Source of the DNA: Tessaracoccus flavus
Lineage (GTDB): Bacteria > Actinomycetota > Actinomycetes > Propionibacteriales > Propionibacteriaceae
NCBI RefSeq assembly: GCF_001997295.1
Contig: NZ_CP019605.1
Location: forward strand, 2,542,001 to 2,606,000
Direction of reading: 5' to 3'
DNA: 64,000 nucleotides
Shown here: positions 1 to 64,000 of the stretch, piece after piece
Layout of the letters: every line of letters begins with the position of its first letter
How positions within the stretch are numbered: the stretch's first letter is position 1
Program-made: the position numbers and the translations under genes
The notes under the pieces: generated by a model
The model's database searches: none
Told to the model about the DNA's origin: nothing
What the model saw: the letters and a program-made list of their open reading frames with translations, nothing else

Positions 1-37
1 GAGCTTGTCCGTCGTGCTCCCTGAGCTTGTCGAAGGG
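1..37. repeat. Short GAGCTTGTC repeat, partial at window edge
   Basis: CCCTGAGCTTGTCGAAGGG lies at 19-37, and a second partial GAGCTTGTC starts at base 1, so the window opens inside a pair of these units. I recall this motif as a common dispersed intergenic repeat in high-GC bacteria, but I could not check copy number. No gene overlaps it. Confidence 0.5.
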
Positions 38-52
38 TAACGACCCTGCAGC

Positions 53-86
53 CGATCGCCGCCCCCACATCAGGGGGCGGCGATCG
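53..86. terminator. Perfect 14-bp hairpin, terminator-like
   Basis: CGATCGCCGCCCCC (53-66) pairs perfectly with GGGGGCGGCGATCG (73-86) across the 6-nt loop ACATCA. A T-containing stretch (TCGTCCTGTC) follows on the plus strand, but there is no clean T run. It could end a plus-strand gene to the left of the window. Confidence 0.5.
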
Positions 87-136
87 TCGTCCTGTCGGTC
101 GGACTGACTCAATTCATCGTGCATCACCGCTCAACC

Positions 137-210
137 CTCCACAGTTGCGCTCGATGACACCTCTGAGCGGTAAGCCGCGCTCAGAGCCAGCGTCGAGCGC
201 AACTGTGGAG
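137..210. repeat. Long two-tier inverted repeat downstream of the kinase gene
   Basis: The outer arms CTCCACAGTTGCGCTCGA (137-154) and its exact complement (193-210) form an 18-bp perfect stem. Inside lies a second perfect 9-bp stem, CTCTGAGCG (161-169) with CGCTCAGAG (178-186). The structure begins 32 nt beyond the stop of the minus-strand kinase gene. It may act as a terminator or 3' stabiliser, but it has no U tract. Confidence 0.6.
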
Positions 211-242
211 TGTCGGCGCAGCAGCGTGTGCTTGCGCGACGG

Positions 243-2024
243 TCAGAGCGACCGCTTCCAGGCGTCGACAGAGTTGCGCAATGAGGCGAGAAGCCCATCG
301 AACTCGTCCTTCTGGCCTGAAGCAATGAGCGCTTCGTCGACCGACGAGAGCGCGTCAGAGGCCGCCTGATCGTTGCCCTCACGCAGCGCCCGGGCCAGGT
401 CGCGCAGCCCCGCATCAACGCTCTTGCGCGCGTCCTTGTCGAACTGTCCGCTGGTGGTCGCGTCCTGCACGGCCGAGCTCAGCCGGTCGGCGGCCGCCTG
501 CACGCGGGACCCATCCACCTGCTGCGGCTGTTGGCTCTCCTCCACCGCCGGCGGCTCGGGCTCTGGTTCCGGCTCCGGCTCCGGCTCCGGCTCGGGTTCT
601 GGCTCGGGCTCCGGCTCCGGTTCCGGCTCCGGCTCCGGCTCGGGCTCAGGCTCCGGCGCCGCCACCTGCGTTGCCGTCGGAGCGCTCGGGGATTCGACCG
701 GCGGCTCGACCACCGCGACGGGGGCGGTCGTCGCTGCGGGCGGCGCTGCAGAGGCGGTTGATGGGAGGGATGTGGGGCTTGGACTCGCCGGCGCCGTGGA
801 GGACGGAGGTCCTGCCGAGGAGGGACTCGCGCCGGGGATTGAGCTGAGGGTGGTGGCCACGGGCGTCGGTTCACCGAGAGGTTCGCCGACGGCCTCGCCC
901 GGATCATCGCGGTTGAGGAGCAGCGCGGTACCGGCCACCGCCACCAGAAGCAGGGCGACGAGCGCCGGTAGGAGGCCCCGCCGCCGATCCCTGTCGTCGG
1001 ACGGCTCGACGTCGTCATCGAACGGGCGGTAGACCCCCGTCTCCTCGGCCGCGGCACCCCATTGCTGGGGTGCCACCATCGAGAGTCCGCCGAGGGCGCG
1101 GATGGACGTCTCCTCCTCGTCCCCCGGTTGCCGCGACGGGACCACCGGCAGGATCGCGGTGACCTCGCGCTGTGACGAGGCTGCCAGCGCGGCCGCCACG
1201 TCAGCCGCGCTCTGCGGACGGTGGTCTGGGTTCTTGGCCAGCATCGCCGAGATGACGCGCGCCATAGTCGGAGGCGCATCAGGGCGCGCGGCAGCGACGT
1301 CGGGGATCGGGTCGGTGAGGTGGGCGAGCAGCGTCGCCACGAGAGTGGGGCCCTGGTAGGGCGGCACGCCCGTCAGGAGCGCGTACAGCACGCAACCGAA
1401 CGCGTAGATGTCAGCGCGGTGATCCACCCGCTGCCCCTGGCCCTGCTCGGGGGCCAGGTACGTGGAGGTGCCGAGGACCGCACCGGTGACGGTCAGCGGG
1501 GCGTGGCCCGCCGCCAGCACGTCGTCGACGATCTGGGCGATCCCGAAGTCGAGCACCTTGACGTCACCGGTGTCGGCTCGCGCAATGTTGCCGGGCTTGA
1601 TATCGCGATGGACCAGCCCCGCGTCGTGCGCCGCCCCGAGCGCGTCGCAGACCTGCAGGGCGATCGCCCGCACCTCGTCGATGGGGAGCGGCCCGCGGTC
1701 GCGCAGTTCTTCGGCCAGGGTGGCGCCAGGAAGCAGCTCCATGACGATGAACGGTCGGTCGTCGTCGACGCCGGAGTCGAAGACCGTGATGATGTTGGGG
1801 TGGTTGAGCGCCGCAGTCGCGCGGGCCTCCCTGCGGAATCGCTCCGCCGCGGTGTCGGCGTCCTCGCGCACGATCTCCAGCACCTTCACGGCCACCGCGC
1901 GGCCGAGGACCTGGTCCGTGGCACGGTAGACCGTCGCCATCCCGCCTCGCCCCAGGCGCTCGTGCAGAAGGTACCGGCCGGCCAAGAGGCCGGCCGATTC
2001 CCTGGGGCGCCTCGGCTCGGTCAT
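243..2024 (-). CDS. Membrane-anchored serine/threonine protein kinase
   Basis: A 593-residue bacterial Hanks-type (PknB-like) kinase. The catalytic domain covers about residues 18-285, with a GRGGMATVYRA glycine loop, VAVKVL lysine, HRDIKPGN catalytic loop, DFGIA metal loop and GTSTYLAPEQ activation-segment end. A single membrane segment (about 357-376, LLPALVALLLVAVAGTALLL) separates it from an extracellular tail. That tail is rich in Pro, Ala, Ser and Thr, has a long Glu-Pro dipeptide run (about residues 455-492) and ends in a helical region. PASTA domains, usual in cell-wall-sensing kinases, are absent, so the ligand is unknown. The ATG at 2024 follows a weak AGGGTGG. It lies 82 bp downstream of pntB on the same strand. 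Confidence 0.93.
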   Translation of the reverse strand: MTEPRRPRESAGLLAGRYLLHERLGRGGMATVYRATDQVLGRAVAVKVLEIVREDADTAAERFRREARATAALNHPNIITVFDSGVDDDRPFIVMELLPGATLAEELRDRGPLPIDEVRAIALQVCDALGAAHDAGLVHRDIKPGNIARADTGDVKVLDFGIAQIVDDVLAAGHAPLTVTGAVLGTSTYLAPEQGQGQRVDHRADIYAFGCVLYALLTGVPPYQGPTLVATLLAHLTDPIPDVAAARPDAPPTMARVISAMLAKNPDHRPQSAADVAAALAASSQREVTAILPVVPSRQPGDEEETSIRALGGLSMVAPQQWGAAAEETGVYRPFDDDVEPSDDRDRRRGLLPALVALLLVAVAGTALLLNRDDPGEAVGEPLGEPTPVATTLSSIPGASPSSAGPPSSTAPASPSPTSLPSTASAAPPAATTAPVAVVEPPVESPSAPTATQVAAPEPEPEPEPEPEPEPEPEPEPEPEPEPEPEPEPEPPAVEESQQPQQVDGSRVQAAADRLSSAVQDATTSGQFDKDARKSVDAGLRDLARALREGNDQAASDALSSVDEALIASGQKDEFDGLLASLRNSVDAWKRSL

Positions 2025-2106
2025 GGGGCCACCCTACCTGCGCGTGCTCCCCCAGCCCCAGCCCGAGCGGCCGCGGCGGCAGGCCGGGCAGCAGTAAGGC
2101 CGCTAG

Positions 2107-3504
2107 TCAGACCGCGACTGGCAGGGCGGCGTTGATGGCCGAGACGCTCGTCTTGGCGTCGCCGAAGCACATCACCGTGTTGTCCTTGAAGAACAGCGGG
2201 TTCTGCACGCCGGCGTAGCCCGCGCTCATCGAGCGCTTGAACACGACGACGGTTTCGGCCTCCCACACCTTCAGCACCGGCATGCCGGAGATCGGCAGGC
2301 CGGGCTCCTCAGCGGCGGGGTTGACGGTGTCGTTGGCGCCGATGACGAGCACGACGTCGGTGGAGGAGAAGTCGTCGTTGATCTCGTCCATCTCCTCGAC
2401 GATGTCGTAGGGCACGTGGGCCTCGGCCAGCAGCACGTTCATGTGCCCGGGCAGACGGCCGGCGACGGGGTGGATGCCGAAGCGCACCCGGCAGCCGCGC
2501 GCCTGCAGGGCCTCGGTCAGCTCGGCGACGGGGTACTGGGCCTGGGCGACCGCCATGCCGTAGCCGGGCACGATGATGACGCTCTTGGAGTCGGCCAGCA
2601 TCTCGGCGACCTCCATCGTCGAGGCCTCGCGGTGCTCGCCGTCCTCGGCGCCCTGGGAGCCGGACGTGTCGTCGCCGAAGCCGCCGAGGATGACCGAGAT
2701 GAACGAGCGGTTCATCGCGCGACACATGATGTAGCTCAGGATCGCGCCAGACGCGCCGACGAGCGCGCCGGTGATGACGAGGACGCTCATGTCGAGCATG
2801 AACCCGCTGAACGCTGCGGCCCAGCCGGAGTACGAGTTGAGCATCGAGACGACCACCGGCATGTCTGCGCCGCCGATGGCCGCGACCAGGTGGATGCCGA
2901 GCAGCAGCGAGAGAACTGTGGCGATGATCAGCGGGAGGATCGAATGGCTCGCCACGAACCACCAGCCCAGCAGAGCGAGGGCGACGACGATCCCGAGGTT
3001 CAGCCAGTGCCGGGCCGGCAGCGTGAGCGGCTTGGACGCGAAGCGCCCGTTGAGCTTGCCCCACGCCACGATCGAGCCGGTGAACGTGACCGCACCGATG
3101 AAGACGCCGAGGTAGACCTCGATCGAGTGGAACGCGTCCGAGTTCGGGTTGTCGAGGTACACGTTGTAGCCGACGAGCACCGCGGCCGCGCCGACGAAGC
3201 TGTGCAGCAGGGCGATGAGCTCCGGCATGCCGGTCATCTCGACCTTCCGGGCTCGCCAGATGCCGATGACCGCGCCGATGCCGATGGCCGCGTACAGCAT
3301 GACCGCCGATTCGGGCTGCAGGTTGTGGTTGGCGTAGTCGGTGTAGGCGATGGCGAAGTTCGTCGCGATCAGGGCGAACGCCATGCCCATGATGCCCAAG
3401 GCGTTGCCCTTCTTGGCGGTCTCGTGCCGGCTCAGCCCGGCCAGAGCCAGGATGAACATCAGGCCGGCGGCGATGTAGGTGGCGTCGATGAAGTTGCTCA
3501 GCAT
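2107..3504 (-). CDS. pntB: NAD(P) transhydrogenase, beta subunit
   Basis: The 465-residue membrane subunit of proton-translocating transhydrogenase, which moves hydride between NADH and NADP+ using the proton gradient. The first 270 or so residues hold many hydrophobic helices. The soluble C-terminal NADP(H)-binding domain has [12 protein letters not shown], followed by [10 protein letters not shown] and the conserved end around NPLFFKDNT and FGDAK. I chose the ATG at 3504 ([14 protein letters not shown]) because it gives the family's usual start. It lies 4 nt after the pntA stop, so the two are cotranscribed and probably translationally coupled. Confidence 0.96.
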
Positions 3505-3508
3505 GGCG

Positions 3509-5041
3509 TCAGGCCCTCCGGAACATGTTGAGCATCCGCGCCGTGACGGTGAAGCCACCGAACACGTTGATGCTTGCGATGAGAACGGCGATGAACGCGA
3601 GGATCTTGACGGTCCAGCTGTCGCTGGCCAGTTGCGTCATGGCGCCGACGATGATGATGCCCGAGATGGCGTTGGTGACGCTCATCAGCGGCGTGTGCAG
3701 GGCGTGGGTGACGTTCCAGACGACGTAGTAGCCGACGACCACCGCGACAACGAAGATGCCGAAGAGACCCACCAATCCGGGCGGCGCGAAGGTGAGCGCG
3801 CCGATCATGGCCAGCGAGCCGATCCCCACGGCCAGCACCTGGTGCCACCAGGGCCTGGGCGGCTTCGGTGGCGCGGCGGGCAGCGGCGCCACCTCCTTCG
3901 CGGCGGGCGCGGGAACAGCCGCCACCTGCACCGCGGGCGGCGGGAACGTCACTGCGCCCTCGTGCGCCACCGTCATGGTGCGGATCACCTCGTCGTCGAA
4001 GTCGACGACGGCGCGGCCGTCCTTCTCCGGCGTCATGAGGCCCAGCGCGTTGACGAGGTTGGTGCCGTACAGCTGGGACGACTGGCCCGGGAGCCGGCTC
4101 GCGAGGTCGGTCCAGCCGATGATCGTGACGCCGTTGGCGGTGGTGTAGGCCTCGCCGGGGCGGGTGAGCTCGCAGTTGCCACCGCCCAGCGCCGCGAGGT
4201 CGACGATCACGGAGCCGTTCTTCATCGAGTCCACCATGTCGGCGGTGATGAGCTTCGGCGACGGGCGGCCCGGGATGGCGGCGGTCGTGATGATGATGTC
4301 GGTGACCGGTGCCTGCTCGGCGTAGAGCTCGGCGGCGCGCGCGGCGTAGTCGGCTCCCACCTCCTTGGCGTAGCCGTCGGAGCTGACGCCCTGATCGGCC
4401 TGCGCGACGTGGAGGAAGGTGGCCCCCATCGATTCGACCTGCTCGGCCGTCTCGGGGCGCACATCCGTGGCGCTCACCACCGCGCCCATCGAGTTCGCGG
4501 CCCCGATCGCAGCCAGGCCCGCGACGCCCGTCCCGGCGACGAGGACCCGCGCAGGGGGCACCTTGCCGGCTGCGGTCACCTGCCCGGTGAAGAAGCGTCC
4601 GAAGGCGTGTGCCGCCTCGACGACGGCGCGGTAGCCCGAGATGTTGGCGAAGGCGCTCAGCGCGTCGAGTGACTGCGCGCGCGACGTGCGCGGGACCATG
4701 TCCATGCTGAGGGCGGTGATGCCCCGCGCTGCGTACTGGTCGGCGACGTCGGGGTTCTGCCGGGGGAAGAGGAACGAGAAGAGGATCGCACCGCGCCTGA
4801 CCAGCGCGAGCTGGTCCGCCGTCGGGGCGTTGACCGTCAAGACGATGTCGGCACCCCAGGCCTCGGCGGTATCGACGACCCGCGCGCCGGCGTCGGCGTA
4901 CTGCTGGTCGTCGAACGCAGCGAGCGCACCCGCACCCGCCTCCACCAGCACCTCGTAGCCGAGTTTGAGCAACCCCTCGATCGTCTTGGGGGTGGCTGCG
5001 ACTCTCGTGTCGGCAGCCTCCTTGGGCACACCAATCTCCAT
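3509..5041 (-). CDS. pntA: NAD(P) transhydrogenase, alpha subunit
   Basis: A 510-residue PntA of the single-chain type found in E. coli. The NAD(H)-binding region comes first, starting [18 protein letters not shown] and with [17 protein letters not shown] as the Rossmann loop. A Pro/Ala-rich linker (about 385-400) leads to a C-terminal block of four membrane helices. The ATG at 5041 is preferred over an in-frame extension to 5200, because that extension only reads through the intergenic 20-bp repeat array. PntAB probably supplies NADPH. Upstream lies repeat locus A. Confidence 0.96.
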
Positions 5042-5100
5042 GCTGAAACCGTATCGGTGACCCTCCCGAGGTATCCGCCGGGGTGGGCTTTCACGCTCAT

Positions 5101-5266
5101 TGCCAACAGTCTCGACCAAACGCCAACGGCTTGGACTCAACGCCAACGGTTCCGACCCGACGCCAACGGCTTGGACCCAACGCCAACAGAGAAGAGCCAC
5201 CGCTGCCGAAAACCAGCGACGCCCGCGAAATCTCGCGGGCGTCGCTGGGTCTGGTTGGCGTTGGCG
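5101..5266. repeat. 20-bp phased CGCCAACGG array, locus A
   Basis: Units beginning TGCCAACAG or CGCCAACRG start at 5101, 5121, 5141, 5161 and 5181, an exact 20-nt period, with a degenerate unit at 5201. A 28-bp palindrome core follows at 5217-5244. Inverted units (GTTGGCG 5254-5260, TTGGCG 5261-5266) lie beyond it. The 10-11 nt between motifs is semi-conserved (cttggacYcaa). The array lies between the 168-residue gene and pntA, so it is probably transcribed with them. Confidence 0.85.
5213..5248. terminator. Palindrome core of locus A
   Basis: CCAGCGACGCCCGCGA (5213-5228) pairs perfectly with TCGCGGGCGTCGCTGG (5233-5248) around AATC. The 28-nt core recurs at loci B and C. It could form a strong stem-loop in RNA, but no U tract follows, so terminator function is uncertain. 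Confidence 0.5.
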
Positions 5267-5292
5267 TCGCTCGACAGGCGGCTAGGCGGGCG

Positions 5293-5799
5293 TCACTCCG
5301 GGTAGTTCGTGGCTTCGGGGTCGACCGAGGCGTCTGCCTCCGCGTGCTGGGATGGAACGTCCACCGGATCGCCCGACGGCGCACTGCCGTCGGCGGGTCG
5401 ATCGGCCTTGGCGCGGCCACGGTCTGCCATGTCCTTGTAGCCCTTGGTCAGCTCGTCGACGAACTTGTCGATCTTCTCCCTCAACTGCGCGAGGAAGTCC
5501 TTCGCGCCGGGATCGTGGTCGGCGTCCGGGTGGGTCTCGGCGTACTGGCGCTTCTGGTCCTCGTAGAACTCCTTGGCCTTCTCGCCCACCAGACCAGCGA
5601 AGCCGACGGCCGCATAGGCGGCCTCGTTGGCCAGCTTCTTGAAGTTCTCACCCAGCTGATCGGGGTTGGGGCGGTGCGACTCGGACTTGTCGACGTCCTC
5701 GTGGCGCGGCTGCTCGTCGGGCTGGACGAATTCGGCGTCGTGGACGGCGTCCTCGTACATCCCCTCGCCCTGCGGCTTATCGGTGTTGTAGTCGGTCAT
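5293..5799 (-). CDS. Small acidic hypothetical protein
   Basis: A 168-residue protein of unknown function. It is strongly acidic and hydrophilic at both ends. The middle (about 60-125) looks helical, with an Ala/Gly-rich stretch (AAYAAVGFAGLVGEKAKEF) and then a charged amphipathic region (FLAQLREKIDKFVDELTKGYK). There is no signal peptide or clear membrane segment. The ATG at 5799 is preceded by GGAAGGAG at good spacing, which rules out the longer in-frame start. It stands alone between ldh and pntA on the same strand. The helical core loosely recalls surface- or granule-associated proteins, but I assign no function. Confidence 0.75.
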   Translation of the reverse strand: MTDYNTDKPQGEGMYEDAVHDAEFVQPDEQPRHEDVDKSESHRPNPDQLGENFKKLANEAAYAAVGFAGLVGEKAKEFYEDQKRQYAETHPDADHDPGAKDFLAQLREKIDKFVDELTKGYKDMADRGRAKADRPADGSAPSGDPVDVPSQHAEADASVDPEATNYPE

Positions 5800-5882
5800 G
5801 TGCAAGCTCCTTCCGGCTTTCTCCCTAGTCTGCCCCCTATCGGTGCCAGCCACAGGCGGAACTCCCCCCATTCGACCCTGAT

Positions 5883-6833
5883 TCAGAACCCGAGGCGGCG
5901 CACCACGCTCCGGATCGAGTCTGCGCTGGCGCGCAGTTTGTCGAGCTCGTCGTCGGAGACGGGCAACCGGAGCGCCTGGCGGACGCCGCCGGCACCGAGG
6001 ATGTGGGGCACGGACATGCAGACGTCGCTGATGCCGTGCCAATCGTCGAGCAGCGACGAGACGGACAGCACCGCGTTTTCGTCGCGGAGGATCGCCTGGA
6101 TGATGCGGGTGCCGGCGAGGCCGATGGCGTAGTTGGTGGCACCCTTGCCGTCGATCACCTCGTAGGCGGCGCGCACCACGCGATCTGCGATCTCGTCACG
6201 CTTGGATTCGCCCAGTTGGCCCGTCTGATGCTCCCACTCGTTGAGAGGCACCCCGCCGATCGCCGCGGTGCTCCAGAGCGGCGTCTCGCTGTCGCCGTGC
6301 TCCCCACAGATGTAGCCGTGGACGTTGCCCACCGCCACCCCGCACTCCTTCGCCACGAGCCAGCGCAGGCGCGACGAATCGAGGACGGTCCCCGACCCGA
6401 ACAACTGCCCTGCCGGTAGACCCGAGATCTTGAGCGCGGCCTGGGTGGTCACATCGACGGGGTTGGTCACCATCACGAAAACAGCCTCGGGCGACGCGTC
6501 GACGAGCGGCGGAATCATCTTCTTCATCAGATCCACGGTGTGCTCGGCGAGATCCATCCGAGTCTCGCCGTGCTTCTGCTTGGCTCCGGCGGCCACGACG
6601 ACGACGTCGGACCCTGCGGTGACGGCGACGTCAGCCGACGCGTCGATGCTGACCGAGGGCAGGAACTGGCTGCCGTGCGCGAGATCGAGGGCTTCCGCTC
6701 GCACCTTCTTCTCGTTGATGTCATGCAGCACCACCTCGCTGGCCACGCCCCGGATCAGTGCGGCGTAGGCGAGCGAGGTGCCCACCGCGCCAGCCCCGAC
6801 GACGGCCAACTTCGTACTCGCGCGCTTGCTCAT
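5883..6833 (-). CDS. ldh: L-lactate dehydrogenase
   Basis: A 316-residue NAD-dependent L-lactate dehydrogenase interconverting pyruvate and lactate. The N-terminal Rossmann motif is VVGAGAVGTSLAY, with an acidic residue after the second strand (VVLHDINEKK). The substrate loop GETRMDLAEH carries the catalytic arginine. VTNPVDVTT follows, and GEHGDSE contains the proton-relay histidine. Length matches the family. It is more like LDH than malate dehydrogenase by the loop around GETRMDL. It stands alone and is divergent from the AbiEi-like gene across a 101-bp gap. Confidence 0.95.
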   Translation of the reverse strand: MSKRASTKLAVVGAGAVGTSLAYAALIRGVASEVVLHDINEKKVRAEALDLAHGSQFLPSVSIDASADVAVTAGSDVVVVAAGAKQKHGETRMDLAEHTVDLMKKMIPPLVDASPEAVFVMVTNPVDVTTQAALKISGLPAGQLFGSGTVLDSSRLRWLVAKECGVAVGNVHGYICGEHGDSETPLWSTAAIGGVPLNEWEHQTGQLGESKRDEIADRVVRAAYEVIDGKGATNYAIGLAGTRIIQAILRDENAVLSVSSLLDDWHGISDVCMSVPHILGAGGVRQALRLPVSDDELDKLRASADSIRSVVRRLGF

Positions 6834-6934
6834 GTCAAGAAGTCTGCCACACCCGTTGGGCGCGCCCCCGGTGAGCTATCCACAGGCGTGCGGGGGCGTG
6901 GGAAAAGTGTGGGGCCGCTGCAGATGATGCGGGC

Positions 6935-7852
6935 ATGAGCATTGCGCCGCTGATCAGGCACTCCGACCTCGTTGCCCGCGGGCACGATCCGAACGAGATC
7001 CGTTCGCTCGTCAGAAGCGGTCGTCTGCACAGGGTCCGCCACGGGGTCTACTCGTACGACCGCCCCGCGGGGATGGACGCTCACCTCCAGCTGCTCCGGG
7101 CGACGGTGCCCATCGTCGACGCCGGCAATGTCATCAGTCACGCCTCGGCGGGGGTCCTGCACGGCCTCCCCGTCCCGGCCGAGTACCTGGACCGGGTCTG
7201 GATGACGAGGCGTTCGCCCGGCCACGGCGATCACGGCAAGCAGCTCGTCGTTCGGCACACGCCGATCCACGACGACGAAGTCCGCCTCAGCTCTTATGGT
7301 CCCGTTACCTCGTTATCGAGAACAGCGTCAGACCTCGCCCGCACACTCGAGCCCAGATGGGGCCTAGCGGCGGTGGACGCAGCGCTACGTCTGGGCACCT
7401 CGGAGGCGGACCTCTACTCGTCGCTCGCCCTTCATCCCAAGCTTCGCGGAACCCGGCGAGCGCGGCACATCATCCGGATCTGTGACGCCCGCGCCGAGTC
7501 GCCGGCTGAATCCATCAGCCGCTACCACATGCGCACAGCCGGTCTCCCACTTCCCGAGCTCCAGTACGACCACTTCGACGCCGACGGGGTGTTCGTCGCC
7601 CGCAGCGATTTCTTCTGGCCCGAGTACGGACTGGTCGGCGAGGTCGACGGTGCTGGGAAGTACGAGGAGCTACTTCGCCCCGGTCAGACCCCCACCCAGG
7701 CGATCATGGCGGAGAAGCGCCGCGACGAGGCGCTCCGGTCCCTCGGCCTCTGGGTGATTCACTGGGACTGGCAGACCGCCAACGACGAGGCTGCCCTGAC
7801 CGTGCTGCTAGCCGGCGCCCTTCGTCGACAGGCCGGCCGGCTCGCGGGCTGA
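6935..7852 (+). CDS. AbiEi-type antitoxin domain protein with DUF559-like nuclease fold
   Basis: A 305-residue protein. The N-terminal region (about 5-95: DLVARGHDPNEIRSLVRSG, LHRVRHGVYS, SHASAGVLHGLP) matches the winged-helix AbiEi type IV antitoxin pattern. The C-terminal half (about 185-300), with RSDFFWPEYGLVGEVDGAGKY, looks like the DUF559/VSR-like fold with D-x(n)-E-x-D/K residues. No AbiEii nucleotidyltransferase toxin lies next to it, so it is an orphan. Such solo proteins are common in actinobacteria and their role is unclear. The ATG is at 6935. The gene converges on repeat locus B. Confidence 0.8.
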   Translation: MSIAPLIRHSDLVARGHDPNEIRSLVRSGRLHRVRHGVYSYDRPAGMDAHLQLLRATVPIVDAGNVISHASAGVLHGLPVPAEYLDRVWMTRRSPGHGDHGKQLVVRHTPIHDDEVRLSSYGPVTSLSRTASDLARTLEPRWGLAAVDAALRLGTSEADLYSSLALHPKLRGTRRARHIIRICDARAESPAESISRYHMRTAGLPLPELQYDHFDADGVFVARSDFFWPEYGLVGEVDGAGKYEELLRPGQTPTQAIMAEKRRDEALRSLGLWVIHWDWQTANDEAALTVLLAGALRRQAGRLAG

Positions 7853-7903
7853 GCTGCGACCAGAGGCGCAGAAGCGCCCGACGTCGACAATCAAGTGGGG
7901 TAA

Positions 7904-8302
7904 CGCCCACCTGTTGCGGCGAACGCCCACGGCAGGGTAGTGACGCCAACGGTTTGGCCGGAACGCCAACGGTTGGCCGTGACGCCAACCTCTAGAGGCG
8001 AACGCCAACGGGTTGGCCGGCACGCCAACGGATAGAGGCGAACGCCAACGGACAGACGCGAACGCCAACCGACAGACCCAAAAGCCAACCGACAAGGCAT
8101 TACGCCGACTATACCCATCGACGCCCGCGAGATCTCGGGGGCGTCGATGGGTATGGTTGGCGTGTTGGACGGCGCACTGGCGTACCGGTCAAACCGTTGG
8201 CGTTCCGGTCAAGCCGTTGGCGTTCTCGAGAATCGTTGGCGTCTGCCTCGGGACCGCTGGCGTACCGGTGAAACAGTTGGCGTTCTCAGCAAACGATTGG
8301 CG
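7904..8302. repeat. 20-bp phased CGCCAACGG array, locus B (largest)
   Basis: Eleven forward units start at 7904, 7924, 7944, 7964, 7983, 8003, 8023, 8043, 8063, 8083 and 8103. Most read CGCCAACGG or CGCCAACC; the first two read CGCCCAC. A palindrome follows at 8111-8154. Eight inverted units then end in GGCG at 8162, 8182, 8202, 8222, 8241, 8262, 8282 and 8302. The period is 20 nt with only one-base slips. The whole is a roughly 400-bp imperfect inverted repeat between two convergent genes, the AbiEi-like gene and hspR. It has no coding capacity of its own. Confidence 0.9.
8111..8154. terminator. 44-bp palindrome at the centre of locus B
   Basis: ATACCCATCGACGCCC on the left matches GGGCGTCGATGGGTAT on the right. 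The whole 44 bp is symmetric except for one central mismatched pair around GAGATCT. The shared 28-nt core is 8119-8146. It sits where the dnaK operon (from the right) and the AbiEi-like gene (from the left) both end, so a bidirectional terminator is possible, though U tracts are missing. Confidence 0.5.
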
Positions 8303-8330
8303 TTATGGCAGCCGGGGGCGGGGCATCGCG

Positions 8331-8753
8331 TCAGCGGGACGACGGCGGAAGCGCCAGCCGCGGGGCCGGGCGGAAACGTCCGCGGTGGACGGCGCCGCTG
8401 CTCTCCGCGGTGAACAGTCGTGCGCCGGCCCCGTGGGCCTGGAGCCGCTGCACCATCTCGGTCAGCCGCTCCACCTGATCACGGAGACCGTCGACCTGCT
8501 CCTCGAGCGCCAAGATGCGGCGGATTCCCTCGAGGTTGATCCCCTCGTTCTGGCTGAGGTGCTGCACGTGCCGCAATTTCGCTATGTCGCGCAGCGAGTA
8601 CCGACGACCGCGACCACGCGAGCGCTGCGGGACCACCAGGCCGAGCCTGTCGTAGCCCCGCAGCGTCTGCGCGTGCATGTCGGCGAGCGACGCGGCCACC
8701 GAGACGGTGAAGACCGCGGCGTCCGGATCGAACGGCTGTGGCAGAGAGGTCAT
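8331..8753 (-). CDS. hspR: HspR, MerR-family heat-shock repressor
   Basis: A 140-residue repressor of the dnaK operon. The MerR-type DNA-binding domain is at about 14-85 (TVSVAASLADMHAQTLRGYDRLGLV, then RRYSLRDIAKLRHVQHLSQNEGINLEGIRRIL). A coiled coil follows (about 85-112, LEEQVDGLRDQVERLTEMVQRL). In actinobacteria HspR binds HAIR inverted repeats with DnaK as co-repressor, and three such sites lie upstream of dnaK here. It is the last gene of the operon, 7 nt after the dnaJ stop. The ATG is at 8753. Confidence 0.95.
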   Translation of the reverse strand: MTSLPQPFDPDAAVFTVSVAASLADMHAQTLRGYDRLGLVVPQRSRGRGRRYSLRDIAKLRHVQHLSQNEGINLEGIRRILALEEQVDGLRDQVERLTEMVQRLQAHGAGARLFTAESSGAVHRGRFRPAPRLALPPSSR

Positions 8754-8760
8754 GGCTCAC

Positions 8761-9909
8761 CTACCCGAACAGGGCGTCGCGCGGATTCGTCTCGTGGGCC
8801 TTCTCCGCGTACTCCTGCAGCGCCGCTTTCGCTTCCTCGCTCAGATCGTCGGGCACCTGCACATCGATCGTGACGAGGAGGTCACCCATCGTTCCATCGG
8901 GCTTGCGGGCACCCTTTCCGCGCACCCGCATCGTGCGACCGTTGGGGGTCGACGGCGGGATGCGCAGCCTGATCTTGGTGCCGCTCAGCGTCGGGACCTG
9001 GATCTCCGCGCCCAGGGAGGCCTCGGTGAACGTCACCGGCACCTCGAGGGTGAGGTTCGAGCCGCTGCGGCCGAACAGCTTGTGCGGAGTCACCTTGACC
9101 CCGACGTAGAGGTCCCCGGGGGCGCCGCCGTTCTCACCAGCCGCGCCCTTGCCCTTGATTCGGATGCGCTGACCGTCGGACACACCGGCCGGGATCCGAA
9201 CCTGCATGGTCTTGGTCGAGCGGCCCCGGCCGGACCCGTCACAGTCCGGGCACGGCTCGTCGACGATCAGTCCTCGCCCCAGGCAGTCAACGCAGGGCTC
9301 GCTCATCTGGAACACGCCGCCCGAGCGGGACGACTGCATGCCGGACCCCTCGCACGTCGGGCAGACTCGAGGCAGCGTACCCGCCTTGGCGCCAGTCCCC
9401 CGGCAGCCGGGGCAGGGCCGGTCGGAGACCGTCCGCATCGTCACCGTGGCGCCCTCGACGGCCTGCTCGAAGCTGATCGTGACGTCACCCTCGATGTCGG
9501 CCCCACGCCGCGGGCCACGCTGGGTGGCCCGACGCGTGGGTCCGTCGTGCGCGCCGAACAGCCCGCCGAACAGATCCCCGAAGCCCGGGTTCGTGGCCCC
9601 TCCCGCGTTGCGGAAGATGTCCTCGAACCCGGCGGCCCCGGGCTGTCCCGGCTTGTTGAAGCGGAAGCCACCGCCGAAGAGGCTGCGGGCCTCGTCGTAT
9701 TCCTTGCGCTTGTCGGCGTCACTGAGCACCGAGTTGGCCTCAGACGCCTCCTTGAAGCGCGTCTCGGCCGCCTTGTTGCCAGGGTTCTGGTCGGGATGAT
9801 TGTCCCGGGCGATCTTGCGGAACGCCTTCTTGATCTCGTCCGAGGTCGCGGTCTTGGAGACGCCAAGAATCTTGTAGTAGTCCTTTTCGAGCCAGTCCTT
9901 AGTACTCAT
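8761..9909 (-). CDS. dnaJ: Chaperone DnaJ (Hsp40)
   Basis: A 382-residue type I Hsp40 that stimulates DnaK ATPase and delivers substrates. The J domain (about 8-75) has the NHPD motif. A Gly/Phe-rich segment follows (about 76-130, GGGFRFNKPGQPG). The zinc domain has four CxxCxGxG motifs: CPGCRGTG, CPTCEGSG, CVDCLGRG and CPDCDGSG. C-terminal substrate-binding domains follow. The extended start MSTKDWLEKDYYKILGV is typical of actinobacterial DnaJ1. It lies between grpE (25-nt gap) and hspR. Confidence 0.97.
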   Translation of the reverse strand: MSTKDWLEKDYYKILGVSKTATSDEIKKAFRKIARDNHPDQNPGNKAAETRFKEASEANSVLSDADKRKEYDEARSLFGGGFRFNKPGQPGAAGFEDIFRNAGGATNPGFGDLFGGLFGAHDGPTRRATQRGPRRGADIEGDVTISFEQAVEGATVTMRTVSDRPCPGCRGTGAKAGTLPRVCPTCEGSGMQSSRSGGVFQMSEPCVDCLGRGLIVDEPCPDCDGSGRGRSTKTMQVRIPAGVSDGQRIRIKGKGAAGENGGAPGDLYVGVKVTPHKLFGRSGSNLTLEVPVTFTEASLGAEIQVPTLSGTKIRLRIPPSTPNGRTMRVRGKGARKPDGTMGDLLVTIDVQVPDDLSEEAKAALQEYAEKAHETNPRDALFG

Positions 9910-9934
9910 CTGTGGTCATCTCCTTTCTGTGCGA

Positions 9935-10495
9935 TCAGGGGTTGGCAACGGCGACGCGGGCGGGGCGGATGACCCGGCCCTTGAGCTGGTAGCCCTGCTG
10001 CATGACCTGGCTGACGGTGGTGACCGTCACCGGCTCGTCCAGCGGCACGGCCATCAGCGCGTCGTGCAGGTTGGGGTCGAATTCCTCGCCCACCTCGCCG
10101 AACGTCACCAGCCCGTGCTTGGTGGTCACCTTCTCCAGCTCGTCGATGACCATCTTGAAGCCGCCTGCAACATCATCGTGCTGCTTGGCGAGCGTGATGG
10201 CATCGAGCACCGGCATCAGGTCGCTGACGACGGCCTCGACGCCCGCCTGACGGGCGAGGTCGCGGTCGCGGTCGACGCGCTTCTTGTAGTTGACGTACTC
10301 AGCCTGGAGACGCTGCAGGTCCAGCGTGCGCTCGGCCACCAGAGCCTCCAGCTCGGCCGTCCGGTCGTCGCCGGAGGGCTGCTCCGTCGAATCGGAACGG
10401 TCGGTCGGGGTCTCGGCCGCAGCCTCGGACGAGGGCGCCTGGTCGACGCCCTCATCCACGGCCTCGCCGTCCGGAACGAACTGCGAATCGGTCAC
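9935..10495 (-). CDS. grpE: Nucleotide exchange factor GrpE
   Basis: A 186-residue GrpE that releases ADP from DnaK. The order is an acidic, disordered N-terminus (1-45), a long helix ([30 protein letters not shown]) and a C-terminal beta domain with [13 protein letters not shown] and [18 protein letters not shown]. The start is GTG at 10495, which overlaps the dnaK stop as GTGA, giving tight translational coupling. Confidence 0.96.
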
Positions 10496-12354
10496 TGGTT
10501 GTCCTTGCCTTCCTGGCCGTCTTCTTCGACGATCTCCGCCTCGACGACATCATCCTCGCCCTCGGGGGCTGCGGACTCTCCGTCTGCCGGGGCCTCGGCC
10601 GCCTGGGCCTTGGCCTGCGCGGCCGCGTAGATCGACTGGCCCATGGCGGCGGCCTTGGTGTTGAGGTCGTCGATGGCGGCCTTGACCGCGTCGTTGTCCT
10701 CGCCCTTCAGGGCCTCCTTGAGAGCCTCGGTGGCCTCGACGACCGGGGCCTTGACGTCGTCGGTCAGGGTCTCGTCGTGCTCGGTCAGCAGCTTCTCGGT
10801 GCGGAACACCAGGGCGTCGCCCTCGTTGCGCATCTCGACGGCCTCGCGGCGCTGACGGTCCTCCTCGGCGTGAGCCTCGGCGTCCTTGACCATCCGATCG
10901 ATGTCCTCCTTGCCGAGGGCCGAGCCGCCGGTGACAGTCATCGACTGCTCCTTGCCGGTGGCGAGGTCCTTGGCCGCGACGTGCACGATGCCGTTGGCGT
11001 CGATGTCGAAGGTCACCTCGATCTGCGGCACCGAACGCGGCGCCGGGAGGATCCCGGTGAGCTCGAAGTTGCCGAGGCTCTTGTTGTCGCGGGCGAAGTC
11101 GCGCTCGCCCTGGTAGACCTGGATCATCACGGCGGGCTGGTTGTCCTCGGCCGTGGTGAACACCTCGGAACGCTTGGTCGGGATGGTGGTGTTGCGCTCG
11201 ATGATCTTGGTCATCACGCCACCCTTGGTCTCGATGCCCAGCGACAGCGGGGTGACGTCGAGGAGCAGCACGTCCTTGACCTCGCCCTTCAGCACGCCGG
11301 CCTGCAGGGATGCGCCCAGAGCGACAACCTCGTCGGGGTTGACGCCCTTGTTGGGCTCCTTGCCACCGGTCAGCTCCTTCACCAGGTCCACGACGGCCGG
11401 CATGCGCGTCGAGCCGCCGACGAGCAGGACCGTGTCGATCTTGTCGACGGAGGTCTTGGCGTCGGAGATGACGGCGTTGAACGGCGCGCGGCAGCGGTCG
11501 AGCAGCGTCTGGGTCATGCGCTGGAACTCGGAGCGGGTCAGCTTCTCGTCCAAGTGCAGCGGGCCCTCGGACGACGCGGTGATGTAGGGCAGGTTGATCG
11601 AGGTCTCAGAGGCGGAGCTCAGCTCGATCTTGGCGCGCTCAGCGGCCTCCTGGAGGCGCTGGCGGGCCATCTTGTCCTTGGACAGGTCCACGCCGTGCTT
11701 GTTCTTGAACTGCGTCACGAGCCAGTCGACCACGACGGCGTCCCAGTCGTCGCCGCCGAGGCGGTTGTCACCCTTGGTGGCCTTGACCTCGAACACGCCG
11801 TCGGCGATGTCGAGCAGCGAGACGTCGAACGTGCCGCCACCGAGGTCGAACACGAGCACGGTCTGCTCCATGTCGGCCTTGTCGAGCCCGTAGGCCAGCG
11901 CGGCGGCGGTGGGCTCGTTGATGATGCGGTCGACGGTGAGGCCCGCGATCTCGCCGGCCTCCTTCGTGGCCTGACGCTCGGCGTCGGAGAAGTACGCCGG
12001 GACGGTGATGACGGCGTTGGTGACCGACTCGCCGAGGTACGCCTCGGCGTCGCGCTTCAGCTTCTGCAGCACAAACGCGCTGATCTGCTGCGGACGGTAG
12101 TCCTTGCTGTCGATGGAGACCTTCCAGTCGGTGCCCATGTGGCGCTTGACGGAACGGACGGTGCGGTCGACGTTGGTGACCGCCTGACGCTTCGCGACCT
12201 CGCCGACGAGCACCTCGCCGGAGTTCGAGAACGCGACGACCGACGGGGTGGTGCGGGCGCCTTCGGCGTTCGGGATGACGGTGGGCTCGCCGCCCTCGAG
12301 GACGGCGACGACAGAGTTGGTGGTGCCGAGGTCGATGCCTACTGCACGAGCCAT
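10492..12354 (-). CDS. dnaK: Molecular chaperone DnaK (Hsp70)
   Basis: A 620-residue Hsp70. The ATPase domain begins [19 protein letters not shown] and contains [16 protein letters not shown] and [12 protein letters not shown]. The linker [15 protein letters not shown] leads to the substrate-binding domain. The C-terminus is acidic. The ATG at 12354 follows AGGAGG. It is the first gene of the heat-shock operon and is controlled by the HAIR sites at 12414-12490. With HspR it forms the usual actinobacterial feedback loop. Confidence 0.98.
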
Positions 12355-12413
12355 GTGGGTTCCTCCTGTTGGAATGTGTTGTTCACACGTTGAATGTCTA
12401 AGTTGTGGTTTCC

Positions 12414-12490
12414 CTTGAGCGGGCTGCACTCAAGCCTAGCGCCTTGAGCCCGCCCGGCTCAAGTTTGAAGTTGAGTACACCAGACTCAAC
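12414..12490. promoter_or_regulatory. Three HAIR (HspR) operators upstream of dnaK
   Basis: The HAIR consensus is CTTGAGT-N7-ACTCAAG. Site 1 (12414-12434) is CTTGAGC-N7-ACTCAAG, one base off. Site 2 (12443-12463) is CTTGAGC-N7-GCTCAAG, a perfect inverted repeat. Site 3 (12470-12490) is GTTGAGT-N7-ACTCAAC, also symmetric. Centres are 29 and 27 bp apart. They fall 60-136 bp upstream of the dnaK start. Confidence 0.9.
12433..12462 (-). promoter_or_regulatory. Predicted dnaK promoter
   Basis: On the minus strand a -35 box TTGAGC (12462-12457), an 18-nt spacer and a -10 box TAGGCT (12438-12433) are readable. The -35 lies in the second HAIR site and the -10 touches the first, so bound HspR would block RNA polymerase. 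This is inference from sequence alone. Confidence 0.6.
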
Positions 12491-12579
12491 CCTTGCGCCG
12501 GATAGATTATTCCCACATTCGGGAGCGGGGTGAACCCTCGCTGACGTCTCCCTGAGTAGCGGCCGCGAGGGACGAGCGA

Positions 12580-12656
12580 CACGTCCCGAAAGGTGCCATT
12601 CAGCGACACGCACGACCACTATGGCCGCGCGTGTCACCAAATTGACCCCTTCAGAG
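12580..12656. repeat. 77-bp dispersed intergenic element, copy 1
   Basis: This 77-nt stretch recurs at 39392-39468 with only five differences, all transitions. It has nested inverted repeats: GACACGC with GCGTGTC outside, and CGACCA with TGGCCG (one mismatch) inside. It sits upstream of the HAIR sites, between dnaK and the PRC-barrel gene. It holds no plausible ORF. Confidence 0.75.
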
Positions 12657-12730
12657 TGGGTAAGGAGAAGCCCCACTTCCAGGTGAGGGGACGATGAAGA
12701 CGGCCGCTACTCAAGGAAACGGAGTTGGGG

Positions 12731-13630
12731 TCAGCGGAGGTCCTCGAGGCCGGGCTCGCCGAGGCGCGGATTGCGTTCGTAGCGGCGGAGCCGAGCGCGC
12801 GGGGTGACCGTGTCCCGGCCGGAGTAGTCGACGTCATCGGCGTCGACGCCACCCCGTGGAAGGTCAGCGTCGGGGGCGAAGTCCTCCGTGCGCGTGTCGT
12901 CGGTGAGCACACCGTCCCTACGCGGTTCGTCCCCATAGGGGTCCGACCGGGTGTGGTCGCCCGGTCCCGGGAGGTGGCCAGCCGTGGAGTCTCCCCCATC
13001 ATCGCTCAGCACCTCGCGGCGGACGTCGTCGGCGTAGGCGTCGCTGGGAGGGAAGTCCTCGGCGCGCACATCGTCGGGGTACACCTCACCGCGATACTGC
13101 TCACGCTCTCGGTCGGGGTCGATGTGTTCGCTCAGAATCTCGTCGTGCTCCGCCCGCTCCTCCTTCAGCGTCTCCACCTCCTCGGTCAGCGTGGTGTCGC
13201 TCGGCTGCCCTGAGTCGGCTAGCAGGGTCCCGGCAGAGGCGGACGGCTCCGCAAGGCGGTGCGCGTCGTCACTGTCGGTGCCCACCGTGTCGCGGTCCAT
13301 GCCGTCGTAGTCGGTGTAGTGGCGGTCGTAGTAGCGGTACAACTCTTCCTCCTGGGAGGGGTCGAGGTGACCGTCGGCGTCAATCCGGGGAGCGTCCTTG
13401 ATGTGGGTCTTGTCGTAGGGCACGTCGATGCGCTCCTCGTGGGCCGTGAGCGTCTCGTCCACCGGCACGAAACTCTCCGACAAGCCGAAAAAGCCCGTGT
13501 TGACCGTCACCCAGCTCGGCTTTCCCGTCCGGTCATCGACGTAGAGGTGCCCGACCTTCCCCACCTTCTCGCCGTTGCGGTCGAAGACCGTCGCGTTGAT
13601 GATCGCTTCCAGGGCACTTTCGTTGAGCAT
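12731..13630 (-). CDS. PRC-barrel domain protein
   Basis: A 299-residue protein. The N-terminal PRC barrel (about 1-75, ATVFDRNGEKVGKVGHLYVDDRTG, WVTVNTGFFGLSESFVPV) is a small beta barrel found in stress and RNA-processing proteins. The rest is low-complexity, very acidic and rich in Asp, Glu, Arg, Tyr and Thr, and is probably disordered. There is no membrane segment. The ATG at 13630 follows AGAGGAGAG, which rules out the longer in-frame start at 13753. It is monocistronic. Its general type is a stress-associated actinobacterial protein, but its actual role is unknown. Confidence 0.85.
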   Translation of the reverse strand: MLNESALEAIINATVFDRNGEKVGKVGHLYVDDRTGKPSWVTVNTGFFGLSESFVPVDETLTAHEERIDVPYDKTHIKDAPRIDADGHLDPSQEEELYRYYDRHYTDYDGMDRDTVGTDSDDAHRLAEPSASAGTLLADSGQPSDTTLTEEVETLKEERAEHDEILSEHIDPDREREQYRGEVYPDDVRAEDFPPSDAYADDVRREVLSDDGGDSTAGHLPGPGDHTRSDPYGDEPRRDGVLTDDTRTEDFAPDADLPRGGVDADDVDYSGRDTVTPRARLRRYERNPRLGEPGLEDLR

Positions 13631-13764
13631 GTCCGCTCTCCTCTCTCGTGGTCGGCGGCGCCCACCTGCGGCCGCGATCCCGACATTACGCCGCCCCGCC
13701 CGCGCTGCCTGCCCAGTGGGAAATCCCACCCTTTCGGGGGAACCCATGTCCACTGCCGACGACA

Positions 13765-13812
13765 GAAAAGGCCGGGGCCCCGCCGCTCATCAAGCGACGG
13801 GGCCCCGGCCCC
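13765..13812 (-). terminator. Rho-independent terminator of the amylase-pullulanase gene
   Basis: GGCCGGGGCCCCG (13770-13782) pairs exactly with CGGGGCCCCGGCC (13798-13810). Read on the minus strand, the stem is followed by TTTTCTG. It lies 27 nt past the stop of the large secreted enzyme. Confidence 0.85.
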
Positions 13813-13836
13813 TATTCCCCCCGAATCAGGGTTTGA

Positions 13837-16800
13837 TCACCACGGCCGGAACATGACCATGTTGTTGAACACCCACTTGTTCTCCTGAGTGAAGTCGTAA
13901 TCTCCACTCTTCTCGGACCTGACCGCGTTGTACACAGTGGTCCAGCGGAACGTGCGGCACCCGTTGGCCCCGGTCAGCGCAGTGTCACACTCAGTGCGCC
14001 ACTTCGAGCCGTCATCCGCAGTCCACTCCCCCGTGTGTCCCAGCGGGTTGTTGGCCCACTGCTGACGGGTCATGAACGGCAGGTAGGTCAGGTTGTTGAA
14101 GGCCCAACCCCGCTCGATCGTGAACGTGTTGCCGGTCCGGTTCACCACCGACGCCCAGATGAGGGTGCGGCAGCGGACGGTCTGCGAGTACGGCTCACAG
14201 GTGGTCATCCACTGGCGACCGTTCACGAAGTGCGTTCCCGGCTTCGTGTAGGGCGCGGACGGGACGAACACGTACGGCGCCCGGGCCACGTTGAAGCGGA
14301 CCGTCGTGGACGAGGCGTTGCCCGCCTGATCCGTCACGGTGACCGTCGCGTGGAATGTGCCGTACCCGGTCGGGATGCCGGAGATGACGCCGGTGGCCGA
14401 ATCGATCGCCAGCCCCGCGGGGAGGCCGGTGGCCGAGTAGACCAGCGGGAGCGAGTCGTCGGTGGCCTTGACCTCGACGGTGACGCTCTTGCCCTGCGTC
14501 GCGTGGACCGGGGCGATCGGGGTGATCACCGGGCCGGTCGTGTCGTCGACGGGGACGTCGGCCGACTTCGCGACGAGCAGCGCCGCCGTGCGGGCGGGGA
14601 TGCTCAGGGTGCCGTCGGCGAACGCGGTGGCCTTGACCACCTCGTCCGAGCCGTCCGCCTGGATGTCGCTCAGGACGAGATCCCAGTCGGCCAGGTCGGG
14701 CACTGCCACGTCGATGGCGTCCGGCGTGCCGTTGATGGCCACCAGCACCCCGTCGAGGGCCGGGTCGACGTCGGTTTCGAAGCCGTGGTCGGCCACCGCC
14801 ATCAGGATGAGGCCGGGAATGGCCTCGTCGCCGGCGTTGGGGAAGGTCACCCGCTCGTGCACCAGATCGGCGGAGCCGAGGGTGAGCAGCGGGGTCGACT
14901 TCCGCAGCCGCAGGAGGTCCAGGGCCTGGGCCTTGGCTTCCGTCATCGCCTCGGTGTCGGGCTTGAGGTCGGGGTTCTCGAGCAGCGGCTTCATGATCGG
15001 CCACTTGTCGCTGTTCTTCTCCGCGCTCGGCAGGCCCGAGCCGAAGGTGTTCTCCGCCAGGCTCCAGTCCACCTCGTTGAAGTGGTCGCCGGAGTTGTAG
15101 GAGTCGCGATCGAGCGACTTCGAGCGCAGGATCTCGGTGCCCGCGTGCCAGAACGACGGAGACTGTCCGAGCGTCACTGTGGCGAGCGAGACCGTGTTCA
15201 TGCGCACGCGGTCAGCCATCGACGTGTCGACCGGCAGCTTCATGATGCCGAGGTCGTACAGCGTCTCGTTGTCATGCGCGTCGACGTAGTTGACCGACTC
15301 CTGCGGCATCGTCGCGTAGGCGGCGGGCGAGCCGTTGTAGTCGAGCTGATCGCCGCGCTTGACGGTGCCGTCGGCAGCCTCGAAGGTGTAGTCCTCGAGG
15401 TTGCCGGCCATGCCGATGCGGATGAGGTCCGCCGCGTGCATGAGCGAGGCGCGCTGCTCGTCCGACGTCGCGGGGTTGAGCCCGTTCGGATCGGTGTACA
15501 GCCCGGTGCCGAAGCCCTGCAGGACACGGTGATCCTCGTCGAACGGGCCGCCGCCGTGGACGGCGTCACGCAGCCGGTCGTTGAACGCGCCGATGCCGGT
15601 GCCGTCGAGCTGGCCCTGCGTCGCCTGGTAGAACCTGGCGTTGTCGGCCACCTCGCCGAAGTTCCAGCCTTCGCCGTAGATGTAGATCGACGACCCGTCG
15701 ACGCCGTCCTCGGCGAGCGTCAGCTCGTCCAGCGCGGCGCGCACGGCCTCCATGTTGGCGCGGGAGTGGTGACCCATGAGGTCGAAGCGGAACCCGTCGA
15801 CCTTGTAGTCCTTCGCCCACGTCACCACGGAGTCGACCATCAGCTTCTCGGCCGCAGCATGCTCGGTCGCGATGTTCTGGCAGCAGGTCGAGGTCTCGAC
15901 GGTGCCGCTCAGGCTGAGGCGGTGGTAGTAGCCCGGCACAACCTTGTCCAGCACCGACTTCTCGGACTGGCCGCTCTGCGCGGTGTGGTTGTACACCTTG
16001 TCGAGCACCACCTGCAGGCCGGTCGCGTGGAGCGCCCCGACCATCTGGCGGAACTCGTAGGTCCGGTCGCCGCCCACCTGGTTGGCGTCGGTGGCGTAGG
16101 AGCCCTCCGGCGTCGTGTAGTGGAACGGGTCGTAGCCCCAGTTGAACGCGTCCTGATCGGCCACCGCGGCCACGGCCGCCTGCTGCTCCTCGGAAGCCGG
16201 TCCGGCGTCGGACGGGATGTCCGGGGTCAGCTGCTTGCTCCGGTCCTCCTCGATCGTGGCGATGTCGAAGGTCGGCAGCAGGTGCACCGTGTCGATGCCG
16301 GCGTCGGCCAGCTCGGCTAGGTGGGTCATGCCGTCGGACTCGGCGTGGGTGAACGCCTTGTAGGTGCCGCGGTCTTCGGCCGGGACGGTCTCGTCGCGGA
16401 TCGAGAAGTCACGGACGTGAACCTCCCAGATCGCGCGCGAGGCGTCGTTGAGGACGGTCGGCGACTCGGTGCTGGCCCACTGCTCGGGGGCGAGCTCGGG
16501 GTTGTCGAGGTCGACGACGACGGACCGCGTGGAGTTCAGCGTCAGCGCCAGCGAGTAGGGGTCGGTCACCTCGTTGGTGACAACCTCGTCGAGGCTGGGC
16601 ACGTAGACGTCGATCGCCCACAGGTACTGGGCGTCCTCCCAGGTGCGGTCGCCCGAGACGGACCAGGAGCCGTCGTCGGCGCGGGTGGCCTCGACGCGGA
16701 CGGGATCGCCCGTGCCGTCGGCCGGCCAGCGCAGCAGCGCCACGTCCTGGGCGGTTGGCGCCCAGACGCTCAGCGTCAGGGTGTCGCCGTCCCAGGCCGG

Positions 16801-19800
16801 GCCGAGATCCGCGTCGGCGAGGTCGTCGCCGTAGAGCGAGTCGAGCACGCCCGGGATCTGGACCCCGGTGGCCGCCTTCAGCTCGTCGCCGTCGGCGGCA
16901 CTCACCAGGAGCTCGCCCTCGAGCAGCTCGGCGGCGCGTGCCGCGTCAGCCTCCGCGAGGGTCAGCGCAACGTAGTTGCTGAGGTGCGGGTACTGCTCGA
17001 CGAGGTCCGCCGGCAGAGCGCCACCGTAGGTGAGATCGATGGTCTCGCCGCCGGTCGCGTCGTTGTCCACCGAGCCGTCGGCGGAGTGGTGCAGCGCGAA
17101 GCTGAGCGTTGCCGGATCGCCTTGGACGAGAGTGCGCGGCCACGCGATGGTGGTCGGCGTCAGCCACTGCGCCCACGCCTGCCCGACGCCCGCGAGCGGC
17201 GGGTTGGACTGCTCGAACGTGAGCACGTGGGTGGTCTCGTCGTAGGTGACCTTGATCACGTCACCGGCGTTGACGGTGAGCTGGTAGTTGGCGCCGTCGG
17301 GGGCGCCGTCGACGCCGTAGTTCTCGGCCCAGCTGCGGTTGATGGCAACCTTCAGCTCGTAGGAGCCGGCGGGCAGCTGATCGGTCTCGAACACCCAGGT
17401 GCCGTCGCCGACGGGGCGCATCGCCGTGGCCAGGCACTCGGGCTGCCAGTCCCCGGGGCAACCCAGGGCGGCCTGCCAGGAACCGGGCAGGGTGACGATG
17501 TCGTCGGTGTGGACGGCCCACGACAGCTTGGTGTCGGGGTTGTGGAAGAACGTGACGTTGCGGCCACCGGTGGTCAGCGAGAAGTTTCCGCCGCCGGGGA
17601 CGCCGTCCACGCCGTAGTTCTCATCCCAGGAGCCGTTGTAGGCCACCTTCCACTCGTAGGCGCCCGCGGGGAGGTCCCACGCGCCGGTGTAGAGGCCGGA
17701 GTTCTCGTCGAGCGACAGACGGGCCTCGGCGCAGCCGGGCTCCCAGTCGCCGGCGCAACCCATGGCGGCGTTCATGCTGCCGGGCACGCTGATCACGAGG
17801 TCTCCAGGGTTGCCGGGATCGGTGCCGGTGGCGGTCAGCGACAGGTCCTGGCCGACGACGGCCAGGGCGGAGTCGCCACCGATGGCGCCTGCGGCGTCGA
17901 CGGTCACGGCGCGCACCTCGAGGAGGCTGCCGGTGGCCAGCGCCGAGACGTCGGCGAAGACGCGCGGGGTGTCGTCCTCGGCCACGCCGATGGTCTGCCA
18001 ATCGGTGGAGCCGAGCTCGCGCATGGCGAAGGTGGTCTCGGCCCAGCGGTCGGCGGTGACGGTGGCGCTGACGGGGGCGGTGTCGCCCGAGAGCGAGGCG
18101 CCGTCGGCGAGGCCGAGCGTGGGCACCCCGGCGCCGGCGGCGACGGTGCGGTCGGCCTTCAGCACCACGGCAGAGAGGGCCGGGACGGTAAGCCCGACGA
18201 CGCCGTCAGCGGTCGCGGTGACGGCGGTGCCGTTGTAGACCGGCGCGTAGGCGGCCGACGGCGTGAGGGTGTTCACGTCGACGGTCTGGTCGGTGGTGGC
18301 GTTGTTGAGCGCCACGACGTACTCGATCTTCTCTTCACGGTCGACGCGGCTGAAGGCGTAGACGCCCGCACCGTCGGTCATGTGGAGTTCGATCTGCGCG
18401 CCGTCGGCGAGGGCCGGGTTGTCCTCACGCAGCTGCGCGAGCTCGGCGATCTCGGTGTAGAGGCGGGCGTCGGTCAGGTAGCGGTCCTGCGAGCCGGCGA
18501 TGGTGCCGTCGAGCAGGGGCTGCGTGGCGTACTCGTCGACCTCGGTGGCGAACATGTCCTGGCGGGCACTCTTGTCGTTTCCGATGCCGACGAAGCCCTG
18601 CTCGTCGCCGTAGTAGACGACGGGCTGGCCGCGGGTGAGGTACATGAGCTGGTGGGCGAGGACGGAGCGGTCCTCACGCTGGTCGCTTCCGGCCAGGAGG
18701 TAGCCGATGCGGCCCATGTCGTGGTTGCCGAGGAAGGTGGGGATCGTGGCGGCGGAGGTGTCGGCCGTCAGGTAGAGGTCGTCGGCGGTGAAGAGGTCCG
18801 ACATGCCCTTGGTGGTGAAGCCCTTGGCGAAGTTGGTCGCGCGGCTCTGGAACGCGAAGTCCAGGGTGGCGTCCATCTCGGTCTTGCGGACGTACGGGGC
18901 GAGCAGGCCCGGATCGGCGTCGTAGACCTCGCCGAACATGAAGAAGTCGGGGTTGATGGCGTCGGCGTGATCGCTGATCGCGTCGGTCCACTCCTCCCAG
19001 AACTCGAAGTTCACGTGCTTGACGGTGTCGATGCGGAAGCCGTCGATACCCATGTCCATCCACGCCTTGTAGATGTCGATCATGCCGTCGACAACGGTCG
19101 GGTGCTCGGTCATGAGGTCATCCAGGCCGTCGAAGTCGCCGTGCGTGACGGATTCGCCGCTCCAGGTCGAGTTGCCGCGGTTGTGGTAGAGCGTGAGGTC
19201 GTTCAGCCAGCTCGGGGTCTTGACGACGCCCTCGCGGGCGACCGGCGTGTACGCGAACGACACCTCGGGGTCGAGGGCCGGCCAGGTGTCGGAGCCCGCC
19301 AGCGCGTCGACGTCGATGGGCTCGCCCGCCGCGTTGCGGTACGGCTCGGTGGCGGTGTCGATGTAGGTGTACTGGCCCTCTTCGTAGTCGATGCCGTCGG
19401 CGGTGTGGTTGGTGATGATGTCGAAGTACACCTTCATGCCGCGCTCATGGGCGGCGGTGGTGAGCTCGGTGAGCGCCTCATTGCCGCCCAGGTGGGGGTC
19501 GATGGTGGTGAAGTCGGTCACCCAGTAGCCGTGGTAGCCGGCGTCCACGCCCTGCACGGCGCGGTTGGTGAAAGACGGGGTGAGCCAGATGGCGGTGGTG
19601 CCGAGCCCCTCGATGTAGTCGAGCTGATCCACCAGTCCGGCGATGTCGCCGCCGTGGTAGAAGCCGTTGTGCGTGGGGTCGAACCCGTGGTCGAGGCGGC
19701 CGCCCTCGATGCCGCCGGTGTCGTTGGAGGGGTCACCGTTGGCGAAGCGGTCGGTGAGCACGAAGTAGAAGTTCTCCACGTCGCCCTGACGTACGGCGGG

Positions 19801-20238
19801 CTGCGCGATCGCGTCATCGCCTGCGACGGCGGTGCCGGTGTCCGTCAACGGCGCGGAGACACCCACGCGGTTGGTGGCCGAATCGAAGGAGAACGTGAGC
19901 TCAACCTCGGCGGCGGGATTGATGATCGCGTCACCACCGCGGTTGTTGTTGGGGCCGTAAGCCTGGTCCCAGTCGCCGTCCAGCACGATCTTGAACTTCT
20001 GTTCGCCAGCGGGGACCGTGAAGGTACCCGTGTAGACGCCGTCGCCGTCAGGATCGGTCAATGCCGTGTCCGTGCAGGCGGGGTCCCAGTCGCTTGCGCA
20101 GCCGGCCAGTGTCTGGAAACTTCCAGCCACCACTGGGCTGACTGCGGCGGCCGCCGGTGTAGCTACACCGATGACCAGAGAACTCGCCGCTAAGGCGAGA
20201 GCGCTACCTGCTGCTAACAGGCGCTTCATGGGTTGCAT
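13837..20238 (-). CDS. Secreted bifunctional alpha-amylase/pullulanase
   Basis: A 2133-residue extracellular starch-degrading enzyme. Order: signal peptide (1-32, ending PAAAA); pullulanase-type X25 starch module (about 35-125); GH13 alpha-amylase domain (about 150-620) with DGFRIDTVKH nucleophile, FGEVYD acid and FLGNHDMGR; linker; two more X25-like modules (about 820-1020) sharing NYGVDGxPxGxN; a pullulanase N-terminal/CBM48 region; a GH13 type I pullulanase domain (about 1290-1850) with DKVYNHT, DGFRFDLMGHHS, IYGEGWNFGE and VDAHDNE; an Ig-like domain (about 1900-1985); and a two-repeat Trp/Cys tail (about 2000-2133). It should cut both alpha-1,4 and alpha-1,6 bonds. The ATG at 20238 follows GAGGGAG. 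LacI-type operators sit at its promoter. Confidence 0.95.
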   Translation of the reverse strand: MQPMKRLLAAGSALALAASSLVIGVATPAAAAVSPVVAGSFQTLAGCASDWDPACTDTALTDPDGDGVYTGTFTVPAGEQKFKIVLDGDWDQAYGPNNNRGGDAIINPAAEVELTFSFDSATNRVGVSAPLTDTGTAVAGDDAIAQPAVRQGDVENFYFVLTDRFANGDPSNDTGGIEGGRLDHGFDPTHNGFYHGGDIAGLVDQLDYIEGLGTTAIWLTPSFTNRAVQGVDAGYHGYWVTDFTTIDPHLGGNEALTELTTAAHERGMKVYFDIITNHTADGIDYEEGQYTYIDTATEPYRNAAGEPIDVDALAGSDTWPALDPEVSFAYTPVAREGVVKTPSWLNDLTLYHNRGNSTWSGESVTHGDFDGLDDLMTEHPTVVDGMIDIYKAWMDMGIDGFRIDTVKHVNFEFWEEWTDAISDHADAINPDFFMFGEVYDADPGLLAPYVRKTEMDATLDFAFQSRATNFAKGFTTKGMSDLFTADDLYLTADTSAATIPTFLGNHDMGRIGYLLAGSDQREDRSVLAHQLMYLTRGQPVVYYGDEQGFVGIGNDKSARQDMFATEVDEYATQPLLDGTIAGSQDRYLTDARLYTEIAELAQLREDNPALADGAQIELHMTDGAGVYAFSRVDREEKIEYVVALNNATTDQTVDVNTLTPSAAYAPVYNGTAVTATADGVVGLTVPALSAVVLKADRTVAAGAGVPTLGLADGASLSGDTAPVSATVTADRWAETTFAMRELGSTDWQTIGVAEDDTPRVFADVSALATGSLLEVRAVTVDAAGAIGGDSALAVVGQDLSLTATGTDPGNPGDLVISVPGSMNAAMGCAGDWEPGCAEARLSLDENSGLYTGAWDLPAGAYEWKVAYNGSWDENYGVDGVPGGGNFSLTTGGRNVTFFHNPDTKLSWAVHTDDIVTLPGSWQAALGCPGDWQPECLATAMRPVGDGTWVFETDQLPAGSYELKVAINRSWAENYGVDGAPDGANYQLTVNAGDVIKVTYDETTHVLTFEQSNPPLAGVGQAWAQWLTPTTIAWPRTLVQGDPATLSFALHHSADGSVDNDATGGETIDLTYGGALPADLVEQYPHLSNYVALTLAEADAARAAELLEGELLVSAADGDELKAATGVQIPGVLDSLYGDDLADADLGPAWDGDTLTLSVWAPTAQDVALLRWPADGTGDPVRVEATRADDGSWSVSGDRTWEDAQYLWAIDVYVPSLDEVVTNEVTDPYSLALTLNSTRSVVVDLDNPELAPEQWASTESPTVLNDASRAIWEVHVRDFSIRDETVPAEDRGTYKAFTHAESDGMTHLAELADAGIDTVHLLPTFDIATIEEDRSKQLTPDIPSDAGPASEEQQAAVAAVADQDAFNWGYDPFHYTTPEGSYATDANQVGGDRTYEFRQMVGALHATGLQVVLDKVYNHTAQSGQSEKSVLDKVVPGYYHRLSLSGTVETSTCCQNIATEHAAAEKLMVDSVVTWAKDYKVDGFRFDLMGHHSRANMEAVRAALDELTLAEDGVDGSSIYIYGEGWNFGEVADNARFYQATQGQLDGTGIGAFNDRLRDAVHGGGPFDEDHRVLQGFGTGLYTDPNGLNPATSDEQRASLMHAADLIRIGMAGNLEDYTFEAADGTVKRGDQLDYNGSPAAYATMPQESVNYVDAHDNETLYDLGIMKLPVDTSMADRVRMNTVSLATVTLGQSPSFWHAGTEILRSKSLDRDSYNSGDHFNEVDWSLAENTFGSGLPSAEKNSDKWPIMKPLLENPDLKPDTEAMTEAKAQALDLLRLRKSTPLLTLGSADLVHERVTFPNAGDEAIPGLILMAVADHGFETDVDPALDGVLVAINGTPDAIDVAVPDLADWDLVLSDIQADGSDEVVKATAFADGTLSIPARTAALLVAKSADVPVDDTTGPVITPIAPVHATQGKSVTVEVKATDDSLPLVYSATGLPAGLAIDSATGVISGIPTGYGTFHATVTVTDQAGNASSTTVRFNVARAPYVFVPSAPYTKPGTHFVNGRQWMTTCEPYSQTVRCRTLIWASVVNRTGNTFTIERGWAFNNLTYLPFMTRQQWANNPLGHTGEWTADDGSKWRTECDTALTGANGCRTFRWTTVYNAVRSEKSGDYDFTQENKWVFNNMVMFRPW

Positions 20239-20301
20239 GTGACTCCCTCGTCGCTATGTGTCGTCGCCCGTGCGCCACCGTGCGCCAGAGCTGGTCCGGA
20301 C

Positions 20302-20331
20302 ACCATAACCACGCAAAACACGGTCTGTAAA
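20302..20331 (-). promoter_or_regulatory. Predicted amylase-pullulanase promoter
   Basis: On the minus strand a -35 TTTACA (20331-20326), an 18-nt spacer and a -10 TATGGT (20307-20302) fit a housekeeping promoter. The first operator motif overlaps the -35 box. Confidence 0.6.
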
Positions 20332-20373
20332 GCGCTTGCAAGAAATTACAAGCGCTTGCAGCGAATCTGCAAC
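20329..20373. promoter_or_regulatory. Tandem LacI/MalR-type operators
   Basis: AGCGCTTGCA occurs at 20331-20340 and again at 20351-20360, exactly 20 bp apart. The second sits in the palindrome CAAGCGCTTG (20349-20358). A further inverted repeat, TTGCAG-N5-CTGCAA, begins inside the second copy. CTTGCA-type half-sites are typical of MalR/CcpA-class LacI regulators of starch and maltose genes. The regulator itself is not obvious in the window. Confidence 0.7.
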
Positions 20374-20568
20374 GATTTCGCGCTCACGAGCACGGAAACA
20401 CCCTCATGGCATTCAGGGCGCCCAGACGGCCTGCACATGTTGATCGTTCAACTGGCTGGTCGCCGCCCAGGTGCTGGCCCCGGTTACCGGAGAGAGGCGC
20501 TCAGCCGCGCGCGTCCGTAGCGACGTGCGCGGGGTGGTTCCTGGCTGGTCGCTCTTCCTGCGGTCCTC

Positions 20569-20809
20569 TGCAACTGAGATGCTGCAGACGATGATGAAGG
20601 CCACGGTCGACTCCGGCACCGACAAGTCACTCAAGGGCGTGATGACCGGGGCCAAGACGGGCACCGCGCAGTGGGGCAAGGCGGGCGCCCTGCAGACCCA
20701 CGCCTGGATGATCGCCTACAACGACAAGTACGCCGTGGCGTCGTTCGTCGAGGTGGGCGACAGCGGCGGGTCGACGGCGGCCCCGCTGATCCTCCAGCTG
20801 TTCCGGTAG
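20569..20809 (+). pseudogene. C-terminal remnant of a penicillin-binding protein
   Basis: About 80 codons ending at 20809 match the C-terminal end of a class B PBP transpeptidase domain. They include the KTGTA motif (GVMTGAKTGTAQWGKAG) and THAWMIAYNDKYAVASFVEVG. The catalytic serine (SxxK) and SxN motifs and the whole N-terminus are missing. Upstream sequence in the same frame is unrelated. It is a decayed gene fragment rather than a functional enzyme. It directly precedes the maltose-type ABC operon. Confidence 0.85.
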
Positions 20810-20878
20810 CCGTACGCCAGGAGAGAAATCGGTGGAACGCGGCCTTCCTGCAACCCCGAACCGTGCCACAGTTCGACC

Positions 20879-22183
20879 ATGAACCTGAATCGTCGCACCC
20901 TCCTGCTCGCCGGTGGCGGTCTCTCGGCAGCCGCCGTCCTCGCCGCCTGTGGCAACAACAACCCGCTTTCGTCCGAATCGCCCACCGGCACCGCCCCCTC
21001 GGGTAGCCCGTCAGGTTCGGCCCCCGCCTCCGACGTCACGCTGACGCAGTGGTACCACGAGTACGGCGAGGCCGGCGTGAAGGAGGCCGTCGAGAGGTAC
21101 GCGGCCGAGTACACCGGCGCCAAGGTCGAGGTGAAGTGGACCCCCGGCGAGTACGCCAAGATCCTCGCGGCCCAGCTGCTCACCGACGACGTCCCCGACG
21201 TCTTCGAGGTGGAGCAGGGCGGCAGCCTCGACATGATCCGTTCGGGTCAGCTTGAGCCCCTCAACGACATCATCGATCCGGTCAAGGACCAGTTCAACCC
21301 CGCCGTCATCAAGCGCTTCACGTTCGAGGACAAGATCTACGGCGTCCCGCAGACCATCGACATGCAGCTGCTGTACTACCGGCCCTCGCTGCTCGAGGCG
21401 AAGAACATCGCCGTGCCCACCACCTTCGAGGAGCTCGTCGCGGCCGCCAACGCCGTCAAGACCTCCGACATCGGCGGCTTCTTCGCCGGCAACGACGGCG
21501 GCGTCGGCGTGCTCGGCACCATCCTGCTGTGGGCCTCGGGCCACGAGCAGCTCAACGAGGAGCGCACCGAGGCCGCGTTCCTCACCGACGACTTCTACAA
21601 CGCGCTGGTGGCCTACCGCGACTTCTCGAAGTCTGGCGGAGTCCTCCAGGCCGCGTCGGCCGAATGGTACGACCCGGGCGCCTTCGTCAACGGCGAGGCC
21701 GCGTTCCAGTGGGGCGGCCTGTGGTCGCTGCCCGCGATCAAGGAGGCCCACGGCGACGACGTCGGCGTCATCGCGTTCCCCGCGATCGGTGCCAAGGGAC
21801 GCCCGGTGGTGCCGTTCGGCGCGTTCGGCGCCTGCGTCGCGGCGAAGGGCAAGAACGTCCAGGCCGCCAAGGACTTCGTCAAGTGGCTGTGGATCGACCA
21901 GGAGGACAAGCAGGTCGACTTCTCCAACGCCTACGGCACCCACGTGCCCGCCAAGGTCGCGCTGGTGCCCAAGGCCGACAAGCTCGCCGACGGCGCCGGT
22001 GCGGACGCCGCGAAGTACGTCGCCGAGAACGGCTTCACCAACGACATCATGTGGTCGGGTGCGCTGGGCGACGCGTTCAACGCCGCCGTCAGCAACGTCA
22101 TCAAGAACGACGCCGACCCGGAGGCCGAGTTCGCCGGCTTCGCCGAGAAGGCCAAGACCGAGTTGGCCAAGCTGAAGGGCTAA
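20879..22183 (+). CDS. ABC sugar-binding lipoprotein (MalE-like)
   Basis: A 434-residue extracellular solute-binding protein of the MalE/TogB type. The N-terminus MNLNRRTLLLAGGGLSAAAV followed by LAACG is a lipobox with an RR pair, suggesting a Tat-exported lipoprotein. The mature part has PDVFEVEQGG, FAGNDGGVGV and WGGLWSLPAI typical of cluster-1 binding proteins. It is first in an operon with two permeases (8-nt gap). No ATPase gene is present, so it probably shares a general MsiK-type ATPase. No strong ribosome site precedes the ATG. The neighbouring amylase-pullulanase makes malto-oligosaccharides the likely ligand, though that is inference. Confidence 0.9.
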   Translation: MNLNRRTLLLAGGGLSAAAVLAACGNNNPLSSESPTGTAPSGSPSGSAPASDVTLTQWYHEYGEAGVKEAVERYAAEYTGAKVEVKWTPGEYAKILAAQLLTDDVPDVFEVEQGGSLDMIRSGQLEPLNDIIDPVKDQFNPAVIKRFTFEDKIYGVPQTIDMQLLYYRPSLLEAKNIAVPTTFEELVAAANAVKTSDIGGFFAGNDGGVGVLGTILLWASGHEQLNEERTEAAFLTDDFYNALVAYRDFSKSGGVLQAASAEWYDPGAFVNGEAAFQWGGLWSLPAIKEAHGDDVGVIAFPAIGAKGRPVVPFGAFGACVAAKGKNVQAAKDFVKWLWIDQEDKQVDFSNAYGTHVPAKVALVPKADKLADGAGADAAKYVAENGFTNDIMWSGALGDAFNAAVSNVIKNDADPEAEFAGFAEKAKTELAKLKG

Positions 22184-22191
22184 CCTGCCCG

Positions 22192-23109
22192 ATGTTGAAG
22201 CGGCTGCGCGGACGCCAGGGACGCAACCTGTGGTTCCTGGCCTTCGTCGCGCCGTTCTTCCTGGGGCTCGCGGCGTTCGTGTACGTGCCCATCGCGTGGA
22301 GCGCGTACCTGTCGTTCTTCGACGCGCGCAACACCGTCACCCCCACCAAGTTCGTGGGGCTGGGCAACTACGCCTACCTGCTGCAGGACAAGCTGTTCCT
22401 CAACTCGCTGCTGGTGTTCGCGATCTTCGCGATCTTCATCGTGCCGCTCACCTACGTGTGCTCGCTGGGCCTCGCCCTGCTGCTGAACAACCTCAAGTAC
22501 GGTCAGGCGTTCTTCCGGTCGGTGTTCTTCATCCCGACGGCGGTCAGCTACGTCATCGCCGCCATCATCTGGCGCTTCGTGTTCTTCAACGGTGCCCGCT
22601 TCGGCATGATCAACTCGTTCATCCGCAGCGCCGGCGGCGACCCGGTGAACTGGCTCGGCGGTGGGAACAACCTCTACTGGGTCGCGCTGGTGAGCGTCCG
22701 CCTGTGGCTGCAGGTGGGCTTCTACATGATCTTGTTCATCGCCGGCCTCAACCAGATCCCCCGCGAGACGTACGAGGCGGCAGCCCTCGACGGCGCCTCC
22801 GGTTGGCGGTTGCTGCGCTGGATCACGCTGCCCCAACTGCGGGCCGCGAGCGTCGCCGTCCTCATGCTGCTGTTCATCAACGCCTTCCAGGCCTTCGACG
22901 AGTTCTTCAACATGCTGAGCTCGATCGGCCAGTACCCGCCCTATGGTCGCCCCCCGCTGGTGCATCTGTACCTCATCGCCTTCGGCGGCGGCCAGCAGGA
23001 TCTCGGCGTCGGCGGCGCGGGCACCATCATCCTCACCGCGATCATCGTGGTGTTCGGCCTCGGCCAGAACTGGGTACTCGGCCGCAACGAGCGGAGGGGC
23101 GCGCGATGA
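22192..23109 (+). CDS. ABC sugar permease, MalF type
   Basis: A 305-residue inner-membrane permease with six predicted helices. The conserved cytoplasmic loop EAAALDGASGWRLLRWITLPQL is the EAA motif that docks the ATPase. The ATG at 22192 is 8 nt after the binding-protein stop; an in-frame extension further upstream has no membrane-protein character. The stop overlaps the next start as ATGA. It partners the following MalG-type permease. Confidence 0.93.
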   Translation: MLKRLRGRQGRNLWFLAFVAPFFLGLAAFVYVPIAWSAYLSFFDARNTVTPTKFVGLGNYAYLLQDKLFLNSLLVFAIFAIFIVPLTYVCSLGLALLLNNLKYGQAFFRSVFFIPTAVSYVIAAIIWRFVFFNGARFGMINSFIRSAGGDPVNWLGGGNNLYWVALVSVRLWLQVGFYMILFIAGLNQIPRETYEAAALDGASGWRLLRWITLPQLRAASVAVLMLLFINAFQAFDEFFNMLSSIGQYPPYGRPPLVHLYLIAFGGGQQDLGVGGAGTIILTAIIVVFGLGQNWVLGRNERRGAR

Positions 23110-23930
23110 AGGGCAACCGGGTGCTGACGTCGGTGCGCTACGGCGTGCTGGTCGCGCTGGCGCTGCTGTTCCTGCTGCCGTTCTACGTGATCGTCCGCAA
23201 CGCGTTCTCGACGCAGGGCAACATCACCGCCCCGCGCTGGAACTGGCTGCCCGACCAGTTCAACCTGACCAACCTCGACTCGCTGCTGGCCAACGACTCG
23301 ATCGGCATCGGCCGGGCCATGCTCAACAGCGGGATCATGGCGGTGCTGCAGACCGGCGGCACCGTCGTCGTGTCCGTCATGGCGGGCTACGCGCTGGCCC
23401 GCTACACGCACCGGCTGGCGAAGTTCCTGCTCGGGCTGACGTTGTTCACGCTGATGGTGCCGGCGACGACGACGTTCCTGCCGATGTTCATCATGACGGC
23501 GCAGCTGGGCTGGGTCGACACCTTCCGGGGCCTGGTGATCCCGGGCATGTTCTCCGCGTTCGCGACCTACCTGTTCCGGCAGTTCTTCCTGGACTTCCCC
23601 GTCGAACTGGAGGACGCGGCGCTCGTCGACGGGTGCAACCCGTGGACGGCGTTCTGGCGGATCGTCGCGCCGAACTCCACCGGCATCATCGCGGCGGTGA
23701 GCACGATCATCCTGATCGGGTCATGGAACGCGTTCCTGTGGCCCACGTTGATCGGCCGCGACGCGACCCGCACGGTCCAGGTGGCGTTGAGCCAGTTCAT
23801 GACCAGCCAGGGGGTGCGCTATCCGGAGCTGTTCATGGGGTCGCTGGTCGCGATCCTGCCGATGCTCGCGGTGTTCCTGTTCCTGCAGCGCTATCTGGTG
23901 CAGGGGCTGACGACGTCGGGCATCCGCTGA
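23106..23930 (+). CDS. ABC sugar permease, MalG type
   Basis: A 274-residue permease with six helices. The EAA loop is ELEDAALVDGCNPWTAFWRIV and the C-terminus is QRYLVQGLTTSGIR, both typical of the MalG family. It starts at the ATG at 23106, overlapping the MalF-type stop by 4 nt. With its partner it forms the membrane channel of the importer. The ATP-binding subunit is not encoded here. Confidence 0.94.
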   Translation: MKGNRVLTSVRYGVLVALALLFLLPFYVIVRNAFSTQGNITAPRWNWLPDQFNLTNLDSLLANDSIGIGRAMLNSGIMAVLQTGGTVVVSVMAGYALARYTHRLAKFLLGLTLFTLMVPATTTFLPMFIMTAQLGWVDTFRGLVIPGMFSAFATYLFRQFFLDFPVELEDAALVDGCNPWTAFWRIVAPNSTGIIAAVSTIILIGSWNAFLWPTLIGRDATRTVQVALSQFMTSQGVRYPELFMGSLVAILPMLAVFLFLQRYLVQGLTTSGIR

Positions 23931-23985
23931 GCGTCCTTCGTGGGGCGCCGGCTTCGCGCGGGGGCCCCTCAGGAACCGGCTGCGG

Positions 23986-24300
23986 TCAGTGGGCGTCGGA
24001 GGCGCTGGCGAAGGTGCCCTCCGCGCGGCGGACGCCGTGGACCCGGTGCTTCGGGACCAGGTCGTCGAGAAAGCCGTAGCGCTCGAGCTTGCCCGCCGCC
24101 GACACGTCGCCGTCGGCCGCGCGGAGCTTCACGCACCTCCACCAGTCGGAGATGTCACCCCAGCCGGGGGCCGCGAGCGACCCGCCGAACTGCTGCACCG
24201 CCAACGACGAACACAGCGACGCGAACGCCAACCGGTGCCCCAACGGCCAGCCGGCGAGCACGCCCAGCACCGACGCCGCCGCGAACACGTCCCCCAGCCG
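23986..24300 (-). pseudogene. C-terminal fragment of a PfkB-family sugar kinase
   Basis: About 105 codons on the minus strand keep the end of a ribokinase/PfkB protein. The substrate/anion motif, normally GAGD, is reduced to LGDVFAAASVLGVLAG. It is followed by GHRLAFASLCSSLAVQQFGG and a tail after GWGDISDWW. No kinase sequence precedes it; the DUF1707 gene ends 18 nt upstream. It is a truncation, probably from rearrangement near the right end of the maltose-type ABC operon. Confidence 0.75.
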
Positions 24301-24318
24301 GGGTGCCGGAGGAGGCGC

Positions 24319-24933
24319 TCAGCCGCGCGGGTCCCTGGCGGCTCGGAGCTTCACGTCGTTGCCGCCCCACCACAGGAAACCCTTGAGCACGAGGGTTCCG
24401 TTGGACCCGTCTCCCTGTGCCTCCGCCGCAATCCCGTTGCCGGCCATGATCGCCACCGATTGATCGATCACCCTGACCCCCTCCGGAACGACGACGTCGT
24501 TCCCGCCCATGATGGCGTGCAACGTGAGGGTGACGATGCGGCCCGGCCCCATGGCGGAGGTGAGATCGATGTTGTTGCCACCCCAGAAGGCCAGGTTTGA
24601 GAACTCTCGGGTGCCGCGCTGAAGCGTGACGTCGCGGCCAGACATGATGGACACACCGAACCCGGCGTCGGTCAGCCCGGTGTCGGGCAGATCATCCGGG
24701 CGGGGCACCACCGGGGCGCCGTCGGGCACTGCCAACGCGACGCCCTCTGGAAGGTCGGCGACGAGGGCGGGCAACTCGTCGGTGAATCTGGCCTTCAGTG
24801 CCTTCTCCTGCCTGTCCCGCATCTCCTCGAGATCCAGCCGACCCGCTTCGTAGGCGCGTTGCACCACGGTGAGTACCTGGTCACGGTCAGCGTCGCCGGC
24901 CCGCATCCGACGCTCGGGAAGATCTCGGCTCAT
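24319..24933 (-). CDS. DUF1707 (SHOCT-like) domain protein
   Basis: A 204-residue protein. The N-terminal DUF1707 domain (about 6-60: MRAGDADRDQVLTVVQRAYEAGRL, LEEMRDRQEKALKA, DELPALVADLP) is a short helical domain common in actinobacteria. The C-terminal part (about 90-200) is a beta-rich region with repeated GGNN/GGND turns (FWGGNNIDLT, IMGGNDVVVP, WWGGNDVKL), resembling cell-wall-active antibiotic-response proteins. No signal peptide or membrane helix is seen. The ATG is at 24933. A role in cell-envelope response is possible but unproven. Confidence 0.85.
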   Translation of the reverse strand: MSRDLPERRMRAGDADRDQVLTVVQRAYEAGRLDLEEMRDRQEKALKARFTDELPALVADLPEGVALAVPDGAPVVPRPDDLPDTGLTDAGFGVSIMSGRDVTLQRGTREFSNLAFWGGNNIDLTSAMGPGRIVTLTLHAIMGGNDVVVPEGVRVIDQSVAIMAGNGIAAEAQGDGSNGTLVLKGFLWWGGNDVKLRAARDPRG

Positions 24934-25003
24934 AGCCCCAACCTACGCCTCCTCCCGGACACACGACGCGGGAACGGGGGCACAACTCCCCCGGACATGC
25001 GAA

Positions 25004-25052
25004 ACCGCCCGGATCGTGTGCCACGCCAAGGCGCGGCCCAGATCCGGGCGGT
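25004..25052 (-). terminator. Terminator of the sugar importer operon
   Basis: ACCGCCCGGATC (25004-25015) pairs perfectly with GATCCGGGCGGT (25041-25052). The loop holds a smaller stem (GCCGCGCC with GGCGTGGC, minus strand). TTTC follows on the minus strand. It lies 13 nt after the binding-protein stop. Confidence 0.7.
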
Positions 25053-25065
25053 ATTCAGGAAGGCG

Positions 25066-26223
25066 TCAGCCGGCGAGGTTGTCCTCGAAGAGCTTGAGGC
25101 GATCGGCGTCGTCCGCGAAAACCTCAGCCGCATTGTCCTTGGTCACGACGACCGGGTCGAGCTGGTAGATGTCCACGTCCTTGGCGCCGTTGGGCTCCTG
25201 GGCATCGGCGGCAGGAAGACCGGAGCCCGACTGCAGGGCCTGGATGAGCTCGACGGTCTTGGCCACGAGAGCGTCCGTGGGCTTCGCGACCGTGGAGTAC
25301 TGCTCACCCTTGGCGATGGAAACGATGGATTCGTTCTCGGCATCCAGTCCGTCGACGACGGGGATGGTGGTCTGGCCGGCCTGCTTCACCGAGGTGAGGA
25401 TGGCACGGGCGATGCCGTCGTTCGGCGAGAGCACGCCGTGGATCTCCTTATCGGCGTAGAAGCCCGAGAGCAGGGAGTCCATGCGGGCCTGCGCCTTCGC
25501 GTTGTCCCAGTCCGGGGTTGCCACCTGGGTGAAGTCGGTCTGGCCGGAGACGACCACGAGGGTGCCGTCGTCGATCTTGGGCTGGAGCACGCTCATCGCA
25601 CCCTCGAAGAAGTTCGGCGCGTTGGGGTCGGCCGGGCCACCGCCGAAGAGCTCGATGTTGTACGGGCCGGGGCCAGTGGCCTCAAGTCCCTCAAGGAGCG
25701 ACTCGCCCTGCAGCTCGCCGGTGCGGATGGAGCCGAACTGGACCACCGCGTCGACGGCTTCGGTGTTCTCGATGAGACGGTCGTAGCCGATGACCGCAAC
25801 GCCCGCATCGCTTGCCTTGCTGAGGACGGAGCCAAGCTGGGTGCCGTCGACCGGTCCGACGACGATCACCTTGGCGCCCTGCTCGATCATCGCTTCGATC
25901 TGCTGCTGCTGCTGCGGCACCTTCTGGTCGGCGGTCTGGATCAGCGGGGTGAACCCAGCTTCGCGGAGTTGGGCGTCGAACATGGTCTCAGCCTCTTTCC
26001 AGTTCTGGGTGCCGAGCCAGGGCAACGCCACACCGATGGTGGCGTCTGCCGCGAATCCCTCGGAGCCGCTGGCCCCGTCGGTTGCGGCCTGGCTGCCGGA
26101 GGCTTGCGTGGTCGGAGCCGCCGGAGCGGAGGTCTCGGCGCCACGGCCCCCGCCGCAGGCGGAGAGGCCCAGGGTGGAGACGAGCACTGCAGCAAGTACC
26201 GCAGTTGTTCGGGTGAGCTTCAT
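25066..26223 (-). CDS. Sugar-binding lipoprotein, ChvE/XylF-like
   Basis: A 385-residue periplasmic-binding-protein-like lipoprotein: signal MKLTRTTAVLAAVLVSTLGL, lipobox LSACG, then a Ser/Ala/Thr linker. The mature fold belongs to the monosaccharide (ribose/xylose/galactose) class, with TIGVALPWLGTQNW, QQQQIEAMIEQGAKVIVVGPVDG, VIGYDRLIENTEAVDAVVQFG and LSPNDGIARAI. Overall it resembles multiple-sugar-binding ChvE. It is last in an operon with an ATPase and a permease. A shared LacI operator with the GH32 gene suggests fructose or short fructo-oligosaccharides as ligand; this is inference. Confidence 0.92.
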   Translation of the reverse strand: MKLTRTTAVLAAVLVSTLGLSACGGGRGAETSAPAAPTTQASGSQAATDGASGSEGFAADATIGVALPWLGTQNWKEAETMFDAQLREAGFTPLIQTADQKVPQQQQQIEAMIEQGAKVIVVGPVDGTQLGSVLSKASDAGVAVIGYDRLIENTEAVDAVVQFGSIRTGELQGESLLEGLEATGPGPYNIELFGGGPADPNAPNFFEGAMSVLQPKIDDGTLVVVSGQTDFTQVATPDWDNAKAQARMDSLLSGFYADKEIHGVLSPNDGIARAILTSVKQAGQTTIPVVDGLDAENESIVSIAKGEQYSTVAKPTDALVAKTVELIQALQSGSGLPAADAQEPNGAKDVDIYQLDPVVVTKDNAAEVFADDADRLKLFEDNLAG

Positions 26224-26317
26224 GATGGTCCTTTCGGAGTTTTTGGGCAGGGTTGCCCAGGGTGAGGGTGGTGAGAGTGAGATGAGTGGTTCGGTGGCCG
26301 ACGTCCGGCGACCGGGT

Positions 26318-27637
26318 TCAGGACGGGACGGTGTCCCTGCTGTCGACCGCCGGGCCTTCGACCGGCACGTCGGTGGTTGAGTCGGCGACTACCGCACTCC
26401 TGGTCGGGGCTTGCACGGCGGGGTCCGGCTTCTTGCCGAAGTTACGCATGAGCGTGCCGATGAGCGAGGGCTTGCCCTGGTTCTTGTTGTACACATCGAA
26501 CGCGACGGCGGCGAGGAGGACGAGACCCTTGATGACCTGCGTCTGGTCAGCGCCGACCCCCATGAGCATGAGTCCTGAGTTGAGGACGGCCATGACAAGG
26601 CCGCCGATCATCGAGCCGACGACGGTACCGATGCCGCCGGACACTGCCGCTCCGCCGATGAACACCGCGGCGATGGCGTCAAGTTCCCACATCGTGCCGT
26701 CGGAGGGCCCGGCCGCGGTCGAGCGCCCGATGAAGAGGATGCCCGCGATCGCCGCAAGGAAGCTCATGTTCGTCATGACGAGGAAGTACGTCCGCTGGGT
26801 GTTGACGCCGGAGAGGGCAGCTGCCGCCTTGTTGCCGCCGACGGCGTAGATGTGGCGGCCGAAACGTGTGCGCTGCGTGATGACGTGGTAGACGATCACC
26901 AGCAACACCAGGATCAGACCGGGGACAGGGAAGGAAGTGCCCGGCCGACCGCTGCCGAAGAGCCACGTGACGTACCCGATGACGAGCGCGATCAGCGCCA
27001 AACGGGTGATCGTCACCCACATCGGGATCTCCGCGCCGCGTGCCTTCGCATGGCCGCGCCGCTTCAACTCGCTGTAGACGAACCAGGCCAGCGCCAGCAG
27101 GCCGAGCAACAGGGTCGAGTTGTTGAGTCCGGTCCAGGCTGGGCCCCATTCAGGGAGATAGCCGGCGCCGAGGAACGAGAACTCGGAAGGAACCGGCACG
27201 GAGATCGAGCTCGACATCCAGATGACGAGGCCGCGGAAGATCATCATTCCGGCCAAGGTCGTGATGAAGCCCGGGATACCCATCTTGGCCAGCCAGAACC
27301 CGTGCCACATGCCGACGACGACGCCGACCAGCAGTCCGAGCAGGAGCCCTGCCCACCACGGGAAGCCGTACTGCGCGATCGAGATCGCGACACTCATGCC
27401 GACGAAACCCGCCACGGAACCAACCGAGAGGTCGATCTGGCCGATGACGATGACCATCACCATCCCGATGGCCAGAATCAGAACGTAGGCGTTGCCCGAG
27501 ATCAGGTTCTGGAAGTTGGAGGACGTCAGCATGCGACCCTCCGAGATGATGTCGAAGACAGCGACGAGCGCGATCAGTGCCAGCGCCATCGTGTACTGCT
27601 GGAGGTTTCCTCCGAAGACTTGTTTGAGAGCTCTCAT
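26318..27637 (-). CDS. mmsB: Sugar ABC permease, MmsB/XylH-like
   Basis: A 439-residue permease of the CUT2 (ribose/xylose) class with about ten membrane helices. Family signs are GQIDLSVGSVAGFVGMSVA, GIPGFITTLAGMMIFRGLV, GRHIYAVGGNKAAAALSGVN and FIGGAAVSGGIGTVVGSMIGG. The last 40 or so residues form a charged, disordered tail not needed for transport. It probably dimerises to form the channel for the ATPase encoded 31 nt upstream. Confidence 0.93.
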   Translation of the reverse strand: MRALKQVFGGNLQQYTMALALIALVAVFDIISEGRMLTSSNFQNLISGNAYVLILAIGMVMVIVIGQIDLSVGSVAGFVGMSVAISIAQYGFPWWAGLLLGLLVGVVVGMWHGFWLAKMGIPGFITTLAGMMIFRGLVIWMSSSISVPVPSEFSFLGAGYLPEWGPAWTGLNNSTLLLGLLALAWFVYSELKRRGHAKARGAEIPMWVTITRLALIALVIGYVTWLFGSGRPGTSFPVPGLILVLLVIVYHVITQRTRFGRHIYAVGGNKAAAALSGVNTQRTYFLVMTNMSFLAAIAGILFIGRSTAAGPSDGTMWELDAIAAVFIGGAAVSGGIGTVVGSMIGGLVMAVLNSGLMLMGVGADQTQVIKGLVLLAAVAFDVYNKNQGKPSLIGTLMRNFGKKPDPAVQAPTRSAVVADSTTDVPVEGPAVDSRDTVPS

Positions 27638-27668
27638 CGTGGTGTTCTTCCCTAGAATTGCTGGGCCG

Positions 27669-29231
<1,563 letters not shown>

Positions 29232-29261
29232 GTGTGTCTCCTTCGACCATCGCTGCCTCAA

Positions 29262-29275
29262 TGTCAACGATGTCA
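29262..29275. promoter_or_regulatory. LacI-type operator of the importer operon
   Basis: TGTCAACGATGTCA; read on the minus strand it is TGACATCGTTGACA. It differs at two positions from the perfect palindrome TGACAACGTTGTCA at the GH32 promoter. It begins right after the -10 box of the importer promoter, over the expected start site. Confidence 0.7.
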
Positions 29276-29277
29276 TC

Positions 29278-29306
29278 ACAGTACATCCGCGACCCCTTGG
29301 CGTCAA
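29278..29306 (-). promoter_or_regulatory. Predicted promoter of the mmsA-mmsB-binding protein operon
   Basis: Minus strand -35 TTGACG (29306-29301), a 17-nt spacer and -10 TACTGT (29283-29278). Spacing is ideal, and the operator follows within 3 nt. Confidence 0.65.
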
Positions 29307-29444
29307 CCCTTGAATCCAAGAAATTTCGGCCTCCGCCTGAATCTGGCCCCATCACATGCCCCGCTCTCGATCCACGGAGCGAACTTACTTGACTTGACAA
29401 GGCATAATGCCGTCGCACTGATCGATCACCTCATGATCCATGTC

Positions 29445-29474
29445 TTCACCAGATGAACGCGGGGTTGCTATGGT
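29445..29474 (+). promoter_or_regulatory. Predicted promoter of the ROK gene, leaderless
   Basis: TTCACC and TATGGT are separated by 18 nt. The -10 ends only 6 nt before the ATG at 29481, which would place the transcript start at or next to the start codon. No ribosome site is visible, consistent with a leaderless message. Confidence 0.45.
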
Positions 29475-29480
29475 TTGAAG

Positions 29481-30662
29481 ATGACCGAGAACGGCGAGGC
29501 GCCGGGATCGCAGGCGTCCCTGCGTGAAGCCAACAGCGCGCGCCTTCTCAACGCCCTCACTCGCTACGGTCAGCTGACCCAGGTGGAACTGGCTGCTGCC
29601 ACCGGGCTATCCCCCGCGACGGTTTCGAACATCGTTCGGCAACTGGTCGCGGACGGCGCGGTCGAAACCTCCGTGACCACCCGGTCCGGGCGGCGCGCGC
29701 AACTGGTGACGCTGGCGCGAAACGATTCCATGACCGCAGGAATCCATGCCGGGCCGCGCTCGCTGGACGTCACTCTGGTCGACGCCAATCTCAGAGAGGT
29801 CGCCCGCCAGCACCTTCCTCTACCCGCTGCTCACCGCTTCGACACCACCCTGGACCGTGCCGCACTGCTTGTCTCCGAACTGACAAGCGAACGGGGAATA
29901 GGACTCCACGACCTCGTCGGCGTGGGGGTGGCGATGCCGGCCGGAGGCAGGGTGGGCGCTGATCCTGGTCTGCCCTCGTGGGCCGGGGTAGACGTCGCCG
30001 ACACCCTGGGCCGGCGGCTCGGGCGCCCTGTGTTCGTGACCCGGGAGATCGACGCCGCAGCCTCGGCCGAAGCTCGCCTGGGGGCCCTCAGGGGGACGGA
30101 GTGCGGAATCTATGTGCGAGTCGGGGACACGACCGATTCCGCGATCGTGATCCGAGGTTCAGTGCTTCGGGTGGGGACCCACGCCGCGGCTGGCATTGGC
30201 CACGTGCGGGTGTCTCCAGGTGGCGCCATCTGCCGCTGCGGCGGCCGCGGGTGCCTGAATACGGAGGTCTCCATCGACTCGTTACGTGAGTCGCTGCGGA
30301 TCAGCCACGGCCCCATGTCTCTGCGTGACATCGTGTCTGCGGCCAAGGGCGGCGACCCAGGCTGCCAGCAGGTGATCTCTGACGCGGGTGCCGCAATCGG
30401 CTCCGCACTGGCTGACCTGGCGACTGCGCTCGGTCCTGATCGGATCTCAGTGGGGGGCCCACTGGCCAGAGCCGGGGACATCCTTCTCTCCCCGATCCGT
30501 GACGCATTGGAGGCCCGTCCAGTGCTGCGCGGCGCTGAAGGGCTCCTCGGCGCGGGTCACCTCAATGAATCCGCCGAGACTCTCGGCGCCGCCGCCTACG
30601 TCTTCGACATGATGTCCTTGGTACCGATGCCGGATACGGCGAGGGGAGGTGGACGACTGTGA
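29481..30662 (+). CDS. ROK-family transcriptional regulator
   Basis: A 393-residue protein. The N-terminal winged helix (about 15-70: LLNALTRYGQLTQVELAAATGLSPATVSNIVRQL) is followed by a ROK sugar-sensing/kinase-like domain. That domain has the zinc-type motif CRCGGRGCLNTEVS and IGHVRVSPGG. Such proteins usually sense a sugar or sugar phosphate. The ATG at 29481 is preferred to a TTG two codons earlier. Its stop overlaps the next start as GTGA, so it is coexpressed with an ABC ATPase. It diverges from the importer operon. Confidence 0.92.
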   Translation: MTENGEAPGSQASLREANSARLLNALTRYGQLTQVELAAATGLSPATVSNIVRQLVADGAVETSVTTRSGRRAQLVTLARNDSMTAGIHAGPRSLDVTLVDANLREVARQHLPLPAAHRFDTTLDRAALLVSELTSERGIGLHDLVGVGVAMPAGGRVGADPGLPSWAGVDVADTLGRRLGRPVFVTREIDAAASAEARLGALRGTECGIYVRVGDTTDSAIVIRGSVLRVGTHAAAGIGHVRVSPGGAICRCGGRGCLNTEVSIDSLRESLRISHGPMSLRDIVSAAKGGDPGCQQVISDAGAAIGSALADLATALGPDRISVGGPLARAGDILLSPIRDALEARPVLRGAEGLLGAGHLNESAETLGAAAYVFDMMSLVPMPDTARGGGRL

Positions 30663-31408
30663 GCGAGCCCTTACTGGAAGTGCGAGCCCTGGATAAATCC
30701 TTCGGGGGCGTACAGGCGCTCGTCGACGTGGACCTCACGGTCGGCGCCGGCGAGGTCGTGGGCCTGGTGGGCGATAACGCGGCGGGTAAGTCAACCCTTG
30801 CCCGCACCCTCGCCGGCGTCTACCAACCTGACCGCGGCCACATCCGCTTGGGCGGCGAGCCGGTGAGCCTCCCGTCCACCAGAGCGGCGTTGGACCTGGG
30901 AATCGCACCTGTGTTTCAGGAGTTCGCACTCGTCGAGACCCTCGACGTCCCGTCGAATCTCTTCCTGGGTCGCGAGTTGATCCGCGCCGACGGACTTCTC
31001 GACGAGGCGCGGATGGAGGAACTGGCGCGCGACTACCTGGATCGATTGAACAGCCGCATCCCCAATCTGCGCACCCCACTCAGCCGTCTGTCCGCCGGGC
31101 AACGCCAGTGCGTCGCCATCGCCCGCACCCTCGTCGCCAATCCGCGCATCGTTGTCCTTGACGAGCCGACCGCCTCGCTTTCGGTCAGCCAGACTGCGGA
31201 GGTGCTGAGTCACGTCGAGGGCCTTCGCGACCTCGGATTGGGCGTCATCCTCATCAGTCACAACCTCAACGATGTGCGTGCAGTAGCCGATCGAATCGAG
31301 GTACTGCGCCACGGCCGCAACAACGGGTCGTTCCGCGCAGACGAGGTCAGCTACGAGGACGTCCTTGGTGCCGTCACAGGGGCGACCCGATACCCGAAGC
31401 CCCGCTAG
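30659..31408 (+). CDS. Single-domain sugar ABC ATPase (FrcA-like)
   Basis: A 249-residue ATPase with one ABC domain: Walker A GDNAAGKST, Q-loop FQEFALVETLDV, signature LSAGQRQCVAIA, Walker B IVVLDEPTASL and H-loop ISHNL. The GDNAAGKST form and short length recall FrcA-type ATPases of fructose importers, whereas the neighbouring importer has a two-domain ATPase. No binding protein or permease accompanies it. It may energise the nearby MmsB-type permease or another one. It starts with GTG at 30659. Its last 35 bp overlap the convergent lacI-type gene. Confidence 0.88.
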   Translation: MSEPLLEVRALDKSFGGVQALVDVDLTVGAGEVVGLVGDNAAGKSTLARTLAGVYQPDRGHIRLGGEPVSLPSTRAALDLGIAPVFQEFALVETLDVPSNLFLGRELIRADGLLDEARMEELARDYLDRLNSRIPNLRTPLSRLSAGQRQCVAIARTLVANPRIVVLDEPTASLSVSQTAEVLSHVEGLRDLGLGVILISHNLNDVRAVADRIEVLRHGRNNGSFRADEVSYEDVLGAVTGATRYPKPR

Positions 31409-32450
31409 CTTGCGCGGCAAGGCCGTCGTCGGCTTGCCTGGCGGGAGGCCTGATCTCCCCGGACCCCCGAGCGATGAGACGCGTGGGCACGGTGACATGT
31501 TCGGCGGGCAACTCCTCACCACGAATGCGCGCGAGGAGCCGCCGTGCAGCCAACTCGCCCATGGCGTCGGGATCCTGCGCGATCACGGTGAGACCGGGGC
31601 GGATCAGATCCGCCAGGGGAACCTCGTCGAAACCGACCAGAGCGACCGTCTCCTCCAGTCCCAACCTCTGCAGCGCCCGGACCGTAGCGATGGAAATGTC
31701 GTTGCGGCCCGAGATGATCGCGGTTGGCGGAGCCTCTGCTGACATCAGACCCTCAACTGCAGCGATGACCTCCGTCTCCGTCGTGAGACCAGTGATTGCG
31801 CTGCACCCCACCAGATCCTGAGTGGCGGAGCGGAAGGCGGCTGCTCGCTCCCGCGAGGTGCTGATGGTTTGCACGTTGGCCAGGAAAGCGATCCGCTCGT
31901 GACCCCGGGATCTCACGTGATCGACCGCGGCGAGGATTCCCTGGGCGTTGTCAGAGGTGACCGTATCGCAGTCCAGATCGTTGGCCGGACGATCGACGAG
32001 CACAACAGGGAAACCGCGCTCGATCTCTCGGACCAGGAGATCATGATCAGCCCGCACCGTCATGAGAACCAACCCATCGAGCCGACGCGCGACGAATCCC
32101 TCCAGCCGCTCCAGCTCCACGGCCGGGTCGTCCTCCGTGCTGGCAGCCAGCGTGATCATCCCGGCCTCGTTGGCGACCCGCTCAATGGCCCGGTGGACCT
32201 TGGAGTCGAAGGCGTTCCCCACACTCGACAGGAGCAGTCCGATGGCTCCGGGGCTGCCGTCCAACCGCCGGAGGTCCGACGCCTGCTTATGCATGACGTA
32301 GCCCAGATCCCTCGCTGTCTTCCGCACGCGTTCCGCCGTGGCCGGAGCCACGTTCGGCTCGCCCCGCATCACGCGGGAGACGGTCTTGATCGCCACCCCG
32401 GACACGCTCGCCACCTCTCGCATGGTGGGACGACGAAGGTGCATTGACAT
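31374..32450 (-). CDS. LacI-family repressor of the fructan locus
   Basis: A 358-residue LacI/GalR regulator. The helix-turn-helix is at about 8-30 (PTMREVASVSGVAIKTVSRVMRGE), with the hinge region ending YVMHKQASDLRR. The ligand domain follows (GAIGLLLSSVGNAFDSKVHRAI, VVLVDRPANDLDCDTVTSDN, ALVGFDEVPLADLIRPGLTVIAQD). Starts at 32450 or 32444 are possible; neither has a clear ribosome site. It is divergent from the GH32 gene, whose promoter holds a perfect LacI-type operator. A related site controls the importer, so this is the obvious candidate regulator of both. Confidence 0.92.
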   Translation of the reverse strand: MSMHLRRPTMREVASVSGVAIKTVSRVMRGEPNVAPATAERVRKTARDLGYVMHKQASDLRRLDGSPGAIGLLLSSVGNAFDSKVHRAIERVANEAGMITLAASTEDDPAVELERLEGFVARRLDGLVLMTVRADHDLLVREIERGFPVVLVDRPANDLDCDTVTSDNAQGILAAVDHVRSRGHERIAFLANVQTISTSRERAAAFRSATQDLVGCSAITGLTTETEVIAAVEGLMSAEAPPTAIISGRNDISIATVRALQRLGLEETVALVGFDEVPLADLIRPGLTVIAQDPDAMGELAARRLLARIRGEELPAEHVTVPTRLIARGSGEIRPPARQADDGLAAQASGASGIGSPL

Positions 32451-32482
32451 GCTGACATAGTGCCAGAAAGGTGGAAAGGCTG

Positions 32483-32511
32483 TTGACAAGGAGCTCGCTC
32501 TCGCTTAACCT
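32483..32511 (+). promoter_or_regulatory. Strong promoter of the GH32 gene
   Basis: TTGACA (32483-32488), a 17-nt spacer and TAACCT (32506-32511) form a near-consensus promoter on the plus strand. The operator at 32517-32530 covers the expected start site, a classic repression layout. Confidence 0.75.
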
Positions 32512-32516
32512 CCAAT

Positions 32517-32530
32517 TGACAACGTTGTCA
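32517..32530. promoter_or_regulatory. Perfect LacI-type operator at the GH32 promoter
   Basis: TGACAACGTTGTCA is a perfect 14-bp palindrome with the central CG typical of LacI sites. It sits 6 nt downstream of the -10 box. A two-mismatch relative lies at 29262-29275. Confidence 0.85.
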
Positions 32531-32547
32531 TAGTGAAGGGAACCCAC

Positions 32548-35424
32548 GTGCTACGAAGACTCCTACGGGCCTCTTTGGGCCTGGCGGTGGCAATCGGCGC
32601 CGCTGCCGTCCCGGCTGCGGCCGATCTGAATCTGGGCGAGGAGCCCTACCGTCCGGCGTACCACTACAGCCCGGAGACCAACTGGATGAACGACCCCAAC
32701 GGGCTCGTCTACCACGACGGGGTGTACCACCTCTACTACCAGTACAACCCGCAGGCAGCCACCTGGGGGAACATGTCCTGGGGCCACGCCACCAGCCCCG
32801 ACCTCGTGAACTGGGTGGAGCAGCCGTTGGCGATCGGTCAGACGTTCAACGACGCCGGACAATCGATCGAGGACATCTTCTCCGGCTCCATCGTGGTCGA
32901 CACCGAGAACACCAGCGGCCTCGGCACGGCTGACAACCCCCCGCTCGTCGCGCATTACACAAGTGCGTACACCGGTGATCATCCGACCCTGGCTGGGATC
33001 CAGGCGCAGTCGGTCGCCTACTCGCTCGACGGCGGCTACACCTGGGAGAAGTACGAGGGCAATCCCGTGCTCGACCGGGGGTCGAACAACTTCCGCGATC
33101 CCAAGGTCTTCCGCTACACGTCACCCGAGACCGGGGAGTCGTACTGGGTGATGGTGACCGTTGAGGCGCTGGCGCACGAGGTCCTGATCTACCGGTCTGA
33201 CGACCTTCTCCACTGGAGCTACCTCTCCACGTTCGGGCCCGCCAACGCTACGGGCGGCATCTGGGAGGTCCCGGACCTGTTCCCGCTCCCGGTCGAAGGG
33301 GCCGACGAGACCAAGTGGGTCATGATCGTCAACCTCAACCCCGGCTCGCCGGCGGGCGGCTCGGGCGCGCAGTACTTCGTCGGCGAGTTCGACGGCGAGA
33401 CCTTCACCGCCGAGAACGTCGTGACCGGCGAGGAGACCGTGCCTGGCACGGTCATCGAGGACTTCGAGTTCGGGTCGTGGGCCGAATCGGACTGGACCGT
33501 CGTCAACGAGTCGGGCGACTTCAACGGGCCCTTCGGCGACGGCCCCCAGGCTGGGGCCTGGCGTGATCAGCAGGAGGTCGCGGGATACCGCGGCGACAGC
33601 CTGGTCAACAGCTTCGTTGGCTGGGACTGGCCCACCGGCACCATGACGTCGGCACCCTTCGAGGTTGAGCAGCCGTGGTTGAACCTCCTCGTGGGCGGCG
33701 GCAACCATCCCCGTGTCGAGGGCGGCCAGATGGGCAATGAGCCACCCGCCGGCAGCCTCCTCTGGAATGGGTTCGAGGGCTTGCGTGACGGTTCCAGCCT
33801 CGCCGACATCGGTTGGGTGGGTACCGGCGATCTGCAGGCCACCCGCAGCCCCTCCTCCGCCGGCGGCGACTACTACATCGGCGACGCCCGCATCAACACC
33901 TGGGAAGGCGGGCCCAACGGCGACGACAATAAGGGCACGCTCACCTCGCCGTCGTTTGAAATCAGCGGCGACTACATCTCCTTCCTCATCGGCGGCGGTC
34001 ATGAAAGGCCGGGTCTGGCACTCGAGCTGATCGTCGACGGTGACGTGGTGCGCACCGCAGCCGGCCAAGACGCCGGCGCGCTTCAGTGGACGACGTGGGA
34101 TGTCGCGGAGTTCCGCGGACTCGAGGGCACACTCCGGATCGTCGACGAAGTCGGAGGGGGCTGGGGCCACCTGACCTTGGACCACGTGGTGGTCGGGGAC
34201 GAGCCTGCTCAGCCCCGTTCATCCGAGACCACTGTCAACCTGGTGGTTGACGGTGAAGTCGTGCGCAGCGCCACCGGCAACAACTCCGAGACGCTCGACT
34301 GGGCGTCATGGGACGTCGCCGAGTTCATCGGCAGCGAAGCCGAGATCATGATCGTCGACAACAACCGCTTCGGCTGGGGCCACATCCTCGTCGATGACAT
34401 CGTCGCCAGCGATGCTGCGCAGCCCCGCCGCATCGAAAGCTACGACTGGCTCGACTGGGGCCCCGACTACTACGCGGCCATTTCGTTCGCGAACGTGCCG
34501 GACGGACGACGCATCATGATGGCGTGGATGAACGACTGGCGCTACGCCAACGCCATCCCCACCGCTCCGTGGCGTAGCGCCAACGCGCTGCCCCGCGAAC
34601 TGACCCTGCAACTGGTGGACGGCGCCTACGAACTGGAGCAGGCGCCCGTTCGTGAACTGGCGTCTCTCGAAGTGAAGTCCGACAGGCTACGACGCACCAA
34701 CGTCACGGTGGCAGACACTGCCACCGCACTGCCCTGGTCCTCGGATGCCTACAAGCTCGAGGTCACCGTCGATCCGCAGGACGCCACCTTCGCCGGCGTC
34801 GCCGTCCGCACCAACAGCGCGTTCGGAGACGAGGGCGGCGAAGGCACCCTGATCGGAATCGATACTGCAGCGGGACGACTCGTCGTGGACCGCACGAGCG
34901 CCGGGGAGGACTCGTTCCACCCCCAGTTCGCGGCCGCCTATTCAGCACCTCTGGTCCACGAGGACGGACGGCAGACCTTCACGGTCTACGTCGACAGGTC
35001 GTCGGTCGAGGTGTTCGCCGACGGCGGCCTCCGCACGATCACGAGTCAGATCTTCCCCGATCCCAACTCGCTGGGGCTCTCACTCGTCAGCGAGGGAGGC
35101 ACCGCCCGGTTCGTCTCGGTGGTGGCGACGCCGCTCACCCCGAGTGTCCACACCGGCGCCCAGGCGATGGAGGCCGAGGTGACGTCCGCCCAGTGCACGG
35201 CTGGAGTGATTGTGACCGTGACGAATCCGACGGACGAGAGGCAGAGCGTTCGGCTTGACTCGGTTTCGGGCCACCGCAACGTGACTCTCGCAGCCGGTCA
35301 GACCGCTCAGGTCCGCTTGAACGGGAAGCCCGCCAAGGAAGCCGGCAGCCTGACGATCGAGGCCACGGCGAGGCCGAGCCAGACGACGAGCTGGACTTCC
35401 GTCAGCATGCCCGCCTGCAGCTGA
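32548..35424 (+). CDS. Secreted GH32 beta-fructosidase (levanase/inulinase type)
   Basis: A 958-residue secreted fructan hydrolase. The signal peptide (1-25) ends PAAAD. The GH32 propeller has WMNDPNG (nucleophile Asp), FRDPKVF (transition-state stabiliser) and WEVPDLF (acid/base Glu). The propeller is interrupted at about 290-630 by inserted beta-sandwich modules and resumes at YDWLDWGPDYYAAISFANVPDGRR. The GH32 C-terminal sandwich follows (VYVDRSSVEVFADGG), then a short C-terminal domain. I prefer GTG at 32548 because AGGGA precedes it at 7 nt; a GTG at 32533 lies too close to the operator. It should release fructose for the nearby importer. Confidence 0.93.
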   Translation: MLRRLLRASLGLAVAIGAAAVPAAADLNLGEEPYRPAYHYSPETNWMNDPNGLVYHDGVYHLYYQYNPQAATWGNMSWGHATSPDLVNWVEQPLAIGQTFNDAGQSIEDIFSGSIVVDTENTSGLGTADNPPLVAHYTSAYTGDHPTLAGIQAQSVAYSLDGGYTWEKYEGNPVLDRGSNNFRDPKVFRYTSPETGESYWVMVTVEALAHEVLIYRSDDLLHWSYLSTFGPANATGGIWEVPDLFPLPVEGADETKWVMIVNLNPGSPAGGSGAQYFVGEFDGETFTAENVVTGEETVPGTVIEDFEFGSWAESDWTVVNESGDFNGPFGDGPQAGAWRDQQEVAGYRGDSLVNSFVGWDWPTGTMTSAPFEVEQPWLNLLVGGGNHPRVEGGQMGNEPPAGSLLWNGFEGLRDGSSLADIGWVGTGDLQATRSPSSAGGDYYIGDARINTWEGGPNGDDNKGTLTSPSFEISGDYISFLIGGGHERPGLALELIVDGDVVRTAAGQDAGALQWTTWDVAEFRGLEGTLRIVDEVGGGWGHLTLDHVVVGDEPAQPRSSETTVNLVVDGEVVRSATGNNSETLDWASWDVAEFIGSEAEIMIVDNNRFGWGHILVDDIVASDAAQPRRIESYDWLDWGPDYYAAISFANVPDGRRIMMAWMNDWRYANAIPTAPWRSANALPRELTLQLVDGAYELEQAPVRELASLEVKSDRLRRTNVTVADTATALPWSSDAYKLEVTVDPQDATFAGVAVRTNSAFGDEGGEGTLIGIDTAAGRLVVDRTSAGEDSFHPQFAAAYSAPLVHEDGRQTFTVYVDRSSVEVFADGGLRTITSQIFPDPNSLGLSLVSEGGTARFVSVVATPLTPSVHTGAQAMEAEVTSAQCTAGVIVTVTNPTDERQSVRLDSVSGHRNVTLAAGQTAQVRLNGKPAKEAGSLTIEATARPSQTTSWTSVSMPACS

Positions 35425-35432
35425 TCACCAGA

Positions 35433-35472
35433 AGAACCGGCGCGCGGCCCTACGCCGCGCGCCGGTTCTTTC
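35433..35472 (+). terminator. Rho-independent terminator of the GH32 gene
   Basis: AGAACCGGCGCGCGGC (35433-35448) pairs perfectly with GCCGCGCGCCGGTTCT (35454-35469) around CCTAC; TTCT follows. It begins 9 nt past the stop. Confidence 0.9.
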
Positions 35473-35546
35473 TGTCGTAGGGCGCATGCGGGCTGGGATT
35501 CTTCCGGGTGATCTACGCTGGCCAGCATCCAGCGTCAGGAGGCACA

Positions 35547-36779
35547 ATGCTGATCCTCGCCATCGGATCTCGCGGCGACGTCCAACCTGCGGCCGTGCTC
35601 GCCGGTGCGCTCAAGCGGGCAGGGGTCGGCGCCCGCGTCGTCGGGCTCAAGGAGTACGCCGACGTCGCCTCCGAACTCGGCGCCGACTTCGTCCCCGTGG
35701 ACGCGAGCATCGCGGATGCGATCGGCTCGACGCGAGGCCACCTCGGCCGCCTCGCCGCGGGTTCCCGCCCTGGCCAGGCCGTGCTGTTGCACAGCTGGAG
35801 CGCCGCGATCGCCGGTGCCGTGAGCGACGCGGTGCTCGCGGCTCTGAAGCCCGGGGAGTCTCTCCTCAGCGGTGTGCTGACCCGCGACGTCGCCAGCGCG
35901 CTGGCCGGCGACCGCAAGGTGGGCACGTTGGTCTTCAGCGGGCTGCTGCCGACCAGGCACGCCGAGAGCCACTTCCTGCACAACTACTTCACCCGGCTGG
36001 ACAGCTACAACCGGTGGGGATCAGCGCTCGGCTGGACGATGAGCTCGAGCGTGGGCTTGTCGTTCGGGCGCGAGATGCGCCGTCGGCTCGGGCTCCCCCG
36101 GCTCGGCGTCAGACGCGCGGCGGTCGAGGCGGACCGCCACCCCATCGTGGTCGCGGCCAGCCCGACCCTCGTGCCGCCGGCGTCGGACTGGCCAGCCAAC
36201 GTGCACCAGACCGGATTCCTCGCCGCCCCGGTGCCGGACTTCCAGCCCGACGACCACCTCGCACACTGGCTCGGGTCCGGAGCCGTCTACGTGGGCTTCG
36301 GCAGCATGACCGGCGGCGCCGATCTCGACTCGCTGACGATGCTGTCGGCAGCGGCCCGGATCGCGGACCGGAAGGTGGTGACGATTGCCCCGCCCGGCGT
36401 CGATCCCGGTGCTGTCTCCGAGCGCGTGCTTGCGGTCGGGTCCGTCCCGCACGCCTGGCTCTTCCCTCGGTGCGCGGCGGTGGTGCACCACGGCGGCTCG
36501 GGGACAACCCACGACGGTCTTCGCGCGGGCGTGCCCAGTATGGCCGTGCCGCACGGCGTCGATCAGCCCTACCACGGCTGGCGGCTGCAGCGCCTCGGCG
36601 TCGGACCGGCGCCGCTGCCCGTTCGAAAGCTCTCGGCCGAGCGTCTGGGCGCGCTGCTCCGCGACTTCCCGGAGGACGAGGGATTCCGCGACCGCGCCGC
36701 GCAGGTGGGCGAGCGCATCCGCAGCGAGGACGGCGTCGCCCTCACCGTCGACCACCTGATCGGCCTGGGTTTCTCCTGA
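35547..36779 (+). CDS. Glycosyltransferase, family 1 (MGT/sterol-GT-like)
   Basis: A 410-residue GT-B glycosyltransferase. The N-terminus MLILAIGSRGDVQPAAVLAGAL is the acceptor-side signature (SRGDVQP). The C-terminal nucleotide-sugar site has VYVGFGSMTGG, then VVHHGGSGTTHDGLRAGVPS and PHGVDQPYHGWRLQRLGVG. The family glycosylates lipids, sterols, macrolides or similar small molecules. The donor is probably UDP- or dTDP-sugar, and the acceptor here is unknown. The ATG at 35547 has AGGAGG just upstream, so the longer in-frame start at 35508 is rejected. It is monocistronic, followed by repeat locus C. Confidence 0.9.
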   Translation: MLILAIGSRGDVQPAAVLAGALKRAGVGARVVGLKEYADVASELGADFVPVDASIADAIGSTRGHLGRLAAGSRPGQAVLLHSWSAAIAGAVSDAVLAALKPGESLLSGVLTRDVASALAGDRKVGTLVFSGLLPTRHAESHFLHNYFTRLDSYNRWGSALGWTMSSSVGLSFGREMRRRLGLPRLGVRRAAVEADRHPIVVAASPTLVPPASDWPANVHQTGFLAAPVPDFQPDDHLAHWLGSGAVYVGFGSMTGGADLDSLTMLSAAARIADRKVVTIAPPGVDPGAVSERVLAVGSVPHAWLFPRCAAVVHHGGSGTTHDGLRAGVPSMAVPHGVDQPYHGWRLQRLGVGPAPLPVRKLSAERLGALLRDFPEDEGFRDRAAQVGERIRSEDGVALTVDHLIGLGFS

Positions 36780-36800
36780 CCGCCACCCCGCCGCACGCAA

Positions 36801-36936
36801 CGCCAACCGAGACGGCCGAACGCCAACGCGAATAGCTCGTCGCCAACCCGACCCAGCGACGCCCCTGAGATCTCGCGGGCGTCGTTGGCGTTCAGTTCTC
36901 TTCGTTGGCGTCTGGTTACCCTCGCTGGCGTTGGCG
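36801..36936. repeat. 20-bp phased CGCCAACGG array, locus C
   Basis: Forward units begin at 36801, 36821 and 36841 (CGCCAACCG, CGCCAACGC, CGCCAACCC), exactly 20 nt apart; a degenerate one may start at 36781. The shared 28-nt palindrome core is 36857-36884. Inverted units GTTGGCG or GCTGGCG end at 36890, 36910 and 36930, with TTGGCG at 36931-36936. It lies directly after the glycosyltransferase stop. Confidence 0.8.
36857..36884. terminator. Palindrome core of locus C
   Basis: CGACGCCC and GGGCGTCG flank a central GAGATCTC, matching loci A and B, with two bases of the inner stem changed on one side. It could serve as a 3' stem-loop for the glycosyltransferase transcript. Confidence 0.45.
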
Positions 36937-37057
36937 ACGCCGTCGCGATCGTGCGTTCGGCTGCGCGGCGATCATCCCTCGACTAGCCTCGATTACGCCG
37001 CCTCTGGACCGGCGGCGCGCCTGCATGGGCGCACAACCTCTCACCGAAGGAGTCCAC

Positions 37058-37297
37058 ATGACCGACAAGCGTCACCTTTCAGACGACGAGATCCTCACCT
37101 CCGACCGCAACAACCCCGCCGGCACCGTGCCGGACGCGCACGCGGGCGGCGAACTCGAATCAACCTCTGACCGCAACAACCCTGCCGGCAACGTCGGCCA
37201 TGACGGCGGCGACGCCGACGGCACCGACGGCGACAGCACCGACGTGGTGGATGGCGACAGCACCGACGGCGGCGACGCGGACGCCACCGACGCCTGA
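37058..37297 (+). CDS. Small acidic protein with repeated SDRNNPAG motif
   Basis: A 79-residue protein. The motif TSDRNNPAG occurs twice (about residues 14-22 and 36-44), each followed by a Gly/Asp/His-rich stretch. The C-terminal third is almost only Asp, Gly, Thr, Ala and Ser, including DGDSTD twice. There is no signal peptide. The ATG at 37058 follows GAAGGAG. It ends 3 nt before a JmjC-type oxygenase gene and is surely cotranscribed with it. The repeated motif next to an Fe/2-oxoglutarate enzyme makes it a possible peptide substrate, RiPP-like, but no homologous system is known to me. It may instead be a simple acidic chaperone-like protein. Confidence 0.8.
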   Translation: MTDKRHLSDDEILTSDRNNPAGTVPDAHAGGELESTSDRNNPAGNVGHDGGDADGTDGDSTDVVDGDSTDGGDADATDA

Positions 37298-37300
37298 CCG

Positions 37301-38425
37301 ATGAGTCAGCTGGATCTGCTGACCGGCGACGCCCACGCCTTCCTCGAGGAGGCGTGGGGTCGCCGGATCCACGTGCACACCATCCCGGCCACCGAGCTGG
37401 CCGGGATCTTCGACATTGAGCAGGCCGACCACCTCATCACCCAGACGGCCATTCGCACGCCTCAGATCCGGATGGCGCAGGACGGGTCCGTGCTGGCCGA
37501 ATCGCGGTACACCCGCCAGGCGACGATCGCCGGTAAACCCATGACCGGCCTCATCGACTCACGCAAGGTCCTCGATCTCTTCGCCGACGGCGCCACCATC
37601 GTCTTCCAGGGGCTCCAGCGCTACTGGGAACCCCTCCGCCAGCTCGTTCGCGGACTTGAGCAGCAGCTGGGTCACCCGTGCCAGGCCAACGCCTACCTCA
37701 CCCCGCCAGGATCGCAGGGCTTCGCCCTTCACTCCGACTCCCACGATGTCATCGTCTTCCAGACCTACGGCGCCAAGGAGTGGGAGGTTCACGACGACAA
37801 CGGCGCCCGCCAGGTGTTGATGGTGCCCGGCACCTCGATGTATCTGCCGACCGGTACGCCCCACATGGCCCGCACCCAGAACACTGCGTCGCTCCATGTC
37901 ACCCTCGGGATCAACCGGTACCTCTGGCGAGACCTCGTCAAGAAGATCGTCGACCCGATCGTGAACTCCATGGACGACCCGTTGCCCGGCAACGTCTTCG
38001 GTGACTCCGCATCCATCGCCGCCACGCTCAGGGAGAAGCTCGACGAGGTGGCCCGGCAGCTGGCCTGGTCGGACACCGAGCAGGCCGTTCAACAGTTCGA
38101 GCAGACATTCTTGTCCGGCCGACAGAGCGTGCTCGGCGGCGGATTGATGGACAGGCTGTCGCTCCCCGACGTCGGCCTCACCTCCGCCATTCGCCGCCGC
38201 GCCGGGAGCACCTGCCAGCTGCGCGAGGACGGCGACCGTCTCGGCCTCTACCTGGGCGATCGCGTGGTGACGGTGCCCGCCGATCTCCGCGACACCGTCG
38301 AGCTCGTCCTCGCCCAGGAGGGCGCCTTCACCCCCGCACTTCTCGGCGACCAGCTCGACGACGGGAGCGCCGTCGTGCTCGTGAAGCGTCTCATTCGTGA
38401 GGGGCTGTTGGAAGTGGTGCGTTGA
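37301..38425 (+). CDS. JmjC/cupin Fe(II)/2-oxoglutarate oxygenase (ROX-like)
   Basis: A 374-residue protein resembling bacterial ribosomal oxygenases. The cupin core contains GFALHSDSHDVIVFQTYGAKEW, whose H-x-D supplies two iron ligands, and PTGTPHMARTQ supplies the distal histidine. A C-terminal winged-helix-like part follows (FTPALLGDQLDDGSAVVLVKRLIREGLLEVV), as in ROX proteins. ROX enzymes hydroxylate His or Arg of ribosomal proteins. Here the tight linkage to an acidic repeat protein (3 nt upstream) and a ferredoxin-like protein (4-nt overlap downstream) suggests a dedicated substrate and electron partner. That is inference. Confidence 0.88.
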   Translation: MSQLDLLTGDAHAFLEEAWGRRIHVHTIPATELAGIFDIEQADHLITQTAIRTPQIRMAQDGSVLAESRYTRQATIAGKPMTGLIDSRKVLDLFADGATIVFQGLQRYWEPLRQLVRGLEQQLGHPCQANAYLTPPGSQGFALHSDSHDVIVFQTYGAKEWEVHDDNGARQVLMVPGTSMYLPTGTPHMARTQNTASLHVTLGINRYLWRDLVKKIVDPIVNSMDDPLPGNVFGDSASIAATLREKLDEVARQLAWSDTEQAVQQFEQTFLSGRQSVLGGGLMDRLSLPDVGLTSAIRRRAGSTCQLREDGDRLGLYLGDRVVTVPADLRDTVELVLAQEGAFTPALLGDQLDDGSAVVLVKRLIREGLLEVVR

Positions 38426-39339
38426 CCCGTTCCAGCCTTCCGCTGTCGGTCGAGCCCGCCTCGACCGACCGTGGCTACCGGTGCTCGACGGGCAGCAGGG
38501 AGCGCGGCGAGCCGCTGACGGCCACCGCGTCGACCGTGTCGAGGTTCCTCCTCATGGAGGAGCCGGGGCCGTGGGGCCCGGCGGTGCTCAACTGCTACCG
38601 CGTGCCCGACCCGGTGCGACAGCTGGCGGAGAGCTGGGAGCGCGAATTCGGTATCCGACCCCTGCTCATCCGGCGGCCCGGCCGCTCGGCTCCGGCCCCC
38701 CGTCGGATCTTCGTCGTCAACGCCGCGCACGGCTGGGCGCAGACCACCACCGTCGAGAGCCTCGACGACGTGGCCTCACTGGATCTGTCCGGCATCGGGT
38801 CCAGCGCAGGGGTAGGTCTCACCCCGCACGTCGACCCCGTCCTTCTCGTCTGCACCCACGGTCGGCACGACGCCTGCTGTGCGGAGCGAGGCCGGCCTGT
38901 TGCGGCCGAGCTGGCCCGGCGGTGGCCCGACCTGGTGTGGGAATCGTCGCACCTGGGTGGTGACCGGTTCGCCGCGAACCTGGTCACCCTGCCGGACGGT
39001 CACTACTACGGGCGGATGGAGCCCGACTCTGCCGTCGATGTCGTCGAACGGCACCTCTCCGGGCATCTCACCCCACGCTTCCATCGCGGCCGCTCGATCC
39101 GGCCCTGGGTGGCCCAGGCCGCCGAAGCCGCGGTCCGGGAACGTCTCGGCGAGACGCGGCTCGATGCCGTGCGCACCCACGTCCTGCGACGCGAGGCGAG
39201 CTGGGCGGAGGTCGAGGTGTTCGTCGGGGAGTCGCGCTACGTCGAGGTGGTCGACGTCGCGCGCGCCGACCCCGCGCTCCTCACGTGCACCTCTCCCCTG
39301 CCGAGCGCCGCCCCCACCTACGTCGTCCGCGACGCTTGA
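38422..39339 (+). CDS. Sucrase/ferredoxin-like protein
   Basis: A 305-residue member of the Suc/Fer-like family with a thioredoxin-like ferredoxin fold. The cluster-binding signature is VCTHGRHDACCAERGRPVA, followed by WESSHLGGDRFAANLVTLPDGHYYGRM. Despite the name the family has no sucrase activity that I trust; a [2Fe-2S] protein is the more likely role. The start is TTG at 38422, which overlaps the JmjC stop and needs coupling. It is the third gene of the acidic protein-JmjC cassette and could pass electrons to keep the oxygenase iron reduced. Confidence 0.85.
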   Translation: MTRSSLPLSVEPASTDRGYRCSTGSRERGEPLTATASTVSRFLLMEEPGPWGPAVLNCYRVPDPVRQLAESWEREFGIRPLLIRRPGRSAPAPRRIFVVNAAHGWAQTTTVESLDDVASLDLSGIGSSAGVGLTPHVDPVLLVCTHGRHDACCAERGRPVAAELARRWPDLVWESSHLGGDRFAANLVTLPDGHYYGRMEPDSAVDVVERHLSGHLTPRFHRGRSIRPWVAQAAEAAVRERLGETRLDAVRTHVLRREASWAEVEVFVGESRYVEVVDVARADPALLTCTSPLPSAAPTYVVRDA

Positions 39340-39391
39340 GCTGACGCTGACGGCAGTTCGCCGTTCCGGCACCGCGGGTGAGGGAAGGCAG

Positions 39392-39468
39392 CACGTCCCG
39401 AAAGGTGCCATTCAGCGACATGTACGACCACTGTGGTCGCGCGTGTCACCAAACTGACCCCTTCAGAG
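39392..39468. repeat. 77-bp dispersed intergenic element, copy 2
   Basis: It matches copy 1 at 12580-12656 in 72 of 77 positions and has the same length. In this copy the inner stem CGACCAC-T-GTGGTCG is perfect, whereas copy 1 has mismatches. It lies between two convergent genes, within the 179-bp gap 39340-39518, where I see no other feature. Confidence 0.75.
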
Positions 39469-39518
39469 CAGGGGCGTCACCGCTCGTCCTCACGGTCGCT
39501 CTCACCGGAGCAGGCCAG

Positions 39519-40562
39519 CTACAGCGACGCGAGGTCGATGTTTCGGAGCTGCCCGTTGTAGTGGCGACGGATCTCCAGCTTCCGCTCGAGGTCCTCGATG
39601 ATCGGGGCCGCGAAGTTCTCCTCGTAGAGGGACTGGCAGCTACCGAGACCACCTGGGCTGAAGACGTTGACCTCCATCAGCTTGTCGCCGACGATGTCGA
39701 GGCCCACGAGGAACATGCCGTCGGCCACGAGCTTCGGGCGGACGACCTCGACCATCCGCAGCATCTCGTCGGTCACCTTCACCGACTCGGCCTTGCCGCC
39801 AGCCGACATGTTCGACCGCAGGTCAGAGCCGCTGCTCCGGCGTCGGAACGCGGCGTACTTCCCGTTGACCCTGAGCGGCTTGCCGTTCATGACGAACATG
39901 CGCACGTCCCCGTTCTTCGCCTCCTCCAGGTACTCCTGGGCGACGATGTAGCCGTCGCGGCCGATGGCCTCGATGATCTGGCTCATGTTCGGCGACTCGT
40001 CGGTGTTGACGAGGAAGACCCCGCTGCCGCCCGACCCCTGCAGCGGCTTGAGGACGGCCTTCCCACCGAGGGACTTGATGAACTTCGTGATCTGCGACTC
40101 ATCCCGCGAGATGAGCGTCCGGGGGCGCACCACCTCCGGGAAGTGCTGGAAGTAGGCCTTGGAGAGCGCATTGGCGAGCGACCCCGGGTCGTTGACGACG
40201 AGGGTGCCGGTCGAGGCGATGAGCTGACCGAACGCGACCCCCGCGTTGTTGGCCCACGGCGCCTGGTTCGCGTCGTCGGCGGGATCGGCCCGCTGCATCA
40301 CGACGTCGAACTCAGAAAGAGTGATGTACTCCTCCATGTCCGGCTTCTGGACATCCTCGAGGAACCGCTCGAGGGAGCGGTAGTTACTCCCCTTCGCCCC
40401 CCTCGCCTTCGCACTCAGCGAGCCGTCGGGCTCGTAGGCGAAATCGCCCATCCCCAGCAGCCACGTGTCGTGGCCCATGTTCGTGGCCTGCATGGCCAGG
40501 CGGGTGGTGGTGTAGACGGCTTTCTCCGTCATGACGTCGTTGACGACGAAACCGATCTTCAT
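39519..40562 (-). CDS. ATP-grasp ligase, glutathione synthetase-like
   Basis: A 347-residue ATP-grasp protein. The layout matches prokaryotic glutathione synthetase: MKIGFVVNDV start, DVVMQRADPADDAN, NDPGSLANALSKAYFQ, KAVLKPLQGSGGSGVFLV (ATP loop), RMFVMNGKPLRVNGKYAAFRR and VGLDIVGDKLMEVNVFSPGG. The ATG at 40562 overlaps the upstream stop as ATGA; a longer in-frame start inside the previous gene is rejected. Actinobacteria generally use mycothiol rather than glutathione, so another amino-acid ligation is likely. It forms an operon with a DUF1704 protein and an N-formylglutamate amidohydrolase. Confidence 0.9.
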   Translation of the reverse strand: MKIGFVVNDVMTEKAVYTTTRLAMQATNMGHDTWLLGMGDFAYEPDGSLSAKARGAKGSNYRSLERFLEDVQKPDMEEYITLSEFDVVMQRADPADDANQAPWANNAGVAFGQLIASTGTLVVNDPGSLANALSKAYFQHFPEVVRPRTLISRDESQITKFIKSLGGKAVLKPLQGSGGSGVFLVNTDESPNMSQIIEAIGRDGYIVAQEYLEEAKNGDVRMFVMNGKPLRVNGKYAAFRRRSSGSDLRSNMSAGGKAESVKVTDEMLRMVEVVRPKLVADGMFLVGLDIVGDKLMEVNVFSPGGLGSCQSLYEENFAAPIIEDLERKLEIRRHYNGQLRNIDLASL

Positions 40563-41728
40563 GCTGCTTCTCCTTGGATGAGGTCGACGGGGTCGGTGAG
40601 GTGAGCCGCGGCGTCGAGTCGATCGCGACCCGCGGAGGAATCGAACCAGCGCGGCAGGATGACGGGCTCGTGGAGCACGCCTCTGGCGTTGAGTTCTTCG
40701 ATGAGAGGCAGATCCTGGAGGGAGAACTTGCCGAGGAAGAAGGCGTCGATCTCGCCGCCGTGGCGCAGATGGTCGAGCAGATCGAGGAGGCCGCGCAGGT
40801 AGCAGGCGTCCTTGGTGAGCCCGCCCGACCGGAACACGCGCATCACCGTGGTGAAGCCACCGCCGCGGGAGAACCCGTCGTCGACGAGGCCCTCCCAGCA
40901 TTCGCGGAAGGTATGGCCGACAAGCATGCGGTGGACGGTGACGACACGCCCCGCGAGCTGACGCAGGCGCGACGCCGTGAGCTCGCCCGCGGCGATCTCG
41001 GACAGCACCGCAACACCCTCCTGGGTCTCGTCGTAGCCGGCGAGACCGGTGCCCATCACCTGCAGTGGCTGGTGGGAGCCGTTGACCTGGGTGACCAGGT
41101 GGGTGCCCACCTCATGCTGGACGAGCGCGTTGGCGCGGTTGGCGGCGACCAACGTCTCGGGCCCGATGATGAGCAGGTTGTCCGACACCATGACGCCTGT
41201 GGAGTCGTGACGCACCTCGGCGTGGATGTCGACGTCGGGCTCGAGTTCGCGGTAGTAGTCGAGCTCCTCGTTCGCGAGCGCGAGGAACTGCTCGGCGGTC
41301 AGCCGCTCCCCCGCCCACGGCGCCGGCTCGACGCGTTCGAGGATCGACTCCGCCGCCGTCAGCAGGTCGTTGTGCACGCCGCCGAAGAGCTCGATGCTGA
41401 GGTTGCGGAAGTCCGCTGAATTGCGGCAGCGCAGCATGGACAGCTGGAGGTCCAGCTCACGGTGCTTGTTTCGGAGCAGGGACGCCACCGTCGTGTCCTG
41501 GACCCGCCCCACGTCGATGCTGTGCAGCACGGTCTGGAGCACCTCGGGGTCGATGATGTACTCGCGGTAGGTGAACGTCGGCTCAACGACGTCGCCGGCC
41601 AGGAACGCCTCCTTGACGTCCTCGGCGTCGATGGGCGTGACGTCGAGGATGAACCGGAAGCTGGTGCTGAGCTGCGACAGCTGCAGATCGATGGCCTGGT
41701 CCAGCTTCGCCAGCGGGTTGGGCGTCAT
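40559..41728 (-). CDS. DUF1704 (QEGLA/MATCAP-like) predicted metallopeptidase
   Basis: A 389-residue member of the family annotated as flavohemoglobin expression-modulating QEGLA-motif protein. The motif VQHEVGTHLVTQVNG (HExxTH) is the zinc site shared with tubulin tyrosine carboxypeptidases of the MATCAP group, and DETQEGVAVLSE is the QEGLA-like motif downstream. ATGA overlaps on both sides tie it to its neighbours. A C-terminal exopeptidase or amide-bond enzyme role is plausible, with the adjacent ATP-grasp ligase acting on the same metabolite. Confidence 0.88.
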   Translation of the reverse strand: MTPNPLAKLDQAIDLQLSQLSTSFRFILDVTPIDAEDVKEAFLAGDVVEPTFTYREYIIDPEVLQTVLHSIDVGRVQDTTVASLLRNKHRELDLQLSMLRCRNSADFRNLSIELFGGVHNDLLTAAESILERVEPAPWAGERLTAEQFLALANEELDYYRELEPDVDIHAEVRHDSTGVMVSDNLLIIGPETLVAANRANALVQHEVGTHLVTQVNGSHQPLQVMGTGLAGYDETQEGVAVLSEIAAGELTASRLRQLAGRVVTVHRMLVGHTFRECWEGLVDDGFSRGGGFTTVMRVFRSGGLTKDACYLRGLLDLLDHLRHGGEIDAFFLGKFSLQDLPLIEELNARGVLHEPVILPRWFDSSAGRDRLDAAAHLTDPVDLIQGEAA

Positions 41729-42486
41729 CGCGGCATGGCCTCCAGCACGGGGCCGAAGGACTTTTCGATCGCATCACCGAGCCTGGTCAGATGATCCTCG
41801 TCCACCTCGCCGGTCCACTCATCCATGAAGGTCTTCTTGAACTCGATGGCCAGCACGCAGCCGACGCCGGGATAGCGGCCGTGGACGAACCAGGCCAGGT
41901 TCTGGCCGAGGAACTTGACGTTGTCGCGCACATCGAAGCCCTCGTCGAGCATCGTCTGACGGAACGCGCCGACGACGGCGCCGAACGTCACGTGGTCGAC
42001 CGACCCTGTCCCGAGGTTCACCTCGGGGTTCTCTTCCGCGGGTGCCGGCTCGGCGTCAGCCCCGTCGCGGCGATGGTTGTAGGAGTGGATGTCATAGAGG
42101 ACGAACGGGCCCCGGGCCGCCACCTCGTCGAGCCGCTCGGCGAGCGCGGCGAAGAACGAGTCGTACTCCTCCATCGAACGCTCGACGACGTCGTCGGGCA
42201 GGGACCCCGAACTCCAGACGTCCAGGTCCCAGCAGTCGGCCGGGCTGCGGTAGACGGTCTTCTCGCGCACCCGGTTGAGGTCCATCTCGAACCGGGAGCG
42301 GTGCACGACGATCTGCGCCGGGGCACGGGCGGCGATCCGGTCGGTGTGGGGGTCCTCTTCCCGCAGGCGGTCGGCCTCGTCGAGGATCATCAGGTCGGCG
42401 ACTTCCGGGCGCAGGTCGTGCCCGGCGTGGATCGCCGATGCGATCAGCTGGCCCGACCAGTCCCCTCGAAATTCGTAAGCGTCCAT
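41725..42486 (-). CDS. N-formylglutamate amidohydrolase-family protein
   Basis: A 253-residue protein of the FGase family of zinc amidohydrolases. Motifs seen are SAIHAGHDLRPEV, VVHRSRFEMDLNR (the Arg/Asp-rich family signature), VLYDIHSYNHRRDG and a late VLAIEFKKTFMDEW. The classic role is the last step of histidine degradation, but no hut genes are near. In this arrangement with DUF1704 and ATP-grasp proteins its substrate is probably different. It is first in the three-gene operon. The ATG is at 42486. Confidence 0.88.
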   Translation of the reverse strand: MDAYEFRGDWSGQLIASAIHAGHDLRPEVADLMILDEADRLREEDPHTDRIAARAPAQIVVHRSRFEMDLNRVREKTVYRSPADCWDLDVWSSGSLPDDVVERSMEEYDSFFAALAERLDEVAARGPFVLYDIHSYNHRRDGADAEPAPAEENPEVNLGTGSVDHVTFGAVVGAFRQTMLDEGFDVRDNVKFLGQNLAWFVHGRYPGVGCVLAIEFKKTFMDEWTGEVDEDHLTRLGDAIEKSFGPVLEAMPR

Positions 42487-42555
42487 CCGGCCATTCTTGT
42501 GGAGCGGATCAAGCCTTGGCCGGAAACCGGCGAGAATGCGCCGGCCGGCTACGCC

Positions 42556-43155
42556 TCAGCCGGCGTGGATGTACACCTTCTCTGGGCCGACGAAACAGGT
42601 GACGGTGGGTTTGCCGACCAGGCACTGCGTGTCAAACGCGCTTTGCCTGACGGGGTCTGGCACGGCGGGCAGGGTGACGGTGGCTCCCTGCGGCCGGTCC
42701 GCGGCCGGCACTGCACCGTAAGCTTTGAGTATCTCCTGCGCAAACTCGCAACTCGACTTACCCGTGGTAGCAGTGCCGTTCTGGCAGTCTGTCGCCTCCT
42801 CCGGCACGCCGGGGAACGGGGGTGAGTAGGTGGGCGATGCAACAGCCGTGGTGGTTGGCGTGGGCTCGGGCTCATCGGCTCCCATCAGTTGGTCGCCCCA
42901 GGCCCACCAGACCCAATAACCAACGCCGAGGAGTGTCAGAAGTGTCAGTCCCCTTAGCACTCCCCGTTTTCTGCCCGCTTTCGATGAGTGGTCTCCCAGC
43001 AACTGCTTGGGGCCTTCGTCGATGGTTCCGCCAGTCGACTCGGAAAGAGCAACACCCTTCGCGGGACCCTCCATCCCACACAGTTCACAAGCAAGTTCTG
43101 AACCGCTCCTGCGCTGGCCACACCAACCGCAGTTGCGCGTTTGTGACGTCATCAC
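42556..43155 (-). CDS. Zinc-ribbon, single-TM, secreted-tail protein of the GTPase cluster
   Basis: A 199-residue protein, last in the accessory cluster. The N-terminal zinc ribbon is CGWCGQ...CELCG (about residues 9-27). One membrane helix follows at about 70-87 (LRGLTLLTLLGVGYWVWWAW), then a Pro/Thr-rich linker and an extracellular C-terminal domain with four cysteines (DCQNG, SSCEF, DTQCLVG, TVTCFVG), probably two disulfides. The start is GTG 43155 or ATG 43152; both overlap the stop of the preceding GTPase gene. The design mirrors the zinc-ribbon/TM protein at the other end of the cluster (59847-61115). Function unknown. Confidence 0.82.
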   Translation of the reverse strand: MMTSQTRNCGWCGQRRSGSELACELCGMEGPAKGVALSESTGGTIDEGPKQLLGDHSSKAGRKRGVLRGLTLLTLLGVGYWVWWAWGDQLMGADEPEPTPTTTAVASPTYSPPFPGVPEEATDCQNGTATTGKSSCEFAQEILKAYGAVPAADRPQGATVTLPAVPDPVRQSAFDTQCLVGKPTVTCFVGPEKVYIHAG

Positions 43156-44348
43156 TCGCCCCCGACCCTCTCGATAACTCCCTCAGCAGCCAACACCCAC
43201 TTGATCGGGTCTAGGACCCGGAACGGAGCGATCCCGCGGGGATTCGTCCTCCTATTCAAAGGCGGCTCGCCAAGCGCAGACGACACGAAGAAGCGGTGAA
43301 TCATTGGACCTCCCTTCGCGGGACGCTCCAGCTGATTGACTATGCCGACTGCACCGAGCATGGTGAGTAGTGATCGAGCCTCTTCGTGAAGCACCTGCCC
43401 GTCAGCCTCGTCGTATCTCATATCCTCAGGCGCCTCGCGATTGAAGGCTGCTCCCACGTTGGCGAGGCGCTTGGTCCAAGATCCGGCGCTGCCTTGGTCT
43501 CCCGTAGCCCCACCCTCCCCGATGAGCTGCAGAGTGTCGAACTTCGACAGGACGACAGCGAGTCTAGGCCGCGCGGCCCCAAGGATGTCCAGGAGATTAT
43601 CCAGAACGGCGCCGGGCCTGATCCCCACATCGTTCAGGTCCGTCAAGTGACCCTTCAACTCATTGCGAACTTCCGCGATCTGAGTGGGATCAAAGTGGAA
43701 TAGCACCATCGAGGCGTTGCGGAAGAACTGTAAATACGACTCGCGGTGGTTGCGCTCCAGGTCTTCCCCTGCGACATCGCGGAGCACGAGATAGGACTCC
43801 TGCTCCATTCGCCCAATCCTGCCGAGGCTATAGATCAGTGGTTCTTGCTGGTAATTCCCGGTTGTGGCGCTCCCTGTCGGCTCCATCATCTGGCGCGCAA
43901 CGATGAGGGTCTTGTGATAGTTCTCGTCATAGGTGTGGCGCGTGCTTCCGACCGGGGTCAGTTTGGACCGCAGCGACTCCACGAGACGCTCCAGCTTCTG
44001 CACCATGACAGCGATATATACGCTCTTCCCTGTGGACCGAGGTCCGGCGAGTGCGACGCACACCACACGTGCATCCATCCATCCGCTCGGCAACACGAAG
44101 TGGCAGGTTGGGCACACCCTAACGGCGGACTGTTTGCACTTGCGGCACGAAATCTTCTCCTCGGCCCGCCACCTCTTCGCCAGTTTCGGATCATCCGGCG
44201 CAGTCACGACCGTCAACGGACGGGATCTACGCTCCCTGCCGAACCATGCCGTGTACTGCGTATCGATGATCTCCGGGCACGAGCCTTTGCAGACATAGAG
44301 CGCGGGTGTCGCGCCGATCGGTGTGAAGCACTGGGGACACTGGCTCAC
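43152..44348 (-). CDS. Zinc-ribbon GTPase of the accessory cluster
   Basis: A 398-residue P-loop protein. Zinc-binding cysteine pairs lie at the N-terminus (CPQCFTPIG, CKGSC, ISCRKCKQSAVRVCPTCH). The GTPase domain has Walker A LAGPRSTGKSVY, a switch-like DVAGEDL (DxxG) and VVLSKFDTL, a variant of NKxD. These fit the TRAFAC-like DO-GTPase class that I recall from predicted bacterial conflict systems together with GAP1 proteins. The exact family needs an HMM check. The start is GTG at 44348, overlapping the upstream stop. It probably supplies the switch of this system. Confidence 0.8.
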   Translation of the reverse strand: MSQCPQCFTPIGATPALYVCKGSCPEIIDTQYTAWFGRERRSRPLTVVTAPDDPKLAKRWRAEEKISCRKCKQSAVRVCPTCHFVLPSGWMDARVVCVALAGPRSTGKSVYIAVMVQKLERLVESLRSKLTPVGSTRHTYDENYHKTLIVARQMMEPTGSATTGNYQQEPLIYSLGRIGRMEQESYLVLRDVAGEDLERNHRESYLQFFRNASMVLFHFDPTQIAEVRNELKGHLTDLNDVGIRPGAVLDNLLDILGAARPRLAVVLSKFDTLQLIGEGGATGDQGSAGSWTKRLANVGAAFNREAPEDMRYDEADGQVLHEEARSLLTMLGAVGIVNQLERPAKGGPMIHRFFVSSALGEPPLNRRTNPRGIAPFRVLDPIKWVLAAEGVIERVGGE

Positions 44349-45325
44349 GGTTGTTCTCCTTCAGTTTCGAGGCGGTAGGCCATCAAAGTGGCACTCACCA
44401 GACGATGCACGGAGGCCTCGTCGAGCGCGGGGACGCTGGCTGGCCTGAACGGGTCCACCTCTAAGCAGAACACGCGTGGGTCGCCGCTAACCGCAGAGAT
44501 AACGCGGTCCGCTCCCGGCCCGCAGAGCACGATAATGAGCGCGACAGTTTCCGGGATGACGTCTGGGGCGTGGTCGGTCACTACACACCACGCCTGTCCT
44601 CCTGACGGGATCGGTTCGTAGAGCTCCACTCTGGAGATCTGACCGATTGACGCGAATTGGCGTTCAATTTCTTGCGAGACCTCCATCGCGGCAACTGAGC
44701 GCCAGGGATCGCGGGAGCCGGCTACCCTCAGGTCCAACTTCTCATCGTGCCCGACCACGAGATCGACCCCGGAGATGCATTGTGCGACAGCCGTCAGCGC
44801 GCCCTCTCGAAGCCATGTGCGCATGGATGCTGTGCCATCGATCACTATCGCAATGTCAATGCTCTGCCTCGAGCGAAGCTTGTTTCCCCTGAGCCCCAGT
44901 GCACCCGCCGCTGAGAGCTGTGCCTGACGGACCAGCGGCGGAGTCTCCACGTTGGCTCCGCCGATCGTGGACAACTCTGACTTGCCGTCACCGACAGCCC
45001 GCAGCGACGCCACTTCAACCACCCGGTGCCCACCCACATCGAGATCGGTCAGCAGGATGCGCTCCCGACCGCCGACCGGAGCGAGAGTGATGAACGCCTT
45101 CGCCGACGGCGACATGTCCTGGCCGGTTGTGGATTCGACCTGGAGCGTGACGCCGTCGACGTCAGGCTCCACGTAGATCGTTCGTCCGACCTCGTACGAG
45201 GTTGGTGCTCCCAGCGCTGAAGCGATCAGCAGTCTCGCCCTGTCCGTCACGTGGTTCAGGGTTACGTCGAACCCAGTGCCAATCACTACAAGACTCGCGC
45301 CCGGACCCACAGTTCTCTGTCTCAT
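44345..45325 (-). CDS. vWA-like protein of the GTPase cluster (cytosolic)
   Basis: A 326-residue protein. The N-terminal half (about 1-150) is beta-rich. The C-terminal half is a von Willebrand A-like domain with IDIAIVIDGTASMRTWL, a MIDAS-type D-x-T-x-S variant, followed by VVTDHAPDVIPE and VALIIVLCG. It has no signal peptide, so it is cytosolic. The ATG at 45325 overlaps the upstream stop as ATGA; a start at 45460 within the GAP1-like gene is rejected. vWA domains mediate metal-dependent protein contacts and often accompany NTPases in bacterial systems. Confidence 0.78.
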   Translation of the reverse strand: MRQRTVGPGASLVVIGTGFDVTLNHVTDRARLLIASALGAPTSYEVGRTIYVEPDVDGVTLQVESTTGQDMSPSAKAFITLAPVGGRERILLTDLDVGGHRVVEVASLRAVGDGKSELSTIGGANVETPPLVRQAQLSAAGALGLRGNKLRSRQSIDIAIVIDGTASMRTWLREGALTAVAQCISGVDLVVGHDEKLDLRVAGSRDPWRSVAAMEVSQEIERQFASIGQISRVELYEPIPSGGQAWCVVTDHAPDVIPETVALIIVLCGPGADRVISAVSGDPRVFCLEVDPFRPASVPALDEASVHRLVSATLMAYRLETEGEQP

Positions 45326-47916
45326 TTGCTGCCCCCTAGTCCTTTCATGAGCTTTGCGCCGAGCCCGGCCGACTTGATCACGCCACGCTGGCGGAACCAA
45401 CGCAGGGCGTTTCTGTGGATGGCCTGTGCGGCCTTTTCGCCCATTTTCGCGGTATACCATTCGAGCGCCTCAACGATGGCACCCTCAGTAACCTCCTGGT
45501 CGAGCGAGGCGACCCGAATGAGCCTCTCGACGACACTGTCGCCATCGCTCGGCTTAAAGTCGAGAAGGAGGGAGCGCACTGGATCTTGCCCGATCAGAGA
45601 TTGATCTACGACGTATGGAAGAACAGAGCGAACGAAGGTCGATGTGTCTCCACCGGGCAGCGACCTAGCGAAGAACTGCGCTCCATCCTGGATTATGGAC
45701 TCGGAGGGCTTGGGCTGGGTGAGGCGATTCCTTACCTGCACGGCGAAATCCTTGTCGGCACGCGAGACGAGCGCAGTCGTAGCCATGACGAGCAAAATTC
45801 CTTGGATCTGTTCATTGAGAACGACGCCCACAGACGCGGCTGAAGTAGTCAACGTATCGAAAACCGATCGGACGCTAGCCAGTTGGTAAGGCTGGTTCCA
45901 GTCGCCGCTGACCAATGTCTCGTACGCTGCGGCCACTCGATTTCGGTGACCTTGCGAGCTAGATTGCAGTACCTGCTGCAGGAGCAGCCGAAGCTTTGGA
46001 TCCTGCACATCGGCGCTGAGAATCGACCGATCAAGAACCTGACGCGGCACGAAGCGACCCCAGGCAGCTAGGAGTTCTCCACTTTGCTGCGGCGTTAGCG
46101 TGACCGGGTCCGAACGGCTAGACCGCCATCCTTGACTGCGCTCCTGGCACGCCCGCCACACCTCCATGAAGTCGAGGCGCAGCCGATCTGCCTCTGAAAG
46201 CGCAGCTTTGTTACCTGCCAGACCGTCGAGAGCTTGGAGGCCGAGAGCGTTAAACCGGCGGTTGTCGGGCTCAAGGGCCCGGTTCGAGGTTAAGAAGTCG
46301 AACGTAGCAATCTTCAAGCGATCTAGTATTCGGCCTGGCAGCCTGGTCGTCGGCGCGAGGATCAATGCTACTTCTTGAGTCAGGGCGATGGTCAAGGGCC
46401 TCCGCGGCGCGTGGGCATCCCAACTCTTCACGAATCCCTCTGTCTTGAGGAGAGCCGGAACGAGCGCCTTGTCGGCCGCCTCCTCGACGCTGGCCGCAAT
46501 GTCGGGAACGGTCTGCCATCCCAGGTGGTCGACGAGGTCCACGAACCGTAGAGCTGCGCGAGTTGCTGATTCTGAGTCGAGCCGGGAGAGCTTGGCGGTG
46601 AGATCACGGGCCCGCAGCGCGGTGCCACCGGATGGGAGTCCGGGTTTATAGGATGGCACCACGTCCGGCGCGTCGGCCAGCCAGGCTGGGTCTGCAAATA
46701 CGGAGTCCAGGTAGGCCGCGGTCGCCAGCCTAAGAATGTGCGTGCTGCACCTCTCCTTCTCCAGGCTCTGAAGTGCGGACCAGCGCTCCTGGGTTGTGGC
46801 GCCCATGGAACGGAGCAGGGCACGCTGCACTGCGTCGGCCAGTTCTGGTGTATCTGCCACACCGGGAGGGGCGGCCTGGGCGACGACACGGACCAGCGCC
46901 GCATCTAGCTCGGCCCCGGGACGGAGAAAGGCGCGCAGCGCGAGCCACCACGCCGGATCGTTCGAGTCACGGCCCGGTATCTGAAGCTCAAGCGCGTTGA
47001 GATCAGCCACGTAGGCCTCGAGGTCGGGGGCCATCGCAACCTCCTCGAACATGAGCGTTGACCACGGCGTCACCTCGACCTCGTCACCGCGGGTGGTAAG
47101 GTGCGGAGCTTCGCCAAGGACACCGAGGCTCGGGCTCTCTTCAGCATCGATCACGACTGCGTTGCCCCATTGCTCGACGGTCTTGCGCAACTCCGGGAGC
47201 AGGCAGACTAAGTGGAAACCCTGCGCGTCGAGTTCGTCTCCAACGGGGGCAGTCTCCAGCGTGGAGAAGTAAAACGAGCGCGACGTTCGACCGGACATGC
47301 ACAGGGAAGCCGCCTGCAACCATCCAGCTGCTTCGTCGGTTTCTCCAGCGATGAGCACCACAAGTGGCCCGGTCCCTCGTAACCGCGCGTGCAGGGCGTC
47401 GAGCAGGACCGCGAGCACCCCAGGGCGCCAGACTTTGCCCTGCCCCAGGAAGACACCCACGGTGCTGGGGGACATATCCATGTTTAGGGTTCCGCCCTCC
47501 GTCAGCGACGACGCATCAACCGCATCTGCCCCAAATGGCGTCAGCCAGGAATTCGACCGCCACGCGAAAGCTGGTCGTTCAAGAGGCCGCGCTGGAATGG
47601 CGCAGTGGGTGAAGACGTTCCCGGGCCTACCGCTGCGGTCCTGGCCCGCTGACACACTGTGGATCAGCACGGGAAAGGCGAATTCGCTGGCCTTTAGCAC
47701 CTGATGGGCGAGCCGCCGCGGCCAAAGCGCGGCCTCCTCACGCGTGACGAACCTTCCAGCTTCAGGGCTCGGCAGCCGTGTGGGGATGTTTGCTAGGAGG
47801 ACGGACTGCTCCTCTGGCAACAACTGGCCGACAATATCCTTTGTCTGCCAGCCTCCGCTGCCCTCGGACTCATACGACGCGTAGGTCAGTTGGGCACGGA
47901 GTTGGACGCTCCTCAT
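45322..47916 (-). CDS. GAP1-like (GTPase-associated) protein
   Basis: An 864-residue protein. The N-terminus (YASYESEGSGGWQTKDIVGQL, then SAGQDRSGRPGNVFTHCAIP) matches the pattern I know from GTPase-associated protein 1 N-terminal domains. The middle has a beta/alpha segment with VLIAGETDEAAGWLQAA and SRSFYFSTLETAP. The long C-terminal half (about 350-864) is predominantly helical without membrane segments. In known settings GAP1 proteins neighbour GTPases, as here. It lies 4 nt after the Fn3-like gene. A scaffold or effector role is plausible but unproven. Confidence 0.72.
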   Translation of the reverse strand: MRSVQLRAQLTYASYESEGSGGWQTKDIVGQLLPEEQSVLLANIPTRLPSPEAGRFVTREEAALWPRRLAHQVLKASEFAFPVLIHSVSAGQDRSGRPGNVFTHCAIPARPLERPAFAWRSNSWLTPFGADAVDASSLTEGGTLNMDMSPSTVGVFLGQGKVWRPGVLAVLLDALHARLRGTGPLVVLIAGETDEAAGWLQAASLCMSGRTSRSFYFSTLETAPVGDELDAQGFHLVCLLPELRKTVEQWGNAVVIDAEESPSLGVLGEAPHLTTRGDEVEVTPWSTLMFEEVAMAPDLEAYVADLNALELQIPGRDSNDPAWWLALRAFLRPGAELDAALVRVVAQAAPPGVADTPELADAVQRALLRSMGATTQERWSALQSLEKERCSTHILRLATAAYLDSVFADPAWLADAPDVVPSYKPGLPSGGTALRARDLTAKLSRLDSESATRAALRFVDLVDHLGWQTVPDIAASVEEAADKALVPALLKTEGFVKSWDAHAPRRPLTIALTQEVALILAPTTRLPGRILDRLKIATFDFLTSNRALEPDNRRFNALGLQALDGLAGNKAALSEADRLRLDFMEVWRACQERSQGWRSSRSDPVTLTPQQSGELLAAWGRFVPRQVLDRSILSADVQDPKLRLLLQQVLQSSSQGHRNRVAAAYETLVSGDWNQPYQLASVRSVFDTLTTSAASVGVVLNEQIQGILLVMATTALVSRADKDFAVQVRNRLTQPKPSESIIQDGAQFFARSLPGGDTSTFVRSVLPYVVDQSLIGQDPVRSLLLDFKPSDGDSVVERLIRVASLDQEVTEGAIVEALEWYTAKMGEKAAQAIHRNALRWFRQRGVIKSAGLGAKLMKGLGGSK

Positions 47917-47920
47917 GGAC

Positions 47921-49969
47921 CTAGCCCAGCCTGAGTTGAACGACAGCTGGATCGATCACAGCGAACTGATTCAGCTCGTCAAGGCCGATGTCTGCCATAA
48001 GCCGCACGTACCCGGTTGCGGGAACCGTCGCCTCCCATGTCGTTTCAGTCCAGCCTTCGCCCACCTCTGAAGCTCGGATGCTCGGCATCGCGACGGCCTC
48101 GGCGTCGTCTTTTACGCCGACCTGCACCCGCTGGCCATCCAACGCGTCTAGGGGAAGGCGCTCGGGATTGTGCACGAGTACCAGGGGTGGCAGAGTGCCC
48201 AGGTGCTGCGGACTGCGGAGCTTGAGGCTGAGCTTCCTGGTCTTACCGAAGGCGACCATGGATTTGGCTCCCTTGATCTGGTAATGAACCACCTTGAGCC
48301 CTGGGTAGGTGAGCACGTAGGGCCTTCCCTGGACCTGCTGTCCTTGCTGCATAGACACGGGGACAAGCGCCACGTTGCATGGTTGCGACCCCAGCACGAC
48401 CACGAGCCCACCCTCGCGGTTGTAGTGGTCTGCGGAGATGCTGGCTAGGTGCTGGCCTTGGATCGCGGCTTCTGCATCGATACCGAGAGGGTATCGGAAC
48501 ACCTGGACCTTCTCGAAAGTGTACTCGCCCCCGTCTTTCTCCGTGTTGGTGGGCCACGTCAGCGTGACCACTTGATGCCGAACACGCTGGTGAAGTTTCG
48601 CCTCGGTAATCGCCACCTGCGTTGCCACTTTGGTGACTGTTCTCGATGGGTGAATTCGATCTCCCAGGCTAGTCAGGGCGGTGAAGTGCACCCGACTCCA
48701 GCCCTCATACCAGGGAATGTCGCGAATCCTAACCTTGTCCCCCACGCGGTCAGTGACGGGATAGTTCAACCGCTCGCCCAGCTTGAACTCTTGAAGGGTG
48801 GACGCCGGATACGCTTGCGTGTCGATGCCAGCCTCAGGCTGGTCGTTGGTGACGTAGATGTCGACCCTGCCGGCCCCCGGAGGGGTCCACAGGATGTCCA
48901 GTACAATCCCCCCCCTCTCGTCGCGGCGCTCTTGTACCTCGAGGTCGCGCACCGGCTCAATCTTGTGCGGCACTTCGACCACACGCTCGATGAAGGGAGA
49001 AATCTCGCCCACGCCATCATTCAGCAGCTCGACGCCAACGGAATAGATGTACTGTTTGCCACTCTCCACGTCGGAATCGACGAACCCAGCGACGTTGTCT
49101 GAACCGCTGTTAACCCTGAATTGCGGGTCCGTGGGTAGACCCGGCGCCCCGTGCAACGGTTTGCGGTACACCTGAACCCGACCGTGCCGAACCCCGATGT
49201 CTCGCCAAGTGCCGACGACCCGACCTTGATCGGGGGCAATCGAGACATCCTGCGGCGGCACCACGACAGAACTCTCGGCCAACAGCACGGGCTGGGTGAG
49301 AGGTGCTTCCTCCGTCGAGTTCGAACCGTGTGCCCACACCTGATAATGGAGTCGGGGCCAGTCAGGCAAGGTAACGTCAACCAACGATGCATCGGTGGTT
49401 ATCGCCGTGTAGGAGCTGTACTCGGGAAAGTCGACGCGACCCTCAGAACGGGTCACGCGATATATGACGTGTGGGGCAGAAAGAGCATCCCAGCGCAGAA
49501 GAAACCCGGAATCCATCATCTCAAGGCTCAACTCCTCCCGCGCCTCATGCCGGACAGTCCGATCACTGCTGACAAACTTGGGGAGAGCCGACCCGTGTGT
49601 CGGGAAGAACTGCCGATCCTCACTCGCGTCCGGCAGTGCCACCGGAATGGAGTGTTCCTGTCGCGTCGCCGTCGAGGGCTTATTAGAACTCTGGGGCGGC
49701 GCACTCCCCGCACTTGAAGAAGATGACGCCGCCGATTCGGCTGTGCCAGTCCGTGCGAGAGCGCTGTTGATGATCATCGACAGGGGTAGCGCATGGTCGG
49801 TGTACGTGCGCGGGATTCGCGCCGCGACGGCCTCCGTCGGCAGTCCGTTGTTCTTCACCGCGTCCATGGCCATCAGCTTGAGTTGGGCCGGCTGCATGCC
49901 GTCGAGATCGTTCTGGTCGCAATACCGCTCCAGCTCAGACAGGATCTGACCGGCGAGCTCTTGAGTCAT
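47921..49969 (-). CDS. Fn3-like beta-sandwich protein of the GTPase cluster
   Basis: A 682-residue protein. The N-terminal 70 residues are helical (ILSELERYCDQNDLDGMQPAQL), and a Ser-rich linker follows (about 75-105). The rest is a series of about 90-residue beta-sandwich units resembling fibronectin type III: LEMMDSGFLLRWDAL, VVGTWRDIGVRHGRVQVYRKP, GIVLDILWTPPGAGRVDIYVTN and VVTLTWPTNTEKDGG. There is no signal peptide, so the Fn3-like units should be cytosolic, which is unusual. It may be a recognition arm. The ATG is at 49969, 48 nt after the preceding gene. Confidence 0.72.
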   Translation of the reverse strand: MTQELAGQILSELERYCDQNDLDGMQPAQLKLMAMDAVKNNGLPTEAVAARIPRTYTDHALPLSMIINSALARTGTAESAASSSSSAGSAPPQSSNKPSTATRQEHSIPVALPDASEDRQFFPTHGSALPKFVSSDRTVRHEAREELSLEMMDSGFLLRWDALSAPHVIYRVTRSEGRVDFPEYSSYTAITTDASLVDVTLPDWPRLHYQVWAHGSNSTEEAPLTQPVLLAESSVVVPPQDVSIAPDQGRVVGTWRDIGVRHGRVQVYRKPLHGAPGLPTDPQFRVNSGSDNVAGFVDSDVESGKQYIYSVGVELLNDGVGEISPFIERVVEVPHKIEPVRDLEVQERRDERGGIVLDILWTPPGAGRVDIYVTNDQPEAGIDTQAYPASTLQEFKLGERLNYPVTDRVGDKVRIRDIPWYEGWSRVHFTALTSLGDRIHPSRTVTKVATQVAITEAKLHQRVRHQVVTLTWPTNTEKDGGEYTFEKVQVFRYPLGIDAEAAIQGQHLASISADHYNREGGLVVVLGSQPCNVALVPVSMQQGQQVQGRPYVLTYPGLKVVHYQIKGAKSMVAFGKTRKLSLKLRSPQHLGTLPPLVLVHNPERLPLDALDGQRVQVGVKDDAEAVAMPSIRASEVGEGWTETTWEATVPATGYVRLMADIGLDELNQFAVIDPAVVQLRLG

Positions 49970-50017
49970 TGCACACTTCCTAGCGTTGAGTACTTCGGGG
50001 TGAGGTGATGGCGTGAA

Positions 50018-52588
50018 TCACAGGACGTCGTCCATAGCCCAGGGGGGGGTGGCGTGGGCTTCTTCCTGAGTTGCCTGATAAGCGAGGTCGGTCGTTTCGA
50101 GCCCTTCGCTGAATTCGATCCTCACCACCTGGTGTAGACCGTTGGAGCTCTCACGGATCCAAGGCTCCCCACCAACCCGATTCAGGCCCTGCGCGCGCGC
50201 CTGATCATCAAGGACAGCGCCGACCATGTCGTTTCCTCGTACTGCAGGGTCGTCAACCCCATCGAGCACGGACGCGGTAGTGGAGAGCCGACCGGAGTAG
50301 TCAAGAACGAGCCCTTGCACTTCGGAGAGCGCCAGCGCCTCTTGTTTGGGTCCTGAGCTGAGCTTTGCCCACAGCTGATCGGCCCCGCTCGAACCCACCC
50401 CGTCAGATGTCACCACGTCGGCCCACCTGTCCAACATCGACTCCGGGACTCCTGCACGTTCGCGCAGCAACAGCTTCGGCTGTGACGTGATGCTGTGGCC
50501 CTCCGGGCCGACCCGCTCCCCAGCGGAGGCGAGCGCCGCCCGCCAGGGAAGGTCGAGCCAACCCAAGGGGTAGGCATGGTCCTTGAGCCGAGCAACCACT
50601 CTGGCTACATCAGTCTCTTGATATTGGAGCTGACCTACCACCACGTTGCCGGGCAGGTCCGAGGGGAGCGGTGAGCTCGTCGCCTGGCTGGCAACCCGTC
50701 CGAATGGACGGTGCAGGAACTCGCCCAGCACTCGGTTCCAGGAGAGGAACTGTTCGTAGGCCTCACTGCAGCGTGTGACATCCCGCAGCGCAATCCTTAG
50801 GTTTTCCCGTAGCACCTCCGTATGGGCGGCGAGGTCTTGACGCTTATGAAGTGCCTCGAACAACTGCCGCTGCCGCTTCACGAACGCAGCCAAGGCCGCG
50901 ACCATGACGGAGACAAAGATGCCGGCAAGAAGAATCCACAAGAGCGGAGCCGCGAGCGCAGAGAAAACGGCGAGCGCCGAGACGACCACTGCCAGTAAGA
51001 CGCCAACGCCGAGAATCCGACGGATCGCACGAGCAAGGTTCCGCTGTCGGCCAGCGAGCTCTTGGCCCACGTCTAGGCGCTCAAGTGCCGTGAACTCCTC
51101 TGCCATACGGGCCACCTCACCGCGATGGTGGTCCAACTGGTCGGCAAGCTTCCGGCCAAATCGCGCCGCGTAAGAGTTGTTCCCTACCTCATCGACCCAG
51201 GCTTCGAGCTGCCGAAGAGTTTTCAGCGCGAGTGAGCCATAGTGTTCTGCCCCAGCCAAGCCACCCAGTTGCTCAGCCAGCCTGCGCTGGCTGATCGGGT
51301 CGAAAGCGTGTACCACGCGCAGGGAGGCGTCGACGTCAAGCGCGGGATCGACATCTCGGAACGCCTGCTCGGACGTCGGGACGACGCTCGCTGGTGAGCG
51401 CACGACGCCCAGCTGCGCACCGAGCCGGATCGCTTCGAACCGACCGCGATCCAAGCCGTCGCCGAGGGTAAGCGCACCGGCCGCGTAGTCGTTCCATACG
51501 TCGGGAAAAGTGCCAGCAGGCTCGAGCGGGGGCAGTTCCAGCCGCGCGGTCAGACGTGAGGATAGTTCGGCCGCCTCAAGTTGGAGGACCATATTTGACG
51601 GTGTCCGCTTCGGATCCCATACCACCTCGATCTCAGAATCGTCGCCGAGGAGTACGCGGCCCACGCGGTCCGCTGCCTCGGTCTTCACCGCATCCAGCCT
51701 CGCTGAAAGCCAAGCCCGCGGGTTCACAAGCCCCTTGATGAGGAACGACCAGAAGAGCTTGAGGGTGTCGACGATCCCCAGCCGACGCACCCCGCTGGGC
51801 AACGCTTTGCGCGGACTCGAGAAGGAGGCACGGTGAGCGTCCCACACCTTATCGGCCATCTGACCAGCGGCTGCTGTGTCGCTGGAGACATAAGTGATCG
51901 GTCCAGACGTGGTGCGGGCGGCTGGAAAACTCTGCCCGTACTCCAAAGTGCTGGTCGCCAGAATACGATCCGCCGTTTCCGTCTCCCAGCTGCGCGCCTC
52001 GACGCGTGCCAGCCTGACCCCATGCCCGGTTGGCGATTGAGCGTGGTCCAAGGGCGACTCCGGTGTGGCAACCCAGAGCCCGAGCAGCCCAGCCACCGCC
52101 GCAGCTTCATGACGCTCGCGTTCCGAGGGATCGTCCAGCGAGACTGGAACCACAGCCCGTCTGGGCCCTCGAGCCGTCTCCGGTGACACGAGCAAGTTAT
52201 GCCAACCGTACCGCGCGGCGGGAGCGAAGCCGGTTCTGGCCGGGCGCGGCAGGCAGATACGGATTGGGACGACTCTGGCCTGGGTTGAGCTCTGCATCGC
52301 CTGGAGCAGCGCAGATTCCGCATCATCGCCCGTGGACTCCCCTTCCAGCGGCACAAGCGATCCTAGGCGTACCAAGGCGTTGCCATCCGGCAACGCTGAC
52401 TGGAGGTAGAGCCCCTCTAGGCGACCTTCGACGATGCGCAAACAAGGTATCGCTCCACGTGAAGACGCGCTAGCCGCATCCACCCAAAGAACGTCGCCCA
52501 GCAGACCCATCGCAGACCAGTCCGTGAGGATGGACTGGATACCGAGGCAGGAGCGCGGGGCCAGAATGATCGAAATGTCGCGCGCCAC
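50018..52588 (-). CDS. Large two-TM protein of the GTPase cluster
   Basis: An 856-residue protein I do not recognise. Two adjacent membrane helices lie at about 535-580 (GVGVLLAVVVSALAVFSALA, then LLWILLAGIFVSVMVAALAAF). Helical, coiled-coil-like regions flank them: LDHHRGEVARMAEEFTALERL before, KRQRQLFEALHKRQDLAAHTE after. Both ends should face the cytosol. The C-terminus reads PPWAMDDVL and resembles the tubulin-like protein's FQDVL. The start is GTG at 52588, sharing one base with the upstream TAG. It may anchor the tubulin-like NTPase to the membrane. Confidence 0.75.
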   Translation of the reverse strand: MARDISIILAPRSCLGIQSILTDWSAMGLLGDVLWVDAASASSRGAIPCLRIVEGRLEGLYLQSALPDGNALVRLGSLVPLEGESTGDDAESALLQAMQSSTQARVVPIRICLPRPARTGFAPAARYGWHNLLVSPETARGPRRAVVPVSLDDPSERERHEAAAVAGLLGLWVATPESPLDHAQSPTGHGVRLARVEARSWETETADRILATSTLEYGQSFPAARTTSGPITYVSSDTAAAGQMADKVWDAHRASFSSPRKALPSGVRRLGIVDTLKLFWSFLIKGLVNPRAWLSARLDAVKTEAADRVGRVLLGDDSEIEVVWDPKRTPSNMVLQLEAAELSSRLTARLELPPLEPAGTFPDVWNDYAAGALTLGDGLDRGRFEAIRLGAQLGVVRSPASVVPTSEQAFRDVDPALDVDASLRVVHAFDPISQRRLAEQLGGLAGAEHYGSLALKTLRQLEAWVDEVGNNSYAARFGRKLADQLDHHRGEVARMAEEFTALERLDVGQELAGRQRNLARAIRRILGVGVLLAVVVSALAVFSALAAPLLWILLAGIFVSVMVAALAAFVKRQRQLFEALHKRQDLAAHTEVLRENLRIALRDVTRCSEAYEQFLSWNRVLGEFLHRPFGRVASQATSSPLPSDLPGNVVVGQLQYQETDVARVVARLKDHAYPLGWLDLPWRAALASAGERVGPEGHSITSQPKLLLRERAGVPESMLDRWADVVTSDGVGSSGADQLWAKLSSGPKQEALALSEVQGLVLDYSGRLSTTASVLDGVDDPAVRGNDMVGAVLDDQARAQGLNRVGGEPWIRESSNGLHQVVRIEFSEGLETTDLAYQATQEEAHATPPWAMDDVL

Positions 52589-55500
52589 TAGAGTACGTCC
52601 TGGAACATGTCGGCCCCGGCGGCTGTGCCCGGGGTTTCGGAGGGGATGGCCGCTGCCGACCCGAGGCGCTCCTCCAGGTCGCCAAGTGCCCACAGAATGT
52701 CGCTCACGAGGTCACGGATCACGGGGACAGCGGCAGCATCCGTCCTGTTGCCAACCTTGAAGTCGCGCAGCTTCAGGACACTGCCCCGCGCCCGGGTCAG
52801 GAAGTCTCGAATGGCCTCGATCCGCTCGTCAAGGCTGTCCAGCGTGGCCAGGTCCTTCACTCTTGAAGTACCGGGGAAGTCCGCTTCACCTCTGAGCACC
52901 TGTGCGAGCTCCAGCTCAGCGGCGATCCACCCCTGCGTGGTCCGCACTTCGTAGGAGTCGTACAGGCTGCGAAGTGCGTGATACGGCTTCAACGACGACA
53001 ATGGTTCGCCACCGGCCCCCGCTTGAAGCATAGCCACCAGGTAGGCCTCTAGCACTGACGGCAGCAGATCACCGACGCTGCGTCGCTGGGCGAATGATGT
53101 AAGCATCGGAGACGGAAATGGCAGCCACTTGCTGGTGACGTTGTCGAACACCTCAACAGACTCGCTCTGCGCGTGGTGCTGCACGTCAGGGAAGCGGACC
53201 TTCCCGACGATCTGTCCCACGAACCAGCCCGCCACCATCGCGCGCCGCTCGTGGTCGCCCATGGGCAACCCGGCCGGTAGCGGACGCGCTCGCCGGCCAT
53301 CCCAGAAGTGCATGCGCTGCGTCGAGCTCGTCGATGCCGCCCACTGTTCCCGAATGGGGTCCAAAACGGAACTGAAGCAGATAGGCAGGTAGTTCTGATA
53401 CGAGCCGAAGATGTCGATCTTCTTGACCGAAGACGGCGGCTTGAGTGAGGCGTTGAGGTTACCCAGTGTCGTCGGCTGGTCGATCGTTGCATCCGTAGTA
53501 ACCACCTTGCGCAACGCATCCGGAAGAATCGGGTCGTGCTCGAAGGGTATGTCCGAGATCTTGTAACGGAAGAGCACTGCCTCCCCGTACAGGGCTGCGA
53601 CCACTTCCGGACTCGGTGCCGCCAACGGCATCGCTGCGCTCAACGCCTGCCGGAATTTCGTCACAATCAAGCTGCGACGCACCGCTTGATCGGCCAGCGG
53701 CGCGTTGTTGACGTAATCCGCCAGGGACTCGTTGGCGAACTGCTGGAAAGACGAACCTCGACGCCACACAAACTCCCTGGCCCGCTCGAGGATCTCCTCG
53801 GGCGACAACGTCGCTTCCACGTTCAGGGGGCGCGCCACAAGAGGTTTGCCCGCGGGGTCCGCGTCGAAGTACTCCGGTACCCATTCGGATCTCTCCCGAA
53901 TCAGCCCGCCGGGGGGCTGGGTGCCGTCCGCCGTCTCCCACACGCCTGAGAGCACCGCCTGCCAAAGGTCGAATTCGCGTGACGGACCCTCAGTCAGCGC
54001 ACGGCTCACATCCCTTGAGAACTGATCTAGGTACTCATCGGACGAGGTCACGAGAATCTCGTTGAAGGCGCGGGCGAAACGTTCAGAAACCTTGGATTCC
54101 CCAGGAGCCGGCCACTGCCCGTATTCGGCGGTAGCGAGCACTGCCAGGCTGGTCTGCCCACCCCGTGCGTTGTCAACCGCCGAGCGGAGCATCCTGAGCC
54201 GCTCTGTCAGCTCCTTGCCGATCGGGTCCAGCACATGCTCACGGAAGTCGCGCCAGATCTCCGCGAGCCCCGCGGCCAGTTCTCCGTAGAGGTGAGGCTG
54301 AACCGAGGCCAGCAATCCGTCCCTGAGGCTTTCGCCGAGGGCCGCACCGTCGCCCACTCTGCCGCGGATCGCTCCTACTAAATGGTTGAGTTTCTCCGGC
54401 ATACCAAGAATAGGGGCGGATACCGACGCCTGGCTCGCGAGTTGGGACATCCGTCCCAGTTCGGAGCTCAGCGTATTGAGATGCTCGAGAGCTAACGGGA
54501 TACCGTAGGTCGCCAGCGCCGTGGAGACCTGCTCCTGCACCCGGCTCACCAACTCGCCCTGATAGGTCCAGAGGAACGACCTCACCTGGCGCGACACGGA
54601 GCGTTTGGCTTCGTCCGATCCCAAGCTCAGGTGCCGCCTGACCTCCGCCAGCCACTGCACCGGGTCCTGACCGTCGGCGGCCGGAATGTTGGAAACGGCA
54701 CCCTGGGCGACGTCTGCGGCGAGGGCCCGGGTTGCGCTCTGGGGCCACACGTACGTCGAAAGCCACGAACCGAAACTAGGATGCTGTTCGGGATCGTGTA
54801 GCTGTAGTGCCGCAGCGGTCCGCGGCCACAGACGGGCGTTGAGCCGTTTGAGCACGGTGCCCGGATCGTCGCCGGGACCCGCGTCGCGGAGGTGCCCTTC
54901 CAGCGCCTGATCCACGGCACCGCGCGCCAATCGTTGCGCCGCGTATTCGGCGTACCGATCCCGGCCCATACTGAGCGCGCTGTATCCGAACGAGCCCCAG
55001 TCCAACAGGTTCGGCGACTCGTCCCAGCCGAAAGCCTGCACCGTAGGCGTGAGGAATGAGTGGTTCACCAGATCGAACGCCTCATACTGCGCCAAGGCAC
55101 CTGGAGATCGCATCAAAGCAGCCAGCCCCCGGCCTAGACCCCTGTAGACGTCCTTCGGTGTCCCGTCTCCGAACGGGGCCTGGGTTGCCCCGACGTGGGC
55201 GCTCACGGGGAAGACCCTCATGAAAGGACTCGCCGCACCAGAATCGGCCACCACTCCAGCCGAGCGCATGTCCGTGGTGTCAGTGGGTACGGAGGCCTTG
55301 GTCTGCGCGGCCACGATTTCGCCGAGCATGGCCAGGGAATTCGGCCTCACGCCAGCCCGTTCGTTGCGCGGGAGCGAGTTGAATACGTCGGCAGCCACCA
55401 TAAACATCCCCACTAGCCCGTGCGGATAGCCGGGCAGGTTGCCCAATAGCCGTGCAACGTCGAGCGCCATAGAGGCGCCCGCCCCGCCCGCCATGGAGGA

Positions 55501-56028
55501 GACTATGAACACGAGCGGATCGGCGCCCATCTGGTACTCGAAGCCCATAGCATCGGCCACTCCGGACATGTCCGTGTGTGCGGCGGATGAATTGAGCCGC
55601 TGCCACGCTGCGCTCAGATTCGACTGGAGGTAGCTGTAGCGATTCAGCGTGACCATCCGTCCGATGGCCCGGACCTGACCGGCGCCAGCCGAGATGGCTA
55701 CTGGATACTTCGCCGGGTCGCGGACCGCCCACGGCGCGAACCGGTCGAGTAGTGGGCCGGTGGCCATCGCGCTGTCGAGGGCGGGGTACAGGCCGGCCTG
55801 GACTCCCAACCCGATGTAGCTTCCGCCGCGCGCCTGGACCCCCTCAATCCCGGAGGCGTTGCCCTGCGGAGTGACGGGCACGTCGACCTCGACGAACTGC
55901 CATCCCTCCGGTAGTTTCTCGACGCCGTGGGCGCCCAGCTCCGAACTCAACTCGTCCATCATGTGGGCCAGGGTGGCGGCTCCAGATCCGCCGCATCCGA
56001 CGACCAGGAACCTACGAAGGAATGCCAT
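52588..56028 (-). CDS. Tubulin-like NTPase (Tubulin_2 type)
   Basis: An 1146-residue protein with a tubulin/FtsZ-like GTP-binding domain in its first 350 or so residues. FLVVGCGGSGAATLAHM is the nucleotide loop, and SSMAGGAGASMALDVARLLG is the tubulin signature (GGGTG[S/T]G variant). The rest (about 400-1146) is a long, mainly helical region unlike FtsZ, possibly coiled coil. It ends FQDVL. Tubulin-like proteins of this size occur in actinobacterial gene clusters with vWA and GTPase partners; their function is unknown. The ATG is at 56028, 16 nt after the vWA gene. Polymer formation is possible but not shown. Confidence 0.85.
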   Translation of the reverse strand: MAFLRRFLVVGCGGSGAATLAHMMDELSSELGAHGVEKLPEGWQFVEVDVPVTPQGNASGIEGVQARGGSYIGLGVQAGLYPALDSAMATGPLLDRFAPWAVRDPAKYPVAISAGAGQVRAIGRMVTLNRYSYLQSNLSAAWQRLNSSAAHTDMSGVADAMGFEYQMGADPLVFIVSSMAGGAGASMALDVARLLGNLPGYPHGLVGMFMVAADVFNSLPRNERAGVRPNSLAMLGEIVAAQTKASVPTDTTDMRSAGVVADSGAASPFMRVFPVSAHVGATQAPFGDGTPKDVYRGLGRGLAALMRSPGALAQYEAFDLVNHSFLTPTVQAFGWDESPNLLDWGSFGYSALSMGRDRYAEYAAQRLARGAVDQALEGHLRDAGPGDDPGTVLKRLNARLWPRTAAALQLHDPEQHPSFGSWLSTYVWPQSATRALAADVAQGAVSNIPAADGQDPVQWLAEVRRHLSLGSDEAKRSVSRQVRSFLWTYQGELVSRVQEQVSTALATYGIPLALEHLNTLSSELGRMSQLASQASVSAPILGMPEKLNHLVGAIRGRVGDGAALGESLRDGLLASVQPHLYGELAAGLAEIWRDFREHVLDPIGKELTERLRMLRSAVDNARGGQTSLAVLATAEYGQWPAPGESKVSERFARAFNEILVTSSDEYLDQFSRDVSRALTEGPSREFDLWQAVLSGVWETADGTQPPGGLIRERSEWVPEYFDADPAGKPLVARPLNVEATLSPEEILERAREFVWRRGSSFQQFANESLADYVNNAPLADQAVRRSLIVTKFRQALSAAMPLAAPSPEVVAALYGEAVLFRYKISDIPFEHDPILPDALRKVVTTDATIDQPTTLGNLNASLKPPSSVKKIDIFGSYQNYLPICFSSVLDPIREQWAASTSSTQRMHFWDGRRARPLPAGLPMGDHERRAMVAGWFVGQIVGKVRFPDVQHHAQSESVEVFDNVTSKWLPFPSPMLTSFAQRRSVGDLLPSVLEAYLVAMLQAGAGGEPLSSLKPYHALRSLYDSYEVRTTQGWIAAELELAQVLRGEADFPGTSRVKDLATLDSLDERIEAIRDFLTRARGSVLKLRDFKVGNRTDAAAVPVIRDLVSDILWALGDLEERLGSAAAIPSETPGTAAGADMFQDVL

Positions 56029-56044
56029 TGACTTGTCTCCTCAA

Positions 56045-58788
56045 CTAGTTGGCGAAGGGATCCCATGACCCCGATTGATCGTCGGATGCCTGCGGCGGCG
56101 GTGCCATCGGCGGTGACTGCTTGCTGGGACGATCGCTTGTGGCACGTTTGATTTCAGTCAGGCGTGGGCTCGCTGAAGGTGTCCATCCCGCACTGCCTCC
56201 GTCGAGCCCGAAGGGATCGCCTGCGGCTGCAGCTGTCGCGTTGCCGGGCGTATCGGTGTCCCCTGCGTCCTCAACCAGTTCGTCGATCAACGCAGGGACG
56301 CGCCGCTCAGCGTCCTCGAGCAGTGCGTCCCGAGCCTCAGGCCGGGCACCAGGCGCGGTCAAGACGAGCAACTCGACGTGTTGGCGATCGCCTGGGGTAA
56401 ACAGTGCAACCCACTGGCCGGTCAGAGCCAGCGGAAGTAGGGCTTGGCGCCGTCTGCCGTGAGGCATCGGCTTATGCTTGGACACGCCGATGCGGTCGCC
56501 GGCTTCGACCAGAACATAGCCTGAGCCGAACGGGGAGGCGCCCATTCTTGCCACGAGGACGGCGCCACCCACCTCAAGGCGACGCGTGCCGCCGCCGGTG
56601 ACCGACTTGAACTCCCGCGCGTCCTCCGCCCGCCAGGCTAGGCGTCTGCCATCGCGGAGCACAGATCCATCGTGGACTTCGACGTCCATCGAAACAGCGA
56701 GCAAGCCGCCTGGCGGGATCTTCGAGGCCAACAGGAACTTCAGTAGGTACGCAAGAAGGATTGGTATTCCTGGGCCGAACAACGCGGCGATTACGAGTGT
56801 GAGCCAGAAGGAGGTCGGGTTGAGGTCCTTGCTCAGTTCGGCGGTGAACCGGACTGGCAGAGTCTGCGTCTCGCCACCCTCAAGCGGCATCATCGAGACG
56901 TCGAAAGTACCTTGCAGCGCGCCGTTCCCAGCATCGTCGCTGGTGAGCAGCAGAGGCAACTCCGCATCTAAACCGTCGCTGACGCTGAAGCACGAGTCCG
57001 GCGTGGAGTTTGCCGAGGAGATGGATGCTTGAGTGACTTCAACAGGCGAGGCCTCCACCACCGCTGAATTTGGGACCAGCCACAGGCAGCCCGGTCCCTT
57101 GACCTTCAGCGTCGCTGACAGTGCCGGAGGCCCCTCCGCCGCCCCGAAGTCCACCATTCCATCCAAGCTTGGGTAGCCAAGAGGAGGTTCGATGACGAGG
57201 GGCACGTCCACCACCTGGGGCGTCAGCTCGGTTCCCGAAACGGATTCACCGCTGTTGAGGACAGCGTCGGCCGTCGTGACATTCAGCCGCATTCTGAGCG
57301 TCTGCTTGCCCGGCTCAAGGCCCTCTGTGTCCAGTTCCACCGCATCGTTCAAGGTGTCGGCCCCGAGGGTTGCAAGGGAGCGTGGATCACCGTCTTCACC
57401 CAGTATCGAGACGTCCAGTGCCACCTCTCCTAGCAGGGTGCTCGGATCAACTGCGTCACCCGCTGAGTTGATCACCTCGAACCGAAGTGGGTAGGAGTCC
57501 CCTGTGCGAAAAGGCTCGTCTTGCTCCACGAATCTCGGAGTAAGGTCGCCTGCAATGTAGATGCTGGTGCGAGCCTTCTTTCCCGCAGAGGCAGAGTTTG
57601 GGTCGACGAAAGTAACCGTCCACTGTCCAACCCATTGCTCGGAGTCCTCTGCTTCGAGCGTGACCACGAAGGAGCGATCACTGAGCCAGGTGTATTCGCC
57701 TCTCGCCCCTGAAAGATCGAGCGCCTGTGGTTTCTCGAGGTCTCCCCTGACGAGTCCCCCTGCGCCCCCCCGGGTGCAGTGAGTTGCACCTCAATACCGT
57801 CAGCGTCGGCAGAGCCCAGCAACTCGACTCTCTCAACGCTCGCGTCGAGGACGAAATTATGGGTACCTGCTAGGCAGACATCGCCTTGGCAGATCTCGGT
57901 CTCGTTGACGGGTCGCTGCCTCGTCACCGAGTCGAAGGCGAAGATCAGTGAGTCGATATCGGCAGCAGTGACGAAGTCTCCTGGGACGGGTTGAGTCTGC
58001 GCCCCACAGGTTCCCTGCCCACGCCCTCCTGTGACCACCCTCCTCATGAGGTCAAATGCGTCGGCAGACTGGTCGTCCCCGTGGAGTCCCACCCCGAACA
58101 TGACGATGTCCTGCAAGCGGATCTGGTCAGCCAGCCCGCCCGCGCGACACAGCGATTCAGCCGCGGCCGCCGTGGCAGCCAGTTCGCGCTCACGTGTTGA
58201 CATGTCATTGTCGGGGGCGAACGGCCGTCGTGGGTTGGCCTCACCCTCAGCGCGTTCGTCCGCGCTGAGAGACACGTCCAGCTCGCCATCAGAGAAGAAG
58301 AAGATGGCCTGGCAACCCGCTCCGTCCGTGAGCCTGACGTCGGCCAGTGACTTGCGTGCACCATCGAGCCCGAGCCAGTAATCGGTCCCGCTGTCAGTGT
58401 TTCTATCCGCGAAGGACTCCAGATCAGTCAAGAGCCCGTTCAGGTCCGCTCCAGCTAAGGTTCGCCACTGCGACTGATAGTCACGGTACGAGGTCCCAAA
58501 CCCTGCAAGCATCACTTGAAGGTCGAGCTCTGATCGATCCGCCAGGTTCGCCAATCGCTGTACCAGGTAACGGCCGGCGAGCACTCGCCCCGCGTCTGGG
58601 TCAGACTCCTTCAGGCTAAGCGACTCGTCGAACAGGAGAACTAGCTGTCCCTGCCCTGTCCCAGCCATGCAGGCCGTAAAACGATCTATCGCACGATCGG
58701 CCGGTTCGTCGGCGTGTGAAACGGCTGCGCTTAGCGCGAGGCCGAGAGCAAGCACAAGAGTGAGAAGTTGCGGCCAGTTTCGGCTCAT
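56045..58788 (-). pseudogene. Membrane vWA protein, split by a one-base shift in a G7 run
   Basis: One gene in two frames. The first part (ATG 58788) has a signal peptide (MSRNWPQLL to SHADE), a vWA domain with VLLFDESLSLKES MIDAS and AIFFFSDGELD, then a beta domain up to QLTAPGG. At 57765-57771 (C7 on plus, G7 on minus) the frame changes. One more G would join it to the second part, whose open frame continues GLVRGDLEKPQALDLSGARG and EYTWLSDRSFVVTLEAED. That part has beta domains, one TM helix (LVIAALFGPGIPILLAYLLKF) and a cytosolic tail with GDPFG, ending SWDPFAN. The joined protein is about 914 residues. Causes could be mutation, sequencing error or programmed -1 slippage. Confidence 0.8.
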
Positions 58789-59138
58789 AGTTTCCCTACA
58801 AACAGCGCGAGTTGGTAGGCGCACCACACAACGGCGACCATGGTCATGCCAATCGCTATCCAGTAGAGCGCTGGGAACAGGGTTGATTGACCGTAGACAG
58901 GCTTGAGGCGTTGACGTGTATCGCGATTGACAAAGAAAGCAATCAGCCCAAACGACGCCGGACCAGCCAAGAACCAAGCCCCCAACAGCACCCAGCCCTG
59001 CGCCATGAACGCCAGAACGCCCCCTAGAACCGCAGTTACCAATGCACTGACAATCCAGACCAGCGGGGTGCGCCCTACGTCAAAGCTGACGGCGTCGGCT
59101 GTGGCACCATCATCGGTACCGAACGGATCATGACTCAT
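58785..59138 (-). CDS. Small three-TM protein with N-terminal DPF motif
   Basis: A 117-residue membrane protein. The N-terminus MSHDPFGTDDG carries a DPF motif shared with neighbours. Three hydrophobic helices follow (about 27-50, 52-72 and 90-115). Function unknown. Its stop overlaps the vWA gene start as ATGA, so the two are coexpressed. It probably belongs to the membrane part of the GTPase/tubulin/vWA cluster. Confidence 0.78.
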   Translation of the reverse strand: MSHDPFGTDDGATADAVSFDVGRTPLVWIVSALVTAVLGGVLAFMAQGWVLLGAWFLAGPASFGLIAFFVNRDTRQRLKPVYGQSTLFPALYWIAIGMTMVAVVWCAYQLALFVGKL

Positions 59139-59149
59139 CGGACTCCTTT

Positions 59150-59722
59150 TCAGCCGAATAGTTCAAGGAGACGCGTGATCAGTCTGCCCGCCACGTCCGC
59201 CGATGATGTGAGGGCCTCGATACTGTGGCCGATGTTGTACTGCAAAACCTGGATCCCGATGGCGATGCCAAGCGATGTAGCCGCCACGGGGAGCACGACC
59301 GAAGCGGCTAAAGCGATGCCGGAGCGGGCATCACGACGACGAGCGACCGACAGGATCGAGAGCACGAACGCCGCAAGGACGCCGACGAGCGCGACCGACA
59401 TCAGAGCGAGCATCAAAGTCATGTCATCGATGGCATTCCCGTGCAGCCGCACGGACGCCAGCGTCCCGTAGGTGACGACTCCCAAGAACATCGCTGCAAC
59501 GCCCACGGCCAGGAAAAGCGCAGAGCCTCGGCCAGTCGACGGACTCGCGGTCTGAGCTTTGGGCCCCGACGAGGAACTCCGTGCAACGCCGGCTGATCGA
59601 CGCTGTAGAACGAGGGGGTCCTCCGCGATTAGGGGTTCCTCTTGACTGGTCCGGGCGAAGGGGTCCGTGGAATCATCCGACACTCCGCTGTCAAACGGAT
59701 CGTACGGGTGCTCGCTCTGCAT
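59150..59722 (-). CDS. Three-TM protein with two N-terminal DPF motifs
   Basis: A 190-residue membrane protein. The acidic, Ser-rich cytosolic N-terminus (about 1-65) carries YDPFDSG and TDPFART. Three helices follow (about 68-90, 100-125 and 135-160) and a short amphipathic C-terminus. The ATG at 59722 has GGGGAGAG upstream. The 124-bp gap to the previous gene (59723-59846) may hold an internal promoter, but I cannot identify one with confidence. Function unknown. Confidence 0.78.
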   Translation of the reverse strand: MQSEHPYDPFDSGVSDDSTDPFARTSQEEPLIAEDPLVLQRRSAGVARSSSSGPKAQTASPSTGRGSALFLAVGVAAMFLGVVTYGTLASVRLHGNAIDDMTLMLALMSVALVGVLAAFVLSILSVARRRDARSGIALAASVVLPVAATSLGIAIGIQVLQYNIGHSIEALTSSADVAGRLITRLLELFG

Positions 59723-59846
59723 GGAACTCTCCCCTCAGCGTGGCAGCCCCCATGGCGCATCGCTGACGCCTGACAGCGTAGCGAACGGCGATGCTCAATA
59801 GGGCGCGGCCCCGAATAATGGCCAAAAGTGGATGTAGGGCGCACCA

Positions 59847-61115
59847 TCATGAGTGGTGGGGTGCTCGCATCCTCCGCGGCAGGCACTGGTTTTGCAGAAC
59901 CTCGCCAGACAGCTCGGGGAACCGCGCGGCGCACCATGCCTCCGCTTCAGCCGCAGAGGTGAGCCCCCCAGGATCGGCGACCGTGAACCATAGGTCTCTT
60001 CCGCCTTGTTTCCCCCAGTCTGCCGTGCGGAGCATTTTCACGTTCACGTCGTACAGGCGCTGAACAAGATCCTCGTGGAACGTGAGGATGTCCGAGAAGT
60101 AGAACGTATTGGAGCCGTTGGCCGCTGTCTGGAGCGGGTCGCTACTTCCTGGGTACTTCGCCGAAAGCACAAGGACCCACCGTTCGTCGTAGCGAAGATC
60201 TGCCAGGCCCAAGCGGCGGTACGCCTCCAAGGCTTCTTCCGCCGCTACTTGCTGCCCACCAGATCCGCCCGCGACATCTACCCTGACAAGGCCGTCTTGA
60301 CGTGCGACCCACCATCCCGCCGTGGCAGCTTCCTGTCTACCGCTGGCCGACGTGGTGTGGAGCGTGAACTGCACTTTCTGTTTCGCTGCATCGAAGACAA
60401 CATCCGAAGCGCGCGCGGACGAAAGCCCTCCCCAATACGATTCATAGCTCGCCCAGTCCTCCCGGGATTGTCGAGCTGTAGTCAGTAGATCCCACCCTGC
60501 GCGGGGGTTTCCAGCAGCCGTGGCAAGGTACAAGTGGACGGAAGCAACTGCCTCATCGTGGCCGATTGGCCCGCTGGCAGAGCTGGGCGCCGCCACAGAC
60601 GCCGCCGTGCTGGGGAGCGCGGTGGCTGGCGCCGCCGTCACCGTGACCGTCTCAACGACGGGGGGCGGTGCCTCGACCGGTGGGACCGTAGCTGTGACCT
60701 CCGTATCTGGGGTTGTCGGACTGGCGGGTTCGTCCGGCGTGGACGGCGTGGCGCTATGGCTGCTAGCCGATGGTCTGGGCAGAGGCGCGGCGAGGTCGGG
60801 ATCTGCCCGCCCCTGCACGAGCAGCCATACTGAGGCGGCCACCACGGCGAGCATCGTGAGAGCAGTTAGCAATCGCGGAGCGAGTCGCCTTGCGTGTTCC
60901 TGTCTCAGAGTCTCCGATCGCGCCGGAATCGGCGGCTGATCGCCAGGTGGGGGTGAGTGAAGCTGGGTCTCCTGTTGGAAATCTCCAGCTTTGGGCGTCA
61001 GACTCCCCGGCGAGGAGGCCTCTGGGATCGTCGGCGTGGCGAGCACACCGTTGATTTGTCCGCAATGCTGGCATACACCGGGCGAGGTTCGTTGACCGCA
61101 CAAATCGCAGAACAT
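59847..61115 (-). CDS. Zinc-ribbon, single-TM protein at the head of the GTPase cluster
   Basis: A 422-residue protein. The N-terminal zinc ribbon is CDLCGQRTSPGVCQHCGQ (residues 3-20). A Pro/Gln-rich cytosolic stretch leads to one TM helix (about 83-101). A long Pro/Thr/Ser/Ala-rich stalk (about 108-185) follows. The globular extracellular domain (about 190-300: AVASVHLYLATAAGNPRAGWDLL, YWGGLSSA) looks NTF2-like, with a C-terminal extension of three cysteine-bearing segments. It is the first gene of the minus-strand cluster. The ATG at 61115 follows a G-rich site. It could sense an outside signal. Confidence 0.8.
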   Translation of the reverse strand: MFCDLCGQRTSPGVCQHCGQINGVLATPTIPEASSPGSLTPKAGDFQQETQLHSPPPGDQPPIPARSETLRQEHARRLAPRLLTALTMLAVVAASVWLLVQGRADPDLAAPLPRPSASSHSATPSTPDEPASPTTPDTEVTATVPPVEAPPPVVETVTVTAAPATALPSTAASVAAPSSASGPIGHDEAVASVHLYLATAAGNPRAGWDLLTTARQSREDWASYESYWGGLSSARASDVVFDAAKQKVQFTLHTTSASGRQEAATAGWWVARQDGLVRVDVAGGSGGQQVAAEEALEAYRRLGLADLRYDERWVLVLSAKYPGSSDPLQTAANGSNTFYFSDILTFHEDLVQRLYDVNVKMLRTADWGKQGGRDLWFTVADPGGLTSAAEAEAWCAARFPELSGEVLQNQCLPRRMRAPHHS

Positions 61116-61156
61116 CTGAGGTCCCCCCTATCGTCACGACGGTACGAATCCTGCCA

Positions 61157-62614
61157 CTATCGCCCCGGCTCTTCGCTGGCGCCTCCGCTGAACTCTGGCA
61201 TCCGCTCCGCGATGAGGCTGCGTAGGGCGTCCACGTCGCAGGGCAGGTCGACGACATGGCGCGGTAGATCCTCGATGCCGTCGAAGCGCGCCGGTCGCGG
61301 GGGCACCATGCCGATGGCCTCGACGATGGTGTCCGCGAACTTCACCGGCAGCGCTGTCTCCAGCACGACGATCGGGCCCTGAACTCCGCTGGTCTGCGCC
61401 ACCTGCACCGCGTCGGCGGTGTGCGGGTCGATGGTCACCTTGTCGGCCTCGTAGACGCGGCGGATCTGCGCGAGCCGGTCCTGGTGCGTCGAGGTCCCGG
61501 ACACGAACCCGAACCGGTCGAGCTGACCCCGGAACTCGTCGGCGCCGGACAGATCGAACTCGCCGTCGGCCAGATCGTCGACGAACAGCTCGCGCAGGCG
61601 GGCGGCGTCGCGGCCCAGCAGGTCAAAGACGAACCGCTCGAAGTTGGAAGCCTTGGAGATGTCCATCGACGGCGAGCTGGTCGCGAGCGTCTCGGCCGAT
61701 CCCCGCACGCGGTAGACCCCGGTGCGGAAGAACTCCTCCAGGACGTTGTTCTCGTTGGTGGCCAGGATCAGCCGGTGGATGGGGAGGCCCATCTGCCTCG
61801 CGATGTGGCCGGCGGCGATGTTGCCGAAGTTGCCCGACGGCACGGAGAAGCTGACCGGGCCCCCGTCCGAGACCTGCAGCCAGGCCGCGAAGTAGTAGAC
61901 CACCTGGGCCATCAGCCGGGCCCAGTTGATGGAGTTGACCGCCCCGATCCGGTAGCGGGCCTTGAACGCGGCGTCCGCGTTGATCTCCTTGACCAGATCC
62001 TGGCAGTCGTCGAACACGCCGTCGACGGCGATGTTGACGATGCGCTCGTCGTCGATGGAGAACATCTGCGCCTGCTGGAACGGGGTCATCCGGCCGCGCG
62101 GCGACAGCATGAACACGTGGACGCCGGGCTTGTCCTTGAGCGCGTACTCCGCGGAGGAGCCGGTGTCGCCGCTGGTGGCGCCGACGATCGTGATGGTCTC
62201 GCCGCGCCGGGCAAGCTCGTAGGCGAACAGCTCCCCGAGCAGCTGCATCGCCATGTCCTTGAACGCCGCCGACGGTCCGTTGCTGAGGTGGGCCAGCCAC
62301 AGCCCGTCGCTCAGTCGGGTGACCGGGACGACGGCGGGGTCGAGGAACTTGACGGGGTCGTAGGCCCGGGTGACGATCCCGCGCAGGTCGGCCTCGGGGA
62401 TGTCGTCGACGAACAGGCGGACGATCTCGAACGCCAACGCGGAGTACCCCTGGTGTGCGAGTAGCTCGCGCCAGGTCTCCAGCGTCGCGGCGTCAACCTG
62501 GGGGTAGGACTCCGGCAGGTAGAGGCCGCCGTCGGCGGCGAGCCCTTCAAGCAGGATGTCGCTGAACCCCTTGCCGGCACGGCCTTCGGTGTCGCGAGTG
62601 GAGATGTAGCGCAT
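61157..62614 (-). CDS. thrC: Threonine synthase
   Basis: A 485-residue PLP enzyme converting O-phosphohomoserine to threonine. The N-terminus MRYISTRDTEGRAGKGFSDI with GLAADGGLYLPESYP is typical. The PLP lysine lies in NGPSAAFKDMAMQLLG, and the phosphate-binding TIVGATSGDTGSSAEYA and SVPSGNFGNIAAGHIA follow. Length matches the longer (yeast/E. coli-like) type. It stands alone, with no hom or thrB nearby. It marks the right border of the accessory cluster. The ATG is at 62614. Confidence 0.96.
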   Translation of the reverse strand: MRYISTRDTEGRAGKGFSDILLEGLAADGGLYLPESYPQVDAATLETWRELLAHQGYSALAFEIVRLFVDDIPEADLRGIVTRAYDPVKFLDPAVVPVTRLSDGLWLAHLSNGPSAAFKDMAMQLLGELFAYELARRGETITIVGATSGDTGSSAEYALKDKPGVHVFMLSPRGRMTPFQQAQMFSIDDERIVNIAVDGVFDDCQDLVKEINADAAFKARYRIGAVNSINWARLMAQVVYYFAAWLQVSDGGPVSFSVPSGNFGNIAAGHIARQMGLPIHRLILATNENNVLEEFFRTGVYRVRGSAETLATSSPSMDISKASNFERFVFDLLGRDAARLRELFVDDLADGEFDLSGADEFRGQLDRFGFVSGTSTHQDRLAQIRRVYEADKVTIDPHTADAVQVAQTSGVQGPIVVLETALPVKFADTIVEAIGMVPPRPARFDGIEDLPRHVVDLPCDVDALRSLIAERMPEFSGGASEEPGR

Positions 62615-62698
62615 GGGCGCAGTCTAGTTTCCCTCCACGGACCTGAGATTCATGGTCCCGGCCGTGGTCACCCAGCGCCTGGTCACCCGGGGGGGGGT

Positions 62699-62784
62699 GA
62701 GTTGAGCAAGTGAGATGGGTCAACGTCGCGACACGCCGGTGCAACAGCGTTGCGATTCGTTCACCCATCTCATTTGCTCAACTC
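62699..62784. repeat. 22-bp inverted repeat in the thrC upstream region
   Basis: The left arm (62699-62720) begins GAGTTGAGCAA and ends GATGGGT. The right arm (62763-62784) is its reverse complement at 21 of 22 positions. The 42-nt loop holds a minor CAACG/CGTTG stem. A G9 run directly precedes it. It lies in the 200-bp gap between thrC and the next minus-strand gene, where I see no ORF. Confidence 0.7.
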
Positions 62785-62814
62785 CCTTTCCCGCCCAGGC
62801 CGGAACCGCGGCGC

Positions 62815-64000
62815 TCACCCCGACTTGTCGACGGCGAAGGCGCGGGGGCCGTCGGGACCCGGGACGACGACGACGTCCTGGCCGGCGTGGCCGTCCAGGG
62901 CTGCGGCCAGCGCTTCGGGGTCCCACTCGGGCCCCTCCTCGTCGAGGATCCGCCACGCAGTGATGGGTGCTCCGAGATCCCGGGTCACATCCGCGCCGGA
63001 CCACCCGATGAGCAGGACCGAGCGGGGGACGGCGGTGCTCGACGACGTCGCCCGGCTGAGCGCACGCTCACCCCGCACGAGCACCGCGTGGTACAGCGCC
63101 ACTGCCGCAGCGGCAAGGAGGACCCCCAGCCCGTAGCGGATCGACCTGAGCGTCGCGAGTCCGAGCTGCCCCGCGATGAGGTCCTGGATCACCGTGAAAG
63201 CCACCATGATGAGCGCGACGATCGCCGCGATGGCGGAGACGCCCAGTACGACCGCAAGGTAGACACGCCGGGACGGGGACGACGCCTCCGACGGCGGGTC
63301 CGCCACGTAGGCGCGCTGCGCCATCGCCCAGTGGAGCCACCACACAGGCGTGCCCACGAGCAGCAGCGTCACTGCGGCCAGCAGGGTGTTGACCATCGAC
63401 ATGCCGATGTCCACCCCCGGCGTGACCGCCTCGAGCAGCGCCACGACGACGGTGCCGACACCTGCCGCGGATGCGACGAGGGCGAGCCCGGCGACCAGGT
63501 ACTCATAGACCCGACGCACCTCCGGCCGCCCGGTGACCTGCCCGAGGATCGTGCGGTGGTACCACCACAGAACGGCGCCGATCACGAGCGCCGCGAGTTG
63601 CGTGGGGGCCGAAGCGAAGTGGTGCGCGGCCGTCGCCGTCGCGGGCTCCCCCAGGAACCACACCAGCACACTCCACAGCAGCATCGTGCCAGCGACGAGC
63701 CCGACGACGAGTCCCCCGCCGACGCCGAACAGCAGGACCAGCGTGAGCCAGATGGTTTCCCGCGGACGCCGGGCGCCGTGGAGCAGCCAGTACCACGCCC
63801 AGACCGCAGCGCCCGATGCGAAGACCGCTCCAGCCTCGGCGAGCGTCAGCGCGGGGCTGCCGATGATGGCGGTGCGCAGGATCAGGACATCAAGGGCCGA
63901 CCCCAGCAGGTAGATCGCGCCGCCAGCAGCCAGCGCCAGCCCGACGAGGGACCCGCCGAGAATGTGCAGACCGTCGCGGCCGTCGGCCAGCAGCCAGCGC
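62815..64000 (-). CDS. DUF5671-like multi-TM protein, 5' end beyond window
   Basis: The last 395 codons of a longer gene; the frame stays open to the window edge. It is a polytopic membrane protein with about ten helices in roughly repeated units, each with a WWYHR/WWLHW-type motif (LWWYHRTILGQ, VWWLHWAMAQRAY, WAWYWLLHGARRP), typical of DUF5671. The C-terminal cytosolic domain (about the last 90 residues: SVLLIGWSGADVT, ITAWRILDEEGPEWD, QDVVVVPGPDGPRAF) is separate and soluble. A start at 63684 is possible but would cut off clear family sequence. Function unknown. Confidence 0.8.
   Translation of the reverse strand, partial: RWLLADGRDGLHILGGSLVGLALAAGGAIYLLGSALDVLILRTAIIGSPALTLAEAGAVFASGAAVWAWYWLLHGARRPRETIWLTLVLLFGVGGGLVVGLVAGTMLLWSVLVWFLGEPATATAAHHFASAPTQLAALVIGAVLWWYHRTILGQVTGRPEVRRVYEYLVAGLALVASAAGVGTVVVALLEAVTPGVDIGMSMVNTLLAAVTLLLVGTPVWWLHWAMAQRAYVADPPSEASSPSRRVYLAVVLGVSAIAAIVALIMVAFTVIQDLIAGQLGLATLRSIRYGLGVLLAAAAVALYHAVLVRGERALSRATSSSTAVPRSVLLIGWSGADVTRDLGAPITAWRILDEEGPEWDPEALAAALDGHAGQDVVVVPGPDGPRAFAVDKSG

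Follow-up and report, generated by a model that had tools for sequence, protein, structure and literature searches.

Some bacteria carry a gene set, still poorly understood, in which a GTP switch is combined with a tubulin-like protein acting at the cell membrane. Gene-neighborhood analyses predicted this class in 2010 and 2020, and no experimental study of it was found in the literature searched. Makarova and Koonin (2010; PMC2875224) described the tubulin-like FtsZl1 family, which has vWA and GTPase genes as neighbors. Whether its members form filaments was left open because no C-terminal domain was recognized. Kaur et al. (2020; PMC7159879) predicted an actinobacterial “tubulin theme” of GAP1-N2/DO-GTPase systems, which includes the layout considered here. 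An operon from Tessaracoccus flavus, found in a window of 64,000 nucleotides (the whole stretch analyzed), belongs to this theme; its class is therefore not new. The original prediction was right to link the locus to the conflict systems predicted by Kaur et al., while the combination with a tubulin-like NTPase, which it had taken to be uncharacterized, is on record in both papers.

In common with the theme as Kaur et al. outline it, the operon encodes GAP1-N2 and GAP1-M, a zinc-ribbon DO-GTPase with a glutamate in the Walker B region, one recognizable tubulin gene with a helical part fused at its C-terminus, and a membrane vWA protein with a beta-rich part (whole in relatives) alongside further membrane proteins. 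In contrast to the theme, the gene for this vWA protein (DE) is broken in the present copy. GAP1 is typically, although not by definition, downstream of the GTPase, whereas it comes before it here and in 69 of the 92 loci surveyed (in the order I, J, K). The class also has an FNIII protein fused to HRDC, neither of which was found by Pfam here. The outline of the theme in the 2020 paper makes no mention of genes C and G or of the tail motifs. Like FtsZl1, protein F has a tubulin-like N-terminal domain and a helical middle, with vWA and GTPase neighbors; however, the 2010 account of the family recognized neither T6–H7 nor a C-terminal tubulin domain, whereas both domains of tubulin are matched by the structural model of F. 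CetZ, TubZ, FtsZ, and tubulin differ from F, which has a helical insertion of ~300 residues and a C-terminal extension. As a link to the Ter stress systems (TerD, TerF), 14 of the 92 actinobacterial loci surveyed have TerD genes in the flanking DNA retrieved, and two of four relatives of protein J give a weak TerF-like vWA match. In contrast, no TerD-like ORF was found in the present window, whose ORFs were included in the flank search, and the vWA matches lie below the cut-off. Unlike systems with swapped effectors, the gene content here is constant.

Gene content and borders of the block

Genes B to L lie on the minus strand, and the ORF list bears out the predicted 4-nt overlaps between several neighbors. 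The block is also less GC-rich than its flanks, as had been proposed (0.627 over 42556–59722 versus 0.675 in the rest of the window), with GC3 values of 0.63–0.77 versus 0.89–0.94 in threonine synthase, an amidohydrolase, and a gene that Pfam names microtubule-associated tyrosine carboxypeptidase (MATCAP, 40559–41728). The proposed count of eleven genes was wrong, since A is a resident gene and D and E are one. A (59847–61115, minus strand), which has a Cys-pair N-terminus, a TM segment, and outer domains, sits beside threonine synthase outside the system; it is assigned as a resident because in three congeners, none with the operon alongside, homologues follow threonine synthase directly. As a counterpoint, the GC3 of A (0.68) resembles that of the block. 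Two gene borders were also wrong. Judging by the sequence, the 891- and 371-residue ORFs probably start at ~52588 and ~45325, respectively.

Eight core genes (C, DE, F, G, H, I, J, and K) occur in a single order in 69 of the 92 loci. This conservation of the cluster, raised as a question by the original prediction, rejects a chance assembly. Two further genes are accessory. B (59150–59722, minus strand; 190 aa) encodes a membrane protein with three hydrophobic windows, whose N-terminal tail contains DPF twice; none of the other surveyed loci has a clear homologue, the one candidate being weak and on the opposite strand. L (42556–43155, minus strand; 199 aa), which overlaps K by 4 nt, has N-terminal Cys pairs, a hydrophobic stretch, and an outer part. 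It has no homologue in the other surveyed loci and two weak matches (E 3.6e-4 and 6.7e-4) in 38 other congener genomes.

C (58785–59138, minus strand; 117 aa; 83 of 92 loci) is a small membrane protein with one DPF in its N-terminal tail. The next two ORFs, originally listed as separate “secreted vWA” and “two-TM” genes, are pieces of the single gene DE (86 of 92 loci), which is one open frame in 84 of the 86 loci that hold both parts. D (57472–58788, minus strand) carries the signal region and an extracellular vWA domain, while E (56045–57667, minus strand) carries the beta-rich part, a TM helix, and a cytosolic tail with two DPF motifs. The two frames meet between about 57663 and 57790, and this lone break falls in G-rich sequence and could be an error of sequencing.

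A cytosolic vWA protein is encoded by J (44345–45325, minus strand; about 326 aa; 83 of 92 loci), whose start was chosen so as to overlap the stop codon of I. The assignment of both a cytosolic and a secreted vWA protein holds as regards the MIDAS residues, which are kept in both: the first Asp and last Ser of D in 84 of 85 rows, and the Asp of J in 76 of 82. Pfam vWA models gave no match to the window's own vWA ORFs, although they match four of five DE relatives.

The proposed GAP1-like protein and GTPase were confirmed by Pfam matches above the cut-offs. I (45322–47916, minus strand; 864 aa; 84 of 92 loci) matches GAP1-N2 (PF20013) with 57.3 bits (cut-off 24, E 2.2e-15) and GAP1-M (PF20014) with 32.1 bits (cut-off 24, E 1.3e-7). 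K (43152–44348, minus strand; 398 aa; 81 of 92 loci) matches DO-GTPase2 (PF19993) with 28.7 bits (cut-off 27, E 1.3e-6). In K, the Walker A Gly and Lys are kept in 80 of 80 rows and D-x-A-G-E in 77 of 77 ungapped rows; its N-terminal Cys pairs were read from the sequence. H (47921–49969, minus strand; 682 aa; 86 of 92 loci) sits where the published class has its HRDC/FNIII protein. Neither the present copy nor 10 relatives gave a Pfam match; the Fn3 label is therefore taken from the class as Kaur et al. describe it.

Proteins F and G and the aromatic tails

F (52588–56028, minus strand; 1146 aa) matches Tubulin_2 (PF13809) over residues 8–373 with an E-value of 2.4e-42, in agreement with the predicted tubulin-like NTPase, and by its sequence is a member of the FtsZl1 (Tubulin_2) family. 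The main glycines of its GTP-binding loops, GCGGSG and SMAGGAGASM, are kept in 88–89 of 90 rows. The structural model of F shows, with confidence, a complete tubulin fold interrupted by the helical insertion, and this predicted arrangement appears to be new. The model places the second tubulin domain behind the helical middle; the filament question is therefore testable. In structural alignments, F shares 10–17% sequence identity with CetZ, TubZ, FtsZ, and tubulin. By sequence profile, F has no relative in the PDB, and G likewise matched no tubulin there.

G (50018–52588, minus strand; 856 aa; 90 of 92 loci) has a long hydrophobic stretch, read as a TM hairpin, with a TM window present in all 89 homologues. 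Its model matches a tubulin-like fold more weakly than that of F, which makes a degenerate tubulin fold possible; this match, too, appears to be new. No conserved glycine-rich loop was found in the first 260 residues of the 89 homologues, and G is therefore not filed as a tubulin GTPase. Homology between F and G was rejected, as profile comparison found none.

F and G have similar, co-varying C-terminal ends, and their final residues are identical in 17 of 21 representatives (picked greedily by F identity). Among 13 representatives (<70% F identity) in which F does not end in Phe, G has the same residue in seven, a similar one in two (I/V and Y/F), and a different one in four (L055, L057, L060, and L075), where G keeps Phe and F does not. 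Conversely, G has another residue in four of the 26 representatives in which F ends in Phe. F–G is the sole pair among the 28 core-gene pairs that stands out against shuffles for alike ends. C–F, F–H, and C–I slightly exceed shuffles over the final three residues (40, 70, and 112 of 5000, respectively), which is taken as noise among 28 tests. Ribosome-binding sites were rejected as the cause, since SD-like words within the final seven codons are not peculiar to F and G (F 27/90, G 27/85, H 14/83, I 37/82, and J 24/81). The matching ends appear to be a new observation.

The motif [DNS]P[FW] is found 101 times in C tails versus 13.2 in shuffled sequences and 203 times in DE tails versus 14.6, while F to K stand at 0.4–1.2 times the shuffle; these shuffles reject composition as the cause. 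For this analysis, C start codons were set by a rule of thumb, C tails of <20 residues were left out (reducing 82 loci to 77), and DE tails were trimmed to the last 120 residues. C and DE tails from the same locus are alike, and the two bear DPF/NPF or other aromatic motifs of matching kinds, which appears to be a new observation. When all loci are compared, C and DE tails show no correlation in their densities of PW, of other F, or of Y. Two loci, G007 (broken throughout) and G015b (a different kind of tubulin locus), were left out of the identity, motif, and tail counts.

Spread and proposed function

The system is patchily present, in 11 of 39 congeners and 21 of 147 family genomes; the 28 congeners without a match imply that it is dispensable for growth. 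The insertion site of the block is empty in congeners, and block B–L is a horizontally acquired GAP1-N2/DO-GTPase system of the tubulin type, gained recently at its present site. Elsewhere, some sites are common to groups of relatives (e.g., seven congeners or five Gordonia loci). Relatives of F occur in two of 72,556 plasmid records and in none of 50,697 phage records. H, I, and J evolve faster than F and K in the identity comparison. PADLOC gave no match for the ten ORFs submitted, which is no proof for or against defense.

The preferred reading, held at a little under even confidence, is a tubulin-like assembly that is turned on by a GTP switch, is tethered to sensors in the membrane, and serves envelope defense or a stress response. 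The proposal of a membrane-linked NTP-switch machine remains the best one, although nothing observed points to secretion. DE, with B, C, and L, would sense a change at the cell surface, and the aromatic tails would gather these membrane proteins. K, under GAP1 control, would act as an on/off switch; once on, F would assemble with GTP on a membrane platform built by G, and a common partner may read the end peptide of F and G. The assembly could then wall off or remodel a membrane patch, most likely for cell-envelope defense or a stress response there. Counted in support are the conserved order, nucleotide and metal motifs, F fold, F/G ends, tail motifs, TerD flanks, patchy presence, and empty site. 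Counted against it are the broken DE, the constant gene content, the plasmid, phage, and PADLOC results, the lack of F–G profile homology, and the uncorrelated tail densities. A more specific form, put forward tentatively and with real doubt, is a bacterial tubulin pair: F as a soluble GTP-binding subunit and G as a nucleotide-dead tubulin-fold subunit with a TM hairpin, both bearing a co-evolving C-terminal peptide read by a common partner, while vWA proteins that sense the surface would gather the complex through their DPF/NPF sticker tails. If true, the pair would form a tubulin device that is anchored in the membrane, triggered at the surface, and distributed over many actinobacterial genera. 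The matching ends of F and G point to two partners and to a short stretch of sequence, and give work on the mechanism a concrete starting point.

The 2020 proposal of Kaur et al. places the trigger inside the cell: upon infection, the GTPase/GAP1 switch would start tubulin-like assemblies that contain the phage or kill the cell. Patchy spread, horizontal gain, and the faster change of H, I, and J speak for such a conflict system, but its core is constant, the extracellular vWA domain and membrane tails point to the surface, PADLOC gave no match for the ten ORFs, and F relatives are rare on plasmids and absent from the phage records; it is considered unlikely. An envelope-upkeep role, in which the operon is a membrane-remodeling or vesicle machine as Makarova and Koonin suggested in 2010, would suit the predicted whole tubulin fold of F, the membrane proteins in the core, and the sites common to groups of relatives. 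However, a machine absent from 28 of 39 congeners is not needed for growth, and with the recent gain at the present site this role is judged rather improbable. The split DE and unusual composition would also fit a decaying insertion without function in this strain, yet the other core frames are open, their motifs are kept, and the single break may be an error. Decay is the least probable account and a very unlikely one.

Several observations concern the surroundings of the block and its relatives elsewhere. No direct or inverted repeats of at least 10 bases were found between the border stretches 59651–60050 and 42351–42700, and the viral fold library returned nothing at E ≤0.001. A link to the MATCAP gene was rejected, as the seven relatives retrieved for comparison also have this gene next to the unoccupied site. 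Among the control genomes, that of Corynebacterium glutamicum, a laboratory species, has matches to PF13809 and PF20013 at the level of the whole genome.

Composition and Layout of the Operon

ORFs A to L occupy the minus strand of a one-contig, 3.22 Mb genome between the genes for threonine synthase (61157-62614) and N-formylglutamate amidohydrolase (41725-42486). As the original prediction held, B to L (42556-59722) form a less GC-rich block (GC 0.627 vs 0.675 in the remaining window) on one strand with 4-nt overlaps, among them those at C-D and K-L. Tight packing starts at B, with gaps of 11 nt (B-C), 16 nt (E-F), 48 nt (G-H), and 4 nt (H-I), and a one-base overlap of F and G; J and K also overlap, the start of J, which affects its spacing, being our choice.

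Three of the expected protein types were recovered: the tubulin-like NTPase F matches Pfam Tubulin_2, the GAP1-like protein I harbors both GAP1-N2 and GAP1-M, and the GTPase K matches DO-GTPase2 with a score barely over the cut-off. Searches of ten ORFs gave no PADLOC match and no score over any NCBIfam cut-off. Across relatives, the glycines of F are retained in GCGGSG (88/90) and SMAGGAGASM (89/90), and K keeps its Walker A glycines and lysine in 80/80 and D-x-A-G-E in 77/80 (three gaps). The MIDAS of the vWA proteins retains the first Asp and last Ser in 84/85 rows for D and the Asp in 76/82 rows for J.

This composition, first supposed to be uncharacterised, belongs to a class that has already been predicted in print (Kaur et al. 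2020, PMC7159879), and the window copy is a divergent, partly broken member of it. New here is the evidence on the fold of F, on G, on the common ends of F and G, and on the sticker tails. No experimental work on the class was found in the literature searched, which lay mostly outside subscription journals.

Among named genomes, a scan returned 122 F relatives, of which 80 were kept; with 11 congener loci and the window, 92 loci were searched. Family F is found in 91, G in 90, D, E, and H in 86 each, I in 84, C and J in 83 each, and K in 81. The cluster is conserved, the order C-DE-F-G-H-I-J-K being exact in 69/92 loci; the remainder include contig-cut loci, overlapping-frame listings, the window, which has the same core order but separate D and E, and the locus of congener G007, broken along its whole length. 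B and L are accessory genes. The genera include Mycobacterium, Rhodococcus, Gordonia, Williamsia, Nocardia, Corynebacterium, Arthrobacter, Brevibacterium, Microlunatus, and Curtobacterium. Median identity to the window copy in the 74 other loci with all families is 37% for F, K, and D, 33% for E, 29% for C, 27% for G and H, 26% for I, and 18% for J; within close pairs, identity is 75% (F), 69% (K), 56% (H), 54% (J), and 52% (I).

Gene Borders and Arrival at the Site

The proposed eleven-gene set stands for the B-L block but neither for A as a member nor for D and E as two genes. DE is a single frame in 84/86 loci. In the window, homology follows one frame up to ~57663 and a second frame is open from ~57790, a break that may be a mutation or, the stretch being G-rich, a sequencing error.

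Gene A (59847-61115) has matches in 8/39 congener genomes including the window's own, three of them C-terminal only, and resides directly behind threonine synthase in G061, G010, and G028. In G061 it sits between threonine synthase and the amidohydrolase, with no F match; in G010 and G028 the F gene is on another contig or ~0.64 Mb off. Because A occupies this position without an adjoining operon, it was probably present before the block, although its GC3 (0.68) is similar to that of the block.

In five other congeners (G030, G018, G021, G029, and G014), threonine synthase adjoins the amidohydrolase with gaps of 43, 53, 58, 126, and 85 bp, respectively; their DNA matches the window flanks at 77-84%, and no B-L counterpart was matched in it. 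The operon version in congeners has ~31% F identity to the window copy (25% in G023), and seven operon-bearing congeners have a different site in common. In a FastTree tree, the window copy groups with metagenome proteins P0011-P0014 (support 0.999), and nodes of 0.919 and 0.996 unite it with other genera ahead of eight congeners, which form a separate group (1.0). Several of the closest named F relatives are from Propionibacteriaceae (Granulicoccus, Ammonicoccus, and Enemella). The empty sites, the divergent congener version, and the tree placement point to horizontal gain of the block. Occurrence is patchy, with the operon in 11/39 congeners and GAP1-N2 in 21/147 sampled genomes of the family (10/29 genera). 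F relatives occur in 2/72,556 plasmid records, both Rhodococcus, and in 0/50,697 phage records.

In congener G031 (L156 2571-5243), the gap between threonine synthase and the amidohydrolase holds two genes that look like those for a sensor kinase and response regulator, so it accepts differing inserts. Elsewhere, the operon lies directly behind prs (with rplY) and pth, as read from sequence, in three Propionibacteriaceae loci (L041, L042, and L102), and a chaperonin-like gene lies downstream in five Corynebacterium loci (L096, L098-L101); operon sites are thus constant within groups. The gene at 40559-41728 (minus strand), which Pfam names "microtubule-associated tyrosine carboxypeptidase", adjoins the tubulin operon by coincidence, as it flanks the empty site in all seven relatives compared.

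Sticker Tails and Matching Ends

The 77 C tails together hold 101 copies of the motif [DNS]P[FW] (13.2 when shuffled) and the 85 DE tails hold 203 (14.6 shuffled), while F to K reach only 0.4-1.2 times the shuffle. Among 77 loci, 48 carry it in both C and DE, 15 in DE alone, 5 in C alone, and 9 in neither; by reading, motif-less loci have other aromatic motifs, e.g., W or GFG. The window has two in B, one in C, and two in DE. Tail likeness of C and DE within a locus is 0.653 vs 0.479 shuffled for 20 representatives (4/5000) and 0.71 vs 0.498 for nine (40/5000). Kaur et al. use none of the terms NPF, DPF, "linear motif", or "low complexity" in their main text.

F and G end in Phe in 63/90 and 62/85 loci, respectively, compared with 1/83 for H, 1/82 for I, 0/81 for J, and 1/48 for K. 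Their last residue is identical in 63/85 loci (61/83 without near-identical loci). Among representatives below 55% F identity it is the same in 17/21, and 0/10000 shuffles reach the last-residue score; below 45% it is the same in 6/8, with 88/10000 shuffles for the last residue and 1/10000 for the last three. Of the 28 pairs among eight core genes, F-G has z 5.0 with 17/21 identical ends, against 0-4 and z ≤2.9 for the remaining 27. Ribosome-binding sites were ruled out as the origin of the match by a check of the C-terminal codons. Both tails have pLDDT <50 in predicted models, as loose tails would. The F/G end may be recognised by one common partner; alternatively, it may be a degradation signal common to both proteins.

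Proposed Mechanism and Neighbouring Genes

The components, their order, the motifs, the tail likeness, and the insertion at an empty site are the established basis of a tentative mechanism. The outer vWA domain of DE would act as sensor, the aromatic tails would bring together DE, C, and B, K and GAP1 would serve as the switch, F would assemble on a membrane platform formed by G, and a single partner would recognise the F/G end. As a whole, we rate this general mechanism slightly below an even chance. Candidate purposes are defence, envelope stress, and membrane remodelling. Envelope defence or stress fits the TerD flanks, the quicker divergence of H, I, and J, and the patchy spread, whereas the constant composition and the rarity on plasmids and phages favour a slower, cell-wide role. 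TerD genes lie within the compared flanks of 14/92 loci (L060, L045, and 12 more), a possible link to Ter stress.

Congener G015 (L034/L035, 2257500-2297499) carries an additional Tubulin_2 gene, of a different type and with an open frame of 1238 aa, which has a different neighbourhood and lies ~10 kb from a homologue of the C-terminal domain of A. Elsewhere in the window, a plus-strand ORF (10777-12393) lies antisense to a 645-aa ORF (10492-12429, minus strand) and has a hit (E 1.4e-141) to PF10712, "NAD-specific glutamate dehydrogenase"; we take it to resemble the artefact known to arise antisense to a chaperone gene. A 2133-aa protein (13837-20238, minus strand) with alpha-amylase, three X25, pullulanase N2 and C-terminal, and Ig-like domains is a predicted large surface starch degrader.
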